Below are positions 1-64,000 of a stretch of 64,000 bases of DNA, piece after piece. Position numbers and translations under genes: made by a program. Origin of the DNA: Papaver somniferum. Its lineage: Eukaryota > Streptophyta > Magnoliopsida > Ranunculales > Papaveraceae. Position 1 is the stretch's first letter, and each line of letters starts with the position of its first letter. The DNA is taken from NCBI RefSeq assembly GCF_003573695.1, contig NC_039364.1:233795656-233859655 (forward strand), given 5' to 3'. The notes beneath the pieces are model-generated. The model did no database searches. It was not told the DNA's origin and saw only the letters and a program-made list of their open reading frames with translations.

Positions 1-211
1 GGATTTTTCTATTGATGGAATAACCACCCAGTCCTGAAATTGCAACTTTCTAGCAGTGTCATTCATTTTTTCCCACACCCATTTTAGTTTTAGATAGAAA
101 AACCATTTCAGGTTTGTATTTTCAAGCAAAAAAACCTAACATGATTATATGTTTTTGGGCTATTGCATCCTTGGGCATTCCATGTAATAAGTTTCATGAC
201 TTCTAAAATAA

Positions 212-1738
212 CTAAATCCTAGATATAAAACCAGCAAAACAAATTAAACAACAATAACTTCCTAGTGAAGCCAGAAACAACAACCTTATGATTGTAGCTA
301 AAATATTTAAAGGCAGATCATAACACCAATGATTAACTAAGGCGAAAGCACAAAAACAAAGAAAACAAGTCCAATAACAATTTAAAACATACAAAGCTGG
401 GAAAAGATTACTAACCATATTAGGGTTTTCGATACTCGAGCTCCCTTCCACAATATTTAGATTTTTCACCTTGTCTGAAACCATGGCATCCTCTGCTAAA
501 ACAGCTTCAGCCGCAACAATTGGTGTAGGGTTAAGTTCAGCTGGATCCCCTTCCGCAACAACCAAAGCTTGTGAAACTATCTATGCTGGTGAATATCTTT
601 CTACATCCTTGTACTCTGCTAACAACCATGCATAGCCCTGCAAGTAATGCTTCCCTTCAATCAAGCTTTGGAAGTACTTCTCTTTAGCCATTTCCTCAAC
701 TCTTTCTTTCTCTTCATCTTCCATGAACTCTACTACATCCTTTTCCTTACCCTTTTCAGCAGAATTGTCAAATTTGTTACCCTCCTTAATAACTATTGGC
801 CTAGATTTAACCACCGGATTAGGACACACCCAATCTATATCCATTCTTTGCCTCTTACTAGTTGCCCTATTAACAGCTTCTTTATCAATCAAACTCCTAA
901 ATTAAGTAGAAGTTTGATCCACTTTCTTTGAGTTCTTAGATTCCTTTTTCTTCAATAACAATAAACTTTTTGCCTCTTCCTTTGTACCAACAACCACATG
1001 AATCTCTCTAACAACATCAGGAGATTCATTTCTACAATCATAACCTTCAGGATGCATAATCCACTTGCACAAGGAACATTAACTAGCAGGAAGACCTATA
1101 TAATCAATATCAATATTTTTCTTTCTAGTACCCTGATCCTCAAGTACCATATGTACTTTTTTAACTAAGGGTTTTGTTAGATCAAAAATGATCAAAGCTT
1201 TGTATTCAATCCCATGAGGACCAATCAACATGAGAACTTCACCTAATTTCTTAGCAACCTTCCTAGCCATGTATACTCTATCAGCAGTAAAATTGGTAAA
1301 CTTAAAAACAGTCCAGAAAATATACTTGGTGAAGTTAAGATCTGAATGTCTCACTCTATGGACTTTCTCACTAAACACCATTAACTTTCCATCAACAGAT
1401 GCATGAGACATGACTGCTATAACAAACTCTTCAGGGTCTTAGAAAGCAGAGAAAAACAAGTTTTTGGTTATAGGATCTCTTACCTCCAAATTCCACTGAA
1501 GGTCCCATTTGTTTTTCTAATCCCTTCTTACTTGATCAGGTCTCATTCTTGAACTGTAGAAGTCATCCTCCCTAAACAGCTTACCCACCAGTTCCATAGA
1601 TTCACCGTTTTTGATACATACAGAGGCTTTTTTGATGAATTGCAACAACTGATAGTTACCCACATATGACAAATTTGCCTTCTCCTCCATTAGTTTAGCA
1701 ACTGTACTAAGCCCTTGAGATATGATTGGATTATCCAT
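212..1738 (-). pseudogene. DUF4283 / zinc-knuckle protein pseudogene (LINE ORF1-like)
   Basis: One reading frame can be followed from an ATG at 1738 down to about 421, broken by in-frame stops at about 1517, 1441, 1079, 902 and 578. The N-terminal part (MDNPIISQGLSTVAKLMEE) and the middle (ARKVAKKLGEVLMLIGP, then FDLTKPLVKKVHMVLED) follow the layout of plant DUF4283 proteins. Directly after the stop at 1079 comes a knuckle-like CSLCKWIMHPEGYDC, which has CX2CX4H and then one extra residue before the last Cys. A Lys/Glu-rich tail ends in ENPNM at about 421, where GTTAGTAATC could be a splice donor; the rest down to 212 then looks intronic. In plants these proteins are usually ORF1 of LINE retrotransposons or genes derived from them. 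The number of stops argues for a dead copy. The family call is from remembered motif layout, not a search. Confidence 0.6.
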
Positions 1739-2897
1739 TTTTTAAAACAATTAACATAAGAGGTTAAGGAGAAGAAGTATATGAAGAGAAACTTTTATCA
1801 TATGTCTTAATAGAACTGAGAGACATTTGCTTCTCTTTTATATTAATTTGAATCAGATTTATGAAAATTTTAATAATATGAAATGTTGACACATGTAATA
1901 AACTTTCTATATAATTTTGCATGCATAGCAGGTTCCTTACTGCAACATACAAACCCAAAAAATCTTTCAAGCTGCAGCAATAAAGATTTCTGGTTATGAG
2001 AATGATTACATACCTAGTATTTTCCAGAGATATTCTATGAATTTGGGGGTAAGAAAAATCCCAGAAGATTCTATATAGTCCACGTGCAGACCAGCTTCTC
2101 ACAAGTGTAATCAACTTACAGAGAAAAACCCACCAACTAATACACTGCTTTAGAAGGGGATCCGCCCAACACTACTTAGCAGACTTTTCCATGGATCTAG
2201 TAAGTGGAAAACCAAAGACAATTGGGAAGAAACTCTTTCCCAAAGCAACAAATTAATCTGACATCAAAACAGATCGAACTGTGAAATTAGTTTAGAGAAA
2301 TAAGAAAACGATAATGAAAACCCTAATTTTAGAATCTGTAATTAAAATTAATAAAAACTCAATTTTTGGCAACCAAATTTTAATAAACAGTAATTTGATC
2401 AGAACCCAATTCAAGAGTACGAAAACAAATTTCAGAAAAATAAGAACATTATGCAAAGATCAAATTTCGAAAACTGAGTTACTAGAGATTTTCGCCGATT
2501 TTATCGCCCGAGTCAGTCGCCCGATTGACTCTTTGGCAACTCATGTCCTGATCACCTAGATATTTTCGGGCGTTTTAAATTTCAGTCATCAATTTTCTTT
2601 GTCCAAATTAAAATGTAACGGTTGTGTCGTTTGTGCCCGACTCCTCACTTTCTGTATCACAAAATTGGTCGATTAACCCAGTAACGATAATTTTTGGGTG
2701 AAAAAAACATGTAAAATTTGATATTGTTCAAATGGACGAGAATGTAAAAATAGTCAGGATGTAAATAGTTTGATCCTACCCACTTTCAAATATTTTTTCT
2801 TATTTTTAAGTTACATCATGATGCATCCAGTTTCATCCTCGGTCTTTTTTTAAGTTTAAGCCAGAATAAATCCAGTTTCAATCTTGCAAGTTTTTGG
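1739..2897. other. No gene recognised; upstream flank of the pseudogene
   Basis: This stretch lies upstream of the minus-strand pseudogene and is AT-rich. Two short open frames (1764-2114 minus, 2314-2559 plus) have no recognisable domain and no convincing splice context. I see no repeats with clear ends. Confidence 0.4.
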
Positions 2898-4410
2898 TGT
2901 CCATTTCACCCATACTAATTTACACTCGTCCATTAAAACCATGTTTTAAAAATATTTGGACAAAAGACTCATTTTTCGTTTCTATATCAAACTATTCGGC
3001 ACTTTCTTCATTCATTTTTTTTCCAGATAGAAAAAGGGCAAATATATATTAAGATTTCGCCATCATAGAAAAGATGAAGGCTAAATGAAAGAAAAAAAGT
3101 GAGCAGTTTTCAATCACAACATCCCAATAACAAATTAAGGTACTCAAAGTAACCTTCAAACAACTTTAACATCCCAGTAACAAATTAAGGTACCCAAAGT
3201 AACCTTCAAAAAAACTTTGTGTGTAGAGACCATCGAAATAAAGTACACTTAACTGATATTATCAGCTGACTAATCGGCAATTATGTTCCTTCCAAATGTT
3301 CCACCAAATTGCGGAAGGAAGGAATCCCTAAATCTTCTTCACTATACGACCACTCTTCCTATTAGACCACTTCCAAATAGGGGTGGGACTTGGATGGGGT
3401 TAACCCGCCCAACCCATGCCCAACCCGAACGTTGGGCGGACATGGGCAAAGTATTTTATAATTTTGGGCAAGCTTGGGCATAAATTTTATAAATCCGAGC
3501 TAAATTTGGACAAGCATGGACAAAAATATTTCTAACCCAAGTAACCCGAAGAACTATGACATAGTCATATAAAACTATTTTTTAAAATTGGTATTATCAT
3601 TTGTTTAGAGTAATTTTAGTATTTATCTTCTTATATAATAACGAAAATATAAATTATATTTATCTCATTAATCATTCGATATAAGATAAATGGAAATTTA
3701 AGATAATTATTACTTATTTGGGTTAAAAAAATTATATTATTTTAAATATTTTGTAGTTGAGCAATTAAATTTTATTATTACTAAAAATTGTTATTATCAT
3801 ATTAAAAGATTCGTATGTCTGGCGAAACTTGGGCCAACCCGAGGAACCCGGATAACCCGACGAACATAACTTGGACGGACTTGGGAAGTACCTTTCACGG
3901 GTTCGATGGGCAATCCGGGTAAAGGATTCCTAACTCGGGTCTGCCTCGGCCAAGCCTTCTAACCCGCCCAACCAACCCAAGTCCCACCCCTACTTCCAAA
4001 TAGTAGCCTTAATGTTTTCTGCAAATACCCATCTCACGCCGAAGTTATCCAAAAAATAATGCCAAAGATGACTATTTGATTCTTCTTCAGTTGCACGGAA
4101 TAAGCATCGGCTTGAGTTAACTTTCCCTGCTCTGAATAAGTAGTCTAGAATATTGGAGCCCCTTTATGACACAAAGTCCATACCAAAAAAGATACGTTCA
4201 GTGGGATTTTTGGGTTCCATACTTACTTGTAGGGAAACATAAGAAATCCATTTAAATACAGAGAAGTTTGAGCCAAAGTTCCACTGTTTAGCATCATCCA
4301 TAGTAGACTCTAGAACTGAATTAGAGAAATTTTCTAATGGCATAAGTAAGTCAGCAACATCCCCATTTTCATTCTCATTTAATCTTCTCCTAAAATTAAA
4401 ATTCCAAACT
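2898..4410 (-). pseudogene. Duplicated LINE ORF2 tail, interrupted by a MITE
   Basis: This is the first copy of the same minus-strand LINE tail (zinc-binding end of the RT polyprotein) seen at 4411-5250. The segment 4000-4390 matches 4840-5230 nearly base for base, including the frames for MEPKNPTE-like and RCLFCATEEE-like peptides. It lacks the more upstream RT blocks because the duplication ends at 4410. The hAT-like MITE splits it at 3378. Confidence 0.7.
3378..3992. mobile_element. Non-autonomous hAT-like MITE, 615 bp
   Basis: The element begins TAGGGGTGGGACTTGG and ends CCAAGTCCCACCCCTA, a perfect 16-bp terminal inverted repeat. It is flanked by the 8-bp duplication CTTCCAAA at 3370-3377 and 3993-4000. 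The second copy of the host repeat has the uninterrupted site with a single CTTCCAAA at 4833-4840. An 8-bp TSD and TAGGGGTG-type ends are standard for hAT MITEs. GC-rich subterminal stretches (repeated AACCCG/GGGTT motifs) flank an AT-rich core. There is no transposase; the short frame at 3283-3483 is accidental. Confidence 0.92.
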
Positions 4411-5760
4411 CGTCCATTTCATCCATACTAATTTATACTCGTCCATTAAAATCATGTTTTAAAAATATTTGGACAAAAGACTCATCTTCCGTTTCTATAT
4501 CAAACTATTCGGCACTTTCTTCATTCATTTTATTTTCCAGATAGAAATAGGACAAATATATATTAAGATTTCGCCACCATAGAAAAGATGAATGCTAAAT
4601 GAAAGAAAACAAGTGAGCAGTTTTCAATCACAGCATCCCAATAACAAATTAAGGTACTCAAAGTAACCTTCAAAAAGCTTTCTGTGTAAAGATCATCGAA
4701 ATAAAGTACACTTAACTGATATTATCAGCTGACTAATCGGCAATTGCGTTCCTTCCAAATGTTCCACCAAATTGCGAAAGGAAGGAATCCTCAAATCTTC
4801 TTCACAATACGACCACTCTTCCTATTAGACCACTTCCAAATACTAGCCTTAATGTTTTATGCAAATACCCATCTCACGCCGAAGTTATCCAAAAAATAAT
4901 GCCACATATGACTATTTGATTCTTCTTCAGTTGCACAGAATAAGCATCGGCTTGAGTTAATTTTCCCTGCTCTGAATAAGTAGTCTAGAATATTGGAGCC
5001 CCTTTATGACACAAAGTCCATACCAAAAAAGATACGTTCTGTAGGATTCTTGGGTTCCATACTTACTTGTAGAGAAACATAAGAAATCCATCTAAATACA
5101 GAGAAGTTGGAGCCAAAGTTCCACTGTTTAGCATCATCCACAGTAGATTCTAGAATTAGAGAAATTTTCTAGTGGCACAAGTAAGTCAGCAACATCCCCA
5201 ATTTCATTCTCATTTAATCTTCTCCTAAAATTAAAATTCCAAACTCCTTCAATTGAAATCATGTCTCTGACAGTAGCTTTCTTGGTTCTAGAGATTCTAC
5301 AAATAGCAGGATACCTCTCTTTTAAACTAATATCTCCAATCCATTTATCTGTCCAGAAGTGTATACTCATCCCACCGTGCATTATTAGTTTAGTATTTTC
5401 AATGACATAATTTTTGGATTTAAGGATGCCTGCCCAAAGGCTATGACTTGTAATTTTTGAGTAAGAATTAGGAAAAAGAGAGTTTTGAGTACTACAAATT
5501 TCTCATGAACAGTGAAGAGCCTTATTATCTAGTTTTAGTTTTTTGATTCCGGTGCCTCCTCTTGACTTGAGAAGAGCTGATCTCGATCAGGACACCCAAC
5601 TCCTCTTCTTCTTCTTCACATCAGACGAACCCCACATAAAATTCGTATGATCATTTTAATTTCTTTTACCACAGAAACCGGCATCTTAAACATTGAGAGA
5701 TAGTAAATTGGGAAGCTTGCAGTGACACCTTTGACGCCCATTTCTTCATTTAACTTTGAT
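4411..5760 (-). pseudogene. LINE ORF2 C-terminal fragment (end of RT and zf-RVT region)
   Basis: Read on the minus strand from about 5760, the translation passes through YLSMFKMPVSVVKEI, then after a frameshift NFMWGSSD and GGTGIKKLKLDNKAL, then IHFWTDKWIGDISLKERYP and WNFNFRRRLNENEIGDVADL (within 5134-5382). It ends in a degenerate zinc-binding reverse-transcriptase tail with RCLFCATEEESNSH. These blocks occur in this order at the C-terminal side of plant L1-type ORF2 proteins. Several stops and at least one frameshift are present. The upstream endonuclease and the catalytic RT core are not in the window. An older duplicate of the last part lies at 2898-4410. Confidence 0.8.
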
Positions 5761-8457
5761 TCTTTTCACCGGGAAAATCCAGTAAGGGGAATGGACGGTC
5801 GGATTAATGACTCTGAACACTTGGATTTTCTCCCAGGATACAAATCATTTTCGATCTCAATAATATCTGGACGTGGATTCAAGGTTCAACTTTCAACATC
5901 AACACTGTTGCATGACCCCTTGCATAATCATTGGAGGAGTGGTTTAAGGGTTCGAGTGTGAACTTGAATGTGCGCCATATGGTTTGGCACATAAGAAATC
6001 ATTTTTGCGGTCAATTATTAGGCGCAAAGAGACTTGATCCCCTAGATTAAAACGCCTTAGAGTGATCAAATGGCTCCAAATCACAAATTTTAGTTACTTT
6101 AAACAATGGGCCTAACCATTAGGCGCCAAATATGAATTTCACAGGACAAAACAACTGATTCAAGCTACCTAATAAGTAAAACATAACTATACATTTCTTA
6201 ATCTTTAGATATTTAAGAATACTATTTATTAGTATGATTTTTCTGGAAATATATATCATATGAAAAAGGAAATCTGAAAGGTGGCGTTTGAGCCGCCTGA
6301 TACTGTATTATTTGTCTAGTGACCAAATCTAGAATAGGCCCATGTACGTGTAGTTTCATGGACGCTTGGTCTATTGCTAGCGTCAATGTCTTGATCCGTC
6401 TGATAGTCCTTGTCGGAGTCTGGGAATCTTGATTTGGTTCTTCCAAAGAGTAAAAGGTTTTGTTGACGACTATCAGAGGCCATTCCATCATGAGCTTGAA
6501 AACCTTTTAACCATGTTTGTTAACGTGCCTACATCTTCTTGCCTGACTCATATATTCTGCTAAGCCCCAAATCTGATGCCATCCTCTTCTTAACTTGAAG
6601 CTTCTTCAATGGTATTTACCTGGCTTGTAGTTCTGTTTATATTTGTGACGAGATTCTCCATAAACTCCAGATGCATTTCTTAGCTGCAATGTCAGCCTCT
6701 CAAAGTACTCCCATTGGGTTCTTCGAATGATTTATTAAGTCAAAAGGGAGATGCGCTGTTATAGTCATATCAAGCTGACATACCAAAAGGGACAGAAAGT
6801 CAGGAGCCTAAAAACTTCTCATACATTCATTTAATACAGAACAATTGCTGAGGATTGTTCTGTATTTTAGCCTAAAATGCTGAAAGTAACCAATCATGAA
6901 AAGAGACGGAACAAACCTAAGCTGAGGAGCAGCATCTGCTTTTGTATACAACTTTTAGAGTTTGCGAGGAACTCCTTAGACTGAAAAAAAGAGATAGATA
7001 AAATCATGAAACCCACAAATAAGCTTTTATAATAAATCATACAAAATATAGATGCTACAAAGTGAGTATTAATCCAATCCAGCAATGATTCTTCTGAAGG
7101 ATAATCCAATTTAACTCCTCTACACAGAGCATCATGATAAAATCACAACTGTGAAACCACTCTCCTCTATTAATATTATTCCTTCATTGACCCAAGTGAT
7201 TCAGATACATGCATAGAACGCTTGGATATATTGTGAAAACATAAGCAGCAAGTCTTAAATACATACAGAAAAGAGCAAATTGAGCATTGCTTTCTATTGA
7301 ATCTTGCACATGAAATATCTCTATGAAGACTAAAATATTTACGTGTGTAGTTAGATGTGTATTTACTATTTAGTTCAGCTTCTCCATACCTGTTATTGAA
7401 ACATTGGACTCTGATGACTTCAACAATATCATACTTGGTAACACGTCACATGTTTGAGCTATGAGATTATTCAGGCAAACCCACAAATTAAGCTAATGGG
7501 TTACGCGAAACCATTTAACAACCTGCAAATGGTTAATGGACAGAAAGAACGAAAATCAGTATAAAGAAGGCATAGCAGTAACTAATGCAACTAATGTATT
7601 GTAAGTCCCATTTTTTTAGATTACTGTTCAACGGTAGATTTCACTATCCACATTGCAATGTAACTCTGTGATGTTCACGGCAATTTAGTTCATGTCGTGC
7701 CTTACTGTATTGGTTCATTCCACGGCTCGTTAGTTATTTAAGGTACAATATTAATGTTTTAGTTTCAGCAAGGTGCCAAGCACTAAACTTAGGTAAATAG
7801 AAAGCCTAATATACAACTTGGTGCATGTTTCAACGTCTACAATGCAGCATTTCATATTTTACACTGATTGTGTAACAATGCAATACATAAGGCAAACTCG
7901 AGGGAAGAGAGTTATAACTCTGTCTTTTAGAACAACCAAAGTTATAACCCCAAACCCCTCCATCCTCCACAAAGAACCCATTAGAATTCATCAAATCCAA
8001 CATTTTCCATTTAACGCCAACTTTCATCACACCTTTTACAGATACCATATTTTGTGCAATGCCAAAACAAAATATAGGAAAGTGAAGCACAAAAATCGAA
8101 GTAACAGAATCCCCGTTATCACATCTCCTCGACATACATGGTCTCATTACCACAATTGTTGTACAACATGGGATATGGGTAAAAATGAATCATCTCAGAG
8201 TACTGTAGCGATTAATGTTGTCTAAATATACTGGTATCTAAAGCATGTAAGCGCAACTTCAGGTGTAACGCAAGGACAATCAACTTTCAACATGTTCACC
8301 TTCAGAACAAAGTGCTGCGAAAACATTAATGGTATTTGTTGAGTTTGATAGAAAACAAAAATGTAAAGAAATGAAAGGTTTTCTACATTTTCACCAGTGT
8401 CCGCACTATGTATTGTTATCTAAAGCATAAAAGGTTTTCGCTTACTCAAGTAAACCA
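5761..8457. other. No gene firmly recognised; possible minus-strand exons
   Basis: Open frames at 5722-5961 (plus), 6222-6491, 6894-7109 and 7830-8153 (minus), and 7818-8225 (plus) have no domain I recognise. One minus-strand segment near 6607-6687 has an acceptor-like TTGCAG, an open frame reading LRNASGVYGESRHKYKQNYK, and a donor-like GTAAATA, so an exon is possible. Neighbouring exons could not be joined in frame. I see no tandem repeats or transposon ends here. Confidence 0.3.
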
Positions 8458-8527
8458 TGCCATATGTGGGAGTCGAACCCACAACTACATCAGTGAAAAC
8501 CATGCGCTCTGCCATTTGAGCGACAGC
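8458..8527 (-). tRNA. tRNA-like sequence, anticodon TTC (Glu), probably degenerate
   Basis: On the minus strand the sequence shows a D-arm (GCTC AAATGGCA GAGC), an anticodon loop TTTTCAC giving TTC, and a strong T-arm (GTGGG TTCGACT CCCAC) with a B-box-like GGTTCGACTCC. The acceptor stem is poor: only about five pairs (GCTGT with ATGGC, two of them G-T) can form. The anticodon stem has a G-G mismatch. This fits a tRNA pseudogene, an organelle-derived relic or a tRNA-derived SINE head better than a working gene. Confidence 0.5.
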
Positions 8528-9229
8528 AAATACAATTATATTTGTTTTTTTTAAATAAATCAAAGAAAATATACATAGATGTATTGTTTACTTAATTGCA
8601 TGGTCACTGTTCACGGTAGACATCCACATCAATGAACTACCTAAACCATGTATTATTTGAGCACCCAAAACATCCCCTAAGGTAATACTAACAATATTTC
8701 TCTGTTGTGAGCTCAAAGTTACTTTTGAGCATCACCACTTAAGTGGGAAACAAAATAGAAGCTCAACAATTACACAATATGTGTTAAAGAGTTTATGGAG
8801 ACCAAATAAAATAAAAAACTCTAAGCTTACCATTGTAAAAATGCATTGTTGTCGGCTAAGTTTGAAGAAGCCATACATGCTATGAAATTCAAGAAAATTC
8901 GACTCTACCTATTTCTTTTCCCTATTCTAGGAAACTGGAGACTTGCAGATTAGCAGACAACTCAACTAAACCAAAACTGGAGAAACTACCAAACCAACTT
9001 ACTATTGAGCTCACATTATTACAGTGGCCACGCTCAGGTCTTAGACGAAATATGTCCGGGGGTCAATCACGTGTGTACGGTTTACTACAGACAACATTCT
9101 ATACAAGCTAGGAATATGGAAAGAGTTTTCTATGACATGTAATAGATTAATTTTCAGCACAGTAATAAAATATCGACTATAACCCAACAAATCCTAAGTT
9201 AGGGAGGACATTTTTCTTACCTTTTCATC
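8528..9229. other. No feature recognised
   Basis: AT-rich sequence without a long open frame, inverted repeat or tandem repeat that I can support. It lies between the tRNA-like sequence and the 3' end of the candidate gene at 9258-11139. Confidence 0.4.
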
Positions 9230-9257
9230 CATCAAGTGCATTCCATGCCATATACTT

Positions 9258-11139
9258 CATTGGTATACGGTTGCCAGACTCCAGGTCTTTAGAATCCTTG
9301 CCTTGATCACCTTTTGTCGAGCCTTTCGAGCCTTTAGTCCATCTTTGCCAATGTTTTTCCTACGCATTAGAGAACAAAGATGAGAGTAAGATCGTTATAC
9401 GCCAACGCTTAATCAACAATGTCTACACATGCAAGTGCTTATACATAGAATGGAATGATCACAAACCTGAAGTAGAAATATGGACAGTCTTCTGAGAAAT
9501 ATTTAGTGGCAGAAATGTTTGTCTGGCCTGTTTACAATGGAATCAAAACATAGCTCAGATACCAAAACTTAGCTAAGGGTCTTACTAACAAAACTCCAGA
9601 CTCTGTTCATCCATTACAGTTACAGACTTATGGAGAATTTGGAAGTACAATAGAGTAGCCAACCTAACAGGCCTCAGATGAGGTCAACAAAACCTGGAGA
9701 GTGATCACGTAGTTTAAAAAGGATAAAACCCAACTTCGATGCAAAGTATAGAAGCCCAGATATAACAAACGTAACTGGAATCTAAGGATACATCTAACCT
9801 TGGTATAAATGGAAAATACCAACCGCCAACTGAACTATAACAACAGAACCCAACCATAAATTCGAAACAAAATAATGTTAAAACCTAATTGTTATAAATT
9901 TGGAAACAAACCACATCTATAAAAAAAAAAACTGAGCAGGATCATTTATATCAAAAAATCGTAGGTAGATAAAAGAAGTTCTTTCACACACTAACCTACA
10001 TGGAACTTTGTTAGTAAAAAACCATATGCATGAGAGCTTCTCTCTTTAAATAGTTCTCCCATCTCCTCTTTCACCTTTTGCAAGTTTCGCCAGCTTCTGT
10101 TAGTTTATTCTTTTCAGTAGTCACTGACCATGAATGGTAATCTTTGCATGCCTCTGTTGAGATGGTTAAGCCTGGTGATACCGATAGACTGATTGCCGCC
10201 ATTTCAGCGAGATTCGCTCCTTTTTCCAACCAACTACATTTATTCATACAGCTTATTGGTTCCAACACGAAATATTACTTAAGGTGTGTAGAAACAAAAA
10301 TAGAAGGTACTTAACAACACCTTCATTCCTTTGTTCCCTTCACGCATTCCTTTGCCGAACACCCCTCTGTATATAAAAAATAATGCGAAAATTTGAGTAC
10401 CACTTGATATAGCATGGTGTATAGGCAAGGAGGTAGCAAACATACATCATATAATACAAATAAATCTAAGCAGTACACTTGAATGATTCTTGAAATTACA
10501 TGTAGTGCTGTTAGTGAACAAATGTGACCATTGCCCTTATAATAATCAACAGTGCCATCATTATTGACCATTGCCCACCATTTTGGTACTAATTTAAATT
10601 TATCAAAAACCAAAACAAACACTTGAGAATGTAAGCTCAAGTTTTATTCCTTTTTATTCAATTTTCAAGACTATCAGAGAAGGTTAATTTTCAACTTAAT
10701 GGATTCAGCTTGCCAGTTCATAACAAAATTAACAAAAAAAATTAAAATTAAAATTAGACTTACCATTTTTGCCTTCACAATCTGCTCCAATTTTTCGAAA
10801 CAATCCAAGCTTCAGGAACCCGGAGAAGGAGACCGAGCAAAACCCAAGCTGACATGGTGCTGCTACATCCATTACTTTAAAACCCTTTTTCGAATCAAAT
10901 TTGCAAGCATAGCATGCCAAAGTAAAACATAGTGAGATTCAATGGAAGAATTAAGAACAGGAGAAAAGCTAAAAATTGAAGAGCAAACCCTAGAATTCGT
11001 GTTCACTAACCACGATTTCATCTCTCTTCATATCCTTGTTCTTCGAATCTCTAATCTTCACGGAGAAGATATGATTTGTTTTTCTTCCGAAGCAAGTAAT
11101 AATTTCCGTTCTTAGGGTTAGAGAGGAAGAAGAAACCAT
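9258..11139 (-). CDS. Candidate multi-exon gene, unknown product
   Basis: No protein family is recognised. The support is splice signals. A first exon, 11139-11011, starts at an ATG downstream of a pyrimidine-rich leader, encodes 43 residues starting [20 protein letters not shown], and ends at a GTTAGT donor. A middle exon ends at 10764 with a strong GTAAGT donor after the frame [15 protein letters not shown] 46-nt segment at 10366-10321 sits between a TATATACAG acceptor and a GTGTTG donor. A 61-nt exon at 9527-9467 joins in frame to a last exon, 9359-9258, giving [14 protein letters not shown], then basic [20 protein letters not shown] and a stop. I could not join the middle exons in one frame, so the gene may have other exons or be non-coding. 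A MITE lies 34 bp upstream of the ATG. Confidence 0.35.
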
Positions 11140-11172
11140 CGCTCGCTCCGTCTCCCCTGTCACAAAATAAAA

Positions 11173-11789
11173 GAAGGCTATTGGGGCGTCACATTGCATT
11201 AGAGGGGCGTCCCCTAATATGATAAAAACGGGTCATCCATAAATAATATCAAAAACTTTTTATCTAAAATAATTGTGTAATGTCTAAACAATCTTTATTT
11301 AGTTAAAAAGAACCTGGACGTAAAATGAGCTTCTATTATTGGAACTAATTCAAACCTAGACGTAAAATTATATGCAAATAAAATTCTACGGTTGGAATTA
11401 ATCCAAACCTGGATGTAAAATCACTTTTACGGTTGGAAATAATTGAAACCTGGACGTAAAATCACTTCTACGGTTGGACTTAAAAGAAAGCTGGACGTAA
11501 AATCGGATTCTACGGTTGAAATTAAAAGAAACCTGGACGTAAAATGAAATTCTACGATTGGAACTAATCCAAACCTGAACGTGAAACTAAATGCGAATAA
11601 AATTCTACGGTTGGAACTAATCCAAACCTGAACGTAAAATCACTTCTACGATTTTTAAGTTTTTATTTTAGTTAAAGGGTAATCTAGACATTTTGTATAT
11701 GTGTTAGGATATCCAATAACAATTTTTTGGACACTAAGAATCCAAATGAAGCCCCTCTATTAGAGTGTGACGCCCCAATAATAGCCTTC
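11173..11789. mobile_element. MITE, 617 bp, with internal minisatellite
   Basis: The ends are inverted repeats of about 40 bp: GAAGGCTATTGGGGCGTCAC at the left, and the complement of GAAGGCTATTATTGGGGCGTC at the right. Both continue into an AGAGGGGC block. The flanks are identical 8-bp direct repeats AAATAAAA (11165-11172 and 11790-11797). The 8-bp TSD suggests hAT, but the TSD is low-complexity and the termini are not classic hAT, so the superfamily is uncertain. It inserted 34 bp upstream of the likely start codon of the minus-strand gene, in its leader or core promoter. Confidence 0.85.
11309..11656. repeat. Minisatellite of about 40 bp inside the MITE
   Basis: The motif ACCTGGACGTAAAAT, followed by a variable spacer and TTCTACGGTTGGAA, recurs about seven to eight times with irregular spacing (units roughly 35-60 bp). 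Units differ by substitutions and by an optional insert containing ATGCAAATAAAATTC. The array fills the core of the MITE at 11173-11789. Confidence 0.85.
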
Positions 11790-11921
11790 AAATAAAAATA
11801 AAATAAAATTACGAAAAACATACAAGTGGAAAGAGAGAATCCGAAGCTGATTTGGAAGAAAAAAAAAAGGCAAGTCTGAGTTGGTACGAGTCAGTCCCGA
11901 ATCAGATAAATTAATTTTTAG

Positions 11922-12540
11922 TAGGGGTGTATAAAATGCCTGAAATCCTGCGGCCTCCGGTGTACCGCCCAGGTCTTAAGAAGCCCGTGGACGCTCGATA
12001 GCCTGTCATTGGCCTATCCGACCTACCCGGTAATTATAAGTGGGTGGTTCCGGATATTTGTTCAAAAATTGGAGCCCAATCTGTTTGCCGGTCTGGTATC
12101 CTGTTTATTTATCCGGCCTAACTGTCTGATAACATAAAATAAAGTTTTCTAGCAGTGTGATGGATTTCATTATGAATTAAATTTCAAGTTTGGACAAATT
12201 ATCGTGGTTGAATCAAATTTTAACTTATACTTCACAGTAATGAATATGAATTGCTTGAACTATCATTTGAACGAGTTAGAAATGTATCAATCATTCATCA
12301 AGCTAAAAAAAACACAAAACTATATTCTTTTTTTATTTTGTGAACTATCTCTTAGGCTCGACCTGGCCTGACCTGTTTTGTTTCACGGATATGGACAGGC
12401 CATGGACACTATTTTTTTGCTACTACCCGATCCGACCTGACCTGTCAAACTTAATGGATAGTAAGAACTACAAGCCCATATGGCCCGCCTGTGCTACAAT
12501 CGGGCTTAGGATGGCCTGCCCGGCCCGATGTACATCCCAG
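11922..12540. mobile_element. Non-autonomous hAT-like MITE, 619 bp
   Basis: The left end is TAGGGGTGTATAAAATGCC and the right end reads (complement) CTGGGATGTACATCGGGCC, an imperfect terminal inverted repeat of the TAGGGGTG type. An 8-bp TSD, ATTTTTAG, is present at 11914-11921 and 12541-12548. Subterminal GC-rich blocks (GGCCTGACC, GGCCCG) resemble those of the MITE at 3378-3992, and the two elements are close in length. The open frame at 12340-12678 runs through its right end and is not a gene. It lies about 540 bp upstream of the ATG at 13084, close to the probable transcription start. Confidence 0.85.
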
Positions 12541-13083
12541 ATTTTTAGGGTAAATATAAAGACCAAAAGAACGAAGACATGGTTTTTCTCGGAACAACCA
12601 AAGTTACCAAACAAAATCAGTGAGCAGAAACTCTCCTCCCTCTCTCCCACCATCGTCGCACATCTCATCCTCATTTGAAGGCAGGCAGGCAGGCAGCCAG
12701 ACCAGTAAGAAGATCGATCCTGACTTATGAATAGTATTGATTTGATTAGGGTTTGTTTCTTTTGTTCGGATTTTACGATTCGATTTCATCATTATTTATT
12801 TTTGAAGCAGTTTGATTTCATCATAGTCGATGGTCATTTTAATTTCTCAGGGGTGGGTTGGTTTCAGCTTTTCTTATTTGTTTGGTGAATTAGGTCTTTG
12901 TTTGAAAATTTTCAATTTTCCTATTTGTTTTTAAAAATTAGGGCTTTTTCGATTTTTCCTTTGTTCTTTAAAAGTTGGGGATTTTCTAGAACATCTTAAT
13001 AGTTGCTTGTAATTTATGGCTGGTGATCTTCTATTAATGTTGATTGCTGTCATTACTTGTTGTTAGGGAAGTAGAAAGATCAG

Positions 13084-13786
13084 ATGGCACTAAAAAGTGT
13101 CACAAAAATGCTATCCCAGAGGTGGTTCTCCACCAGCACCAGAGGCATTACCAATACTGGAGGAGGAACTGAGACCAGCAAACATGTAACAATGTTATTT
13201 CATTATTGGATTTGCATTTATTCATCTTTTAACATCTAATCGAAACAGGCCTTCTTACTTGTATGTGTTTAATGATCTATCAGATTACGGATGAAAAATG
13301 GCGAGGTCTTTATGAACGCATTAAGCAGGCTACTGCAGAAACAAACCAACTCAGGGATGAATGCAATGCTTACTTTGTACGCCCCTTCCTTCTATCCGCA
13401 CCTTTATTTCCTTTTGCTCTTTATACTCCGTGAATCTATGTCTGCCTATTAGAGGATTGAGCAGCTAATTTACCCATGTGCAATGCTACTAGTATTATTA
13501 TAGATATCACATTAAATTGCAATGCATGTTTCTTTTGCAGGCCCTAAAAAGGGCATTTCCCCAGGATCGAGTCGTATGGGCATTGTTCATTCTCAGTGTT
13601 GGTTATAACGTAGTTCTGCAGTCCCAAGAAATCTTGAAAACTAGAAATGTCATCAAAGATAAACAAACCCAGTTGACAGCTCGTCGTAACGCCATCAAAG
13701 ATAAACAAACCCAGTTGACAGCTCGTCGTAACGCCATCAAAGATAAAGAATCCCAGTTGACAGCTCGTCGTACCGAAATGCAATAA
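13084..13786 (+). CDS. Small membrane protein with mitochondrial-type N terminus, 146 aa, three exons
   Basis: Exons 13084-13185, 13284-13376 and 13541-13786 all join in phase 0 at GT-AG introns (donors GTAACA and GTACGC; acceptors CTATCAG and TTTTGCAG). The N terminus, MALKSVTKMLSQRWFSTSTR, is basic, Ser/Thr-rich and lacks acids, as in mitochondrial presequences. Exon 2 encodes a helical segment (WRGLYERIKQATAETNQLRD). Exon 3 gives a conserved-looking block ALKRAFPQDR followed by a hydrophobic span VVWALFILSVGYNVVLQ that could cross a membrane. Then come three 14-residue copies of (N)xIKDKxxQLTARR before the stop. I do not recognise the family and assign no function. A pyrimidine-rich leader with a CAGG run at about 12640-12700 and a 5'-UTR intron ending at 13083 are likely. 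Confidence 0.8.
13649..13774 (+). repeat. Coding minisatellite, three 42-bp units
   Basis: Units at 13649-13690, 13691-13732 and 13733-13774 each encode 14 residues. Units 1 and 2 differ at a single base; unit 3 has a few further changes (Lys-Gln-Thr becomes Lys-Glu-Ser in the middle). The unit length is a multiple of three, so copy-number change keeps the frame. The repeats form the Lys/Arg/Gln-rich tail of the protein after its hydrophobic span. Confidence 0.95.
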
Positions 13787-14099
13787 AGAAAGTAAAAATG
13801 AATGTCCTGGAAAAGAATATAGAGTGTCATTTGCATCTTTGTTACCCTCTTAGGTACTTTCTTGTCCTTGCAGTGAGTCTTTTGTTGCCTGCAATGTGAG
13901 TACGAGTTGCCCATATGACGTGCTCTAGGGAAGTCTGATTACTTCTTGGTAGAAAGATTGTCAAGTTTATTGGCCACTGTTCTGACATTTCCACTTGAGC
14001 AATAAAAATTATAATCCTAAACCACATAAAAAAAAAGCTGAAAATTATAATCCTAAAAAAAAACAAAAAAAGTACTCTCATGTGGTAATTCACTAGGCC
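13787..14099. other. 3' flank of the small membrane protein gene; nothing else seen
   Basis: Probable 3' untranslated and intergenic sequence. It includes a short direct repeat (aaaattataatcctaaa twice, near 14007 and 14040) and A-rich runs. No coding potential is recognised. Confidence 0.4.
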
Positions 14100-15213
14100 C
14101 TTCCAAACAGAATTTCCACTTCCTCCAGTTGGCCCCTCCCAGATAACAGTTGGTCTTCAAGTTCTGCAATAAAGAAAGAGGTACATTATATGAATTAGTC
14201 AAATGGGTATCAAGCCTTCAGAAGTACACATATAGCCTTCAGGAGTCAGGTTAATCCCTCTGTTTCAGGAAAAGAGATCCTTTTACTGTTTCAGTTTGGA
14301 CAGTTTTCAAGGAAACAACTTAACTAAAACAAAGGTAGTACTAGTAGTTCACAGAAATTAAAACTCACGACCTGCTTTGGATGAAATATCTGGACTGGCA
14401 AGTCAGACAGCATTCGAGAGGTGAACTGCTGCTTGCTGGCCTAAGCTAGATGACACTCAATGCCCAAAGGAAAACACGTGCCAAAACAAAACTTCAACCA
14501 AGATAATAGGAAGAGATAAATATCATAAGAGTAACCATATATGTCATCTTCTTCAGCAATTTAAACATGACTACTTCTAGAAAGAGATAAATATCTAAAT
14601 TGCAAAATGTAGGATAACCATTCTATTACGCATCAAGGGGTAGAAGCTGGTCTCAAGCTTGGTTGGGTAGAATCTGGTCTCAAGATTGTAAGCTCGTAAG
14701 TTTGGGTTCCGTTAATCCCCTTTCCTTTACAAAATAACAACCAAACAAAGCACAAATAAGATAAGCAGCAACTTACATTTGAAGCACATATAATCAGGTC
14801 TGGAAGCTTGGCCAAGACTGCGAATAAACCCCATAATTGGTGCCTTTCGTGAAGGAGCCTGCTTTGTTACCTCGTCTGCTGATACTTTGTTTGCTGATGC
14901 CTTCGTTTGCTGTTCGATCTTGGCTAGACTTTCTTTCACTCCCATCATCTCACTTTCTAAATTCTTCAACTGAATTCTTGCTTCTTTGATCTCAGCCAGA
15001 AGATCTTTCAGGGAAACTTCCTTTGGGGCATTTGTCAAGTAGCCCCACAAGGACAGAAGGTGTTTGCTGGCAAAATCAATCACTGCACCATATAAAACAA
15101 TCCTTTGACATTGATTTGATAAGTTCGATCCGTGCTGTGTTGCTTCATTTATTGTACTTGCACAAAGCTTAATGTCCTTTACTCTCTGCCCCATGATCCT
15201 TTTTTTGAAACTG
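14100..15213 (-). CDS. Candidate coiled-coil protein gene, unknown family
   Basis: A minus-strand exon from 15213 (after a TTGGTAG acceptor) or from an ATG at 15194 runs to 14777, where it meets a consensus GTAAGT donor. It encodes about 139 residues. The central part, VSLKDLLAEIKEARIQLKNL and on through ESLAKIEQQTKA, has heptad-like spacing typical of a coiled coil. A possible last exon follows a TTTATTGCAG acceptor near 14167 and reads LEDQLLSGRGQLEEVEILFG before a stop near 14100. Joining the two directly would create a stop at the junction, so an unseen middle exon or another splice site is needed. Just upstream, 15215-15345 in another frame encodes a repeated VPP motif (EVPPTGSQVPPSAAEVPP), possibly part of the same gene. 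No function is assigned. Confidence 0.4.
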
Positions 15214-15472
15214 ACCTACCAAACTCCATACTGACTCTGTTTGGGAAGCTGGAGGCACTTCTGCAGCAGATGGAGGCACTTGGGAACCAGTTGGAGGCAC
15301 TTCGGAACCTACTGGAGGCACCTGCTTCGGAGATGGAGTATTGATTAAGGTTAAATGGTCTGTTTTGGTTAGCTAATATATCCAAAACGATTAACAAATC
15401 TGCAAAATGTAGAGATGCCAGGATCCACAAAGGACCCGACCATTTCTCGTGATTTCTTACATCAACACTACA

Positions 15473-15745
15473 CTAACACATGTTACAGGATTTAATCAGA
15501 TCAAATTTGTCATGCCTGAATCGGTTGGAATCGGTCGGTATTTTCGTCGGAATCAGCGTCTTGTAGCTATTTGCTGGTGGCATTGATGTTGTTGTATCTT
15601 TAAGAAACTTGGATGATGTTGATGCTTCTAGTGTCTTTGATGATGTCGTTATTGATGCTTCTGGAGACTTTGATGATGTTGTTGTTGTTAGAGTTTGTGT
15701 TCTATTAAGACGAACATGAACATGATCATTAACAAACTTCATCAT
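15473..15745 (-). CDS. Ser/Thr-rich open frame, possibly first exon of the neighbouring gene
   Basis: The frame starts MMKFVNDHVHVRLNRTQTL and continues with a Thr/Ser/Glu-Ala repeat-like stretch (TTTTSSKSPEASITTSSKTL) of low complexity. No domain is seen. It lies upstream of, and on the same strand as, the coiled-coil exon, so it may be the 5' end of that gene. The gap contains plausible acceptors (CATTTTGCAG near 15397), but no model could be proven. Confidence 0.25.
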   Translation of the reverse strand: MMKFVNDHVHVRLNRTQTLTTTTSSKSPEASITTSSKTLEASTSSKFLKDTTTSMPPANSYKTLIPTKIPTDSNRFRHDKFDLIKSCNMC

Positions 15746-16679
15746 AACAATCGAGGTGAAAAATCTACTCCGAAATCAATTAGATTTGAAACAGGAAGAG
15801 GAAAACTTTAAAAAAACTTAAAAATAAAATCAGAGGTAAAAACAAACCCTAATAAAGTCTATAACTAAGTAGAGAGAAATTAGATGGAGTTTGATAAAGT
15901 AATGATATGTTCTTGCTTATATCTGCTCCAAAGGATCCGGTTTGAGAAAGAGAATCCTCAAGTTTTTCGTTTTAACTTTTTTAGGAGAGAGCAAGGTAGT
16001 TAATATCGCGTATCGGTATCGTATCGGTCGGGTCCTATACACCTATACAAATGATAATATCTGTTTTTACAGGTGATACATCATTTAATATAGAATTTCA
16101 AATAATATAAAATCATTGTAAACTAGATGACTGCTTCAGCAGTGTTAGGACGACCAAAGTAGGGGCTTGTTTTTTGTGATGCAATTTGTAACAGCTTTTG
16201 CAACAATGTCTGTAATAGTGATTTTATAACATTTATAAGCGTTATACTAGTGTAACACTTATATTGTAACAATTATGTATCATATTTTGTAACATTTATG
16301 TAACAGTTTTAGATATGATGGCTGAATTTTCTTTGTAATCAACGATCAAGATTAAAATTAAAAGTTTAGGTGACGGATTTTTGACCATTTTCATGACTAT
16401 TAGCCGTCAATTAGGTCGACTTGTATTCGTTTTCATCGCTCCTAACCGTAGTCGGGGAAGATAACTCTTCGATTGTTGACTCAAGTCGAGAAAAAACGAC
16501 CAATACTCATTCAATTGAATGGATTAAAACTGAAGAAAAAAATGGAAAAAAAAAACGTTGCAAGCAATGCATTTTTAGCCCCCCATAGTGACAGTATAGA
16601 AGGGACTCCCTTCAGTCGTCCCGAAAATAATAAGAATCATACACATATCTCAAATTTCCAAAATACAGGTGGTTTGTTA
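15746..16679. other. No gene recognised
   Basis: Contains a short cluster of cgtatcggtatcgtatcggtc near 16007 and a run of TGTAACA-type words between 16190 and 16310. The open frame at 16473-16730 has no recognisable content and enters the MITE that follows. Confidence 0.4.
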
Positions 16680-17293
16680 GAGCTTCTCCAATGGTCATTG
16701 TGTGTGCTTCCTATGTGGAAACACAAATAAGACATCCTCAATCTATTTTTCATTAAAAATTAGGGAGTGAAAAAAATTAATCTCCAATAGTATTGCATGT
16801 AACATATTCTTTTAATTAGTATAATTTTTATTTTCCATAATTAAGATTTTATTAGAGCTAAAAATAGTTAGTTAATATATTAGAGTTTCTCCAATGGCAT
16901 GTGTGTGGAGATAAATGTTAAAATCCACCTAGGATACACATCTATTTTCTCTAAAATCATTCTCCAACCATGATATCTTAAACCAATGTATAGATGACTT
17001 TGGTAGAAAATGTCAAGGAGAATGTCAAGTTTTAGACATTCCCCTTGACATTGTCTACCATCCTAGTCAGCTTTTAATTAATTGAATTGTCTTTGATATA
17101 TTAACGAACCATTTTTAGATTTAGTAAAATCTTAATTATGGAAAATAAAATTTATCCTAATTAATGAAGATGTTACATGCATTACTATTGGAGATGGATT
17201 TTTTTTCTCCCTAATTTTAAGAAAAAACATATCGGAGATGTCTTATACGTATTGCCACATAGGAAGCACACACAATGATCAGTGGAGAAGCTC
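16680..17293. mobile_element. Tourist-like foldback MITE (element B)
   Basis: Left arm from 16680 (GAGCTTCTCCAATGGTCATT...) and right arm ending at 17293 are imperfect inverted copies over about 200 bp each. Both are flanked by TTA, the usual TSD of PIF/Harbinger MITEs. Matching blocks include TGTGTGTGCTTCCTATGTGG, ATTGCATGTAACAT/ATGTTACATGCAT and TTTTCCATAATTAAGATTTT. The left arm of element A lies between the two arms. Confidence 0.75.
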
Positions 17294-17509
17294 TTAAAGT
17301 CAATTCAATTAAGTAAAAGTTGACTACGATGGTAGACAATCTCAAGGGGAATGTCTAAAACTAGACATTCACCTTGACAATGTCTACCCAAAGTCATCTA
17401 TACATTGGTTTAAGACATCAGGGTTGGAGAATGAGTTTAGAAAAAAATGGATGTGTATTCTAGGTGGATTTTGATATTATCTCCACACACATGCCATTGG
17501 AGAAGCTCT
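16883..17509. mobile_element. Tourist-like foldback MITE (element A), interleaved with element B
   Basis: Left arm 16883 to about 17080 (GAGTTTCTCCAATGGCATGTG...) and right arm from about 17310 to 17509 are inverted copies. They share TAAACCAATGTATAGATGAC, CCCTTGA and TCTACCAT blocks and have TTA at both outer ends. The right arm of element B lies inside. The order on the plus strand is therefore B-left, A-left, B-right, A-right. Confidence 0.75.
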
Positions 17510-17741
17510 TAGCCAACGTTGTGATTTTTGTCCCATTATTCAAGTAAATCTTTTTTTGTTATCCTTCATATTTATATTATATATTTCTCTGCATTGCAAT
17601 TGAAATTTGGTTTCCATCGTATATCCTATATTAGGGATTTTTACCTTCTCCAATTGACATTGTACTTTTCTGTAAGACTAGATTCATGTTTGATGAAAAA
17701 TTTATTCACAAAACCGATATTATCGGTATACAAGTAAAACA

Positions 17742-20700
17742 TGTTAGAGCATTGCTCGGTCGACCTCACATGCGTTGATATCTCAAGCATGTTTGTCAAT
17801 GTTAGTGATCAAAACTATAAGTCTTGATTTCTAGTCTGTTATAGCTAAGTCTCGGACTAGTATAGAAAGTGTAGTTGAGCTCAAGGACTTCATGGAGATT
17901 CATCATACAAGAAGAAGAACTACTCAAGGAACCGGTGGAACTTCTCGACAAAAAAGTATGTGAAGACTTGAACTTATCTGTCACTCAAAAGTCTATCTAC
18001 TCTATCTCTTACTCTTTGAGACAAGAAGTCGTATGCTATATATATATATAGACTTGGATTATACACATTTGGTATTTCGAGCCGAGTATACCTCGCCTAT
18101 CTATATATCGAATATGTGTTGGGAAGCTTTTCGCTTCGATCAAGTTTATCTTTACCTAGTGACGAAAGTCATGATATGTTTCAATCATCTTGAAAATTTC
18201 TCTGACGAAAAATGGTTTGTGAATAACAACTATATAACGTCCTCTGAGAATGTTTCAATGATTGAAATGAGAGTTTAGATTACATAACCAATGATGGACA
18301 TAAACATTATTGTGGAAACACATTTATGTATAAGTCCTATTCTCTGAACCAAAGTTTGCGAACTTTGTTGATCAAGAGAAATCGGAGAATGGCGCGAGCC
18401 AAGTCCGCGAACTGCCGAACTTCTCATCCCGAGAAATTCTGCTGGAGTTGACGAACTAGTTGCGTCCGCGAACCGGCGGAAGGTCTTTACCGAGATTTTC
18501 TGCTGGAGTTTATAAACTCTACCGGTTGCTTAAGTCCGCGAACCTAGTCTGCGAACTTGAGAAAGGTTATATATCTGAAGATGATTTCTAAACTTAAACT
18601 TATAAAGACTAAGGAATGCAGTTTGCAAACCGTGGCTATAAAGTTCATGAACCGATTCGAGTGAATCAAATCATGTTTGCTTCAATTGTGTCTTGTGTAG
18701 TACATGAGATTTCCTTGCAATTGAACAACTCTCTTAACTACTTCATATGAGTCATTTGGACTAGTTATGGTGAAGAAGAACATGGTTGATATGAAATGCT
18801 CATATGGCTAACCTTTTGGTTGACTATTATTGAACCAACAATGCACACGTTTGGGTACGTTTAACAAACCTAGAAGCGTGCAGTTCAAGTGTGTATAACA
18901 AGCTAAGTTTTCAATCTAATGGTTGAGAAATATGAGCTTGAATCTGAATCAGGTTTTCATCTAACGGTGGATATTGTTTGCTTTGCAACCAAGGAAAAAT
19001 CCTGATTTGAAAGACTATATATAGGAGACATCTAGTATTGTGCAAAACTAATCCCCACACCTTATGTCTGATACTAGTTTGCATACACTAGTGGAAAATA
19101 GAAATAAAACCACTGTCAGGACAAGAAGTTATATCGCTAAAAACGACTGTGTCCATTAGCAGTAATCTAGAAGTGGTTTTTTTCAAAACGACTGTGCCTG
19201 GCAAAGGTTGAATTCTTTAAAAAAATCACTTTCTTCATCAGCTGATTGATAAGTACTGACAAACACAGTAGTTTTTATTGATGATATTTATAAAAAAAAA
19301 AGAATAATTGATATTGATTCAGCTGAATCCAAAGGAGAATCAACTGAATCAAAAACTAAAAGCTGAATCACAATTAAATTAATATTACTTCAAAACAGAA
19401 TTCAACAAAATTAAATTGATAATGGATTTAAAACTTAATTTATATTAAAAAATGTATTCATTTTAGAGTTTCAACTAACAAAATACTGCAAGTCTGAAAA
19501 ACTGCTAACACTAAGTTGGAGAACCTTAACCTATATTCATATTGCAAGCTTCACATAATGAATTGGCTCAACTAAGGAGCAAGGTTCTACCATCAGTTCA
19601 TCATTGAGAATCTTCCTCTGACAGCCAAGATGCTCAAAAGCTATTTACCATGACTCTTTTTATCTTGACTCGCAACAAGGTTTGGCTACTGTATCAACTC
19701 TATCGTTCTTTCTGTTGTAGCTCCAGAACTCAGTTCAGTTGAAGCAAATTTTCAGAACCTGCACATTTTCAGCTTAATATTTATGAACAACATACACGAT
19801 TTTAGAGTACAAATGCTTCAAGGTTAATGTTCATAGATACATGTTTATGAGATAATCCACGATATATGCCTATGAGCTATATCAGTTCATAGAGAAATTT
19901 CAAAACTCATAGGGGATGTAAAACAGTTACATGCTAATGCTTATCTGAAGTTATAATGGAGCTTACCAAACACAGGTATCAAATTTTATGTTAATCTACC
20001 TGAGTTCTTGTCGAGCTCAAATGCATAGGTTTGTATATAGATATTATGAAAAGGGTTGAACAAAGAGAAACAAAAACTTATCTTTGAATTAGTGGTTGTT
20101 CAAAGACGTTCACGACCCTGCAACATCCTTTTTTCCCATTGCAACTATTCTCCATTCAGAGTTCAGATATTGTTCAACTCCAACACTGAAACAACAAGGA
20201 AGTTTAAGGATATAGGATATGATATATTCTAGGTAGATAAAATAACACAACAATTCAAATGTTATGCCGGCTAGGAACCAACAGTCCATTTGTAGGTAGA
20301 CTATGCTTAAATTTAGACAATGCAAATATGGTAAACCATCTGCCAACAGATACATTTTTTTTATAACATTTAAACTAAATATGAATTCTGAAAACCAAAT
20401 GGGGTGATGAAAGATCTTAATTGGGTGGCTTAGTTTCAATAAGAAGTTGTCAACCTGCATTCTTGTACAAGAAAGAATCCCTAGAGTCTACCTTTTTAAG
20501 TTACTGAACACGATAAAGAAAACATGCGGAGAGTTGAATATTTATAAAACTGATAAACTACATGTTCTTTAATATCAGCGTAATTATTTTTACTTCAAGC
20601 CTCTCTTGAACCTACACATGAAGTGACCAATTAAATTGCAAGCCCTTTCATACCAAATTAACATGCTCTGCCAAACCTGCAAAAAGAAAGATACACTACT

Positions 20701-23700
20701 AAGTTGAACTGAACTCATACAGTACTACAATGTCGTAGAAACAAAGACCCATGTTAAGTACAAACATAAAGAAATGCATAAGAAATAAGAGCTCGGAAAC
20801 AAACCATGTGTAAGTAAGTATCAACATGAGGCACTCTTTATTTAGTAATTCCTCGTGGGTCTTGATGCTTAAACTACCATTGAACACAACAAATTTAGTA
20901 TCAGGCAGGGTAAGTGTTGAACCGCTCAAACTCGTAGCAGATCTGAGGTTTAGATATAATTAAGAATCAACAGGAAATGATCAAAATCTTCATTGTTATA
21001 TGAAGGTTTAGTATGAACGCAAAATTATAACAACAACTTATCCAGCCACATGCTCAATTTGCTGCAGTGTCAAGAGGGGCCAGAGACTATAGTTTTTCCC
21101 ATCCCAGATTTTGCTTGACAGATAACATCCATAACCAAAATAGCTTGAGAAATGCATTCATGTTGAACTGATTAATAACCAATAGAAGCAAAGCAACCTC
21201 GGTAAGTAAGATATGATCTTCGAATATGAACTAAAATTATCTGCAAGTCAAACAATACACCTCAAAATATAATTCCACTAATGAATATGAACTAAAATTA
21301 CAAAGAAAGTAAATTACAACCCCTGCAGCACCTATTCATCTTCAAGTACCAAGAGGACTAAACCAAAACTAGCCTACTGAACTTTGTTAAATCAAAAACA
21401 CAAAAGAGTACAAGGAGTAGTAAATTAATCTCAATTCATAAGAAGATTCAAAAAAGGAAAAAAAATGTAAAAACTAAATCGATTAAATAAATAAAATCAC
21501 CAGAATAAAATGATTCTTAGGCCAAATTATAAGGTCCAACACGACAAAAGTTCCAAAGGATTAAGCTCTTCCATACAAAGAAATACAATACTAAAGAATT
21601 CCAAGTTTTTAACTAACAAAACCATCTATGGGATAACACAAAACAAGTCTCGATATTACTACTAAACTGAGGCAAACTATCAATGATTCTTATGAACCAG
21701 GCGAAATCTTTCATATTATGAATTTTTCACCAACACAACATAAAAATTCATAGATTCCTATACTAGCTGAGCAACCTTCAAGTCTCTAACTACCCACACA
21801 CATGAATGAAACAGCACACAACTGTAAATCTGTACACACAATACCTGTAAGAGATAAAACTACTGAACATAAAGAAAATAAAAATTGGATATATGCTCAA
21901 TCCCAGATCGACCACTGCTCTAAGAAGCTCCGCCTTTAATAAAAATTCTCCAAGTCCAGAACCATATATTTTAACATACCCCCTGCACCATTACAAAACA
22001 TTCACATTAGCCTCAAACTTTAAAGTTTCATACATACTATCAGAAATCGACAAAAAAAAAACTAATTTCTAGGGCTTGAGCAAAAAACCAAAAACGAAAT
22101 CATATCAATTTCACTCGCAAGATGTAATTAACTTTCAGAAATCCAAAATCACTAACAATTTCATAGAAAAAAATTTCTAAATTTTAGCAAACCCAATCTT
22201 AATTCCAGTTGAAATCAAATAAATTGAAATCAAATAAATCCAGGGTGTAAAAATTAAATATAACCAAGATAATGAGTTCGAAATTCAATGTTCGGAGTTC
22301 AAATCTAAATAGAGATTAATAGTTAATCTTACCGTTTTCATTATTTCACAAGATCTATATACTTGTGGTCATCATATTTTCTCGATCAGAACTCTAAGGA
22401 TTGTAAGAAAAATTGAAAGAAGAAAGGAACCCTAACCGTAAGATAGTAAAATCATCCCTTACGATTTCTGTCTTCATCAACATCCTCTAATTATTTTTCC
22501 GATACATCTTCTGTGCTATTTTTGTTGTTTAATTAGACAGATTATGAGAGAGATTGAGAGAGAGGTGGGGATGGAGAGTGATTGATTTGGTTTACTATAG
22601 GTTTTAGTTGATGGCTAGGGTTTGTCTATTTTCTTTTCAGATCGAATGATGTCACGAAATTTCTGGTGAAACTGAAAGATGAAGAAATGAGCTGGATTTG
22701 AGATTTGGGGATTTTAGGGTTTTCCTGAGAGATTGATGTGGTGAGTGAATGGATAAGAAGAAGAAGATGCGGTAGCTGTGAACTCTGAGTGAATGAAGAG
22801 AAAGGGGGAAATTTCCTTTTACAATTTCTTTTCTCATAGAAAATTCAGCCTCTCACAGTGGTTTCTGAAGTCCATAAGAAAGCCTACATTTTTATGGAAA
22901 TACGCGCTTATAATACGACTGTGAGAGAAACAAGTTTTCTATTTTCTTGTAAAAGCCACTGGGTCTCACAGATCATATAATTACCCTGGCCCGTGGAAGT
23001 CGTTTCTTCAAAGTCCATAAAGTTGTTAAAATCTCATTCTCCACTAGTGATACTAGAGTCGATTCTCCTTTAACCCTGTGGTTTTCTTTTCTCAAACCGT
23101 TTTAACGACTTAAAGACTTTATTGGGATTGTGAAGCCAGACCGATACTACTTTTATCGTAGTTTTGTGATCTGATCTTGCATCTTCAATCGTACGAGTAC
23201 AATCAGATTGATTGGCTTGAGATTTGATATCTCCGATAGGAAAGATATAAAGAATAATCACAAACACTTCGTCTCATCGTTTGTGATTCCACAACATCTT
23301 GTTTCGCTACCATACGATTAAGATTGTTGTGAGTTGATTGATTAATCTAGGATGTTCTTCGGGAATATAAGAATGGGTTATCAATTGGTTCTTGTTCACC
23401 TTGATTATTATCAAAAGACGGAACAAAACCTTTAAGGTTTATCTGTGGTAGACAGATTGATCCTTTGATAGACTTGTCTGTAGGAGACATATTTGTTTAT
23501 TGTTAAATCCTGCGATTTAGGGTCGTAGCAACTATTAGTTGTGGGTGAGATCAGCTAAGAGAATCAAGTGCGCAATATCCTGATGGTATCAGAGGCGTTG
23601 AAGCATAACTTTACCTTGGTCAGTGGGAGATTGGTTTGGGTTCAACTAAAATCCAGTACGAGGTTATCTTGGAGTAGGCTAGAGTATGTAGTGGCTTAAT

Positions 23701-24121
23701 ACAGTGTATGTTCAATATGGACTAGGTCCCGGGGTTTTTCTGCATTTGCAGTTTCCTCGTTAACAAAATTACTGGTGTATGTGTTATTTCTTTTCCGCAT
23801 TATATTTGTTATATAATTGAAATAATACAGGTTGTGCGTTAGATCAATCAATTGAAGAGTCCGACCTAACGGTTATTGATTGATATTGATTGATCCTTGG
23901 ATATTGGTCTTTGGTACCATACAAGTTATCTCTCTTTAATTGAGACTCGCAGTTTGCTTGAGTAAGATTAAATCGAGAGATTGAGATATTAAATCCTTGA
24001 TATACTTTTATCTAGATTGAGTCTGACTGTCTAGTTGATTCTCTAGAAAGTGTTTCAGAGTTTTTCCATACAGATTGCTAAGCGGAATATTGGGTGGTGT
24101 TGTTAGACCCTTGCCTTTTCA
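17742..24121 (+). repeat. 5' LTR of Ty1/copia element 1, split by a CACTA element
   Basis: The LTR begins TGTTAGAGCATTGCTCGG and ends GCCTTTTCA, directly before a primer-binding site. Its two halves (17742-19085 and 23053-24121) add up to about 2.4 kb. They are colinear with the reversed LTR at 27269-29699 and the plus-strand LTR at 34914-37064/58970-59169. It contains several near-palindromic GTCCGCGAAC words around 18350-18560 and a probable transcription start region near the TATATATATATAG at 18038. The open frames at 17528-18278 and 22652-23267 are not genes. Confidence 0.92.
19086..23049. mobile_element. Non-autonomous CACTA (CMC/EnSpm) element, 3,964 bp
   Basis: The ends are CACTAGTGGAAAAT and ATTCTCCACTAGTG, with the 3-bp TSD ATA at 19083-19085 and 23050-23052. 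The reversed LTR at 28340 has the unfilled site (gcATActagag on the forward strand of the LTR). Subterminal regions repeat CGACTGTG, CCACTG and CTCACAG words. No transposase is recognisable. A stretch at about 22330-22620 on the minus strand resembles a plant 5' leader exon ending at a GTAAGATT donor. An open frame at 20699-20929 (SGSTLTLPDTKFVVFNGSLS) might be cargo; neither is identified. Confidence 0.92.
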
Positions 24122-24140
24122 ATTGGTATAAGAGCAGGCA
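24122..24140 (+). other. Primer-binding site of copia element 1
   Basis: ATTGGTATAAGAGCAGGCA lies directly after the LTR end. It matches the TGGTATCAGAGC-type site, complementary to initiator-Met tRNA, that plant Ty1/copia elements use, with one change (C to A). Confidence 0.85.
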
Positions 24141-27100
24141 AACACGTTTAAGACCTTACAAGTCTGTGTTTGTAGCGATCTGACTATATGGATTATTAAG
24201 TCTCAATTAACGCTTCACCAAGTTTAAAAACCAGTCATAGAAAAAAGTCTGATAAACTGGTTACTCTTCAAGAAGGGTTGGATGAACAAATTCGGATCAA
24301 CGCTGGTCTTGTTGCATAAATTGCAATTTTTAAGGATTTGATATCTAGTAATAGTCCCTCGGTGAATCTGAGAAACCACAGTTGTTTCTCTTTAAAGAAT
24401 AGTCGTAAATCAGATAGTAATCAATGGTCGTATGTTGGGAAAACTAATGTGACTAGGAACCACTCAGACAAACTTCAAAGTTCTGGCACGTGTTTGAGTT
24501 TTGATTCTTCCAATCACCTCCAACAAGTTTGTATGTCCTTTCAAAAGAGTCTGAACGTTGTAAGTAATCTTTCTAAGAAAGCTAAACAACTTTTTGATAC
24601 TCTGAAAGCTCATATAAAACTGTCAGGAAACTCTAAACAGAGAAGTATTAATAGTATGGGCGCATTTTTTTTAATATCTACCTCTCCTTTTCAATGGTTT
24701 CTTGATAGTGGATGTAGTAGACATATGAGAGGCGATCTCACATGGTTTGTCTCGTCTATCGACTATAAAGGAGGTCTCGTAACATTCAGAGATGGGAGTT
24801 GCTGCTACATAGCAAGAAGGGAAAGATCAAACTACCCGGTGTTCCAGAAATCCATGATGTAGTATACGTAAAAGGTATGACTGCTAATCTTCTTTCTATT
24901 AGTCAAATTTGTGACAAAGGCCATCGAGTAGTCTTCAACACAAATGGATGTGACATTGTAGACAAAACCCGGAAAGTAATTTTTCAAGGAACTCGTGGTA
25001 AGAACAACTGTTATCTACTTGATACTCAGTTCAGTAACCGTTGCAATTTGACTAAGGTGGAATCAACACATCTTTGGCATGAGCGTTTTGGTCACATCAA
25101 TTACCGACTTCTAACTAAGATATTTAACAAAAAACTTGTTAGAGGAATTCCCAAAATCAATGCATAGATTGAAGGTGTATGTGGTGCCTGTCAAAAGGGT
25201 AAACAAACAAAAGTTCACCACAAATCATCTCGAGATATTCTCACTAAATCTCCACTTGATTTAATTCATATGGATATCTTCGAACCAATTCAACAACCCA
25301 CTGTTGCTGGTAAGAAGTATGCTTTATTGATGGTAGATGGTTACACCATATTCACTTGGGTCGCATTCCTATCTCATAAGAATGAAACCCTTGGTGAATT
25401 CAAGAGTATTACTAAAAGGATCCATAATGAACAAGGTCGCGAACTAAATAAATTTAGAAGCGATCGTGGAACAGAATTCAAAGACATCAAAGTATTTGAA
25501 CTCTGTGACGAACTGGGGATCATTCAACAATACTCACCACCTATTACTCCTCAAGATAATGGAGTTTTCGAAAGAAAGAATAGGAATATTCAGGAAATGG
25601 CCAGGGTAATGCTCCATAACAAAAACTTATCATTAAGATTTTGGGAAGAAGTTGTCTTTACAGCATGTTACTTGATCAACCGTGTGTATTTACGGTCAAA
25701 AACCCTTAACACTCCTTATGAGTTGTGGTATGGAAGGAAACCCAACTTACATTATCTCAGGGTGTTTGGAAGTAAGTGCTATATTCTGAAGGATAGAGAA
25801 CAGAAAGGGAAATTCTACACCAAAAGTGATGAAGGTATCTTTCTTGACTATGCTTCTGATAGTCGTGGTTTTCGAGTGTTTAATCTCAGAACTAAAGTCA
25901 TGATGAAATCTGTTAATATTATCATCGATGACATTAGTAACTTTCGTCATGATAATCCTCCTGTTGAATTGCCTCCAACCGAGACGATTGAGAAAGTCAA
26001 ATAAATTCCAGAATCAGTTGAAGTTATCCCAACTGTTACTGATCCTGACATTTCTAGTGACGAGGAGAAGATCACTGATCAAGCCATTCCTGACGAACAA
26101 GAACGTGTCCATCCACGACATCTCTGGGCTCAAAGAAATCATGATCCCAACATTATTATTGGATGAAGAGATTCTACAACCAAAACAAGAGGACAACTTC
26201 AAAATATGTGCAATTTTGGTTGTTATCTTTCGCAAGTAGAACCAAGAAATATTGATGAAGCTCCGAACGATCCCCTTTGGGTGAATGCAACGCATGAAGA
26301 GTTAAATCAATTTCAAAGACAAGATGTGTGGGAACTTGTACCTTGTCCCTCCAATATCAATATTGTTGGTACCAAATGGATATTCAAGAATAAGTCTGAT
26401 GAATTTGGTACGATTGTCAGAAACAAAGCTAGACTGTCATTCAAGGATATTCAAAGATTGAAGGAATTGACTTTGACGAGACCTTTGCTCTTGTGGCACG
26501 CCTTGAGTCCATTCGTCTTTTGTTAGCTCATGCTTGTTTTCTTAAGGTTAAGTTGTTTCAAATGGATATAAAATCCGCGTTCCTCAATGAAATCTTAAAG
26601 GAGGAAGTCTATGTTGCTCAACCAAAGGGGTTTGAAAACCCTGATTTCCCAGATCATGTGCTAAAACTCAAAAAGGCATTGTATGGGTTGAAACAAGCAC
26701 CTAGATCCTGGTTTGAAAAACTTATGACTTCTCTCATTAGAAAAGGTTTTTCAAGAGGCGGGTCTGATAAAACCTTGTTTACCAAGTGGAGTGGGAAAGA
26801 TGTTGTAATTTCTCAAGTCTATGTACATGATATTATCTATGGATCAACTTCTGAAAAATTTTCAAAGGACTTCCATGTCTACCTTGCTAAATAATTTGAA
26901 ATGAGCAATGTTGGTGAATTAAAATTATTCTTCGGATTACAAATTCAACAACATAAGGATGGAATCTACTTATCCCAAGAGAAGTATGCTCGAGATCTTG
27001 TGACAAGGTTCGTCCTGGATAAGTCCTTTCCAAAATTGACACCTATGCCCACTACTGGTAAACTACATAGAGATGAAAAAGGAGAAAAATTGGATCAAAA

Positions 27101-27268
27101 GATGTATCGACCTATTATTGGTAGCCTTTTGTATCTTACAACTACGAGACCCGACATTTCTTTCAGTGTTGGTTGTTGTGCTAGGTTTCAGGAGAACCCA
27201 AAGGAATCTCATATTGCATCTGCAAAAAGGATCATTCGATATATTAATCACACTGTCGGGTATGGTAT
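24141..27268 (+). pseudogene. Ty1/copia pol remnant (protease, integrase, RT), gag missing
   Basis: Only about 550 bp lie between the primer site and the protease, so gag is essentially absent. The protease motif WFLDSGCSRHM occurs near 24700. After a frameshift near 24800 come the zinc-binding integrase block (LWHERFGHINY ... VCGACQKGK, with a stop at 25165 between them), the integrase core (SDRGTEF, then PPITPQDNGVFERKNR) and stops at 26002 and 26164. The RT starts with IVGTKWIF, has frameshifts near 26440-26500, then FQMDIKSAFLN and [16 protein letters not shown]. The catalytic YVDD is YVHD at about 26820-26831, and a stop follows at 26892. Coding ends in TVGYGIE at the junction with element 2, so RNase H is cut off. 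The sequence style suggests the SIRE/Maximus lineage, which is an inference. Confidence 0.88.
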
Positions 27269-29699
27269 TGAAAAGGCGGGGGTCTAACAACACCACCCAA
27301 TATTTCTCTTAGCAATCTGTATGGACAAACTCGAATACACTTTTAAGAGAATCAACAAGACTCAATCAATTAAAAGTACATCAACAAGTTTATATCTCTC
27401 TTTTGATTTGATTTACTCAAGCAAGAATGCGAGTTCTAATCAAATACAAGGAATAACTTGGATGGTACCAAAGACCAATATCCAAGGATCAATCAATATC
27501 AATCAACAACCAAAGGTCGGATTTCCAATTGAATGATTCAAACGCAACCTGTATTATTTCAATTATAAATATAAAACAATATAATGCGGAAATTGAAATA
27601 ACACAGACACCAGAAATTTTGTTAACGAGGAAATCGAAAAATGCAGGAAAAACCTCGGGACCTAGTCCATATTGAACACACACTGTATTAAGCCGCTACA
27701 GACACTAGCCTACTCTAAGATAACTTTGTACTGGACTATAGTTGAACCCCAATCAGTCTCCCACCGATCCAAGTTACAGTTATCTCCTACACCTCTGATC
27801 CCAGCAGGATACTGCGCACTTGATTCCCTTAGCTGATCACACCCACAACTAAGATTTGCTATGATCCAAAATCGCAGGCTTTAACAATAAACAAATCTGT
27901 CTCACACAGACAAGTCTATCAAAAGATAAATCTGTCTCCCACGGATAAACCCTAAAGGTTTTATTTTGTCTTTTGAAAATAATCAAGGTCAACAGAAACC
28001 AATTTATAATCCGGTCTTATATTCCTGAAGAACAGCCTAAATTAATCAATCACCTCACAATAATCTTAATCGTATGGTAGGGAAAAAGATGTTGCGGAAT
28101 CACAAACGATGAGACGAAGTGTTTGTGATTACTTTTTATATCATGCCTATCGGAGAAATCTCACGATCTCAAGCCAATCAATCTGATTGTACTCGTACGA
28201 TTGAAGATGCAAGATCATATCACACAACTACGATAAAAGTAGTATCGGTATGGCTTCACAATCCCAATTAATTGTTTAAGTCGTTTAACCCGGTTTGAGA
28301 AAAGAAAACCAGAGGGTTAGAGGAGAACCGACTCTAGTATGCAAACTAGTATCACACATAAGGTGTAGGGATTAGTTTTGCACAATACTAGATGTCTCAT
28401 ATATATAGTCTTCAAATAAGGCTTTGTAATCAATTTTAGCTTAGTAACGAAGCATTCAATATCCACCGTTAGATGAAAACCTGATTTATATTCAAGCTAA
28501 TATTTTTCAACCGTTAGATCGAAAACTTAGATTGTCATACACTGCACGCTTCTAGGTCTGTTAACCGTATCCAAACGTGTGCATTGTTGGTTTAAACATA
28601 GTCAACCAAAAGGTTAGCCATATTAGAATTTCATATCAACCATGTTCTTCTTCACCATAACTGGTTCAAATGACTCAGATGAACTAGTTAAGAGAGTTGT
28701 TCAATTGCAAGAAAATCTCATGTACTACACAAGACACAATTGAAGCACAAATGATTTGATTCACTCGAATCGGTTCATAAACTTTATAGCCACGGTTTGC
28801 AAACTGTATTCCTTAGTCTTTATAAGTTTAAGTTTAGAAATTATCTTCAGATATATAACCTTCTCAAGTTCGCGGACTTAAGCAATCGGGTAGAGTTCAC
28901 AAACTCCAGCAGAAATTCTCGGGATGAGAACTATGCCGGTTCGCGGATTGGGTTCGCGAACTTGGCTCATGTAAGTAGTTTGTCAACTCCAGCAGAAATT
29001 CTCGGATTTGAGAACTTCGACAGTTCGCGGACTGAGTTCGCGGACTTGGCACTTGCCATCCTATTTTTCTTGATCAACAAAGTTCGCAAACTTTGGTACA
29101 AGAAATAGGACTTATACATAAATGTGTTTCCACAACAATGTTTATGTCCACCATTGGTTATGTAATCTAAACTCTCATTTCAATCATTGAAACATTCTCA
29201 GAGAACGTTATATAGTTGTTATTCACAAACCATTTTTCCTTAGAGCAATTTTCAAAGTGATTCAAGCATATCATGACTTTCGTCACTTGGTAAAGATAAA
29301 CTTGATCGAAGCGAAAAGCTTACCAACACTTATTTCGAGATATAGATAGGCGAGGTATACTCGGCTCGAAATACCAAATGTGTATAATCCAGTCTATATA
29401 TATAGCATACAACTTCTTGTCTCAAAGAGTATGAGATAGAGTAGATAGACTTTTGAGTGATAGATAAGTTCAAGTCTTCACATACCTTTTTTTCGAGAAG
29501 CTACACAGGTTCCTTGAGTAGTTCTTCTTCTTGTATGATGAATCGCCATGAAGTCGTTGAGATCAACTATACTTTGTATCCTAGTCCGAGACTTAGCTAT
29601 AATGGACTAGAAATCAAAACTTATAGTTTTGATCACTAACATTGACAAACATGCTTGAGATAGCAACGCATGCGAGGTCGACTGAGCTATGCTCTAACA
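27269..29699 (-). repeat. 3' LTR of minus-strand copia element 2
   Basis: On the minus strand it runs from TGTTAGAGCATAGCTCAG (29699) to CCCCCGCCTTTTCA (27269), 2,431 bp. It is colinear with the element 1 LTR but unbroken. It cuts the RT/RNase H coding sequence of element 1 right after GGTAT (27264-27268), the probable 5-bp TSD; the partner would lie beyond 64000. It contains the empty site for the CACTA element at 19086 and repeated GTTCGCGAAC/GTTCGCGGAC words at 28870-29095. Open frames at 28797-29108 and 29457-29639 are spurious. Confidence 0.93.
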
Positions 29700-29714
29700 G
29701 TCTCCCCCTTTGTC
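29700..29714 (-). other. Polypurine tract of copia element 2
   Basis: The minus strand reads ACAAAGGGGGAGAC directly before the LTR start TGTTAG. A purine run in this position primes plus-strand synthesis, so it fixes the orientation of element 2 as minus. Confidence 0.85.
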
Positions 29715-32700
29715 AATTTTAGTGACAAAACTATCAATACATATGGAATACAAAAAAGATAAAGAAACTTTAGTGGCTCATATTCCATAGTCTAATCTTC
29801 AACATTACTCGAAATCTTCGTCACTTCCAAGTACTCCAATGATCCCTAAGGTTGTAAATTTAGTATCACATTTGTTGAAGATCCGTAGCTATAATAATGA
29901 GAAAGCATCGGTCTTGATCATTGTTATACAGTGTCATAGTATTATTACATAGTGTTAAAGTCCAATTATATCACAACTTCAACAATAATACTATGGTGAT
30001 ATGTATCACTCCCCCTTAGTCAATACTTCATCTCACATCGAAACCACTCCCCCTTACATAATAATCCGAAAATCATATGTATTTGTAGTATGAAACTACA
30101 TATTAATTCTCCCTCTTTTTGTTAATAAAATTGGCAAAGGTACAAGAACGGGATCATAATGAAATTTCCGTAAGAGACATTTCATGACCAAAAGAAAGAA
30201 TACATATCAACTTAATTTAGATGCAATCATATAGCCGAAGGTAATAGCATTCATCAAGGAGTTTAAAGATACAAGATAACCCCTCTAATATTCCACAGCC
30301 GCACTCCCCACAAAGATATGACCATTAAGCACAAGTTCAAAAGAACTCTCCCCCATTTGATGTCATTCCCGAAAGAACAACAAGAGCGACCTTAATTTCG
30401 AAAAAGAAAAGAAGGATTTAATTGGAAATTAAAACCATGACACTAGTCCAAAACGTGTAATTTAGGACGGGCATTGTCTGTTGAAAATGGTCTTATAGGA
30501 CAAATGCTAGCTGTTCTAAAGTCTGTCATATTTTTGGTGTACTATTTCTTAAAGGACAGGCTCTTTGCGTTGAAAATTTACATCGGATTTTGCTTGTCCT
30601 AAAATAGCTACTGGTTCTGCTTTTCGAAATATAGGTTTTAAGATCCAGCTGGATTCAGCCGAGCCAGCTTCACCCTAATCAGATTTTGCAGGGTATGATA
30701 CCGATATAGTTTTTTTTTTTTCTTTTACCATTTTCATAATATCAATTCTTGAGACAAGAAAGCCAACATATGGATTTTTATTAACAAATTCAAAAGATTT
30801 TATAAAAATTAACTTAAATTAAATTACAAACAATTGTTCAAAAGAAAAATTACAACCTAAGAAACCAAACAACTCAAACTCAACAATTGAAGTTGTTTCA
30901 TGTTCCAAACAACAAAGAAGAAGGAAAAAAAAATCAAAACATATGTAACTTCTAGGTGCCCGAGCTCCTTTGTTCATCAGATGATATACCTTCAATAAGA
31001 GACAAACCTTTTGAAGGATTGATCGTAACATCTATATCGTCCAGTAAAGGATGTCGGACTTTCAAAAACTTAAGATCCACTTATGTAAGTCACTGCATAT
31101 ATTAGCATACATATGTCAGAAAACATGACATGCATCTAATTAACATCAAATGGTAAGGTACCGGCCCCTTGGAAGAGAATCCGGTGGATATATCTAAACA
31201 TGCGTAAAATAACAGTGTCAACCAACAGGGATCAAAACAAGTTGAGTACCTCTTGAAAGCTTAAGGTCTAGCTTATTAAGAATTTATTACCTTGAATACG
31301 ACAACTAGCACCAAGAAGAGAAAAGCAGGCATATAAATAGACTTTTCAGTATTGAACTTCTTGGAATAGAGAGGTTGGTGGGGCTGTCCCTGTAAACAAA
31401 TAAGACCCATGTAAGGAATTAGTAGTTAGTGTGCTTATCACTGTTAGCAACAGTGAATAACCTACACAGATGAAATGTTCATGGCACTTTTTCTTGTAAC
31501 TGTGAGATTTCAATATCTAAACCGCGGATAACAACTAGCTCATGTGCCTCTTGTCCAGTACTAGTAGGATGTCATCAACTAATATTACCTTAATTCTTTC
31601 ATATTCCATATCTTGCTGATTTTTCAGAAATCCTTCAGCCTACACCAGCAAAGAATATCTTAACTCTTTAAAAAAAAAATCCACATTTAATATTACTACC
31701 AGCACGTTGCTCATTACCTGATTATATAAATCAACAATTAATACTACCCGCAAAGAAAAGATTTAACATATAAATAACCCGAAAAACAAAATCCACATTT
31801 AATATTACCATTACTCATTACCCTGTTATATACATTGCTCACCTGTAGCTCAAAATCATGAATCTTTTCTTATTTCTTCTCTAGAATCTTTGTATCCTTT
31901 CAACCACATGAGGATTAAAACCTACCTAGTGATTCGTAATCAATTGATTTTATTTCTTTAAACGTTCTTCATAAATTTCTACCTCCTTTCGCAAGTTTTC
32001 CAACCGGAATAGATGTTTGTTCCTTGTGCATCATCTGACAGCCTTGAAGCTACATCCGACCTCGTCAACAGCAATAGATTTCCTTTGCTGCAAGGGTCTG
32101 CAATAACTGCAAAAGAGAAACCATACAATGATAAGTAGTCAGCACAGCGGAACACTTCTACTGAAAATCTCTTTTGTAAATGCAAAGGAAGAAATATGTA
32201 TTCAGTATAATTGCAAATAAAAACCTAACCCTTTTATCAACAAGCACCAGCATGACTCTTAATCCCAAGAACATTTATACAAATCCCAAAAGTCTCAAGC
32301 TTGCCTTAACACCATTAATAATTGGAAAATCCATATGAATATTGTCGCTGTCAGAGACAGTAAACAACTTATACAAATGAAGTGTTCATGTAATTGGCTA
32401 ATGATTTCCGATTTTGCATCCAAACCAAAGATAACAAATACACCTAGTTACTGAGCCTACAACACAGTATTAGTAGGAAGTTAACAATTTATATTACCTT
32501 GATTCTTTCATATTCTCTGACAGCAATCATCTTCGCATCATCAATCACTCTTATGAATGCTAGACCCAATTCTCACATTGTTCCTCCTATAGATTTCACA
32601 AGTCCTTCAACCTGCCGCAAAAGATGATTTTAACTATAGTGACATAAAATATCCCAAGAAACAAAATTCATTGTTAAACATTAATGTGTAGTTGGGATTC

Positions 32701-34913
32701 ATTGTTTGTGAGGATTCAGTGGTTTTTTCTTCTTATAAATGCTATGCTAAACCCAAAATACTGAAAACCAAAAATTCGAATCATTAAAAAGAAGTACAAA
32801 CTCATGCAGGAATAAAAAAATTCACACAACCTTTTTTTTATATAATATTCATTAAAATTGCTAAAATTGAATCAGTAGTTCATTAAAATCACAAGAATTT
32901 TTACTGATTCGCGTCTCTATCTGACCTGCTCTCTAGGTTTATTCACCTGTTGATGATGAATCTCTTCTTCTTTTGATGATTGAATCTACTCTACAATCGT
33001 CTTTGCCATGCATCAACCCACCACCACTTTCCCCATTTCAAACTAAATCTGTGTATCTCTCTGTTACAAGTAGAAGATTGAGATGTACAGAGAGACCTTA
33101 CTGTTGAAAAGAGAAAAAAAAATTCCACTCTCGTTCTCTCTCTGTGATTTATATTTAGATTCAATTCCAGTTTATCTACAAATTTGAAGTGTTTTTGTGA
33201 TGAAATTGATTGAGGTTAACGCCTGAATCTAAGAAAAAGAAAATCATAAGAACCGAATGGGGAAAGTTAAGAAAGAAGTTTTATTTTGATGAACATGAAG
33301 AAGGAGAATACGAGGGACTTTATTTTCTCCGTTTGTTATTCAGTTTCGATAAGTTTATAGATCTAATTAAAAACCGTACGATTAATGTGATCCAAGGGTT
33401 TCTATTTTTACCCGATAAGGGTGGAACTTTGAGGGAGTGGGGCCAAACAGAAGCCAAAAAGAACGAAAATTTCCTTCTGTAATTTTGCAAACCCAAATTT
33501 TACAACGAAAGCCTACTGTTAAACATATTACTACTTGCGAAATCCGTCCATTTTCTCAAGCCCCAAGTGTCCTAAAAATCAGGATTTGGATTAGCGTGAG
33601 AATGATTTTTATATCCAAAATACTCAATCAAATTAATCACAAGTAAACTCATGATTAATTTAATCGGTATACACAATCAAGTTACACACACAAAAAGTGG
33701 TCAACTTAATTGAATATGCTCAACATAAGTAAACTTACGGAACATATGACTAACATAACCATTAAAAAATAATTACGATAGTTGTTCATATACTCAACAC
33801 AAAGGAAGGCTTATGGAATATATGAATACTCAAGACTAATTACAAGAGAACTCATAATTAATCTAATTGGGATACACAATCAAACTAATCACAAAAGTAA
33901 TCAATTTAATTGTCAATGGTTTTGCTCAACATAGAAGAACTTACGGAGCAATAACTAAATAACCAACTGAGATGATTAATTTAGTTTTAAATGCTCGACA
34001 CAACATACCTCACGGAACAACCAACAAAGCCAATCATAAATAATCAACTTCGTTGTTCGTGCTCAACATAAGATATATTACGGAGCCTCACATTAATACA
34101 AAAGATATGGATCAATAAAGATATTTACTATGGAATACACAAGGATTCATTCTATCTTCCATCATTACATCATAACAACATTAATAAAGATAATCCTTGA
34201 AAACAAAAGATTTTAACCTATCTTCCATAAAAGAATTGACAATATAGGCTTAACTTTTGTATTTGTCAAAAGTCTATTCATCCTTTAAATCAATAGTGAA
34301 TACCGATCGTGAACGACTTTACTTTTGACAATATATGGGACCTTCAAGTTCACTGACGCAAATATACATATCCCATCACAAATTGCAATATAACAAATCA
34401 TAAAGATTAATAATGCAAAAACATCATCCTCCAAATATTTTTAGAATTTTAAACCCAAAAACCTAAAAAAGAAACAAGAAGATGAAAAAACATAATAGCT
34501 ATGTGTAGTCACAATCATCGCTATTCAAGCACTAGTTATTCTTCCAACTAAGCCAAAAAGAAGACATACTAGGCAACCATATCTTTGAGAAATTCTTTAT
34601 CATTCTCGAACTCTTTGTCGTCAACAACCATTGAAACATAGGGTTCGTGAATGAAAGAGTTGATATCAACGAACCGTCTTGGCTGATGATGTCGAACCAG
34701 GGCCTTCTGAATTTCCAAAGATCTTAAACGCAAGCCTTTATTTCACTAATCTCCTTTCTTACACCCTCAACTCATCAAGAACATCGAAACATTTTTGAGA
34801 GTTAGAAGGGACAGCCCTTGGCTTTCTGGTATTTCTCCTTTTCTTTTCAACGAAGGAGTTACCGGAGATTTCTCCTTTTCCTTGATTGATGTCTTAACAA
34901 TCATATTGACATC
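29715..34913 (-). other. Non-coding 3' internal region of element 2 (interrupted at 30441-33598)
   Basis: The parts 29715-30440 and 33599-34913 belong to element 2 and lie between its gag (59754-61025) and its 3' LTR. They are AT-rich, with a repeated theme of CTCAACATAAG, AATTAATCACAAG and ACGGA words in 33640-34100. A short decayed frame near 34600-34850 on the minus strand (ISGNSFVEKKRRNTRKPRAV) may be the end of the gag-side ORF. No protease, integrase or RT motif is present in any frame I read. Confidence 0.7.
30441..33598. mobile_element. CACTA-like element, 3,158 bp, with decayed right end
   Basis: The left end reads CACTAGTCCAAAACGTGTAA TTTAGGAC. The right end (complement) reads CACGCTAATCCAAATCCTGA followed by TTTTTAGGACA, an imperfect terminal match with the CACTA motif altered. 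The flanking triplets are TGA and AGA, so the TSD is imperfect. Interior sequence has no transposase motif; 32900-33180 looks like a plant gene leader (CTCTCTCT-rich) and the frame at 33210-33482 is unidentified. The sequence interrupts the otherwise continuous 3' region of element 2. Confidence 0.6.
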
Positions 34914-37064
34914 TGTTAGAGCATTGCTCGGTCAACCTCGCATGCGTTACTATCTCAAGCATGTTTGTTAATGTTAGTGATCAAAACTATAAGTCTTGGA
35001 CTAGGTTAGAAGGTGTAGTTGAGCTCAAGGACTTCATGGAGATTCATCAGACAAGAAGAAGAACTACTCAAGAAACCGATGGAACTTCTCGACAAAAAGG
35101 TATGTGAAGACTTGAACTCATCTGTCACTCCAAAGTCTATCTATTCTATCTCCTACTTCTTGAGACGAAAGTCGTATGCTATATATATAGACTATGATCA
35201 TACACATTAGATATTTCGAGCTGAGTATATCTCGCTTATCTATATCTCGAAATGTGTGTTGGTATAAGCGTTTCTCTTCGACCATAGTTTTCTTTACCTA
35301 GTGACGAAAGTCATGAATGTTTCAATCACTTTGAAAATTGCTTTGACGAGAAATAGTGTAACAACTATATAACGTCCTCTACGAATGTTTCAATGATTAG
35401 AAAAAGAGTTTAGATTACATAACCATGGATTCGTTGAACCGAAGTTGTCCAACTTTGTTGATCAAGAGAAATCGGTAGGATTGTGGAATTGGCTTGCCAA
35501 GTCCGCGAACTGACGGAAGTCCTCATCCCGAGAATTTCTGCTGGGATTTCCAAAAACTCGTTTGTGTGATTAAATCCGCGAACCCAGTTCGCGAACTGGC
35601 GAAAGTTCTCGACCGAGAATTTCTGCTGAGTTTGGAAATCTCAACCGATTAAACTTAAGTCCCCGAACTTGTTGGTGAACTTAAGTGGTTATAATCTAAA
35701 GATGATTTCTGAACATATATATTAAATTATCAAAGAATGATTTATGCAAATCGTGGCTACAATGTTCGTAAACCGATTCAATCAAATCGAATTATCTTTG
35801 TTTCAATTGTGTCTTGTGTAGTTACATAAGATCTCATAGCAATTGAACGACTCTTTAACTAGTTCATGTGAGCCATTTGAGCTAGTTATGGTGAAGAAGA
35901 AAATGGTTGGTATGAAACACTCATATGGTTAACCTTTGGTTACTGTATTGAACCAACATACGCGTACACGTTTGGGCACGGTTTTCACAAACCCACTAAA
36001 CGTGTATGGTATTGTGTATGACAAGCTAAAGATTTCGATCTAACGGTTGATATATATTAGCTTGAATCTAAATCAGGTTTTCATCTAACGGTGGATATGG
36101 TTTGCTTAGTAACTAAGGAAAAACCCTGATTTGAAGATTATATATAGGGGACATCTAGCAATGGAAAAAACTAATCCCCACACATCTGTGTGCTACTAGT
36201 GCGCTCGCTAGAGTCGATCTCCATTAACTCTTGAGTTTCTTCTTTAAACTCGAGTTAACGACTAAAAGACTTCATTGGGATTGTGAAGCCAGATCGATAC
36301 TACTTTATCGTAGTTGTGTGATCTGATCTTGCATCTTCTATCATATGAGTACAATCTTTGATTGTCTTGAGATCGTGAGAGTTCTCCGATAGGAAATATA
36401 AAGTAATCACAAACATCTTCGTCTCTCTGTTTGTGATTCCTCGACAAACCGCCTGTGTAGTCAGGAAGGATTTTTGAGTAGGTGATTGATTAATCTAGGC
36501 TGTTCTTCGGGAATATAAGTCCGGATTATCAATTGGTTTCTGATTCACCTAGATTTTATAATCGAAAGCCGAAACAGAATTAGGGTTTATCTGTGGGAGA
36601 CAGATTTATCCTCTTTAATAGACTTTTCTGTAGGAGACAGATTTGTTTATTGTTAAGCCTGCGATTGTGTTCGTAGCAACTTTTAGTTGTGGGTGAGATC
36701 AGCTAAGGGAATCAAGTGCGCATGATCCTGTTTGGATCAGAGGCGTAGGAGCATAATTGTACCTTGTATCAGTGGGAAATTGATAGGGGTTCAACTATAG
36801 GCCAGTCGAAGTTAGTTGTAGTAGGCTAGTGTCTGTAGCGGTTTAATACAGTGTGTATTCAATATGGACTAGGTCCCGGGGGTTTTCTGCATTTGCGGTT
36901 TCCTCGTTAACAAAATATCTTGTGTCTGTGTTATTTCTTTTCCGCGTTATATTTTTTTATATAATAGAAATAATACAGGTTGTTCGTTCGATCTAATAAA
37001 TTGGAAATCCAACCTTTGGTTGTTGATTGATATTGATTGATACTTGGACATTGGTCTTTGGTAC

Positions 37065-38613
37065 TGATGTGTTTTCAAAGTTGTTGTAGTAAAAAGGTTC
37101 GTTGAGACTTGTGAAGGAAGACTTTTTAGACTTAATTTTTATAAATAAAAAAAATATAACAAACTCCAGTAAAAAGTGTTGTGAGAATTATAGTGAGACT
37201 GGGGCTAGGATTCCGCTATTTACCAATTCCAAAGTGATATTAATTATAATCATGCAATTTAACACGTTCAAATTGATTCTCAACTATTGCAAAAGTAGAT
37301 TTTTAGAAACAACAAATGTTAATCCAAAGCATGAGACGTCAAAACCCTAGGCTAAGCATGTTCCATCAAAACAAAATACAATTGTTTAACAAAAACCATA
37401 AAATCTATTTTCAATCTAGGAAAATAATCATAAATAAAAATTACATAAATTAAATAATTAAGAATTACCACTTTTTCATTGGAAAGATAGCATCCTCCGT
37501 CGCCCCAAGGATTGGGTTTAGCTCATCATTGTAGAAACGCACTCAAAAGTTGATTTCATTGCTCAAAGTGTTTACGATCGATGAATTGGAGAAAAACTAT
37601 TAAAAATCGGGTGTTTGCAACGTTTTTAATTGTTGCAAAACACTGCTACATAAAACGATAAAAGCCAACTGTCGTTGTTAAGTTTCTACGACCCCCACCT
37701 CTGTGTCGTTATCACTGTTGATAAACGGCTGTCTTCGTGAGTCTGTTCTTCGTGTTCTTCAGTTCTGCAGAAGCAGAAATGGTGTTCTCTGCAACTCGAT
37801 TTTTCGGCTCTGTGATGCTCTGTAACTCTCCCAAACTCTCTATCCTCCTCTACGCTACCACAGAGTTGTATTTATAATCAACAGGGCCAATAATAACTCC
37901 TCATTACTCCACGAAATCTCCCATTACTCGACAGTGATGAAAAATATTCTCGGAATATTTTCTTCCCTGATTTTTCTTCTCACGCGTCTGCAGCTTCCTA
38001 AATCCATTCAACACGCTGAATATTGAAAATAAAATGATCCATACACACTCCAGGCTCGTGCCAACCATAGAATAACTCGGGAAAGAGAATATTAACCCTC
38101 GTGAAAGTAAGAATACCAAAGTTTTCCCTCACTCGTGTTTTGCTTCCACACAATTCTTCGGCCAAATCTAATCGATTCCAAGGACTTTACCAGCCCTGTT
38201 TAGTCCCTAGCAACAAACCCATTTGATTTCAGCCATTGAATCTCCCTAAAACGCCTTCAAATCACGAACCCTAATTTTGGTGTTTTGATAATAGCTTTTC
38301 CCGCCAAATTCCAAATTCAAATGGAGAAGATGACCTCCCTCTAATCATGTACGGGTGTCCCTTTAGCACTTGCCTTATGGGGTGTGAATAGTAAGGAAGG
38401 TGCCCCTTATCCATTGAGGTGCCCTTTAGTAATTGAGTGCCCCTTATCCAACAGTGCGAGTCCGAATAACATGTGTCCTCCGGGTGCTTTAGACAACTTT
38501 TCGAGCCGATTTTTCCAATAATGTTTATTTCCCAAAAATGAAATAAGTACAAAAACCGAGTACCAACAATACATGAAATTAAGGACAACGTAGACACAAA
38601 AATGTGTTTATCA
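37065..38613 (-). repeat. 3' LTR of the Athila-like element
   Basis: 1,549 bp, ending ...GTGTTTATCA beside the purine tract. It differs from the 5' LTR by scattered substitutions. A 20-bp-scale duplication of the GGTGCCCCTTA motif near 38400-38435 is found only here. A segment near the end (CTACAAACACATAAAATATC in the other LTR) is missing. The open frames 37904-38119 and 38271-38624 are non-coding. Confidence 0.95.
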
Positions 38614-38632
38614 AATACCCCCAAACTTATTA
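38614..38632 (-). other. Polypurine tract region of the Athila-like element
   Basis: The minus strand reads AATAAGTTTGGGGGTATTTG just before the LTR end point. The AGTTTGGGGG core is the purine tract commonly seen before the 3' LTR of Athila/Tat elements. Confidence 0.75.
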
Positions 38633-39762
38633 TTTGCTAGTCCTCGAGCAAATCTAATCTAGAAAAATAAAATGACTACACTTAGCACGTGCAGCAAGCC
38701 GTTAAACCGCTAGGTGGCCCTAGCGGAGGAGTGTTGTCTCCGGAGGGTTTACCAGAGGTGTACCCACAAAACCTTTACTACAGACCCTAGCTATCTACGC
38801 AGAACCTTGGAAGGCACTAAAGAATCTCCTTGGTTGGCATGTAATCATTGACTATAGGAGGAAGTACCCTGATGCGAAATTCCAATTGTTGTACACGAGT
38901 TTGCACTCATCATACTAAAAAAATTCATGTATAAGTGACATAGCTCTACTCAGATAGTTTCTGGACATCATAAACGGAATCAACCAATCATATGGAAATA
39001 TTAAGAAGATGGATAAAGAAAAAGATGGTTTAAAGTGAATGGTGTTTCCCATATATGTCTGAAGGCCTCTTCCAGAATGAACCTATCCTAATGGACTGAA
39101 ATACCGGTCAGACTAATATCAACACAACTGGCATATACAAGGGGACCAGCGATCGATAATCCTAACTCTAGGTCAACACAACTGGCATATACAAGGGCAC
39201 CAACGGTCGACTTTATTGAATTTATTCCGGTTGATGGTCTGGTCTCAATATTTTTTTTTTGTGGTATCTCAATCACTCTATTTCACCCTAACATTGGTAA
39301 CAACTTGAATCGTGTGCCCCCCAAATCACTTAAAAAAATAAAAATAGAAGGATTAGGATTCAACGAGAAATGGCGAAACTATCATGTTTTTTTTTTTAAT
39401 TCTAACACCTGAGATCTGTGCTTTTATGAATAGACTCTTTAGATGTTTCCATCTAATCAGATTGGTTCCTCAACTCCTACAACCAAGATGTTCCCATTCA
39501 CTTAGATTGGTTAGTGCCAACCTTAATAAGCATAAATTTCTAGGCTCTGGAGTTTATTTATTGCAACTAAAAGCTAACAAAAAGTTTCTTCCCCACCCCC
39601 AAACTTAAATCTAACATTGTCCTCAATGTTTCTAATCAAAAAGCAATACCAAAAAGTAAAGTAACATGAGGAATTAGTAAAGAGAGAAGTCGGAAAGATA
39701 GTACCTGGGTGAAGAGAGAAATCAAAAACTAATATACAACATACAATCGCCTCGATGGTCAA
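38633..39762 (-). other. Athila-like element, region between integrase end and 3' LTR
   Basis: This is where Athila elements may carry an env-like or other extra ORF, but I see no signal peptide, membrane span or long frame. A 60-bp-scale direct repeat with core TCAACACAACTGGCATATAC lies at 39118-39215 and produces the repetitive frame at 39088-39276. T-rich runs occur near 39250 and 39387. Confidence 0.55.
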
Positions 39763-39986
39763 TCAAGGGTAAACAGGGTCCTCCAAAGGGACCTCCTCAA
39801 CATCATTTGTAGGAAATGGCTCTAAAAAGGGTTTCAATCTCTGACCGTTAACCTTCGAAGAACTACTACCATCTGGTGTCTCAATCTCAACAGCTCCATG
39901 AGGAAAGACAGTGCGAACAATAAAAAGACCCCGTCCACCGAGAATGTAACTTCACAGGGAAAAGATGCAAGCGGGTATCATACAGA
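39763..39986 (-). pseudogene. Integrase C-terminal end of the Athila-like pol, separated by an insertion
   Basis: The minus-strand frame continues the integrase that stops at 51062 on the other side of the CACTA element. It contains GLFIVRTVFPHGAVEIET and then SKVNGQRLKPFLE, the KVNGQRLK motif at the C-terminal end of many plant Ty3/gypsy integrases. It ends at a TGA at 39763-39765. A short frameshift lies near 39945. Rejoining needs removal of 39990-51058 plus one AGA target copy. Confidence 0.85.
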
Positions 39987-40869
39987 AGACACTAGTACAA
40001 ACAGTCGCATAGGCCACACTCAAATAGTGTGTCCACAGGCCTTTAGCCATGGATTTTTTTCACTCTAAAACCGTTATGGTAGGAGGCATAAAAATAGGGT
40101 ACCTTTATGGCTACATAAACTTTGAGTGGCTATTTCACATGATTTTCCATAACCATATCCTATAACCGTGTCTATATGGTGCCCACTCTTTTTTTTGTAA
40201 TAAAGCATTTTTTTTCCTATTATCATGGCCGTAAAATCCTTATAAACACACAACTTGATTTTAACGTGGCTAGAGTTTGTTGTAAGGCCACATGAATCTA
40301 TTTTAATCATTACCTTCGTTATCCTTAGACTCATCAAGTATGGTTTCGATGTGGCTACTTTGTACCCTGATACCACGTGCAATTGTTTTACCATGGCAAT
40401 TTCTATCATTCAAACAAGCAAAAAAAATATTTCAACATGGCCAGTTCAGGACATATAGCTACAAAGAATCTATAGCATGGCCAATCTATTTCTTATAATT
40501 ATACTAAATTTATGGCACCGTGACTAAGTACTTTACAGGTGGACACGTAAATCATGTAAACGTGGCTATTGTTTGCCTTCTGGACACAAGTAACGATTTT
40601 TAGCCACTCAAAATATGTAGCTCAGTCAGTCATTTGGCCAAGGTGACCATATTTCATATTTAGCCACCGGAAGCCAGTTGCGGTCACTCATTTATATCAT
40701 ACGCAGCCAAATTAATATTGATAATCATTGTTGCAAAACAATAATTGGTCCAAAATACTTTTTATTAATCATATGATAAACCTCTCATATGTCTGATCAG
40801 TCGTGCAAAACCTTAAAACATAAAATATTCAATTGGCGATTCAAAAAGTCTGAACATTCGCAGTCTAAG

Positions 40870-43708
40870 GTACTATTTCTCTCAATGACTCTTGCTGGTT
40901 CTCTGAGCATTCATAGCTGGAGATTTCTTGTTCTTCATCTACTTGGCCTTTGGGGCAGCACCATGTTCATTGGGATCTACAAGTGGCTCTATCTGCAGCA
41001 AAAACCTGTTTTGGTAGATATACATGCACATAAAGATTCAAATACTGCACGCAGTACAAAAGGTTCAAAAACAACTATTGCCTTGGCAGGTTGTACATAA
41101 ATTCTGAACCTATAGTTACCACATGAATGCCACAAAGAACAATTGTTGCCTCCTCTACTTCATGAGCTATATCCATTACAGGGATATGAACATATTATAT
41201 TGCTTCACAAAGTTGTTAAAATGTTTCATCGCCATATACAACAGACAATGGAATAAAGCAACTTACAATAGAGCAAGAGGTCGCAAGTGCTTTTGGCCAA
41301 GCTACGAAACTCTCATGCAATCATCATGAAGTGGAACTCCATGCATTATCTTTTTTGCTGCTGATTGATGAAAAGTAACTGCAAAGATGTTCCTTAGTAA
41401 GGTATGGGCCAGTTTGCATTTCCCAGTCTATAAAACATATAGGATATAATAACGTCAACAGATTCAAATCTCAAAACAATATGGATTTAAATATCTGCAA
41501 AAAGAACATACTACTGGGAGTCTAGTTTTGTATTTCAATGCCGTATATTGAGATATCTCTTGAGAGTCAGAGCACTGATGCTTGGAAGCAAAATACATAT
41601 GTTTAGTTACATCAGATTTCTGCCTTTCAGTCAGATACTTATGTCTGCTAGGGGGCTTCTGCATAGCAAACTTCTCTTGAACTGGGGATCCCTGGGTAAG
41701 AAGAGGAGACACCGGTCTAGGTCCATCTGATGTCTAGATGCATGAGATCTTTGTGTAGTTGCAGCAGCTGAGTGATGAGTTTAAGAAGGTTTCTGCAGAG
41801 TGCAGTTGACATTGCAAATAGATATTAGTTACTTCAGTGTTGCTAAAAAGAAAATATAGTTTAAAGTTTTAGAAGATGTTAAACATGCTTAATCAAAAAT
41901 GCTGCCAATAAGTAGCTACATAATAAACTACTCTTGCATCAGTCAATCTAATTAATTCAAGCACTATTTTTTCAGGTAACCAAGTATCTATGACATAGCT
42001 TATAAAATATATCTTTGGAGCAGAACATACTATGTCATCTGATTCAACTGCAACAGAATATCAATGATCAGATTTAATGTTTCCACTGACGATTAGTATA
42101 TTAGTATCATTCATAATATTAACCACTGATACCCAAGTTACATGATAACTAGAAACCACAGTCACAAATGCACGATATTTACAAGAACACAAACAAAAGA
42201 CATAAATAGTGATGTGGATGTGTATCTATGTCTCTATTTGATCACACCCACTTGCAAGAGCAGAAATGACATCACAGAAAACATAATACAAGTAGCCTCA
42301 AAACATGTGGTGTACAATATAAAATAGTAAAGAATTGACTATATCAGGTTCAGAGAGAATAGATCATACCATGCTTGAGGTGTCTCTTCCACCCATTGAA
42401 AAAACATGCCATCATAGGAGAAGAAACTAGCCGTCGCATACCTAAAACTGAGGTGGAAAATGAACTCAATAAAATACAAAACCACGACAGGTCATATTGA
42501 AAAGTGAAAGCATAATGCAATTACAAGATGCAATCTGATTCCTGATAACTACTTTGCCCGAGGTTCTTATAGGACTCTCGGAAACCAGCATACACACTTG
42601 TATTGTATTGCAATTACAAGATTTCTATAAGAACATCTCAAACTCGAGCCAACCTGAACCATCAACATCTTGGCAAACAGCTTCTTTACCAGCACCAAGA
42701 ACAGCCTAGCTCTCTGCAAGAATATTTTTTTTCATGTTTAAGTGTGGAAACATAAATATAAAGACCACAAAACAAAGCCTTAAATTTCAAGATAGTACTA
42801 TCAAGAAGGCACAAAGTCCATAATACAAAAATTTGATTGAACATGTTAGTAAAACATAAAATCAGTAACGACAATGTTACCTTGTTGTTTCCTGTCTCAG
42901 GTTCAAACTTCAAGATTCAAAATCTTCACACCTTCAGGTTATTTCCAGTATTTCCCTGATTTCTTGGTCAATCGACGACAACAAAACCCATGAATTCTTA
43001 CCACCATAACTGATTTGAATCACACAAAACCCTTTGAACATGTCAACTCCAACTCAAATCCGAACAACAATCGAAACCATCAACAACATTTCTCTGTTCA
43101 TCTGAGTTCTTAAGATATTTGCTGTTTGCATTCCAATTTTCAGTAGGTTTCTCATTATCCTCTATCTCCTCAATGACAATTGTTTCAGAAAGCACAAAAG
43201 CATGCCAGGTTTGGAAAAGTTAGCTATGAATATCATAAATCTTTCGCTAGTAAAACACATCACTAACCCATTGTCCCCATAAACTCAAAGCTCATTCCAC
43301 AATAGCTTCATTATTTTACTTTCAACAAAGAAAAACACAACGAAAAGTACAGAACAGAATAAATAAGTGATTTTACCTGCACTCTTGCCTGATGGAAACA
43401 TATCAAGATCCTCACCGTCATCCTCAAGGTACTCATCATTATCAGAATCATACTTGAATTCCTCAGAGTCCCAATCCTCCCCAGAAATACCATCCATAGA
43501 GTCACTAAAAACACAAGTTAAGGCAATCCAATATCCACAAATTCACACAAAACATCTCAAAATAACGAAAACTAAAAGATTTATCTACAAACAAACAATC
43601 AAAAGGATACCATTCATCATCATCATCGTATTCTTCATGTCCAGAATCAGCATCACGTCCAAGATAATAACCAGTTAGATGCACACTCCGAGGACCATGC
43701 AATCCCAT
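40870..43708 (-). pseudogene. Captured FKBP43/53-like gene fragment
   Basis: Exon-like pieces are in order on the minus strand. An exon ending at 43611 has GPRSVHLTGYYLGRDAD then Asp/Glu runs. The next, 43504-43377, with a TTTTTAG acceptor and a GTAAAA donor, encodes an acidic stretch (GEDWDSEEFKYDSDNDEYLE) ending MFPSGKSA. A third near 43180-43095 reads IVIEEIEDNEKPTENW. In order and wording these follow the N-terminal nucleoplasmin-like and acidic region of plant nuclear FKBP prolyl isomerases (FKBP43/FKBP53). A piece near 40960 reads EPLVDPNEHGAAPKAK and then stops. The FKBP catalytic domain and the first exons are absent. Introns are retained, so capture was at the DNA level. Assignment is from remembered family features. 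Confidence 0.65.
41464..41712 (-). other. Possible exon of unknown origin inside the CACTA element
   Basis: An open frame encodes SPLLTQGSPVQEKFAMQKPP and a basic, polar stretch (SRHKYLTERQKSDVTKHMYF) before hydrophobic read-through. It looks coding in composition, but I recognise no family. It may be a later exon of the captured FKBP-like gene or come from a second gene. Confidence 0.3.
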
Positions 43709-43796
43709 GAATCATGCTTTCCTGCTAATCCTATTTAATCGATCAATCAAATTAATGAAAACCCACAATTGAAAATCACAAATTGATAAAAATGGG

Positions 43797-44026
43797 AGTT
43801 AGAATACGGTTTTTGGTTAATATCTTCCACACCTGAACTGTGGAGACTCATTCATTATTTATACTTGAAGATGTTACAGAGATAGAGTTTAACAACCGAT
43901 AAAATAGCTAACAAATAGTGGAACGAGTTATATGTATTCAACGAGCTTGGTAGCTAGTCTTGAGGAAGACTGAACTGAACTGAACTGATAGCTGACACTT
44001 AGGAAGACTGAGCCATTTGCTTAACA
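43797..44026 (-). repeat. 3' LTR of the young copia element
   Basis: 230 bp, TGTTAAGCAAATGG to ATTCTAACT on the minus strand. The pol stop codon at 43999 lies within its first 28 bases. It includes a triple AACTG direct repeat. Confidence 0.95.
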
Positions 44027-47000
44027 CCTCCCCTCAAGTTGTACGTGAGTTGACGAACGTGCAACTTGGCTCGCAAAAGATTAAACCTCGGCGCAGAAAG
44101 GCCCTTGGTGAAAATATCTGCCAACTGATCCTTTGAGCTGATGAACCTCACTAGCAACTGCTTGCTAGCAACTCTTTCACGGACAAAATGGTAATCAATC
44201 TCAATGTGTTTGGTACGGGCATGGAAAACTGGATTTGCTGCAAGATATGTTGCTCCTAGGTTGTCACACCATAGCAACGGTGGTGCAATGTTGAAGCCAA
44301 GTTCCTGAAGCAAAGATTGGATCCAGATAACTTCTGAAGTGGCAATTGCCATGCCTCGATACTCTGCCTCTGTACTAGACTTGGAGACCGTTTTCTGCTT
44401 CCTCGCACTCCATGAGATAAGATTTCCACCAAAATAAATACAATAACCACTCGTCGAACGTCGATCATCTAGACTGCCAGCCCAGTCTGCATTAGAATAC
44501 GCATGGAGAGAGTAATCACGAGAACCACCAAGATGAAGGCCATAGTCTATAGTGGTTTTCAAATATCTGAGAATCCGTTTGACAACATCCCAATGCTCAA
44601 TATACGGGTCATGCATATACTGACACACCTTGTTTACTGCAACAGAAATGTCAGGTCTTGTAAGATGTAGATATTGCAGCGCACCCACTACACTACGGTA
44701 GAGTGTAGGATCCTTGAATCTCTCACTACCACCTTGCTGAATTTTCTCATTAGAGGCAAGAGGAGTGGACACAGGCTTCACACCATCTATTTTAGTACGT
44801 CTCAAAAGATCAGTTACATACTTTCTCTGTGTAAGTATTAGGGAATTGGAACTTCTGATGACCTCAACACCCAAGAAGAATGATAAATCCCCCATATCCT
44901 TCAGTGCAAACTCAGAACCAAGGGACTCAATCAGCTGTTGTATCTTTAAGACATTAGAACCCGTGACAATGATGTCATCCACATAAATGAGAACATAGGT
45001 TACATGCTCAGGAGTTTTTAATATGAACAATGAGCTATCAGAAATAGAACCTGTGAAACCAAGCTTTATCAGATAGTTGCTTAGCCTTGAAAACCAAGCA
45101 CGGGGGGCTTGTTTGAGACCATATAAAGATTTATGCAGCTTACAGACATGATTTGGATAGTTTGGATCAACATAACCAGCAGGCTGCTTCATGTAAACCT
45201 CCTCCTCCAAAGTCCCATGAAGGAATGCATTCTCGACATCCAATTGCTTTAGTGGCCAACCGTGCATCACAGCAATAGATAAGACAAGACGTATAGTACA
45301 TGGTTTTATCACGGGACTGAAAGTTTCACCATAATCAATCCCGGCTTGTTGATTGAACCCTTTGGCAACCAGACGGGCTTTATGCTGACTTATACTGCCA
45401 TCAGGATTTTGTTTTACACGAAAGACCCACTTCGAACCTACAACATTCATACCATCTTTTAAAGGCACCAATGAGAATGTACCATTTTTAATCAGGGCAT
45501 TAATCTGGACGTCCATAGCTTTTCTCCACTTAGGATGTTTGCAGGCCATAGAGTAGCAAGTCGGCTCCATGAACTCCTCGTCCAATAGCGGATGTTTCGT
45601 TGCGGTCAAACATAGCTTCTGAATGGGTTTCGTAATACCAGATTTAGCTCGAGTCGTCATTGGGTGGGCCACAACTGTCGGTTCCGCAGAAATATCCCTT
45701 GATGAAGCTGCACTAGTGTTAGATAACTCTGAATCAGAAACTGAAATCTGTTCAGATACAGCCTGTGATTGTGCAGGAGAATTCTCCAGAGCAGGTGAAT
45801 CTGGAGCATATGATGCAGTTGGATATGGAGCAAGAACCATTGGAGATAATGTAGCAGCCTCCTGATGTACTTGGGAGTTACATTGATTAAAAGGAGGAGA
45901 AAGTAAAACACTAGTGCTTGATGGCTCATTACCTGAACAAGACAATGGAGTGTGGCGCTGCCGAGAAGACTTGAATGGAAATGCCGTTTCTTCAAACCTA
46001 ACATGACGAGATATGTAAAGTCTGTTTGTTTTCTGATGCAAACACAAATAACCCTTGTGTGCACTGCTATATCCTATGAAGACACATGGAAGTGACCTTG
46101 GTTCAAGTTTATTTGCATTATAAGGCCTAAGGAAGGGGTAAGCTAGACAACCAAAAACTCGTAAGGAAGAGTAGTCTGGAGACTTTTGAAAAAGAAGTTC
46201 TAAAGGAGTTATAGACTCTGAGTTGGACTTTGGGAGCCTGTTGTTCAAAAAACAGGCTGTGGTAAAGGCATCAGCCCAGAAGGAACGAGGCATGTGTGCA
46301 TGAAACAAAAGTGCTAAACCAGATTCAGTCACATGACGAATTCTACGTTCTGCTAGGCCATTTTGAGGTGACGTGTGAGGGCACGAAAATCTATGTTGAA
46401 TGCCTGATTCATTGAGATAAGCAGTGAACTTCTCAAACTCTAAGGCATTATCTGACTGAAATATTTTGATTTTGTGGTCAGTTAGATTTTCAACCTGTTT
46501 GTGAAAAATAATGAAAGTTTTAAGAGCATCAGAGCTTTGCACAAGTGGGAAAACCCAGGTAAAATGAGAATAGACATCCATTATCAATAGGAAATAACGA
46601 AAACCAGATCTTGACAAGTGAGGAGAGACCCAAATGTCAGAAACAACCAAGCTTAAGGGCTTGTTATAAACAGTTGAATTAAGAGAAAAAGACAATTTCT
46701 TGCTCTTATTGATATGGCAAGAGTGATAAAAATCAAAGTTTTTATTAGCAATAGGAAGAGAAAATTGTTGGCATATTCTGGAGACTGTGCGCAACATGGG
46801 ATGACCTAGTCTCTGGTGCCATAATGGTAAACTGGAAGCAACATGTGCCTGTGGTTTTATTGAAAAATTCAGCGAACTGACTCCATCTAGAACATGCAGA
46901 CCATTCCTTTCAAGTCCTCTCAGCAGTGGAAGCCCCGTGTGCTTGTCCTTCACAACAAAAAAGGAAGTGTGAAATTCAAAGAAGACTGCATTGTCCTTAC

Positions 47001-47061
47001 AGAATTTAGATACTGACAGTAAATTACACTTGATTTCAAGCACATGAAAAACATTATTCAA
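43999..47061 (-). CDS. Ty1/copia pol: integrase, reverse transcriptase and RNase H (open over 1,020 aa)
   Basis: The frame starts partway through the polyprotein, downstream of the protease. Residues 81-87 give the zinc-binding WHQRLGH, but the first Cys of its CX2C pair is Tyr112 (YHSC). The integrase core has Asp142, Asp204 (QSDNALEF) and Glu238 (PQNGLAERR); the Asp-Glu spacing is about two residues short. RT spans about 525-760 with [25 protein letters not shown] and an intact YVDD at 693-696. RNase H has Asp859 (NADWAGS), Glu898 (STEAEY) and Asp933 (WCDN), ending with the usual [12 protein letters not shown]. Translation of the whole element is blocked upstream by two stops and a frameshift, so this part is open but probably not made as a normal polyprotein. 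Confidence 0.9.
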
Positions 47062-48179
47062 ATAAAAATATCTTGAGTTTTTTTTAAAGAACTGTTACCA
47101 ACGTGAGAAATAGTCAATGAATTACCATTACCCACTTGCACTTGTTCAGTGCCATCATACTCATGAGGAATAGTCAGATTCCTCATGTCTGTTGTCAGAT
47201 GATTAGTAGCTCATGTGTCTGTAACCCATTGTGTGTCATGGTGGCCACCAGGTAAAGCAATGTAAGCAGCTGTTTGACGCTGCTGATTGGTATTAGGTTT
47301 CTCATAACGAAACCAACATCTGTCTGCAAGATGATTTCTTTTCTTGCAGATTTGGAACTTTGGTCCTGTGCCGGCATCATTCTGTGGCTGCTGCTGGTTA
47401 TTGCGCTGTGCATTATTGTTGTTGTTGTTCCTCCTGTATGACAAATTTGGATTGTGCTGATACTGAGATGTTGAACCTGCATATCTCCTTTGGTCCTGCC
47501 TATTGCCAGATGTGGCTGAGGTAGACACTGCAACATTGGCTATTGGTGACTGCAGCAAGGCTAGCTGTGATTCTAGCCTCATATCATAAGTTAAAAGATG
47601 GGAGTAAAAGAGATCAATGTCCATACCCTATATTGTAGTGAGAGAAGTGACAATCGGATCATAGCTTTGGTTTAAGACATTGCAGATGGCTTGCTTCTTT
47701 TCATCACTAGATACTGTATAACCTGATTCTGCTAACTGAGCAAAGAGAGTTTTAGCTTCAGATAAATAAGATTTCAGAGTCTTATTACCTTTTGAGAGGT
47801 TGTGAAGCTGCTTCTTGAGATTCATTTGATGAACAAAGGTTTTGGGTGCATATTCTGATTCAAGCTTGTCCCATATTTCTTTAGCAGTGTCTAGTCTTGC
47901 TACCGTGCTCAAGACTTCAGGAGTCAAGGTTGAATTCATCCATCCGACTATCAGTGAGTCTTGAGATTCATATGCAACAAAACTAGGATTTATGGTTTCT
48001 CCATCTGGAAGTGTTTTTGCTGGTTTTGGTTTAGTTCCATCAATGAAACCTGTGAGATCATGACCCTTAAGAATAGGTTTAGATTGAGCCTTCCACAGCA
48101 GATGATTTGTTTCGGTGTGTTTCAAGGTAACTAGATGGTGAATTTGTACTTGTCTAAGGGAGGTTGTAGTGTCTGCCAT
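47062..48179 (-). pseudogene. Ty1/copia gag and protease, broken
   Basis: The likely start is the Met at 48179 (MADTTTSLRQVQIHHLVTLK) after the primer site. The frame then carries the UBN2/gag domain (WDKLESEYAPKTFVHQMNLK). A TAG stop at 47628-47630 interrupts it; the same frame goes on through an Asn/Gln-rich linker to the zinc knuckle, which reads FQICKKRNHLADRCW and so lacks the first Cys of CCHC. The protease motif DTGA has become Asp-Thr-stop (TGA at 47211-47213). A frameshift in an A run near 47080 then separates it from the pol frame. All three lesions look like point events. Confidence 0.88.
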
Positions 48180-48256
48180 TGTTGATGGTTCAGAACTGAA
48201 TTGTTTATTTTTTTGTTTGATAAGAGGAAGGTGGCTTGGATCAAAATCTGATACCA

Positions 48257-48486
48257 AGTTAGAATACGGTTTTTGGTTAATATCTTCCACACCTGAACTG
48301 TGGAGACTCATTCATTATTTATACTTGAAGATGTTACAGAGATAGAGTTTAACAACCGATAAAATAGCTAACAAATAGTGGAACGAGTTATATGCATTCA
48401 ACGAGCTTGGTAGCTAGTCTTGAGGAAGACTGAACTGAACTGAACTGATAGCTGACACTTAGGAAGACTGAGCCATTTGCTTAACA
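48257..48486 (-). repeat. 5' LTR of the young copia element
   Basis: 230 bp, identical to the 3' LTR except for one transition. It is followed on the minus strand by the primer site TGGTATCAG at 48248-48256. Confidence 0.95.
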
Positions 48487-48491
48487 ATGGG

Positions 48492-49110
48492 AGAAGGTAT
48501 TTAGGGTTAAGAGAATTTACCAATGATGAGAAGGACTTTGTTAGGACCATGACCATAAGTTCTGTAAAAAATCTTAATCCAATTCTGGATTCCTTATACT
48601 CACATTACATAATGGCATCTTCTTGTTCTTCTCGGATTCAATTGAAAATCAAATCAAACCTTCAATTGATTTTTGTGAGAGACGAAGAAATTCTGATTTT
48701 TGAAACCCTAATTTTTCATCTATCTCCTGAAACCCTGATTTCTTAATCTCTCGAATACTCACTAGAACTTTGCAGATCCATATGCAAGAAGTAAATATCA
48801 AGAACATGCATTAGATTTGCATAAGAAAAAATAAGAGAGAGAGGCGGAGGCGGAGAAAGTAAAGAGATGAAGTAAAAATGGGGGGCAGTCGCGAGATGTA
48901 TGGGTAAGAGTGTGGTGATCCTCACATGATATTGATCTACGACCGTTAGATTAAAATTTGGACAATCCCATTGGTTTAAATAAAGCATACGGATTGAAAA
49001 GAAAGCACAAAATTTTGTAAGCCAAACGGGACTGCAAACCGTTAGATTGGATTTTGATCCACATGATTTGATTTCGTTAAATTTGGTTCGTTGGATTAGT
49101 AACAATCGGT
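48492..49110. other. CACTA element right part, possible promoter and leader of the captured gene
   Basis: This stretch lies upstream of the captured exons on the minus strand once the copia element is removed. On that strand it has leader-like pyrimidine/GAAA sequence and AAACCCTAA words, but no exon matching the first FKBP exons could be read. The open frames here (48477-48746 plus, 48743-49105 minus) are not recognised. Confidence 0.35.
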
Positions 49111-49620
49111 ATATTCTCTGAAACCTTAAATCAACCCTTTTCTAGCGACTTCGAGAAAGAAAGTGGCTCCGAGCCTGAAACCTGGCCGAGAGTAGACTAC
49201 TATAAGTCGGAAACTTGGTAAGAACGATGAATCCAACCATTCATAGGCAAGATTTCATTGGAATATTCTCTGAAACCTTAAACAAATCCTTTTCTAGCGA
49301 CTTCGAGAAAGTGGCTTTGAGCTCGAATCTGGCCGGGAGTGGACTACTATAAATCGGAAACTTCGTAAGAACGATGAATCCAACCATTTATAAGTAATAT
49401 TCTATCGAATATTTTCTGAAACCTTAAACAAACCCTTTTCTGGCGACTTCGAGAAAGAAAGTCGCTCCGAGCTTGAAACATGGACGGGAGTGGACTATTA
49501 TAAGTCAGAAACTTCGTAAGAACGATGAATCTAACCATTTATAGGAAAGATTCCATCGGAATATTCTGTGAAACCTTAAACAAACCCTTTTCTAGAGGTT
49601 TCGAGAAAGAAAGTGGCTCT
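49111..49620. repeat. Tandem array, about 150-bp unit, 3.5 copies
   Basis: The word ATATTCTCTGAAACCTTAAA recurs at 49111, 49263, 49409 and 49561, followed each time by a variant of CTTTTCTAGCGACTTCGAGA and a GTGGCT/GTCGCT block. Units diverge by several percent. Confidence 0.9.
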
Positions 49621-50040
49621 GGGAGGGTTCTGACTTCAGACTTAACATGATACATCATCAAAATCGATATATATGAAGCTCGGCGTCGATGCGAACTTCA
49701 AATGTGGTATAATGACATACAAACTATGAACCACGAAGCTTTGGGAGGGTTCTGACTTGGAACTTATCAGGATACATCATCGAAATCGATAAATATGAAG
49801 CTCAATGTCGATTCGAACTTTAAATTCGGTATAACGGTATACAAACTATGAACCACGAAGCTACGGGAGGGTTCTGAATTCAAACTTAGCATCATACGCC
49901 ATCTAAATCGATAAGTGCCGATTCGAACTTTAAATCTGGTATAACGACATACAAACTATGAAACACGAAGCTCCTGGAGGGTTCTGACTTAAGACTTAAC
50001 ATGATACATCATCGAAATCGATAAATATGAAGCTACGTCT
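49621..50040. repeat. Second tandem array, about 122-bp unit, 3.5 copies
   Basis: GGGAGGGTTCTGACTT-type starts occur at 49621, 49743, 49865 and 49975. Each unit contains ATACATCATCGAAATCGATA and ACATACAAACTATGAACCAC. The third unit has a deletion of about 12 bp. It abuts the first array directly, and the two share no obvious unit. Confidence 0.9.
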
Positions 50041-50054
50041 ATAGATAAACTGAG

Positions 50055-50450
50055 TTTTACTCCTTTCCCGAAAGTCAATGAAATGTTCATTCTGCCACTA
50101 TTTTTTTTTTAATGACCATTTTTCCCCTGGATAAAGTGAACCATACGTGATACGAACACGCACCAGTGAAGATGATCATATTTCCCTTACCAGATTTAAG
50201 TGCAACGAGTATTCCGGAAATTGTGAAAATAATCGAACTACCCTTATCAGAATAAGTGCAGAAGATATTCAAAGACTGCCAAAATGACTACTTACCTCTT
50301 TCTCGAAAGTCGTGAAATGTTCATTCCGTTATTAATTTGAATTCTGTAAAATGACCATTTTCCCCCTAGACAGATGATTCAAACACGCATCTATTAAAAT
50401 GATCAGATTACCCCTACCGAAAATAAGTGCAACAAATACTTTAATCTATA
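50055..50450. repeat. Two-copy direct repeat, about 240-bp unit
   Basis: CGAAAGTCRTGAAATGTTCATTC-like blocks near 50068 and 50305 are each followed by AATGACCATTTTYCCCC, an ACACGCA block, ATGATCA and AAGTGCAAC. The copies have diverged. Confidence 0.7.
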
Positions 50451-51058
50451 ACCGTTTTATTTCAGAACTCAAATCGCGATTCATGCCCAAGTTCTTGTCC
50501 AAATTCATGACTAATATGATATGATAGATTGGTAATGAGCACAATAGTTTTTAACACACAAGAAATATTTTTGTGTGGCCATGCAATGAACTAAAAAATA
50601 AAAAGTTAAGTTGTGTAGTAATATATTACTACTTTTTCATATTAATGAAATGTGTAAATTTCTTAACATATACGTGTCTAGTAAACCATGCATTATAGAT
50701 ACAGAAACAAACCAAAGTGGATGAACAGGTTCTTTTCGGCCATGGGTGATTAAATGTGTCTAATACCACCCTAAACAATAGACACATCAACGACTTGTCC
50801 ATGTAGTCATATACTAATCTACGGTTACAAGCCATGGTTTAGATTTAAACCCATGACCAAATGGTGCTCTTTGGTTACAATTTATGAATTTGGACTTAAA
50901 ATCCATGACCAAATGATGATCTTTCCTAAAGGGTAACCTAAAACGTGGCTACAACAACACTGCAGTTTGTAACTATTACATGTAGCCACGCAAATAACCC
51001 AAAACGTGGCTAGGCTATAAAACCAAAAACGTGGCCTATGTAACTATTTGTACTAGTG
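50451..51058. repeat. Right subterminal region of the 11-kb CACTA element
   Basis: After a unique AT-rich part, the last 130 bp contain AAACGTGGCT, AGCCACGC, AAACGTGGCT and AACGTGGCCT in both orientations before the terminal CACTAGTAC. The left end has matching GGCCAC/ACGTGGCT words between 40012 and 40700. Such arrays are normal transposase-binding regions in CACTA elements. Confidence 0.75.
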
Positions 51059-54000
51059 AGAACTTTTTGACCTGGAGAAAATGACTTTCTTAAGATATTT
51101 CTATCATGCACAAGTTTCATTTTGTTCTTATACTCCTTAGCACTATCGTATGCATCTCTACCAATCTCTTCCAACTCATTGAGCTGGAGTTTCCTATAGG
51201 CACCTGCCTTGTTGAGTGAAAAATTTAGTTGCTTAACAACCCAATAAGCTCTATGTTCTAACTCAACAGGTAAGTGACATGCCTTGCCATAAACAAGCCG
51301 ATAAGGCGACATTCCAATGGGGGTCTTAAACGCAGTACAGTAATCCCATAACGCATCAGTAAGCCTAGACGACCAGTCTTTCCGATTAGGATTAACTGTT
51401 TTCTCTAAAATACGTTTTATCTCCCTATTGGAAACTTCTACCTAACCACTAGTCTGTGGATGATACGGGGTAGCTACCTTATGTGTAATACCATATTTTT
51501 TTCATCAAAATCCTAAAAGGTCCATTACAAAAGTGAGACCCTCCATCACTAATTATAGCTCGCGGTGTACCAAAACGTGTAAGTATATTATTTTTCAAGA
51601 ACTCAATCACAACCCTATGGTCATTGGTTTTACACGCAACCGCCTCAATCCACTTAGAGACATAGTCTACAGCGACAAGGATGTATAAGTTACCAAAAGA
51701 ATTAAGAAACGGATCCATAAAGTCAATACCCCACACATCAAAGACCTCAACAACTAAAATAGGGTTCAAGGGCATCATGTTCCTACGGGATATGGTTCCT
51801 AATTTCTGGCAACGTTCACAAGTAACACAATAACTATGGGAGTATTTAAACAACGAAGGCCAATAGAATCCACACTGCAATATCTTAGCAGCGGTCTTCT
51901 TAGCACTAAAGTGATCCCCACAAGCATGATCATGACAAAAGGAAATAATACTGGACTGGTCACTCTCAGGTATACATCTCCTAATAATCTGGTATGTACA
52001 ATACTTAAATAAATAAGGATCATCCCAAAAGAAGTGCTTAACCTCAGCTAAAAACCTAGAACGATCTTGTTTACCCCAATGTTGGGGCATTCGACCAGTA
52101 ACAAGATAGTTCATTATATTCGCATACCAAGGTAATTGGGTAGCAAAGAACAGTTCTTCATCAGGAAAGCTATCCCTTATAGAAAGGGAATCATCAGAGG
52201 AACTAACAACTAGCTTATACAAGAGGTTTGCTACAACATTTTCGGCACCCTTTTTGTCTCTAATGTCTGGAGAAAACTCTTGCAACAAAAGGATCCATCT
52301 AATTAATCTAGGTTTTGTATCCTTCTTAGACAAAAGATATTTCAAAGCAGCATGATCAGTATATATGATGATCTTAGAACCTAAGAGATAGGGTCTAAAC
52401 TTGTCTAAGGCAAACACAATGGCTAACAGTTCCTTCTCGATAGTGGTATAGTTCAACTGCGCATCATTCAGAGTTTTGATAGCATAGTAAATCACATGGA
52501 GTAATTTGTTTTCTCGCTGACCTAGCACAACACCAATAGCATAATCTGAAGCATCACACATGATCTCAAAGGGTAGGTTCCAGTTGGGTTCCTGGACTAT
52601 GGGGGCGGTAGTGAGTAAACTCTTAAGCTTCTCAAAAGCCTCTAAACAAGCATCATCAAAGACAAACTTAACATCTTTTGCAAGCAAATTGCAAAGAGGT
52701 CTAGAAATTAGGCTAAAATCCTTAATGAATCGACGATAAAAACCTGCATGCCCTAAGAATGACCTAATATCTCTTACAGTTTTTGGGACCTGTAAAGTCT
52801 TAATAAGGTTAACTGTGGCTTTATCTACCTCCATACCCTTAGAAGATACGATATGCCCTAAAACAATTCCTGAACGAACCATGAAGTGACATTTCTCCCA
52901 ATTAAGCACTAAATTCTTTTCCTTACACCTAGTCAACACTAGTGACAAATGATGCAAGCACTCATAGAAAGACGAACCAAACACTGAAAAATCATCCATA
53001 AATACCTCTAAGAACTGTTTTACCATGTCAGAAAATATGCTCATCATGCAATGCTGAAAAGTTGCAGGGGTATTACAAAACCCGAAAGGCATGCGTTTAT
53101 ACGCAAAGGTACCAAAGGGACATGTAAAAGTGGTTTTCTCCTGGTCTTCTGGGGAAATAACGATCTAATTATATCCAGAGTAGCCATCTAAAAAGCAGTA
53201 GTGACTATGTCCAGCTAATCTCTTTAGCATCTGGTCGATGAAGGGAAGGGGAAAGTGGTCCTTCCTAGTGACCTTGTTCAATTTATTATAGTCAATACAA
53301 AAACGCCAACCCGTGGTCACTCGGGTCGGGATTAACTCATTGTTATCATTCTGGACTACAATAATACCGGATTTCTTGGGAACAACCTGAACGGGGTTGA
53401 CCCACTTACTGTCTGAAATAGGATAGATAATGCCTGCATCTAACAACTTAAGGACCTCGTTTCAAACTACCTCTTTCATATTAGGGTTTAGTCGATGTTG
53501 CATCTCTCTAGAAGGTTTGGTATCACTCTCTAAATAGATCTGATGCATACAAGCAGTGGGACTTATACCCTTAATGTCATCTATGGTCCACCCTGAAGCT
53601 TTGTTGTTGTTTTGAAGGACGGTTACTAGCCTACTTTCCTGATCACTATCCAAGACGGAAGAAATAATCACAGGTAAAGTCTTCAGATGGGCCTATAAAC
53701 ACATATTTCAGGGTATCTGGCAATGGTTTTAGGTCCAACTTAGGAGACTCTTCTAACGAAGGAACTAGGGTAGACTTAGAAACTTGTAGTGGTTCAAACT
53801 TAGGTTTCCATACATTACTAGTGTCCAACAAAGGGGTTGAATCTAACAAAGCATTCACCTCATTAATCACATTATCATCATCAAAATTAATCCCAAAGTG
53901 AGCTAGGCATTTCTATAATGGATCTTCTAACAAAGTGTTTGGTAATGATTCCTCGACTAATGTTCCTATCATGTTCACCTCTTCTATGTTCGAGTCATCT

Positions 54001-56292
54001 AGTTCAGAGGGTAGCTTACTAATATTATAAATGTTCAGCTCAATAGTCATATTACCAAAAGACAATTTCATACTACCATTTCGACAGTTAATGATCGCAT
54101 TGGATGTAGCTAAAAACGGGTGACCTAAAATTACTGGTATCTGGTTCTCTGGGTCAGAGACAGGTTGGGTATCTAGGATAAAAAAATACACTGGATAAAT
54201 AAACTTGTCAACCTCTATGAGAACATCCTCGATCACACCACGAGAAATTTTAACGGACCTATCAGCTAACTGGTGTCATCTGGGTAGGTTTCATCTCACC
54301 AAGTCCTAGCTTAAGGTACACATGATATGGTAGTAAGTTCACACTAGCTCCTAAGTCAAGCAACGCTTTCTCAACACGGTATTTACCTATTGTGCAAGAA
54401 ATGGTAGGGGACCCTGGGTCTTTATACTTAGAAGTAGTAGTATTTTGAATAATAGAACTCATGTGACTAGCTAGAGAGGCTTTCTTCTGGACATTAAGCT
54501 TTCGCTTTCGCGTACACATATCCTTGAGAAACTTGGCATAAGAGGGAATCTGCTTAATTTCATCTAGTAGTGGAAGGTTGATAGTTACCTGCTTAAAAAC
54601 CTCCAATATATCATTAAAATTGGACTCCCTCTTAGTTGGAACTAGCAGCTGTAGGAATGGGGCTCTAGGGACAAATTCGGGCTCAATATGACTCTCATTG
54701 GTATCTTTAGAGACTCTATCAGTCTCCTCAGTTTCTGGTTCAGAAGGATGAACTACAACATGTTCACTATCAGGTATGGAAACCTTGTTGTCTATCACTC
54801 TTCCACTCCTAAGGGTTTTAATAGCATTCACATGATCAGATGGTCTTTCACCTAATTCATTAATTTCTCTAGGGTTGGGTTGAGTCTGACTAGGAAACTT
54901 ACCTCTTTCTCTTAAAGACTGATTTATCTGACTAACCTGGTTTTTCAACTCGGAAATAGCCTGAGAGTTAGCCTGACCTATTCTCTTATTTTCTTCTAAA
55001 CCTTGAGCAACAGATTGCTGAAACTGCACAGTGTTACGAGTTAACAAAGCAAGAGACTCTTCTAAACTCATAATCTTCTTATCCGAGAGGTTCTGAAATT
55101 GTTCCGGAGCTGAATGATTCTTAGTATAGCCAAAACCTGGGGGAACCTGAGCATTACTAGAATGACCTTGATTCTGGCCCTTGGACGAAGAAAGGTTTGA
55201 ATGGTTTCTCCAGCCAGGGTTATAGGTTTCTGAATATGGGTCAAACTTCTGTCGGTTATCAAACCTAGTGTTGTTATAAAGAGCATTGGCTTGCTCTTCA
55301 ACAGCAAGGCCTTCCTAAAAAGGCTCATTTCTTCCACTACTACCACTAGAATGACCTAATTCTAAGGCTTCTAACCTTTTGGCTATAGTTGCTATTTTGG
55401 CATCTGACTCATAAGTTCCTTCTACCCTATTAACATTTCCTCTACTTAGAAATATTTTTTTCTGGGGTTCCCTACTATTTTCCCACTGTTGGGTCTTATC
55501 GGAGATTTCATTCAAAAATGTCATCGCTTCATCAACAGTTTTATTCTCAAATCCACCTGTGCATAAGGACTCAACCATGGTTGTTGTTGAATAATCTAAA
55601 CCCTCGGAGAGGATCTGAACTAACCTAACCTTCTCCAAACCATGATGAGGACATTGAGATATCAAGTCATTGAACATTTCTAAGTACCTATATAAAGATT
55701 TTCCCTCTTGTTGGGCAAAAGTACAGATTTGTGTCCTAATAGACGATGTTTTATGCCTTGGGAAAAACTTATGTATAAAGGCAAAAGTAAGTTGGTCATA
55801 GGTTTCAATTGACTCAGAGGCCAAACTATACAACCAAGATTTGGCTTTATTTTTTAAGGAAAAGGGAAATAACCTAAGTTTCAACGCATCATCACTTAGT
55901 TTTTTAATTTTCAGAGTGCTACAAACTTCCTCAAATTCCCTAACATGAAAATAGGGGTTCTCATTCTCTTTTCCTAAAAACATTGGGAGCATCTGTAAAG
56001 TCCCAGGTTTCAGTTCATAATTTGCCTCGGTTTCAGCTAACTTGATACAAGACGGACGAGAGGTCCTAGTTGGGTTTAACAAAGCTTTCAAAGTTGCCAT
56101 TTCTGGCACTACCAAAGGACTAGGAGTACTTTCTTCACCAATTGTCAAATTTTCAAAGCTGAAATCTCCAAAGACAGGGCTCTCAAAAGAAGAGTCTTCG
56201 AGTTCCCCGCCTTCACTAGAAGAACTAGGCTAGTCACTAATCAAACGACCTAGAGTGTTTCTTTTGCAAGCCCGTTTTCTAACCTCGGGCAT
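51059..56292 (-). pseudogene. Ty3/gypsy (Athila-like) gag-pol, multiply broken
   Basis: Gag probably starts at 56292 (MPEVRKRACKRNTLG), meets a stop at 56230-56232, and continues (ENPYFHVREFEEVCSTLK, then FPRHKTSSIRTQI) to a stop at 55315. The protease has LLDLGASVNLLPY near 54310. A frameshift near 54275, a stop at 53913, a frameshift near 53680 and stops at 53462 and 53165 precede the RT. The 537-residue open part at 51479-53092 has [17 protein letters not shown] (its residues 31-34), RNase H Asp181, Glu220 and Asp247 ([11 protein letters not shown]), the integrase zinc domain (HACGDH ... CERC) and core Asp458 and Asp517 (SDGGSHF). A frameshift near 51490 and a stop near 51440 then break the integrase. 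It goes on to [20 protein letters not shown] and SPGQKVL, where the CACTA element cuts it. Confidence 0.92.
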
Positions 56293-57387
56293 ACACTAGA
56301 AAAAAAAATTAAAATGAAAAGTCCTAAAAAGGAAGGGAAGTTCCATGCAAACACAAACAAGTCTGACTCTACCACAACAAACCTATTGATTTTCTAGCAA
56401 ACAAAAAGCATGATGGCTCCACTTAGATTGTTTCTAGACCAGCTTCTAATCCTTCGAAAGGGAATTCGTTACAATTTAAGCTAACCCCTCTGGAATCAAT
56501 CCGAGTTAAAGTAAGTTGAATAGAGGCGAGGGAAGCTCGGTGGAGCTTTGATACCCAAGGCCTCACCGGTATTACAAGGCGGCGCAGTCACGCATTCAAC
56601 TTACAGAAACCGTCAAGAAATTCGAAGTATGCTTAAAAGAGTAACCAATATTTTTCGAATGACTTTCCTGTTAAGCTCGTTACCCTATCGGTCTCGTTCT
56701 AGTCAAAATTTTAGGCTTAGGTTTGCGTTTGGTGTCGTTTTCCTAAGGCGGGCAAGAAGAGAACGGTGATAAAATCCGACCCCTTATCTTGTATGGCCAG
56801 TTCTTTCCCTTTACTAGGAAATTAAAGAAGCCGTTTTCAAGTCCTCAACATATATGCATACGAAGGAAGACAATAACTCACTGACAGGAGATTCGCGAGT
56901 GTTTCGACAAATTTACCTCCCGTACCAGACGGGGGATGAACCTTTGTATTCGACTCGGGCCACGACTCCTATGTCATGTACGAACCCGAGGGGCCGAGAC
57001 GATATCGTAATCGTCGTCCTTCTCTGCAAACAGTTTATATTTAAACTACCCTTCCGTAGGGTTTAAAAATAATGTCCCAAAATTTAAAGTCCAAATAGGG
57101 AAACGCAAAAAAAAAATTACAAAAATAGAGAATATCCTAATACAATTTCTAAAAACTAGAAAAAAATCAAAAAGATAAAAACAAAATCTAATCAAAAAAT
57201 TTCTTTTTTTTATCGCTCTTTTCGCTTTTTCTTTAACTCCAAATCTTTATGTATTCACCAAAGCTTTGCCAAATTTTTCTTTCGCTCCGAATTCCAAAAT
57301 CTGTAGTAAAAAGACAAAAACCCAAAAGTGCAAAGAAGAACAAATAAAACCTAAAAAAAAAATCTAAAAACTCTAGCCTAAAGACAA
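56293..57387 (-). other. 5' leader of the Athila-like element
   Basis: Untranslated leader between the primer site and gag. The half near the primer site (57090-57390) is A/T-run rich. The middle has open frames at 56548-56769 and 56854-57066 on the opposite strand, which have no recognisable content. Confidence 0.6.
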
Positions 57388-57405
57388 GTCCGGTCGGCGG
57401 CGCCA
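57388..57405 (-). other. Primer-binding site of the Athila-like element
   Basis: The minus strand reads TGGCGCCGCCGACCGGAC six bases after the 5' LTR end. TTTGGCGCCG directly after the LTR is the usual primer-site start in the Tat/Athila branch of Ty3/gypsy. Confidence 0.8.
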
Positions 57406-57411
57406 AAAATT

Positions 57412-58964
57412 TGATGTGTTTTCAAAGTTTTTGTAGTAAAAAGGTTCGTTGAGACTCGTGAAGGAAGATTTTTTTAGACTTAATTTTTATAAATAAAAAA
57501 AAAATAACAAACTCGAATAAAAAGTGTTGTGAGAATTATGGAGAGACTGGGGCTAGGATTCCGCTATTTACCAATTCCAAAGTGCTACTAATTATAATCA
57601 TGCAATTTCAAACGTCCAAATTGATTCTCAACTATTACAAAAGTAGATTTTTAGAAACAACAAATGTTAATCCAAAGCATGAGATATCAAAACCATAGGC
57701 TAAGCATGTTCCATCAAAATAAAATACAATTGTTTAACAAAAACCATAAAATTTATTTTCAATCTAGGCAAATAATCATAAATAAAAATTGCACAAATTA
57801 AATAATTAAGAATTACCAATTTTTCATTGGAAAGATGGCATCCTCCGTCGCCCCAAGGATTGGGTTTAGCTCATCATTGTGGAAATGCGCTCAAAAGTTG
57901 ATTTCATTGCTCAAAGTGTTTACAAATGATGAATTGGAGAAAAACTATTAAAAATCGGGTGTTTGCAACATTTTTAATTGTTGCAAAACACTGTTACATA
58001 AAACGATAAAAGCCAACTATTGTTGTTAAGCTTCTACGACCCCCGCCTCTGTGTCGTTATCACTGTTGATAAACGACTATTTTCGTGAGTCTGTTCTTCG
58101 TGTTCTTCAGTTCTGCAGCAGCAGAAATGGTGTTCTTTGCAACTCGATTTTTCGGCTCTGTGATGCTCTGTAACTCTCCCAAACTCTCTATCCTCCTCTA
58201 CGCTACCACAGAGTTATATTTATAATCAACATGGCCAAGAATAACTCCTCATTACTCCACAAAATCTCCCATTACTCGACAGTGATGAAAAATATTCTCG
58301 GAATATTTTCTTCCTTGATTTTTTTTCTCACGCGTCTGCAGCTTCCTAACTCCATTCAACACGCTGAATATTGAAAATAAAATGATCCATACACACTCCA
58401 GGCTCGTGCCAACCATAGAATAACTCGGGAAAGAGAATATCAACCCTCGTGAAAGTAAGAATACCAAAGTTTTCCCTCACTCGTGTTTTGCTTCCACACG
58501 ATTCTTCGGGCAAATCTAATCGATTCCAAGGACCTTACCAGCCCTGTTTAGTCCCTAACAACAAACCCATTTGATTTCAGCCATTGAATCTCCCTAAAAC
58601 GCCTTCAAATCACGAACCCTAATTTTGGTGTTTTGATAATAGCTTTTCCCTCCAAATTCCAAATTCAAATGGAGAAGATGACCTCCCCCTAATCATGTAC
58701 GGGTGTCCCTTTAGCACTTGCCTTATGGGGTGTGAATAGTAAGGAAGGTGCCCCTTAGTAATTGAGTGCCCCTTATCCAACAGTGCGAGTCAGAATAACA
58801 TGTGTCCTCCGGGTGCTTTTGACAGCTTTTCGAGCCGATTTTTCCAATAATGTTTATTTCCCAAAAATGCCTACAAACACATAAAATATCATAATAAGTA
58901 CAAAAATCGAGTACCAACAATACATGAAATTAAGGACAACGTAGACACAAACATATGTCTATCA
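57412..58964 (-). repeat. 5' LTR of the Athila-like element
   Basis: 1,553 bp, adjoining the primer-binding site at 57388-57405. Substitutions and small indels relative to the 3' LTR show the insertion is clearly older than that of the copia element at 43797-48486. Frames at 58252-58467 and 58723-58920 mirror those in the other LTR and are not genes. Confidence 0.95.
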
Positions 58965-59174
58965 GGTACCGTCCAAGTTTATCTCTCTTTAATTGAGACT
59001 CGCAGTTTGCTTGAGTAAATCGAGAGATTTAGATATTAACTCCTTGAGATACTTTTATCTAGATTGAGTCTGACTGTCTAGTTGATTCTCTAGCAAAGTA
59101 TTTCGGAGTTAGTCCATACAGATTGCTAATCGAATTATTGGGTGGTGTTTTTAGACCCCCGCTTTTTCAACATC

Positions 59175-61025
59175 CTTTCCGTCCTAAGACATGATGCTTA
59201 GAGAAAAATTATAAACAATTGGTTTTTGTGAGTGGAATTCTCAATCTCATCAAGAAGTCTTAAGATATAAAGGATATCAGGAGGAAAAAGTAATGTAGGG
59301 TTCGCAACCTTTAATCAGGTTCGTGTACGTCCAACTCTAAACCCTATAAAGAGTAGAATAGTCGATAATAACCCTCTACTTTATTTGATAGACAGAAAAG
59401 ACAAAACAAAGAACTTTTCCTAAAGCCTGTGAGGAACTAAATCTCATCTCTTTTGATCAGGCACATGACACAAGATTTACCAAACAACACAATCAATTTG
59501 TGTTGTGGTGAACAATTTGTCCACCATTTTCCTCAAGAGAGGAATCCTCAGACTTTTGTCTATAAAAGCGACTTGACCATACTTTCTTCTCTAGTGGTCT
59601 TATTTTGTCTTAGGAAACCAACTTCTTAGACGAATATAAAATCCTACATACCTCAGCAGTCTTCTGAGCTAGTTTTAGCTTCCTTGCCAATCGATTTTCT
59701 CTTTGTTGAAGTTTATTGGCGTGCCTCACTTGATGTTTGTACTTGTAACATCTTTATAGTTCATGACCCTTCTGAGAACAAAATGAGCACGTCAAAATTG
59801 AATAATATTCAGGCATCTGTTGTGTAACCGCAACTAGACACATAGTGGATCCTGAAACATAACAATCAGAGTTTCCAAAGGATGGGTCAATTGATTCTTC
59901 CAGCTTGATTGGATTCTCTTCTTTACCGAAACCATCAAGATCGATATATGTATTGCTACAGTTATCAAAATAAATATTTTCACATAGAAGACCAACACTT
60001 GATTTCTTGTCTTCATCAGAATCATAGATCTCAGACATCTCATCAAGTGTTACAACAAGACCTTTGTTCCCAATGTATTTTCTACGATTTGGGCACTCAT
60101 TTGAAAAATGACAAAAACCTTTACACTTAAAGCACTGAGGCATATCCTCATCATCAGCCTCGTCAGCAACCCTGATTTTAGGAGGAATGCGATTGTGAGG
60201 TTAATTTGATGACCTAGGTTTGTGTCTTGAAAACCGTTTACTTCTCTTCAACAGAAGGTCCCTAAACTGTCTTGTGATCAAGGAGACTGATTTTTCAAGA
60301 TCTTCATCTGAAAAATCATCCTCAGACTGATCATCCTCGGAGACATACACTTTTTTACTTTTATCAAGTAATTTAGTGTCCTTTAGAGCTTTGAATGCAA
60401 CATCCTTAGAGTTGGATGAATGCTCTTGATCAAAGGTATTTAGATTTCCAACCAATGTATTTCTTATCAAGGTTATTTACCTCAACTATGGCATGCTTCT
60501 TAAACTCGTATCTAGATGGCAGCGATCTGAGAATTTTCATCACAACGTCCTTTTCAGGAATAGTCTTACCCAATGCAAAAGATGCATTAACAACTTCATA
60601 CACTTTTTGATTAAACTCATCAAATGTATCTTCATATGCCATACGAAGGTTCTCCAATCGGAATTAAGATTTTGAATTCTAGCTTCCTTTTCACTGGAGT
60701 TACCTTCAAATACGGTTTCTAAGACATCCCAACCGTCTTTAGACCTAGTGCAATTTGATACATGGTGTTGAAGATTTGGGGGAATGGCATGTATGATTGT
60801 ATTCAAACAGTCGGAATTTTGCTTTGCAGCAAGTATCTCAGCAGGTTTGTATTCACCAATATTCTTGGGAACGTTTACATCTCCATCTGCCACAACGGGA
60901 GCATCATAGCCATTAACAACATATACCCATGTTTGAAGAAAAGCTCGCATAGCAATTTTCCACCATAAGTAGTTAGAGCCATCGAAGACTGGTGGTATGT
61001 TAATAGAGATAGCACCTCTCTCCAT
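59175..61025 (-). pseudogene. Gag of copia element 2, with two frameshifts and stops
   Basis: Starting at 61025, MERGAISINIPPVFDGSNYL and WWKIAMRAFLQTWV match the DUF4219-type start of plant copia gag. The frame is lost near 60660, resumes in 60657-60430 (AYEDTFDEFNQKVYEVVNAS, then RSLPSRYEFKKHAIVEV), shifts again near 60460, and continues with an acidic stretch to two zinc knuckles. The first is intact (CFKCKGFCHFSNEC). The second (CSFCSQKGH...) has a stop between its His and last Cys. Below 59750 the frame decays and never reaches a protease, integrase or RT. It then runs, past the solo LTR, into the 3' region at 34913-33599. Confidence 0.88.
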
Positions 61026-61072
61026 AGAGTCAGATCACTACAAACACATACTTTTGAGGTCTTGAACATGTT

Positions 61073-61091
61073 TGCCTGCTCTGATAGCAAT
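61073..61091 (-). other. Primer-binding site of copia element 2
   Basis: The minus strand reads ATTGCTATCAGAGCAGGCA directly after the LTR end TTTTTCA. It is the same site type as in element 1, with a different single change. Confidence 0.85.
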
Positions 61092-61310
61092 TGAAAAAGA
61101 GGGGGTTTAACAACACCACCCAATATTTCGCTTAGAAATCTGTATGGACAAACTCGAATACACTTTTAAGAGAATCAACAAGACTCAATCAATTAAAAGT
61201 ACATGAACGAGTTTATATCTCTCTCTTGATTTGATTTACTCAAGCAAGACTGCGAGTTCTAATCAAATACAAGGAATACCTTGTATGGTACCAAAGACCA
61301 ATATCCAAGG
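61092..61310 (-). repeat. Start of the 5' LTR of copia element 2, cut by another LTR
   Basis: The plus strand begins TGAAAAAGAGGGGGTTTAAC and is colinear with 27269-27492 of the 3' LTR until CCAATATCCAAGG, where a second LTR of the same family begins at 61311. The rest of this LTR, and the end of element 2, lie beyond the window. Confidence 0.88.
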
Positions 61311-64000
61311 TGAAAAAGCGGGGGTCTAACAACACCACTCAATATTTCGCTTAGCAATCTGTATGGACAAACTCCAATATACTTTTTATGAAAATCAACT
61401 AGACAGTCAAAATCAATCAATAAAAAGATATATCAAAGAGTTTATATCTCAATCTCTCGATTAAATCTTACTCAAGCAAACTGCGAGTCTCGATTAAAGA
61501 GAGATAGACTTGGATGGTACCAAAGACCAATATCCAAGGATAAATCAATATCAATCAACAACTGTTAGGTCAGACTATCCAATTGATTGATCTAACGCAC
61601 AACCTGTATTATTTCTATTATATAAACAAATATAATGCGGAAAAGAAATAACACAGACACCATAAGTTTTGTTAACGAGGAAACCGCAAATGCAGAAAAA
61701 CTCCGGGACCTAGTCCAGATTCAATACACACTGTATTAAGCCGCTACGAACACTAGCCTACTCCAAGATAACTTCGGACTGGACTGTAGTTGAACCCCAA
61801 TCAGTCTCCCACCGATCCAAGGTACAGATGCACCCCTACGCCTATGATCCCAACAGGATATTACGCACTTGATTCCCTTAGCTGATCTCACCCACAACTA
61901 AGAGTTGCTACGACCCAAAATCGCAGGCTTTAATAATAAACAAATATCTCTCCCACAGAAAAGTCTATCAAAGGATAAATCTTGATAGACGCATTTATGT
62001 GTCTAATTTTTCCTCAATGTTCCGTATTGTTAGTACTCGTTTTCGTACTTATTATGGTGTTTTGTGTGCCTGTAGGTGTTTTTAGAGAAACACACTTGCG
62101 TGGAAAAAGTTAATCAAAAAGTGCTATTTGGCCCCCCGGAGAAAAGTACTAAAGGAACCCTCCTTTTGGATAAGGGGCACCCCAGGTCACCCCCAAGGCA
62201 TCTACTATTCGCACCCCCTGCTCTGGATAGGGGCAACCCTTCTTCATCGTTTAAATTTCAAAAATGGCGGGAAAATGAAGAACATCTACTGTGTGATTTT
62301 CGATCAAAGTTTGAAGGAGTTTTGGGTAGACTAAAGGGCTGAAACTTCATGGGTAGTTGTGATATGTCCTAACAAAGATATTATGGGTGTTTCTTTCGAT
62401 CGAATTTGGCTGGATAACTTGGTTTTAATCCAAACAGGGAGTTGGAGGAAAAACATGAGCTTGTACGGGTTGTGAGGAATTTAAACGTGTACTGCACGTG
62501 TTTGGAAGAGTTAATCGATATTATGGAGCGTGAAGAAGGTATAGAGGGAAAGAAATACAGCTGCATGCGCGTGGAAGATCAAGAAATGGAAACTTTGGTC
62601 GTGGAGAATAATATTGATAAATGAAGATTATTTGGGAGATATGGCGTGATTAAATGAGTATTAGGAGTATAAATAGATTTTTCAAGGTATAAGAGAGGGT
62701 GGTCGAGAGTTGGGAGTCGAGAGGAGGTCCAGAGAAGCAGAAATCAAGACGAACAACAAGCTCCCTGTTGCTGAAGAGCACGAAGAAGGGACCTGCCAGA
62801 GCAGTCGTTCTTCAACAGTAACAGCGACAGCGGACCGTGGTTCGTAGTTTTCCAACGATTACAGCACTTAAGACATATAGTTCTTTGTAATGGGTTATGC
62901 AACGATTATAAACGTTGCAAACACATGATTTTCACCATTTTCTCTCCATTTCATCATTGTGAACCATTTTTGAGCCATAATAAAATACTTTGAGCGTGTT
63001 TTCATCATGATGATCTAAACCCAACACTGGGATGAAGGAGGAGGCTGAATTTCGTGCATGGGTAAATTTATTTTGTTCTTTTTTATGACTTTTGCATTAA
63101 TTTAAAATTGAAATATGATTTGAATTAATTAGTTGTTATTTAATTTGATGATGTATGCTTAGCTTAGTTGTTTTGATACATCATGCTTAGGACTTACAAT
63201 CAATGTTTTAAGAATCTATCTTGGCAAAATCAGAGGCTATGTTAATTTTATTGAGTTTTAGTTGTCAAAGAATATATGAATGAACCTTGTGTGATGAATT
63301 CATCCAAATCCTTAGTCCCAGTACCTCTCACCCATTGTTAATATTTTTGTATATATAATTTTATTAAATCTAAAAATTCAATTTCCTTCACAAGTCTCAA
63401 ACGAATCCTATTTACTACAACCCCATCAAAAATCTTTAATCAGTCTCCCACAAAAAAACCCTAAAATTTTGTTCCGTTTTTTGATATGAAATCAAGGTGA
63501 ACATAAACAAATTTATAATCCGGTCTTATATTCCCGAAGAATAGTCTAGATTAATCAATCATCTCACAACAATCTTAATCGTATGGTAGGGAAACAAGAT
63601 GTTGTGGAATTACAAACGATGAGACGAAAATATTTGTGATTACTTTTATATCTTTCCTATCGGAGAACTCCCACGATATCAAACCAATTAATATGATTGT
63701 ACTCGTACGATAGAAGATGCAAGACTAGATCACACAACTACGATAAACGTAGTATCGGTCTGGCTTCACAATCCCAATGAAGTCTTTAAGTCGTTTAACC
63801 CGGTTTGAGGAAAAAAAAACAGAAGGTTGAAGGAGAATAGACTCTAGATTACAAACTAGTATCACACGGACGTGTGGGGATTAGTTTGTAGAGTTTCTAG
63901 ATGTCCCCTTATACAGTTTTTCAAATCAGGGTTTCACCTTGCTCACAAAGAAAACGCTATCCACCATTAGATGAAAACCTGATTTAGATTCAAGCTAATA
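61311..64000 (-). repeat. Further copia-family LTR (partial), inserted in the element 2 LTR
   Basis: The plus strand begins TGAAAAAGCGGGGGTCTAAC. It matches the reversed LTR of elements 1 and 2 through 61982, is interrupted by an Athila-type LTR, and resumes from about 63436 to the window end. CAAGG (61306-61310) is the probable TSD. Whether it is a solo LTR or the edge of a complete element cannot be seen. Confidence 0.85.
61983..63430 (+). repeat. Athila-type solo LTR, diverged family member
   Basis: It begins TGATAGACGCATTTATGTGT and ends near ACTACAACCCCATCA, the same terminal layout, in the opposite orientation, as the LTRs of the Athila-like element at 37065. Shared blocks include the GTACTCG...GTACTTATT start region, GGATAAGGGGCACC and AAACCCAAC. 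AATCT at 61978-61982 and 63431-63435 is the probable TSD, allowing for two extra A residues at the right border. No internal sequence is present. Frames at 62076-62624 are spurious. Confidence 0.8.

What the first reader, a model, noticed from the sequence alone, without database searches (positions are those of the whole stretch)
17742..64000. A six-level transposon nest resolved by target-site duplications
The order of insertion can be read directly. Copia element 1 is cut by copia element 2 (at 27269). Element 2 is cut by a solo LTR (TSD ACATC), which is cut by an Athila-like element (TSD GGTAC). That is cut by a CACTA element (TSD AGA), which is cut by a young copia element (TSD ATGGG). 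Each outer sequence becomes continuous again when the inner one is removed, including a rejoined integrase frame across 39990-51058. This gives a relative clock for five families from one locus.
Basis: seen in the sequence. Interest (0 to 1): 0.75.

Follow-up and report, generated by a model that had tools for sequence, protein, structure and literature searches.

The report
Nested plant transposons, six deep
A stretch of plant DNA holds what look like six transposable elements inserted one inside the next like Russian dolls, which shows the order in which they jumped; such nests are common in plant genomes, so this one is real and tidy but ordinary.

Summary
The nest is real. Four of five nesting steps carry exact target-site duplications (TSDs): solo LTR ACATC, Athila-like GGTAC, CACTA AGA, young copia ATGGG. 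Two hosts were shown to rejoin. The solo LTR aligns across the Athila site with four sister LTRs. The Athila integrase aligns across the CACTA site in 46 of 120 fetched proteins, 44 gap-free with one TSD copy, none with two. LTR-pair divergence falls inwards: element 2 0.052, Athila 0.0425, young copia 0.0044; the first two are not distinguishable.

Corrections: element 1, element 2 and the solo LTR are one Sirevirus-type copia family, so the chain has four families, not five. Only one end of the outermost step lies in the window. No pol was found in element 2, so its continuity rests on the TSD and its matched LTR pair. A side branch was missed: a CACTA in element 1's LTR, and an LTR in element 2's 5' LTR, itself cut by an Athila-type solo LTR.

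Nested plant transposons are well known; wheat 3B reaches eight layers. Low interest.

The parts
17742..27268 (+). Element 1: Sirevirus-type copia, left part (5' LTR A 17742-24121 cut by CACTA1, PBS, pol pieces, frame broken at 27268 after the RT domain); right part outside the window
   Evidence: LTR matches, 5' LTR/PBS junction CA-ATTGG-TATAAGAGC, Pfam Pol_BBD, gag_pre-integrs, rve, SH3_retrovirus, RVT_2
19086..23049 (.). CACTA1: CACTA-type DNA transposon inside the 5' LTR of element 1, TSD ATA; no transposase domain found; not in the finding
   Evidence: Terminal inverted repeat CACTAGTGGA and TSD ATA at 19083-19085/23050-23052; LTR A rejoins against LTRs B, C and E; no Pfam transposase in six frames
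27269..64000 (-). Element 2: Sirevirus-type copia in opposite orientation, inserted in element 1; 3' LTR B 27269-29699, internal 29700-34908 + 59175-61091, 5' LTR D1 61092-61310 and presumably on beyond LTR E; right end outside the window
   Evidence: PPT octamer AGGGGGAG 10 bp upstream of the 3' LTR, two further copies at 30009 and 30047, inverted repeat next to the PPT, PBS CA-ATTGC-TATCAGAGC; B-D1 K2P 0.052 over 219 columns against 0.10-0.23 for the other pairs, leaving aside C-D1 with 23 columns; gag PF14223
34914..59169 (+). Solo LTR C of the same family (2,351 bp once the Athila and one TSD copy are left out, by arithmetic on the coordinates), TSD ACATC
   Evidence: TG...CA ends and exact 5-bp TSD; LTR homology
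37065..58964 (-). Athila-like Ty3/gypsy element, LTRs 37065-38613 (3') and 57412-58964 (5'), TSD GGTAC
   Evidence: LTR pair 63/1530 substitutions, K2P 0.0425; RT-RNaseH-H2C2-rve order and gag; TSD; C rejoins against A, B, D1 and E
39990..51058 (.). CACTA2: CACTA-type DNA transposon inside the Athila integrase, TSD AGA, 28-bp TIR (25/28), tandem repeats at 49103-50034; no transposase domain found
   Evidence: Pfam on six frames of both arms gave only one match, below its family's cut-off (DUF7450, E 0.026); integrase rejoins
43797..48486 (-). Young Ty1/copia element, 230-bp LTRs differing at 1 of 230 sites, TSD ATGGG; gag has an in-frame stop and the gag-pol frame is broken; pol ORF 43999-47094 is open
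61311..64000 (-). LTR E of the same Sirevirus-type family, abutting and apparently inserted in LTR D1, runs off the window (side branch)
61983..63442 (+). Athila-type solo LTR inside LTR E, without a clear TSD (side branch)
   Evidence: local alignment to the Athila LTR over its right half, 482/613 ungapped columns identical, score 199 against at most 34 in 50 shuffles; both ends alike by eye; flanks contiguous in LTR B

Best explanation
This is an ordinary nested transposon cluster in a plant genome, made by successive independent insertions. A Sirevirus-type copia (element 1) was hit by an inverted copy of its own family (element 2). That was hit by a third family member, reduced to a solo LTR by recombination between its own LTRs. 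An Athila-like gypsy element inserted into this LTR, a CACTA DNA transposon into the Athila integrase gene, and a young short-LTR copia into the CACTA. LTR elements integrate by their integrase and leave a 5-bp duplication; CACTA elements move by transposase and leave a 3-bp duplication (established knowledge). Shown: TSDs of the four inner steps, empty-site continuity at two of them, three LTR-pair divergences. Inferred: the outermost insertion, the solo-LTR recombination, and supply from elsewhere of the transposase not found here.
For: Exact TSDs at element ends. LTR pairs with PPT and PBS on the correct sides. With the Athila left out and one TSD copy kept, 150-base flanks of C align across the site to A, B, D1 and E (D1 reaches only 22 bases to the left); with both copies, a 5-base excess appears in each of the three LTRs tried. 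With CACTA2 left out and one TSD copy kept, 46 of 120 fetched proteins align across the site, 44 gap-free; with both copies, 0 of 46 are gap-free. CACTA2 TIR 25/28. Divergence decreases inwards: 0.052, 0.0425, 0.0044. The Athila LTR pair shows no unusually long identical run: 104 bases, reached or passed in 56% of 2000 random placements.
Against: The right ends of elements 1 and 2 lie beyond 64000 and were not seen. No pol was recognised in element 2's 29700-34908 on either strand, so coding continuity across the solo LTR cannot be shown. No relative of CACTA2 was at hand to test the site of the young copia. Element 2 and Athila divergence are not separable (p 0.32). Of the 46 proteins spanning the integrase site, 2 align with gaps even with one TSD copy, and the real interrupted sequence itself gave 2 gapped alignments across the point. 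The Athila-type solo LTR in the side branch lacks the clear TSD that simple insertion predicts.
Confidence: 0.95

Rival explanations
1. The outermost step is not an insertion: element 1 and element 2 were joined by a deletion or inversion, so the true nest is five elements deep with element 2 as host, and element 1 is merely a neighbour.
For: No TSD for element 2 can be seen in the window; element 1's pol breaks off at 27268 and its rest is not in the window.
Against: The junction falls exactly at the LTR end (TGAAAA on the plus strand, i.e. ..TTTTCA of the LTR), as an insertion predicts; a random breakpoint would rarely do so. Element 2 has one LTR with a PPT and one with a PBS.
Confidence: 0.07
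2. The nested look is an assembly artefact (collapsed or mis-joined repeats) rather than a real haplotype.
For: Five LTR copies, whole or partial, of one family lie in 46 kb, a known source of misassembly (general knowledge).
Against: TSDs sit exactly at element ends on both sides of four inserts; a mis-join would not create them. The LTR copies of different elements differ by 10-23% (C-D1, with only 23 columns, left aside).
Confidence: 0.03

Closest known systems
Nested LTR-retrotransposon clusters of plants (maize adh1 region of SanMiguel et al., as told in PMC2672092; wheat 3B, PMC4290129; barley BARE elements, PMC11020628)
   Same: Serial insertion of elements into each other, order read from nesting and ages from LTR pairs (passages); same-family nesting also reported, e.g. 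BARE1 in BARE1 (passage)
   Different: A different, unidentified plant; six layers here against up to eight reported for wheat 3B
Sirevirus (SIRE/Maximus lineage of Ty1/copia)
   Same: Several AGGGGGAG PPTs near the 3' LTR, the terminal one starting 10 bp upstream; inverted repeat next to the PPT; CA-ATTGG-TATCAGAGC junction with one mismatch in each element
   Different: LTR about 2.4 kb, longer than the 0.54-1.68 kb entries shown in the cut table passage of PMC2829016; attachment site AC/TG instead of AT/TG; no pol found in element 2
Athila clade of Ty3/gypsy
   Same: Gag, and RT, RNase H, integrase in that order; 5-bp TSD
   Different: Clade not tested by a tree; no Athila ORF-1 (PF03078) in the pieces scanned; coding frames broken
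CACTA (En/Spm) DNA transposons
   Same: CACTA termini, 3-bp TSD
   Different: No transposase domain detected, so probably non-autonomous

Membership tests
Sirevirus (element 2 tested; elements 1, C, D1 and E by LTR homology) | Terminal PPT octamer AGGGGGAG starting 10 bp upstream of the 3' LTR | tested here: met
   Element 2, 29702-29709 on the minus strand; criterion from a passage of PMC2829016. Element 1's 3' end is outside the window.
Sirevirus (element 2 tested; elements 1, C, D1 and E by LTR homology) | Several identical PPTs clustered within about 0.5 kb of the 3' LTR | tested here: met
   Octamers at 29702, 30009 and 30047. The window holds one more minus-strand octamer, at 58683 in the Athila LTR, and none on the plus strand.
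Sirevirus (element 2 tested; elements 1, C, D1 and E by LTR homology) | Inverted repeat bordering the terminal PPT | tested here: met
   Score 42 against at most 22 in 500 shuffles; also listed as I3
Sirevirus (element 2 tested; elements 1, C, D1 and E by LTR homology) | 5' LTR/PBS junction CA/ATTGG/TATCAGAGC | tested here: met
   By eye: one mismatch of 16 in element 1 and one in element 2
Sirevirus (element 2 tested; elements 1, C, D1 and E by LTR homology) | Attachment site AT/TG after the terminal PPT (20 elements in the paper's set) | tested here: not met
   Element 2 has AC/TG. The passage gives it for 20 elements, so it is common rather than stated to be universal; I therefore say 'Sirevirus-type', not Sirevirus.
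Sirevirus (element 2 tested; elements 1, C, D1 and E by LTR homology) | Position in the SIRE clade of an RT or integrase tree | not tested
   No lineage reference set was used
Athila-like element | Ty3/gypsy domain order RT-RH-INT | tested here: met
   One ORF with RVT_1, RT_RNaseH, Integrase_H2C2, rve in that order
Athila-like element | No second (archaeal) RNase H, which marks the Tat clade (passage of PMC6317226) | tested here: inconclusive
   None in the pieces scanned; stretches between those pieces were not scanned
Athila-like element | Athila clade in a phylogeny | not tested
CACTA (CACTA1 and CACTA2) | TIRs beginning CACTA and 3-bp TSD | tested here: met
CACTA (CACTA1 and CACTA2) | CACTA transposase gene (only in autonomous copies) | tested here: not met
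   No transposase family in six frames at E up to 1; this denies autonomy, so these are filed as CACTA-type by their ends only
Ty1/copia (young element) | Integrase before RVT_2-type RT in one pol, LTRs, 5-bp TSD | tested here: met

The most novel reading that the evidence does not exclude
The long-LTR Sirevirus-type family may favour its own copies as insertion sites: of its four insertions in the window with at least one visible target edge, three (element 2 in element 1, solo LTR C in element 2, LTR E in LTR D1) lie in members of the same family; the fourth, element 1 itself, does not (no family match left of 17742). Element 2 would in addition be a passenger without pol, carrying about 5 kb with no recognised protein domain. 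Four events at one locus cannot exclude plain abundance of the family, and same-family nesting is known in barley.
Probability: 0.06. Interest if true: 0.4.

Novelty: new member of a known kind. Interest (0 to 1): 0.15.

Why it matters
It is a clean worked example of reading insertion order from TSDs, with three LTR-pair divergences that fall in the right order. That is not guaranteed: in a plant survey (4126 nested/original pairs) about one fourth of nested elements had the more diverged LTRs (PMC7251063, abstract and passages). It adds no new mechanism. Its use is as a corrected annotation of one nest, three of whose six layers are one family.

Tried and rejected
Element 1-type or young-copia pol in element 2's 29700-34908: none by tblastn with the window's own pieces, none by Pfam in six frames. 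Repeats there gave the PPT motif and its inverted repeat, plus local repeats up to 76 nt, and no further transposon was delimited. Gene conversion of the Athila LTR pair: no excess identical run. The window's own genome, for the missing right end: not completed, so nothing beyond 64000 was seen. Papers: of the searches on nesting (one search found none), the one usable depth figure was wheat 3B, eight layers, read in passages. on TG..CT LTR ends listed one irrelevant paper. on Sirevirus integration listed six papers; none was opened for that question, so I make no claim that self-targeting is unreported. In one search the E-nested LTR was compared with the Athila LTR in the wrong orientation (local score 32, below a shuffle maximum of 36); one search repeats it in the right one (199 against 34).

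After the filing check I recounted as distinct proteins, lowered the observation verdict to 'partly confirmed', and lowered the novel-case odds from 0.07 to 0.06 because element 1's own insertion does not fit self-targeting.
Full report
The window is 36.5% GC and reads as plant DNA: plant species dominate the named entries among the 120 listed hits of each of two protein searches. Listed identities reach 61% for the young copia RT (7446 hits in all) and 74% for the Athila-like RT region (7018 hits). The species was not identified, and the genome search did not complete.

Self-comparison shows that the frame of the nest is one long-LTR family present as five LTR copies: A (17742-24121, plus, interrupted), B (27269-29699, minus), C (34914-59169, plus, interrupted), D1 (61092-61310 and presumably on, minus) and E (61311 to the window end, minus, interrupted). 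B is the 3' LTR of an element: the octamer AGGGGGAG starts 10 bp upstream of it, with two more copies at 30009 and 30047 and an inverted repeat next to the PPT (score 42 against at most 22 in 500 shuffles). D1 is a 5' LTR: a tRNA-Met-type primer site follows it. B and D1 differ by K2P 0.052 (11 of 219 sites); the other pairs give 0.10-0.23, except C-D1 (0.093), whose 23 comparable columns say little. So B and D1 are taken as the two ends of element 2, which spans everything between them. The PPT, inverted-repeat and PBS motifs are those described for Sireviruses (PMC2829016, passages), with one mismatch in each PBS junction; the AT/TG attachment site is not met (AC/TG here).

Nesting steps. 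(1) Element 2 in element 1: element 1's copia pol frame stops at 27268, downstream of its RVT_2 domain, exactly where LTR B ends; the other side is off the window. (2) Solo LTR C in element 2: exact TSD ACATC; element 2's LTRs lie on either side, but only gag was recognised in it and no pol, so coding continuity is untestable. (3) Athila-like element in C: TSD GGTAC. With one TSD copy the flanks align across the site to A, B, D1 and E, with 45/50, 42/52, 38/49 and 45/50 identical columns around the junction (D1 covers only 22 bases of the left flank); with both copies a 5-base excess appears in each of the three LTRs tried. (4) CACTA2 in the Athila integrase: TSD AGA, TIR 25/28. Of 120 fetched proteins, 56 align to the rejoined piece and 46 across the junction, 44 of these without a gap; with both TSD copies 0 of 46 are gap-free. 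The real, interrupted sequence aligned to 64 proteins, 2 of them across the same point and both with gaps. (5) Young copia in CACTA2: TSD ATGGG; no relative of CACTA2 was at hand.

Chance: two window 5-mers agree with probability 0.0015, two 3-mers with 0.020. Four agreements at element ends are not accidental.

Clock: Athila 63/1530, K2P 0.0425 (bootstrap 0.032-0.053); young copia 1/230, 0.0044 (0-0.013); element 2 11/219, 0.052 (0.023-0.087). Both outer values exceed the young copia (Fisher p 0.0012 and 0.0022); element 2 and Athila are not distinguishable (p 0.32). At recalled rates of 1.3e-8 and 7e-9 per site per year these are about 2.0-3.7, 1.6-3.0 and 0.2-0.3 million years; the rates are from memory and the species is unknown. 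The recombination that made C solo is not ordered relative to the Athila insertion; only the insertion of C before Athila is.

What the finding does not mention: CACTA1 (19086-23049, TSD ATA) in element 1's 5' LTR, whose flanks rejoin against B (47/50), C (38/50) and E (40/50); LTR E abutting LTR D1; and an Athila-type solo LTR (61983-63442) in E. The last shows no clear TSD: its flanks are contiguous in B. Ending it five bases earlier would give an imperfect pair AATCT/AATCA but lose its CA end. The young copia, despite near-identical LTRs, has a stop in gag and a broken gag-pol frame. No transposase domain was found in either CACTA.

Literature, passages only unless said otherwise: wheat chromosome 3B has 30,199 reconstructed nested insertions with up to eight layers (PMC4290129); an automated tool orders such nests (PMC2672092); same-family nests are shown in barley (PMC11020628); about one fourth of nested elements in a plant survey had more diverged LTRs than their hosts (PMC7251063, abstract and passages), so the consistent order here is expected but not guaranteed. 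Verdict: the nest is real, the interpretation largely right once the family count is corrected and the untestable steps are marked, and the interest is low.

Noticed in passing
window 29700-34908: Element 2's 5.2-kb 3' internal region has Sirevirus-type PPTs at its end, but no pol and no Pfam domain was found on either strand; it may be a copy without pol or carry foreign sequence.
   Followed up: partly
window 61983-63442: Athila-type solo LTR inside LTR E without a clear target-site duplication: the flanks are exactly contiguous in sister LTR B. Unexplained.
   Followed up: partly
window 43797-48486: The young copia LTR reads TG...CT in element orientation instead of TG...CA, in both LTRs; TGCT ends are recalled as a known rare type, and one paper search found nothing relevant.
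   Followed up: partly
window 16679-17509: Large imperfect palindrome (inverted arms 78-97% complementary) just left of element 1, resembling a foldback or MITE-like element.
   Followed up: no
window 2899-5246: Nearby direct duplications at about 94-95% identity; a LINE-like reading frame at 5134-5502 (resemblance recalled; Pfam gave nothing).
   Followed up: no
window 24122-24320: Element 1 matches element 2 for about 70 bp past the LTR (to 24192) and then no longer; no gag domain was found in the element 1 pieces scanned, suggesting an internal deletion.
   Followed up: partly
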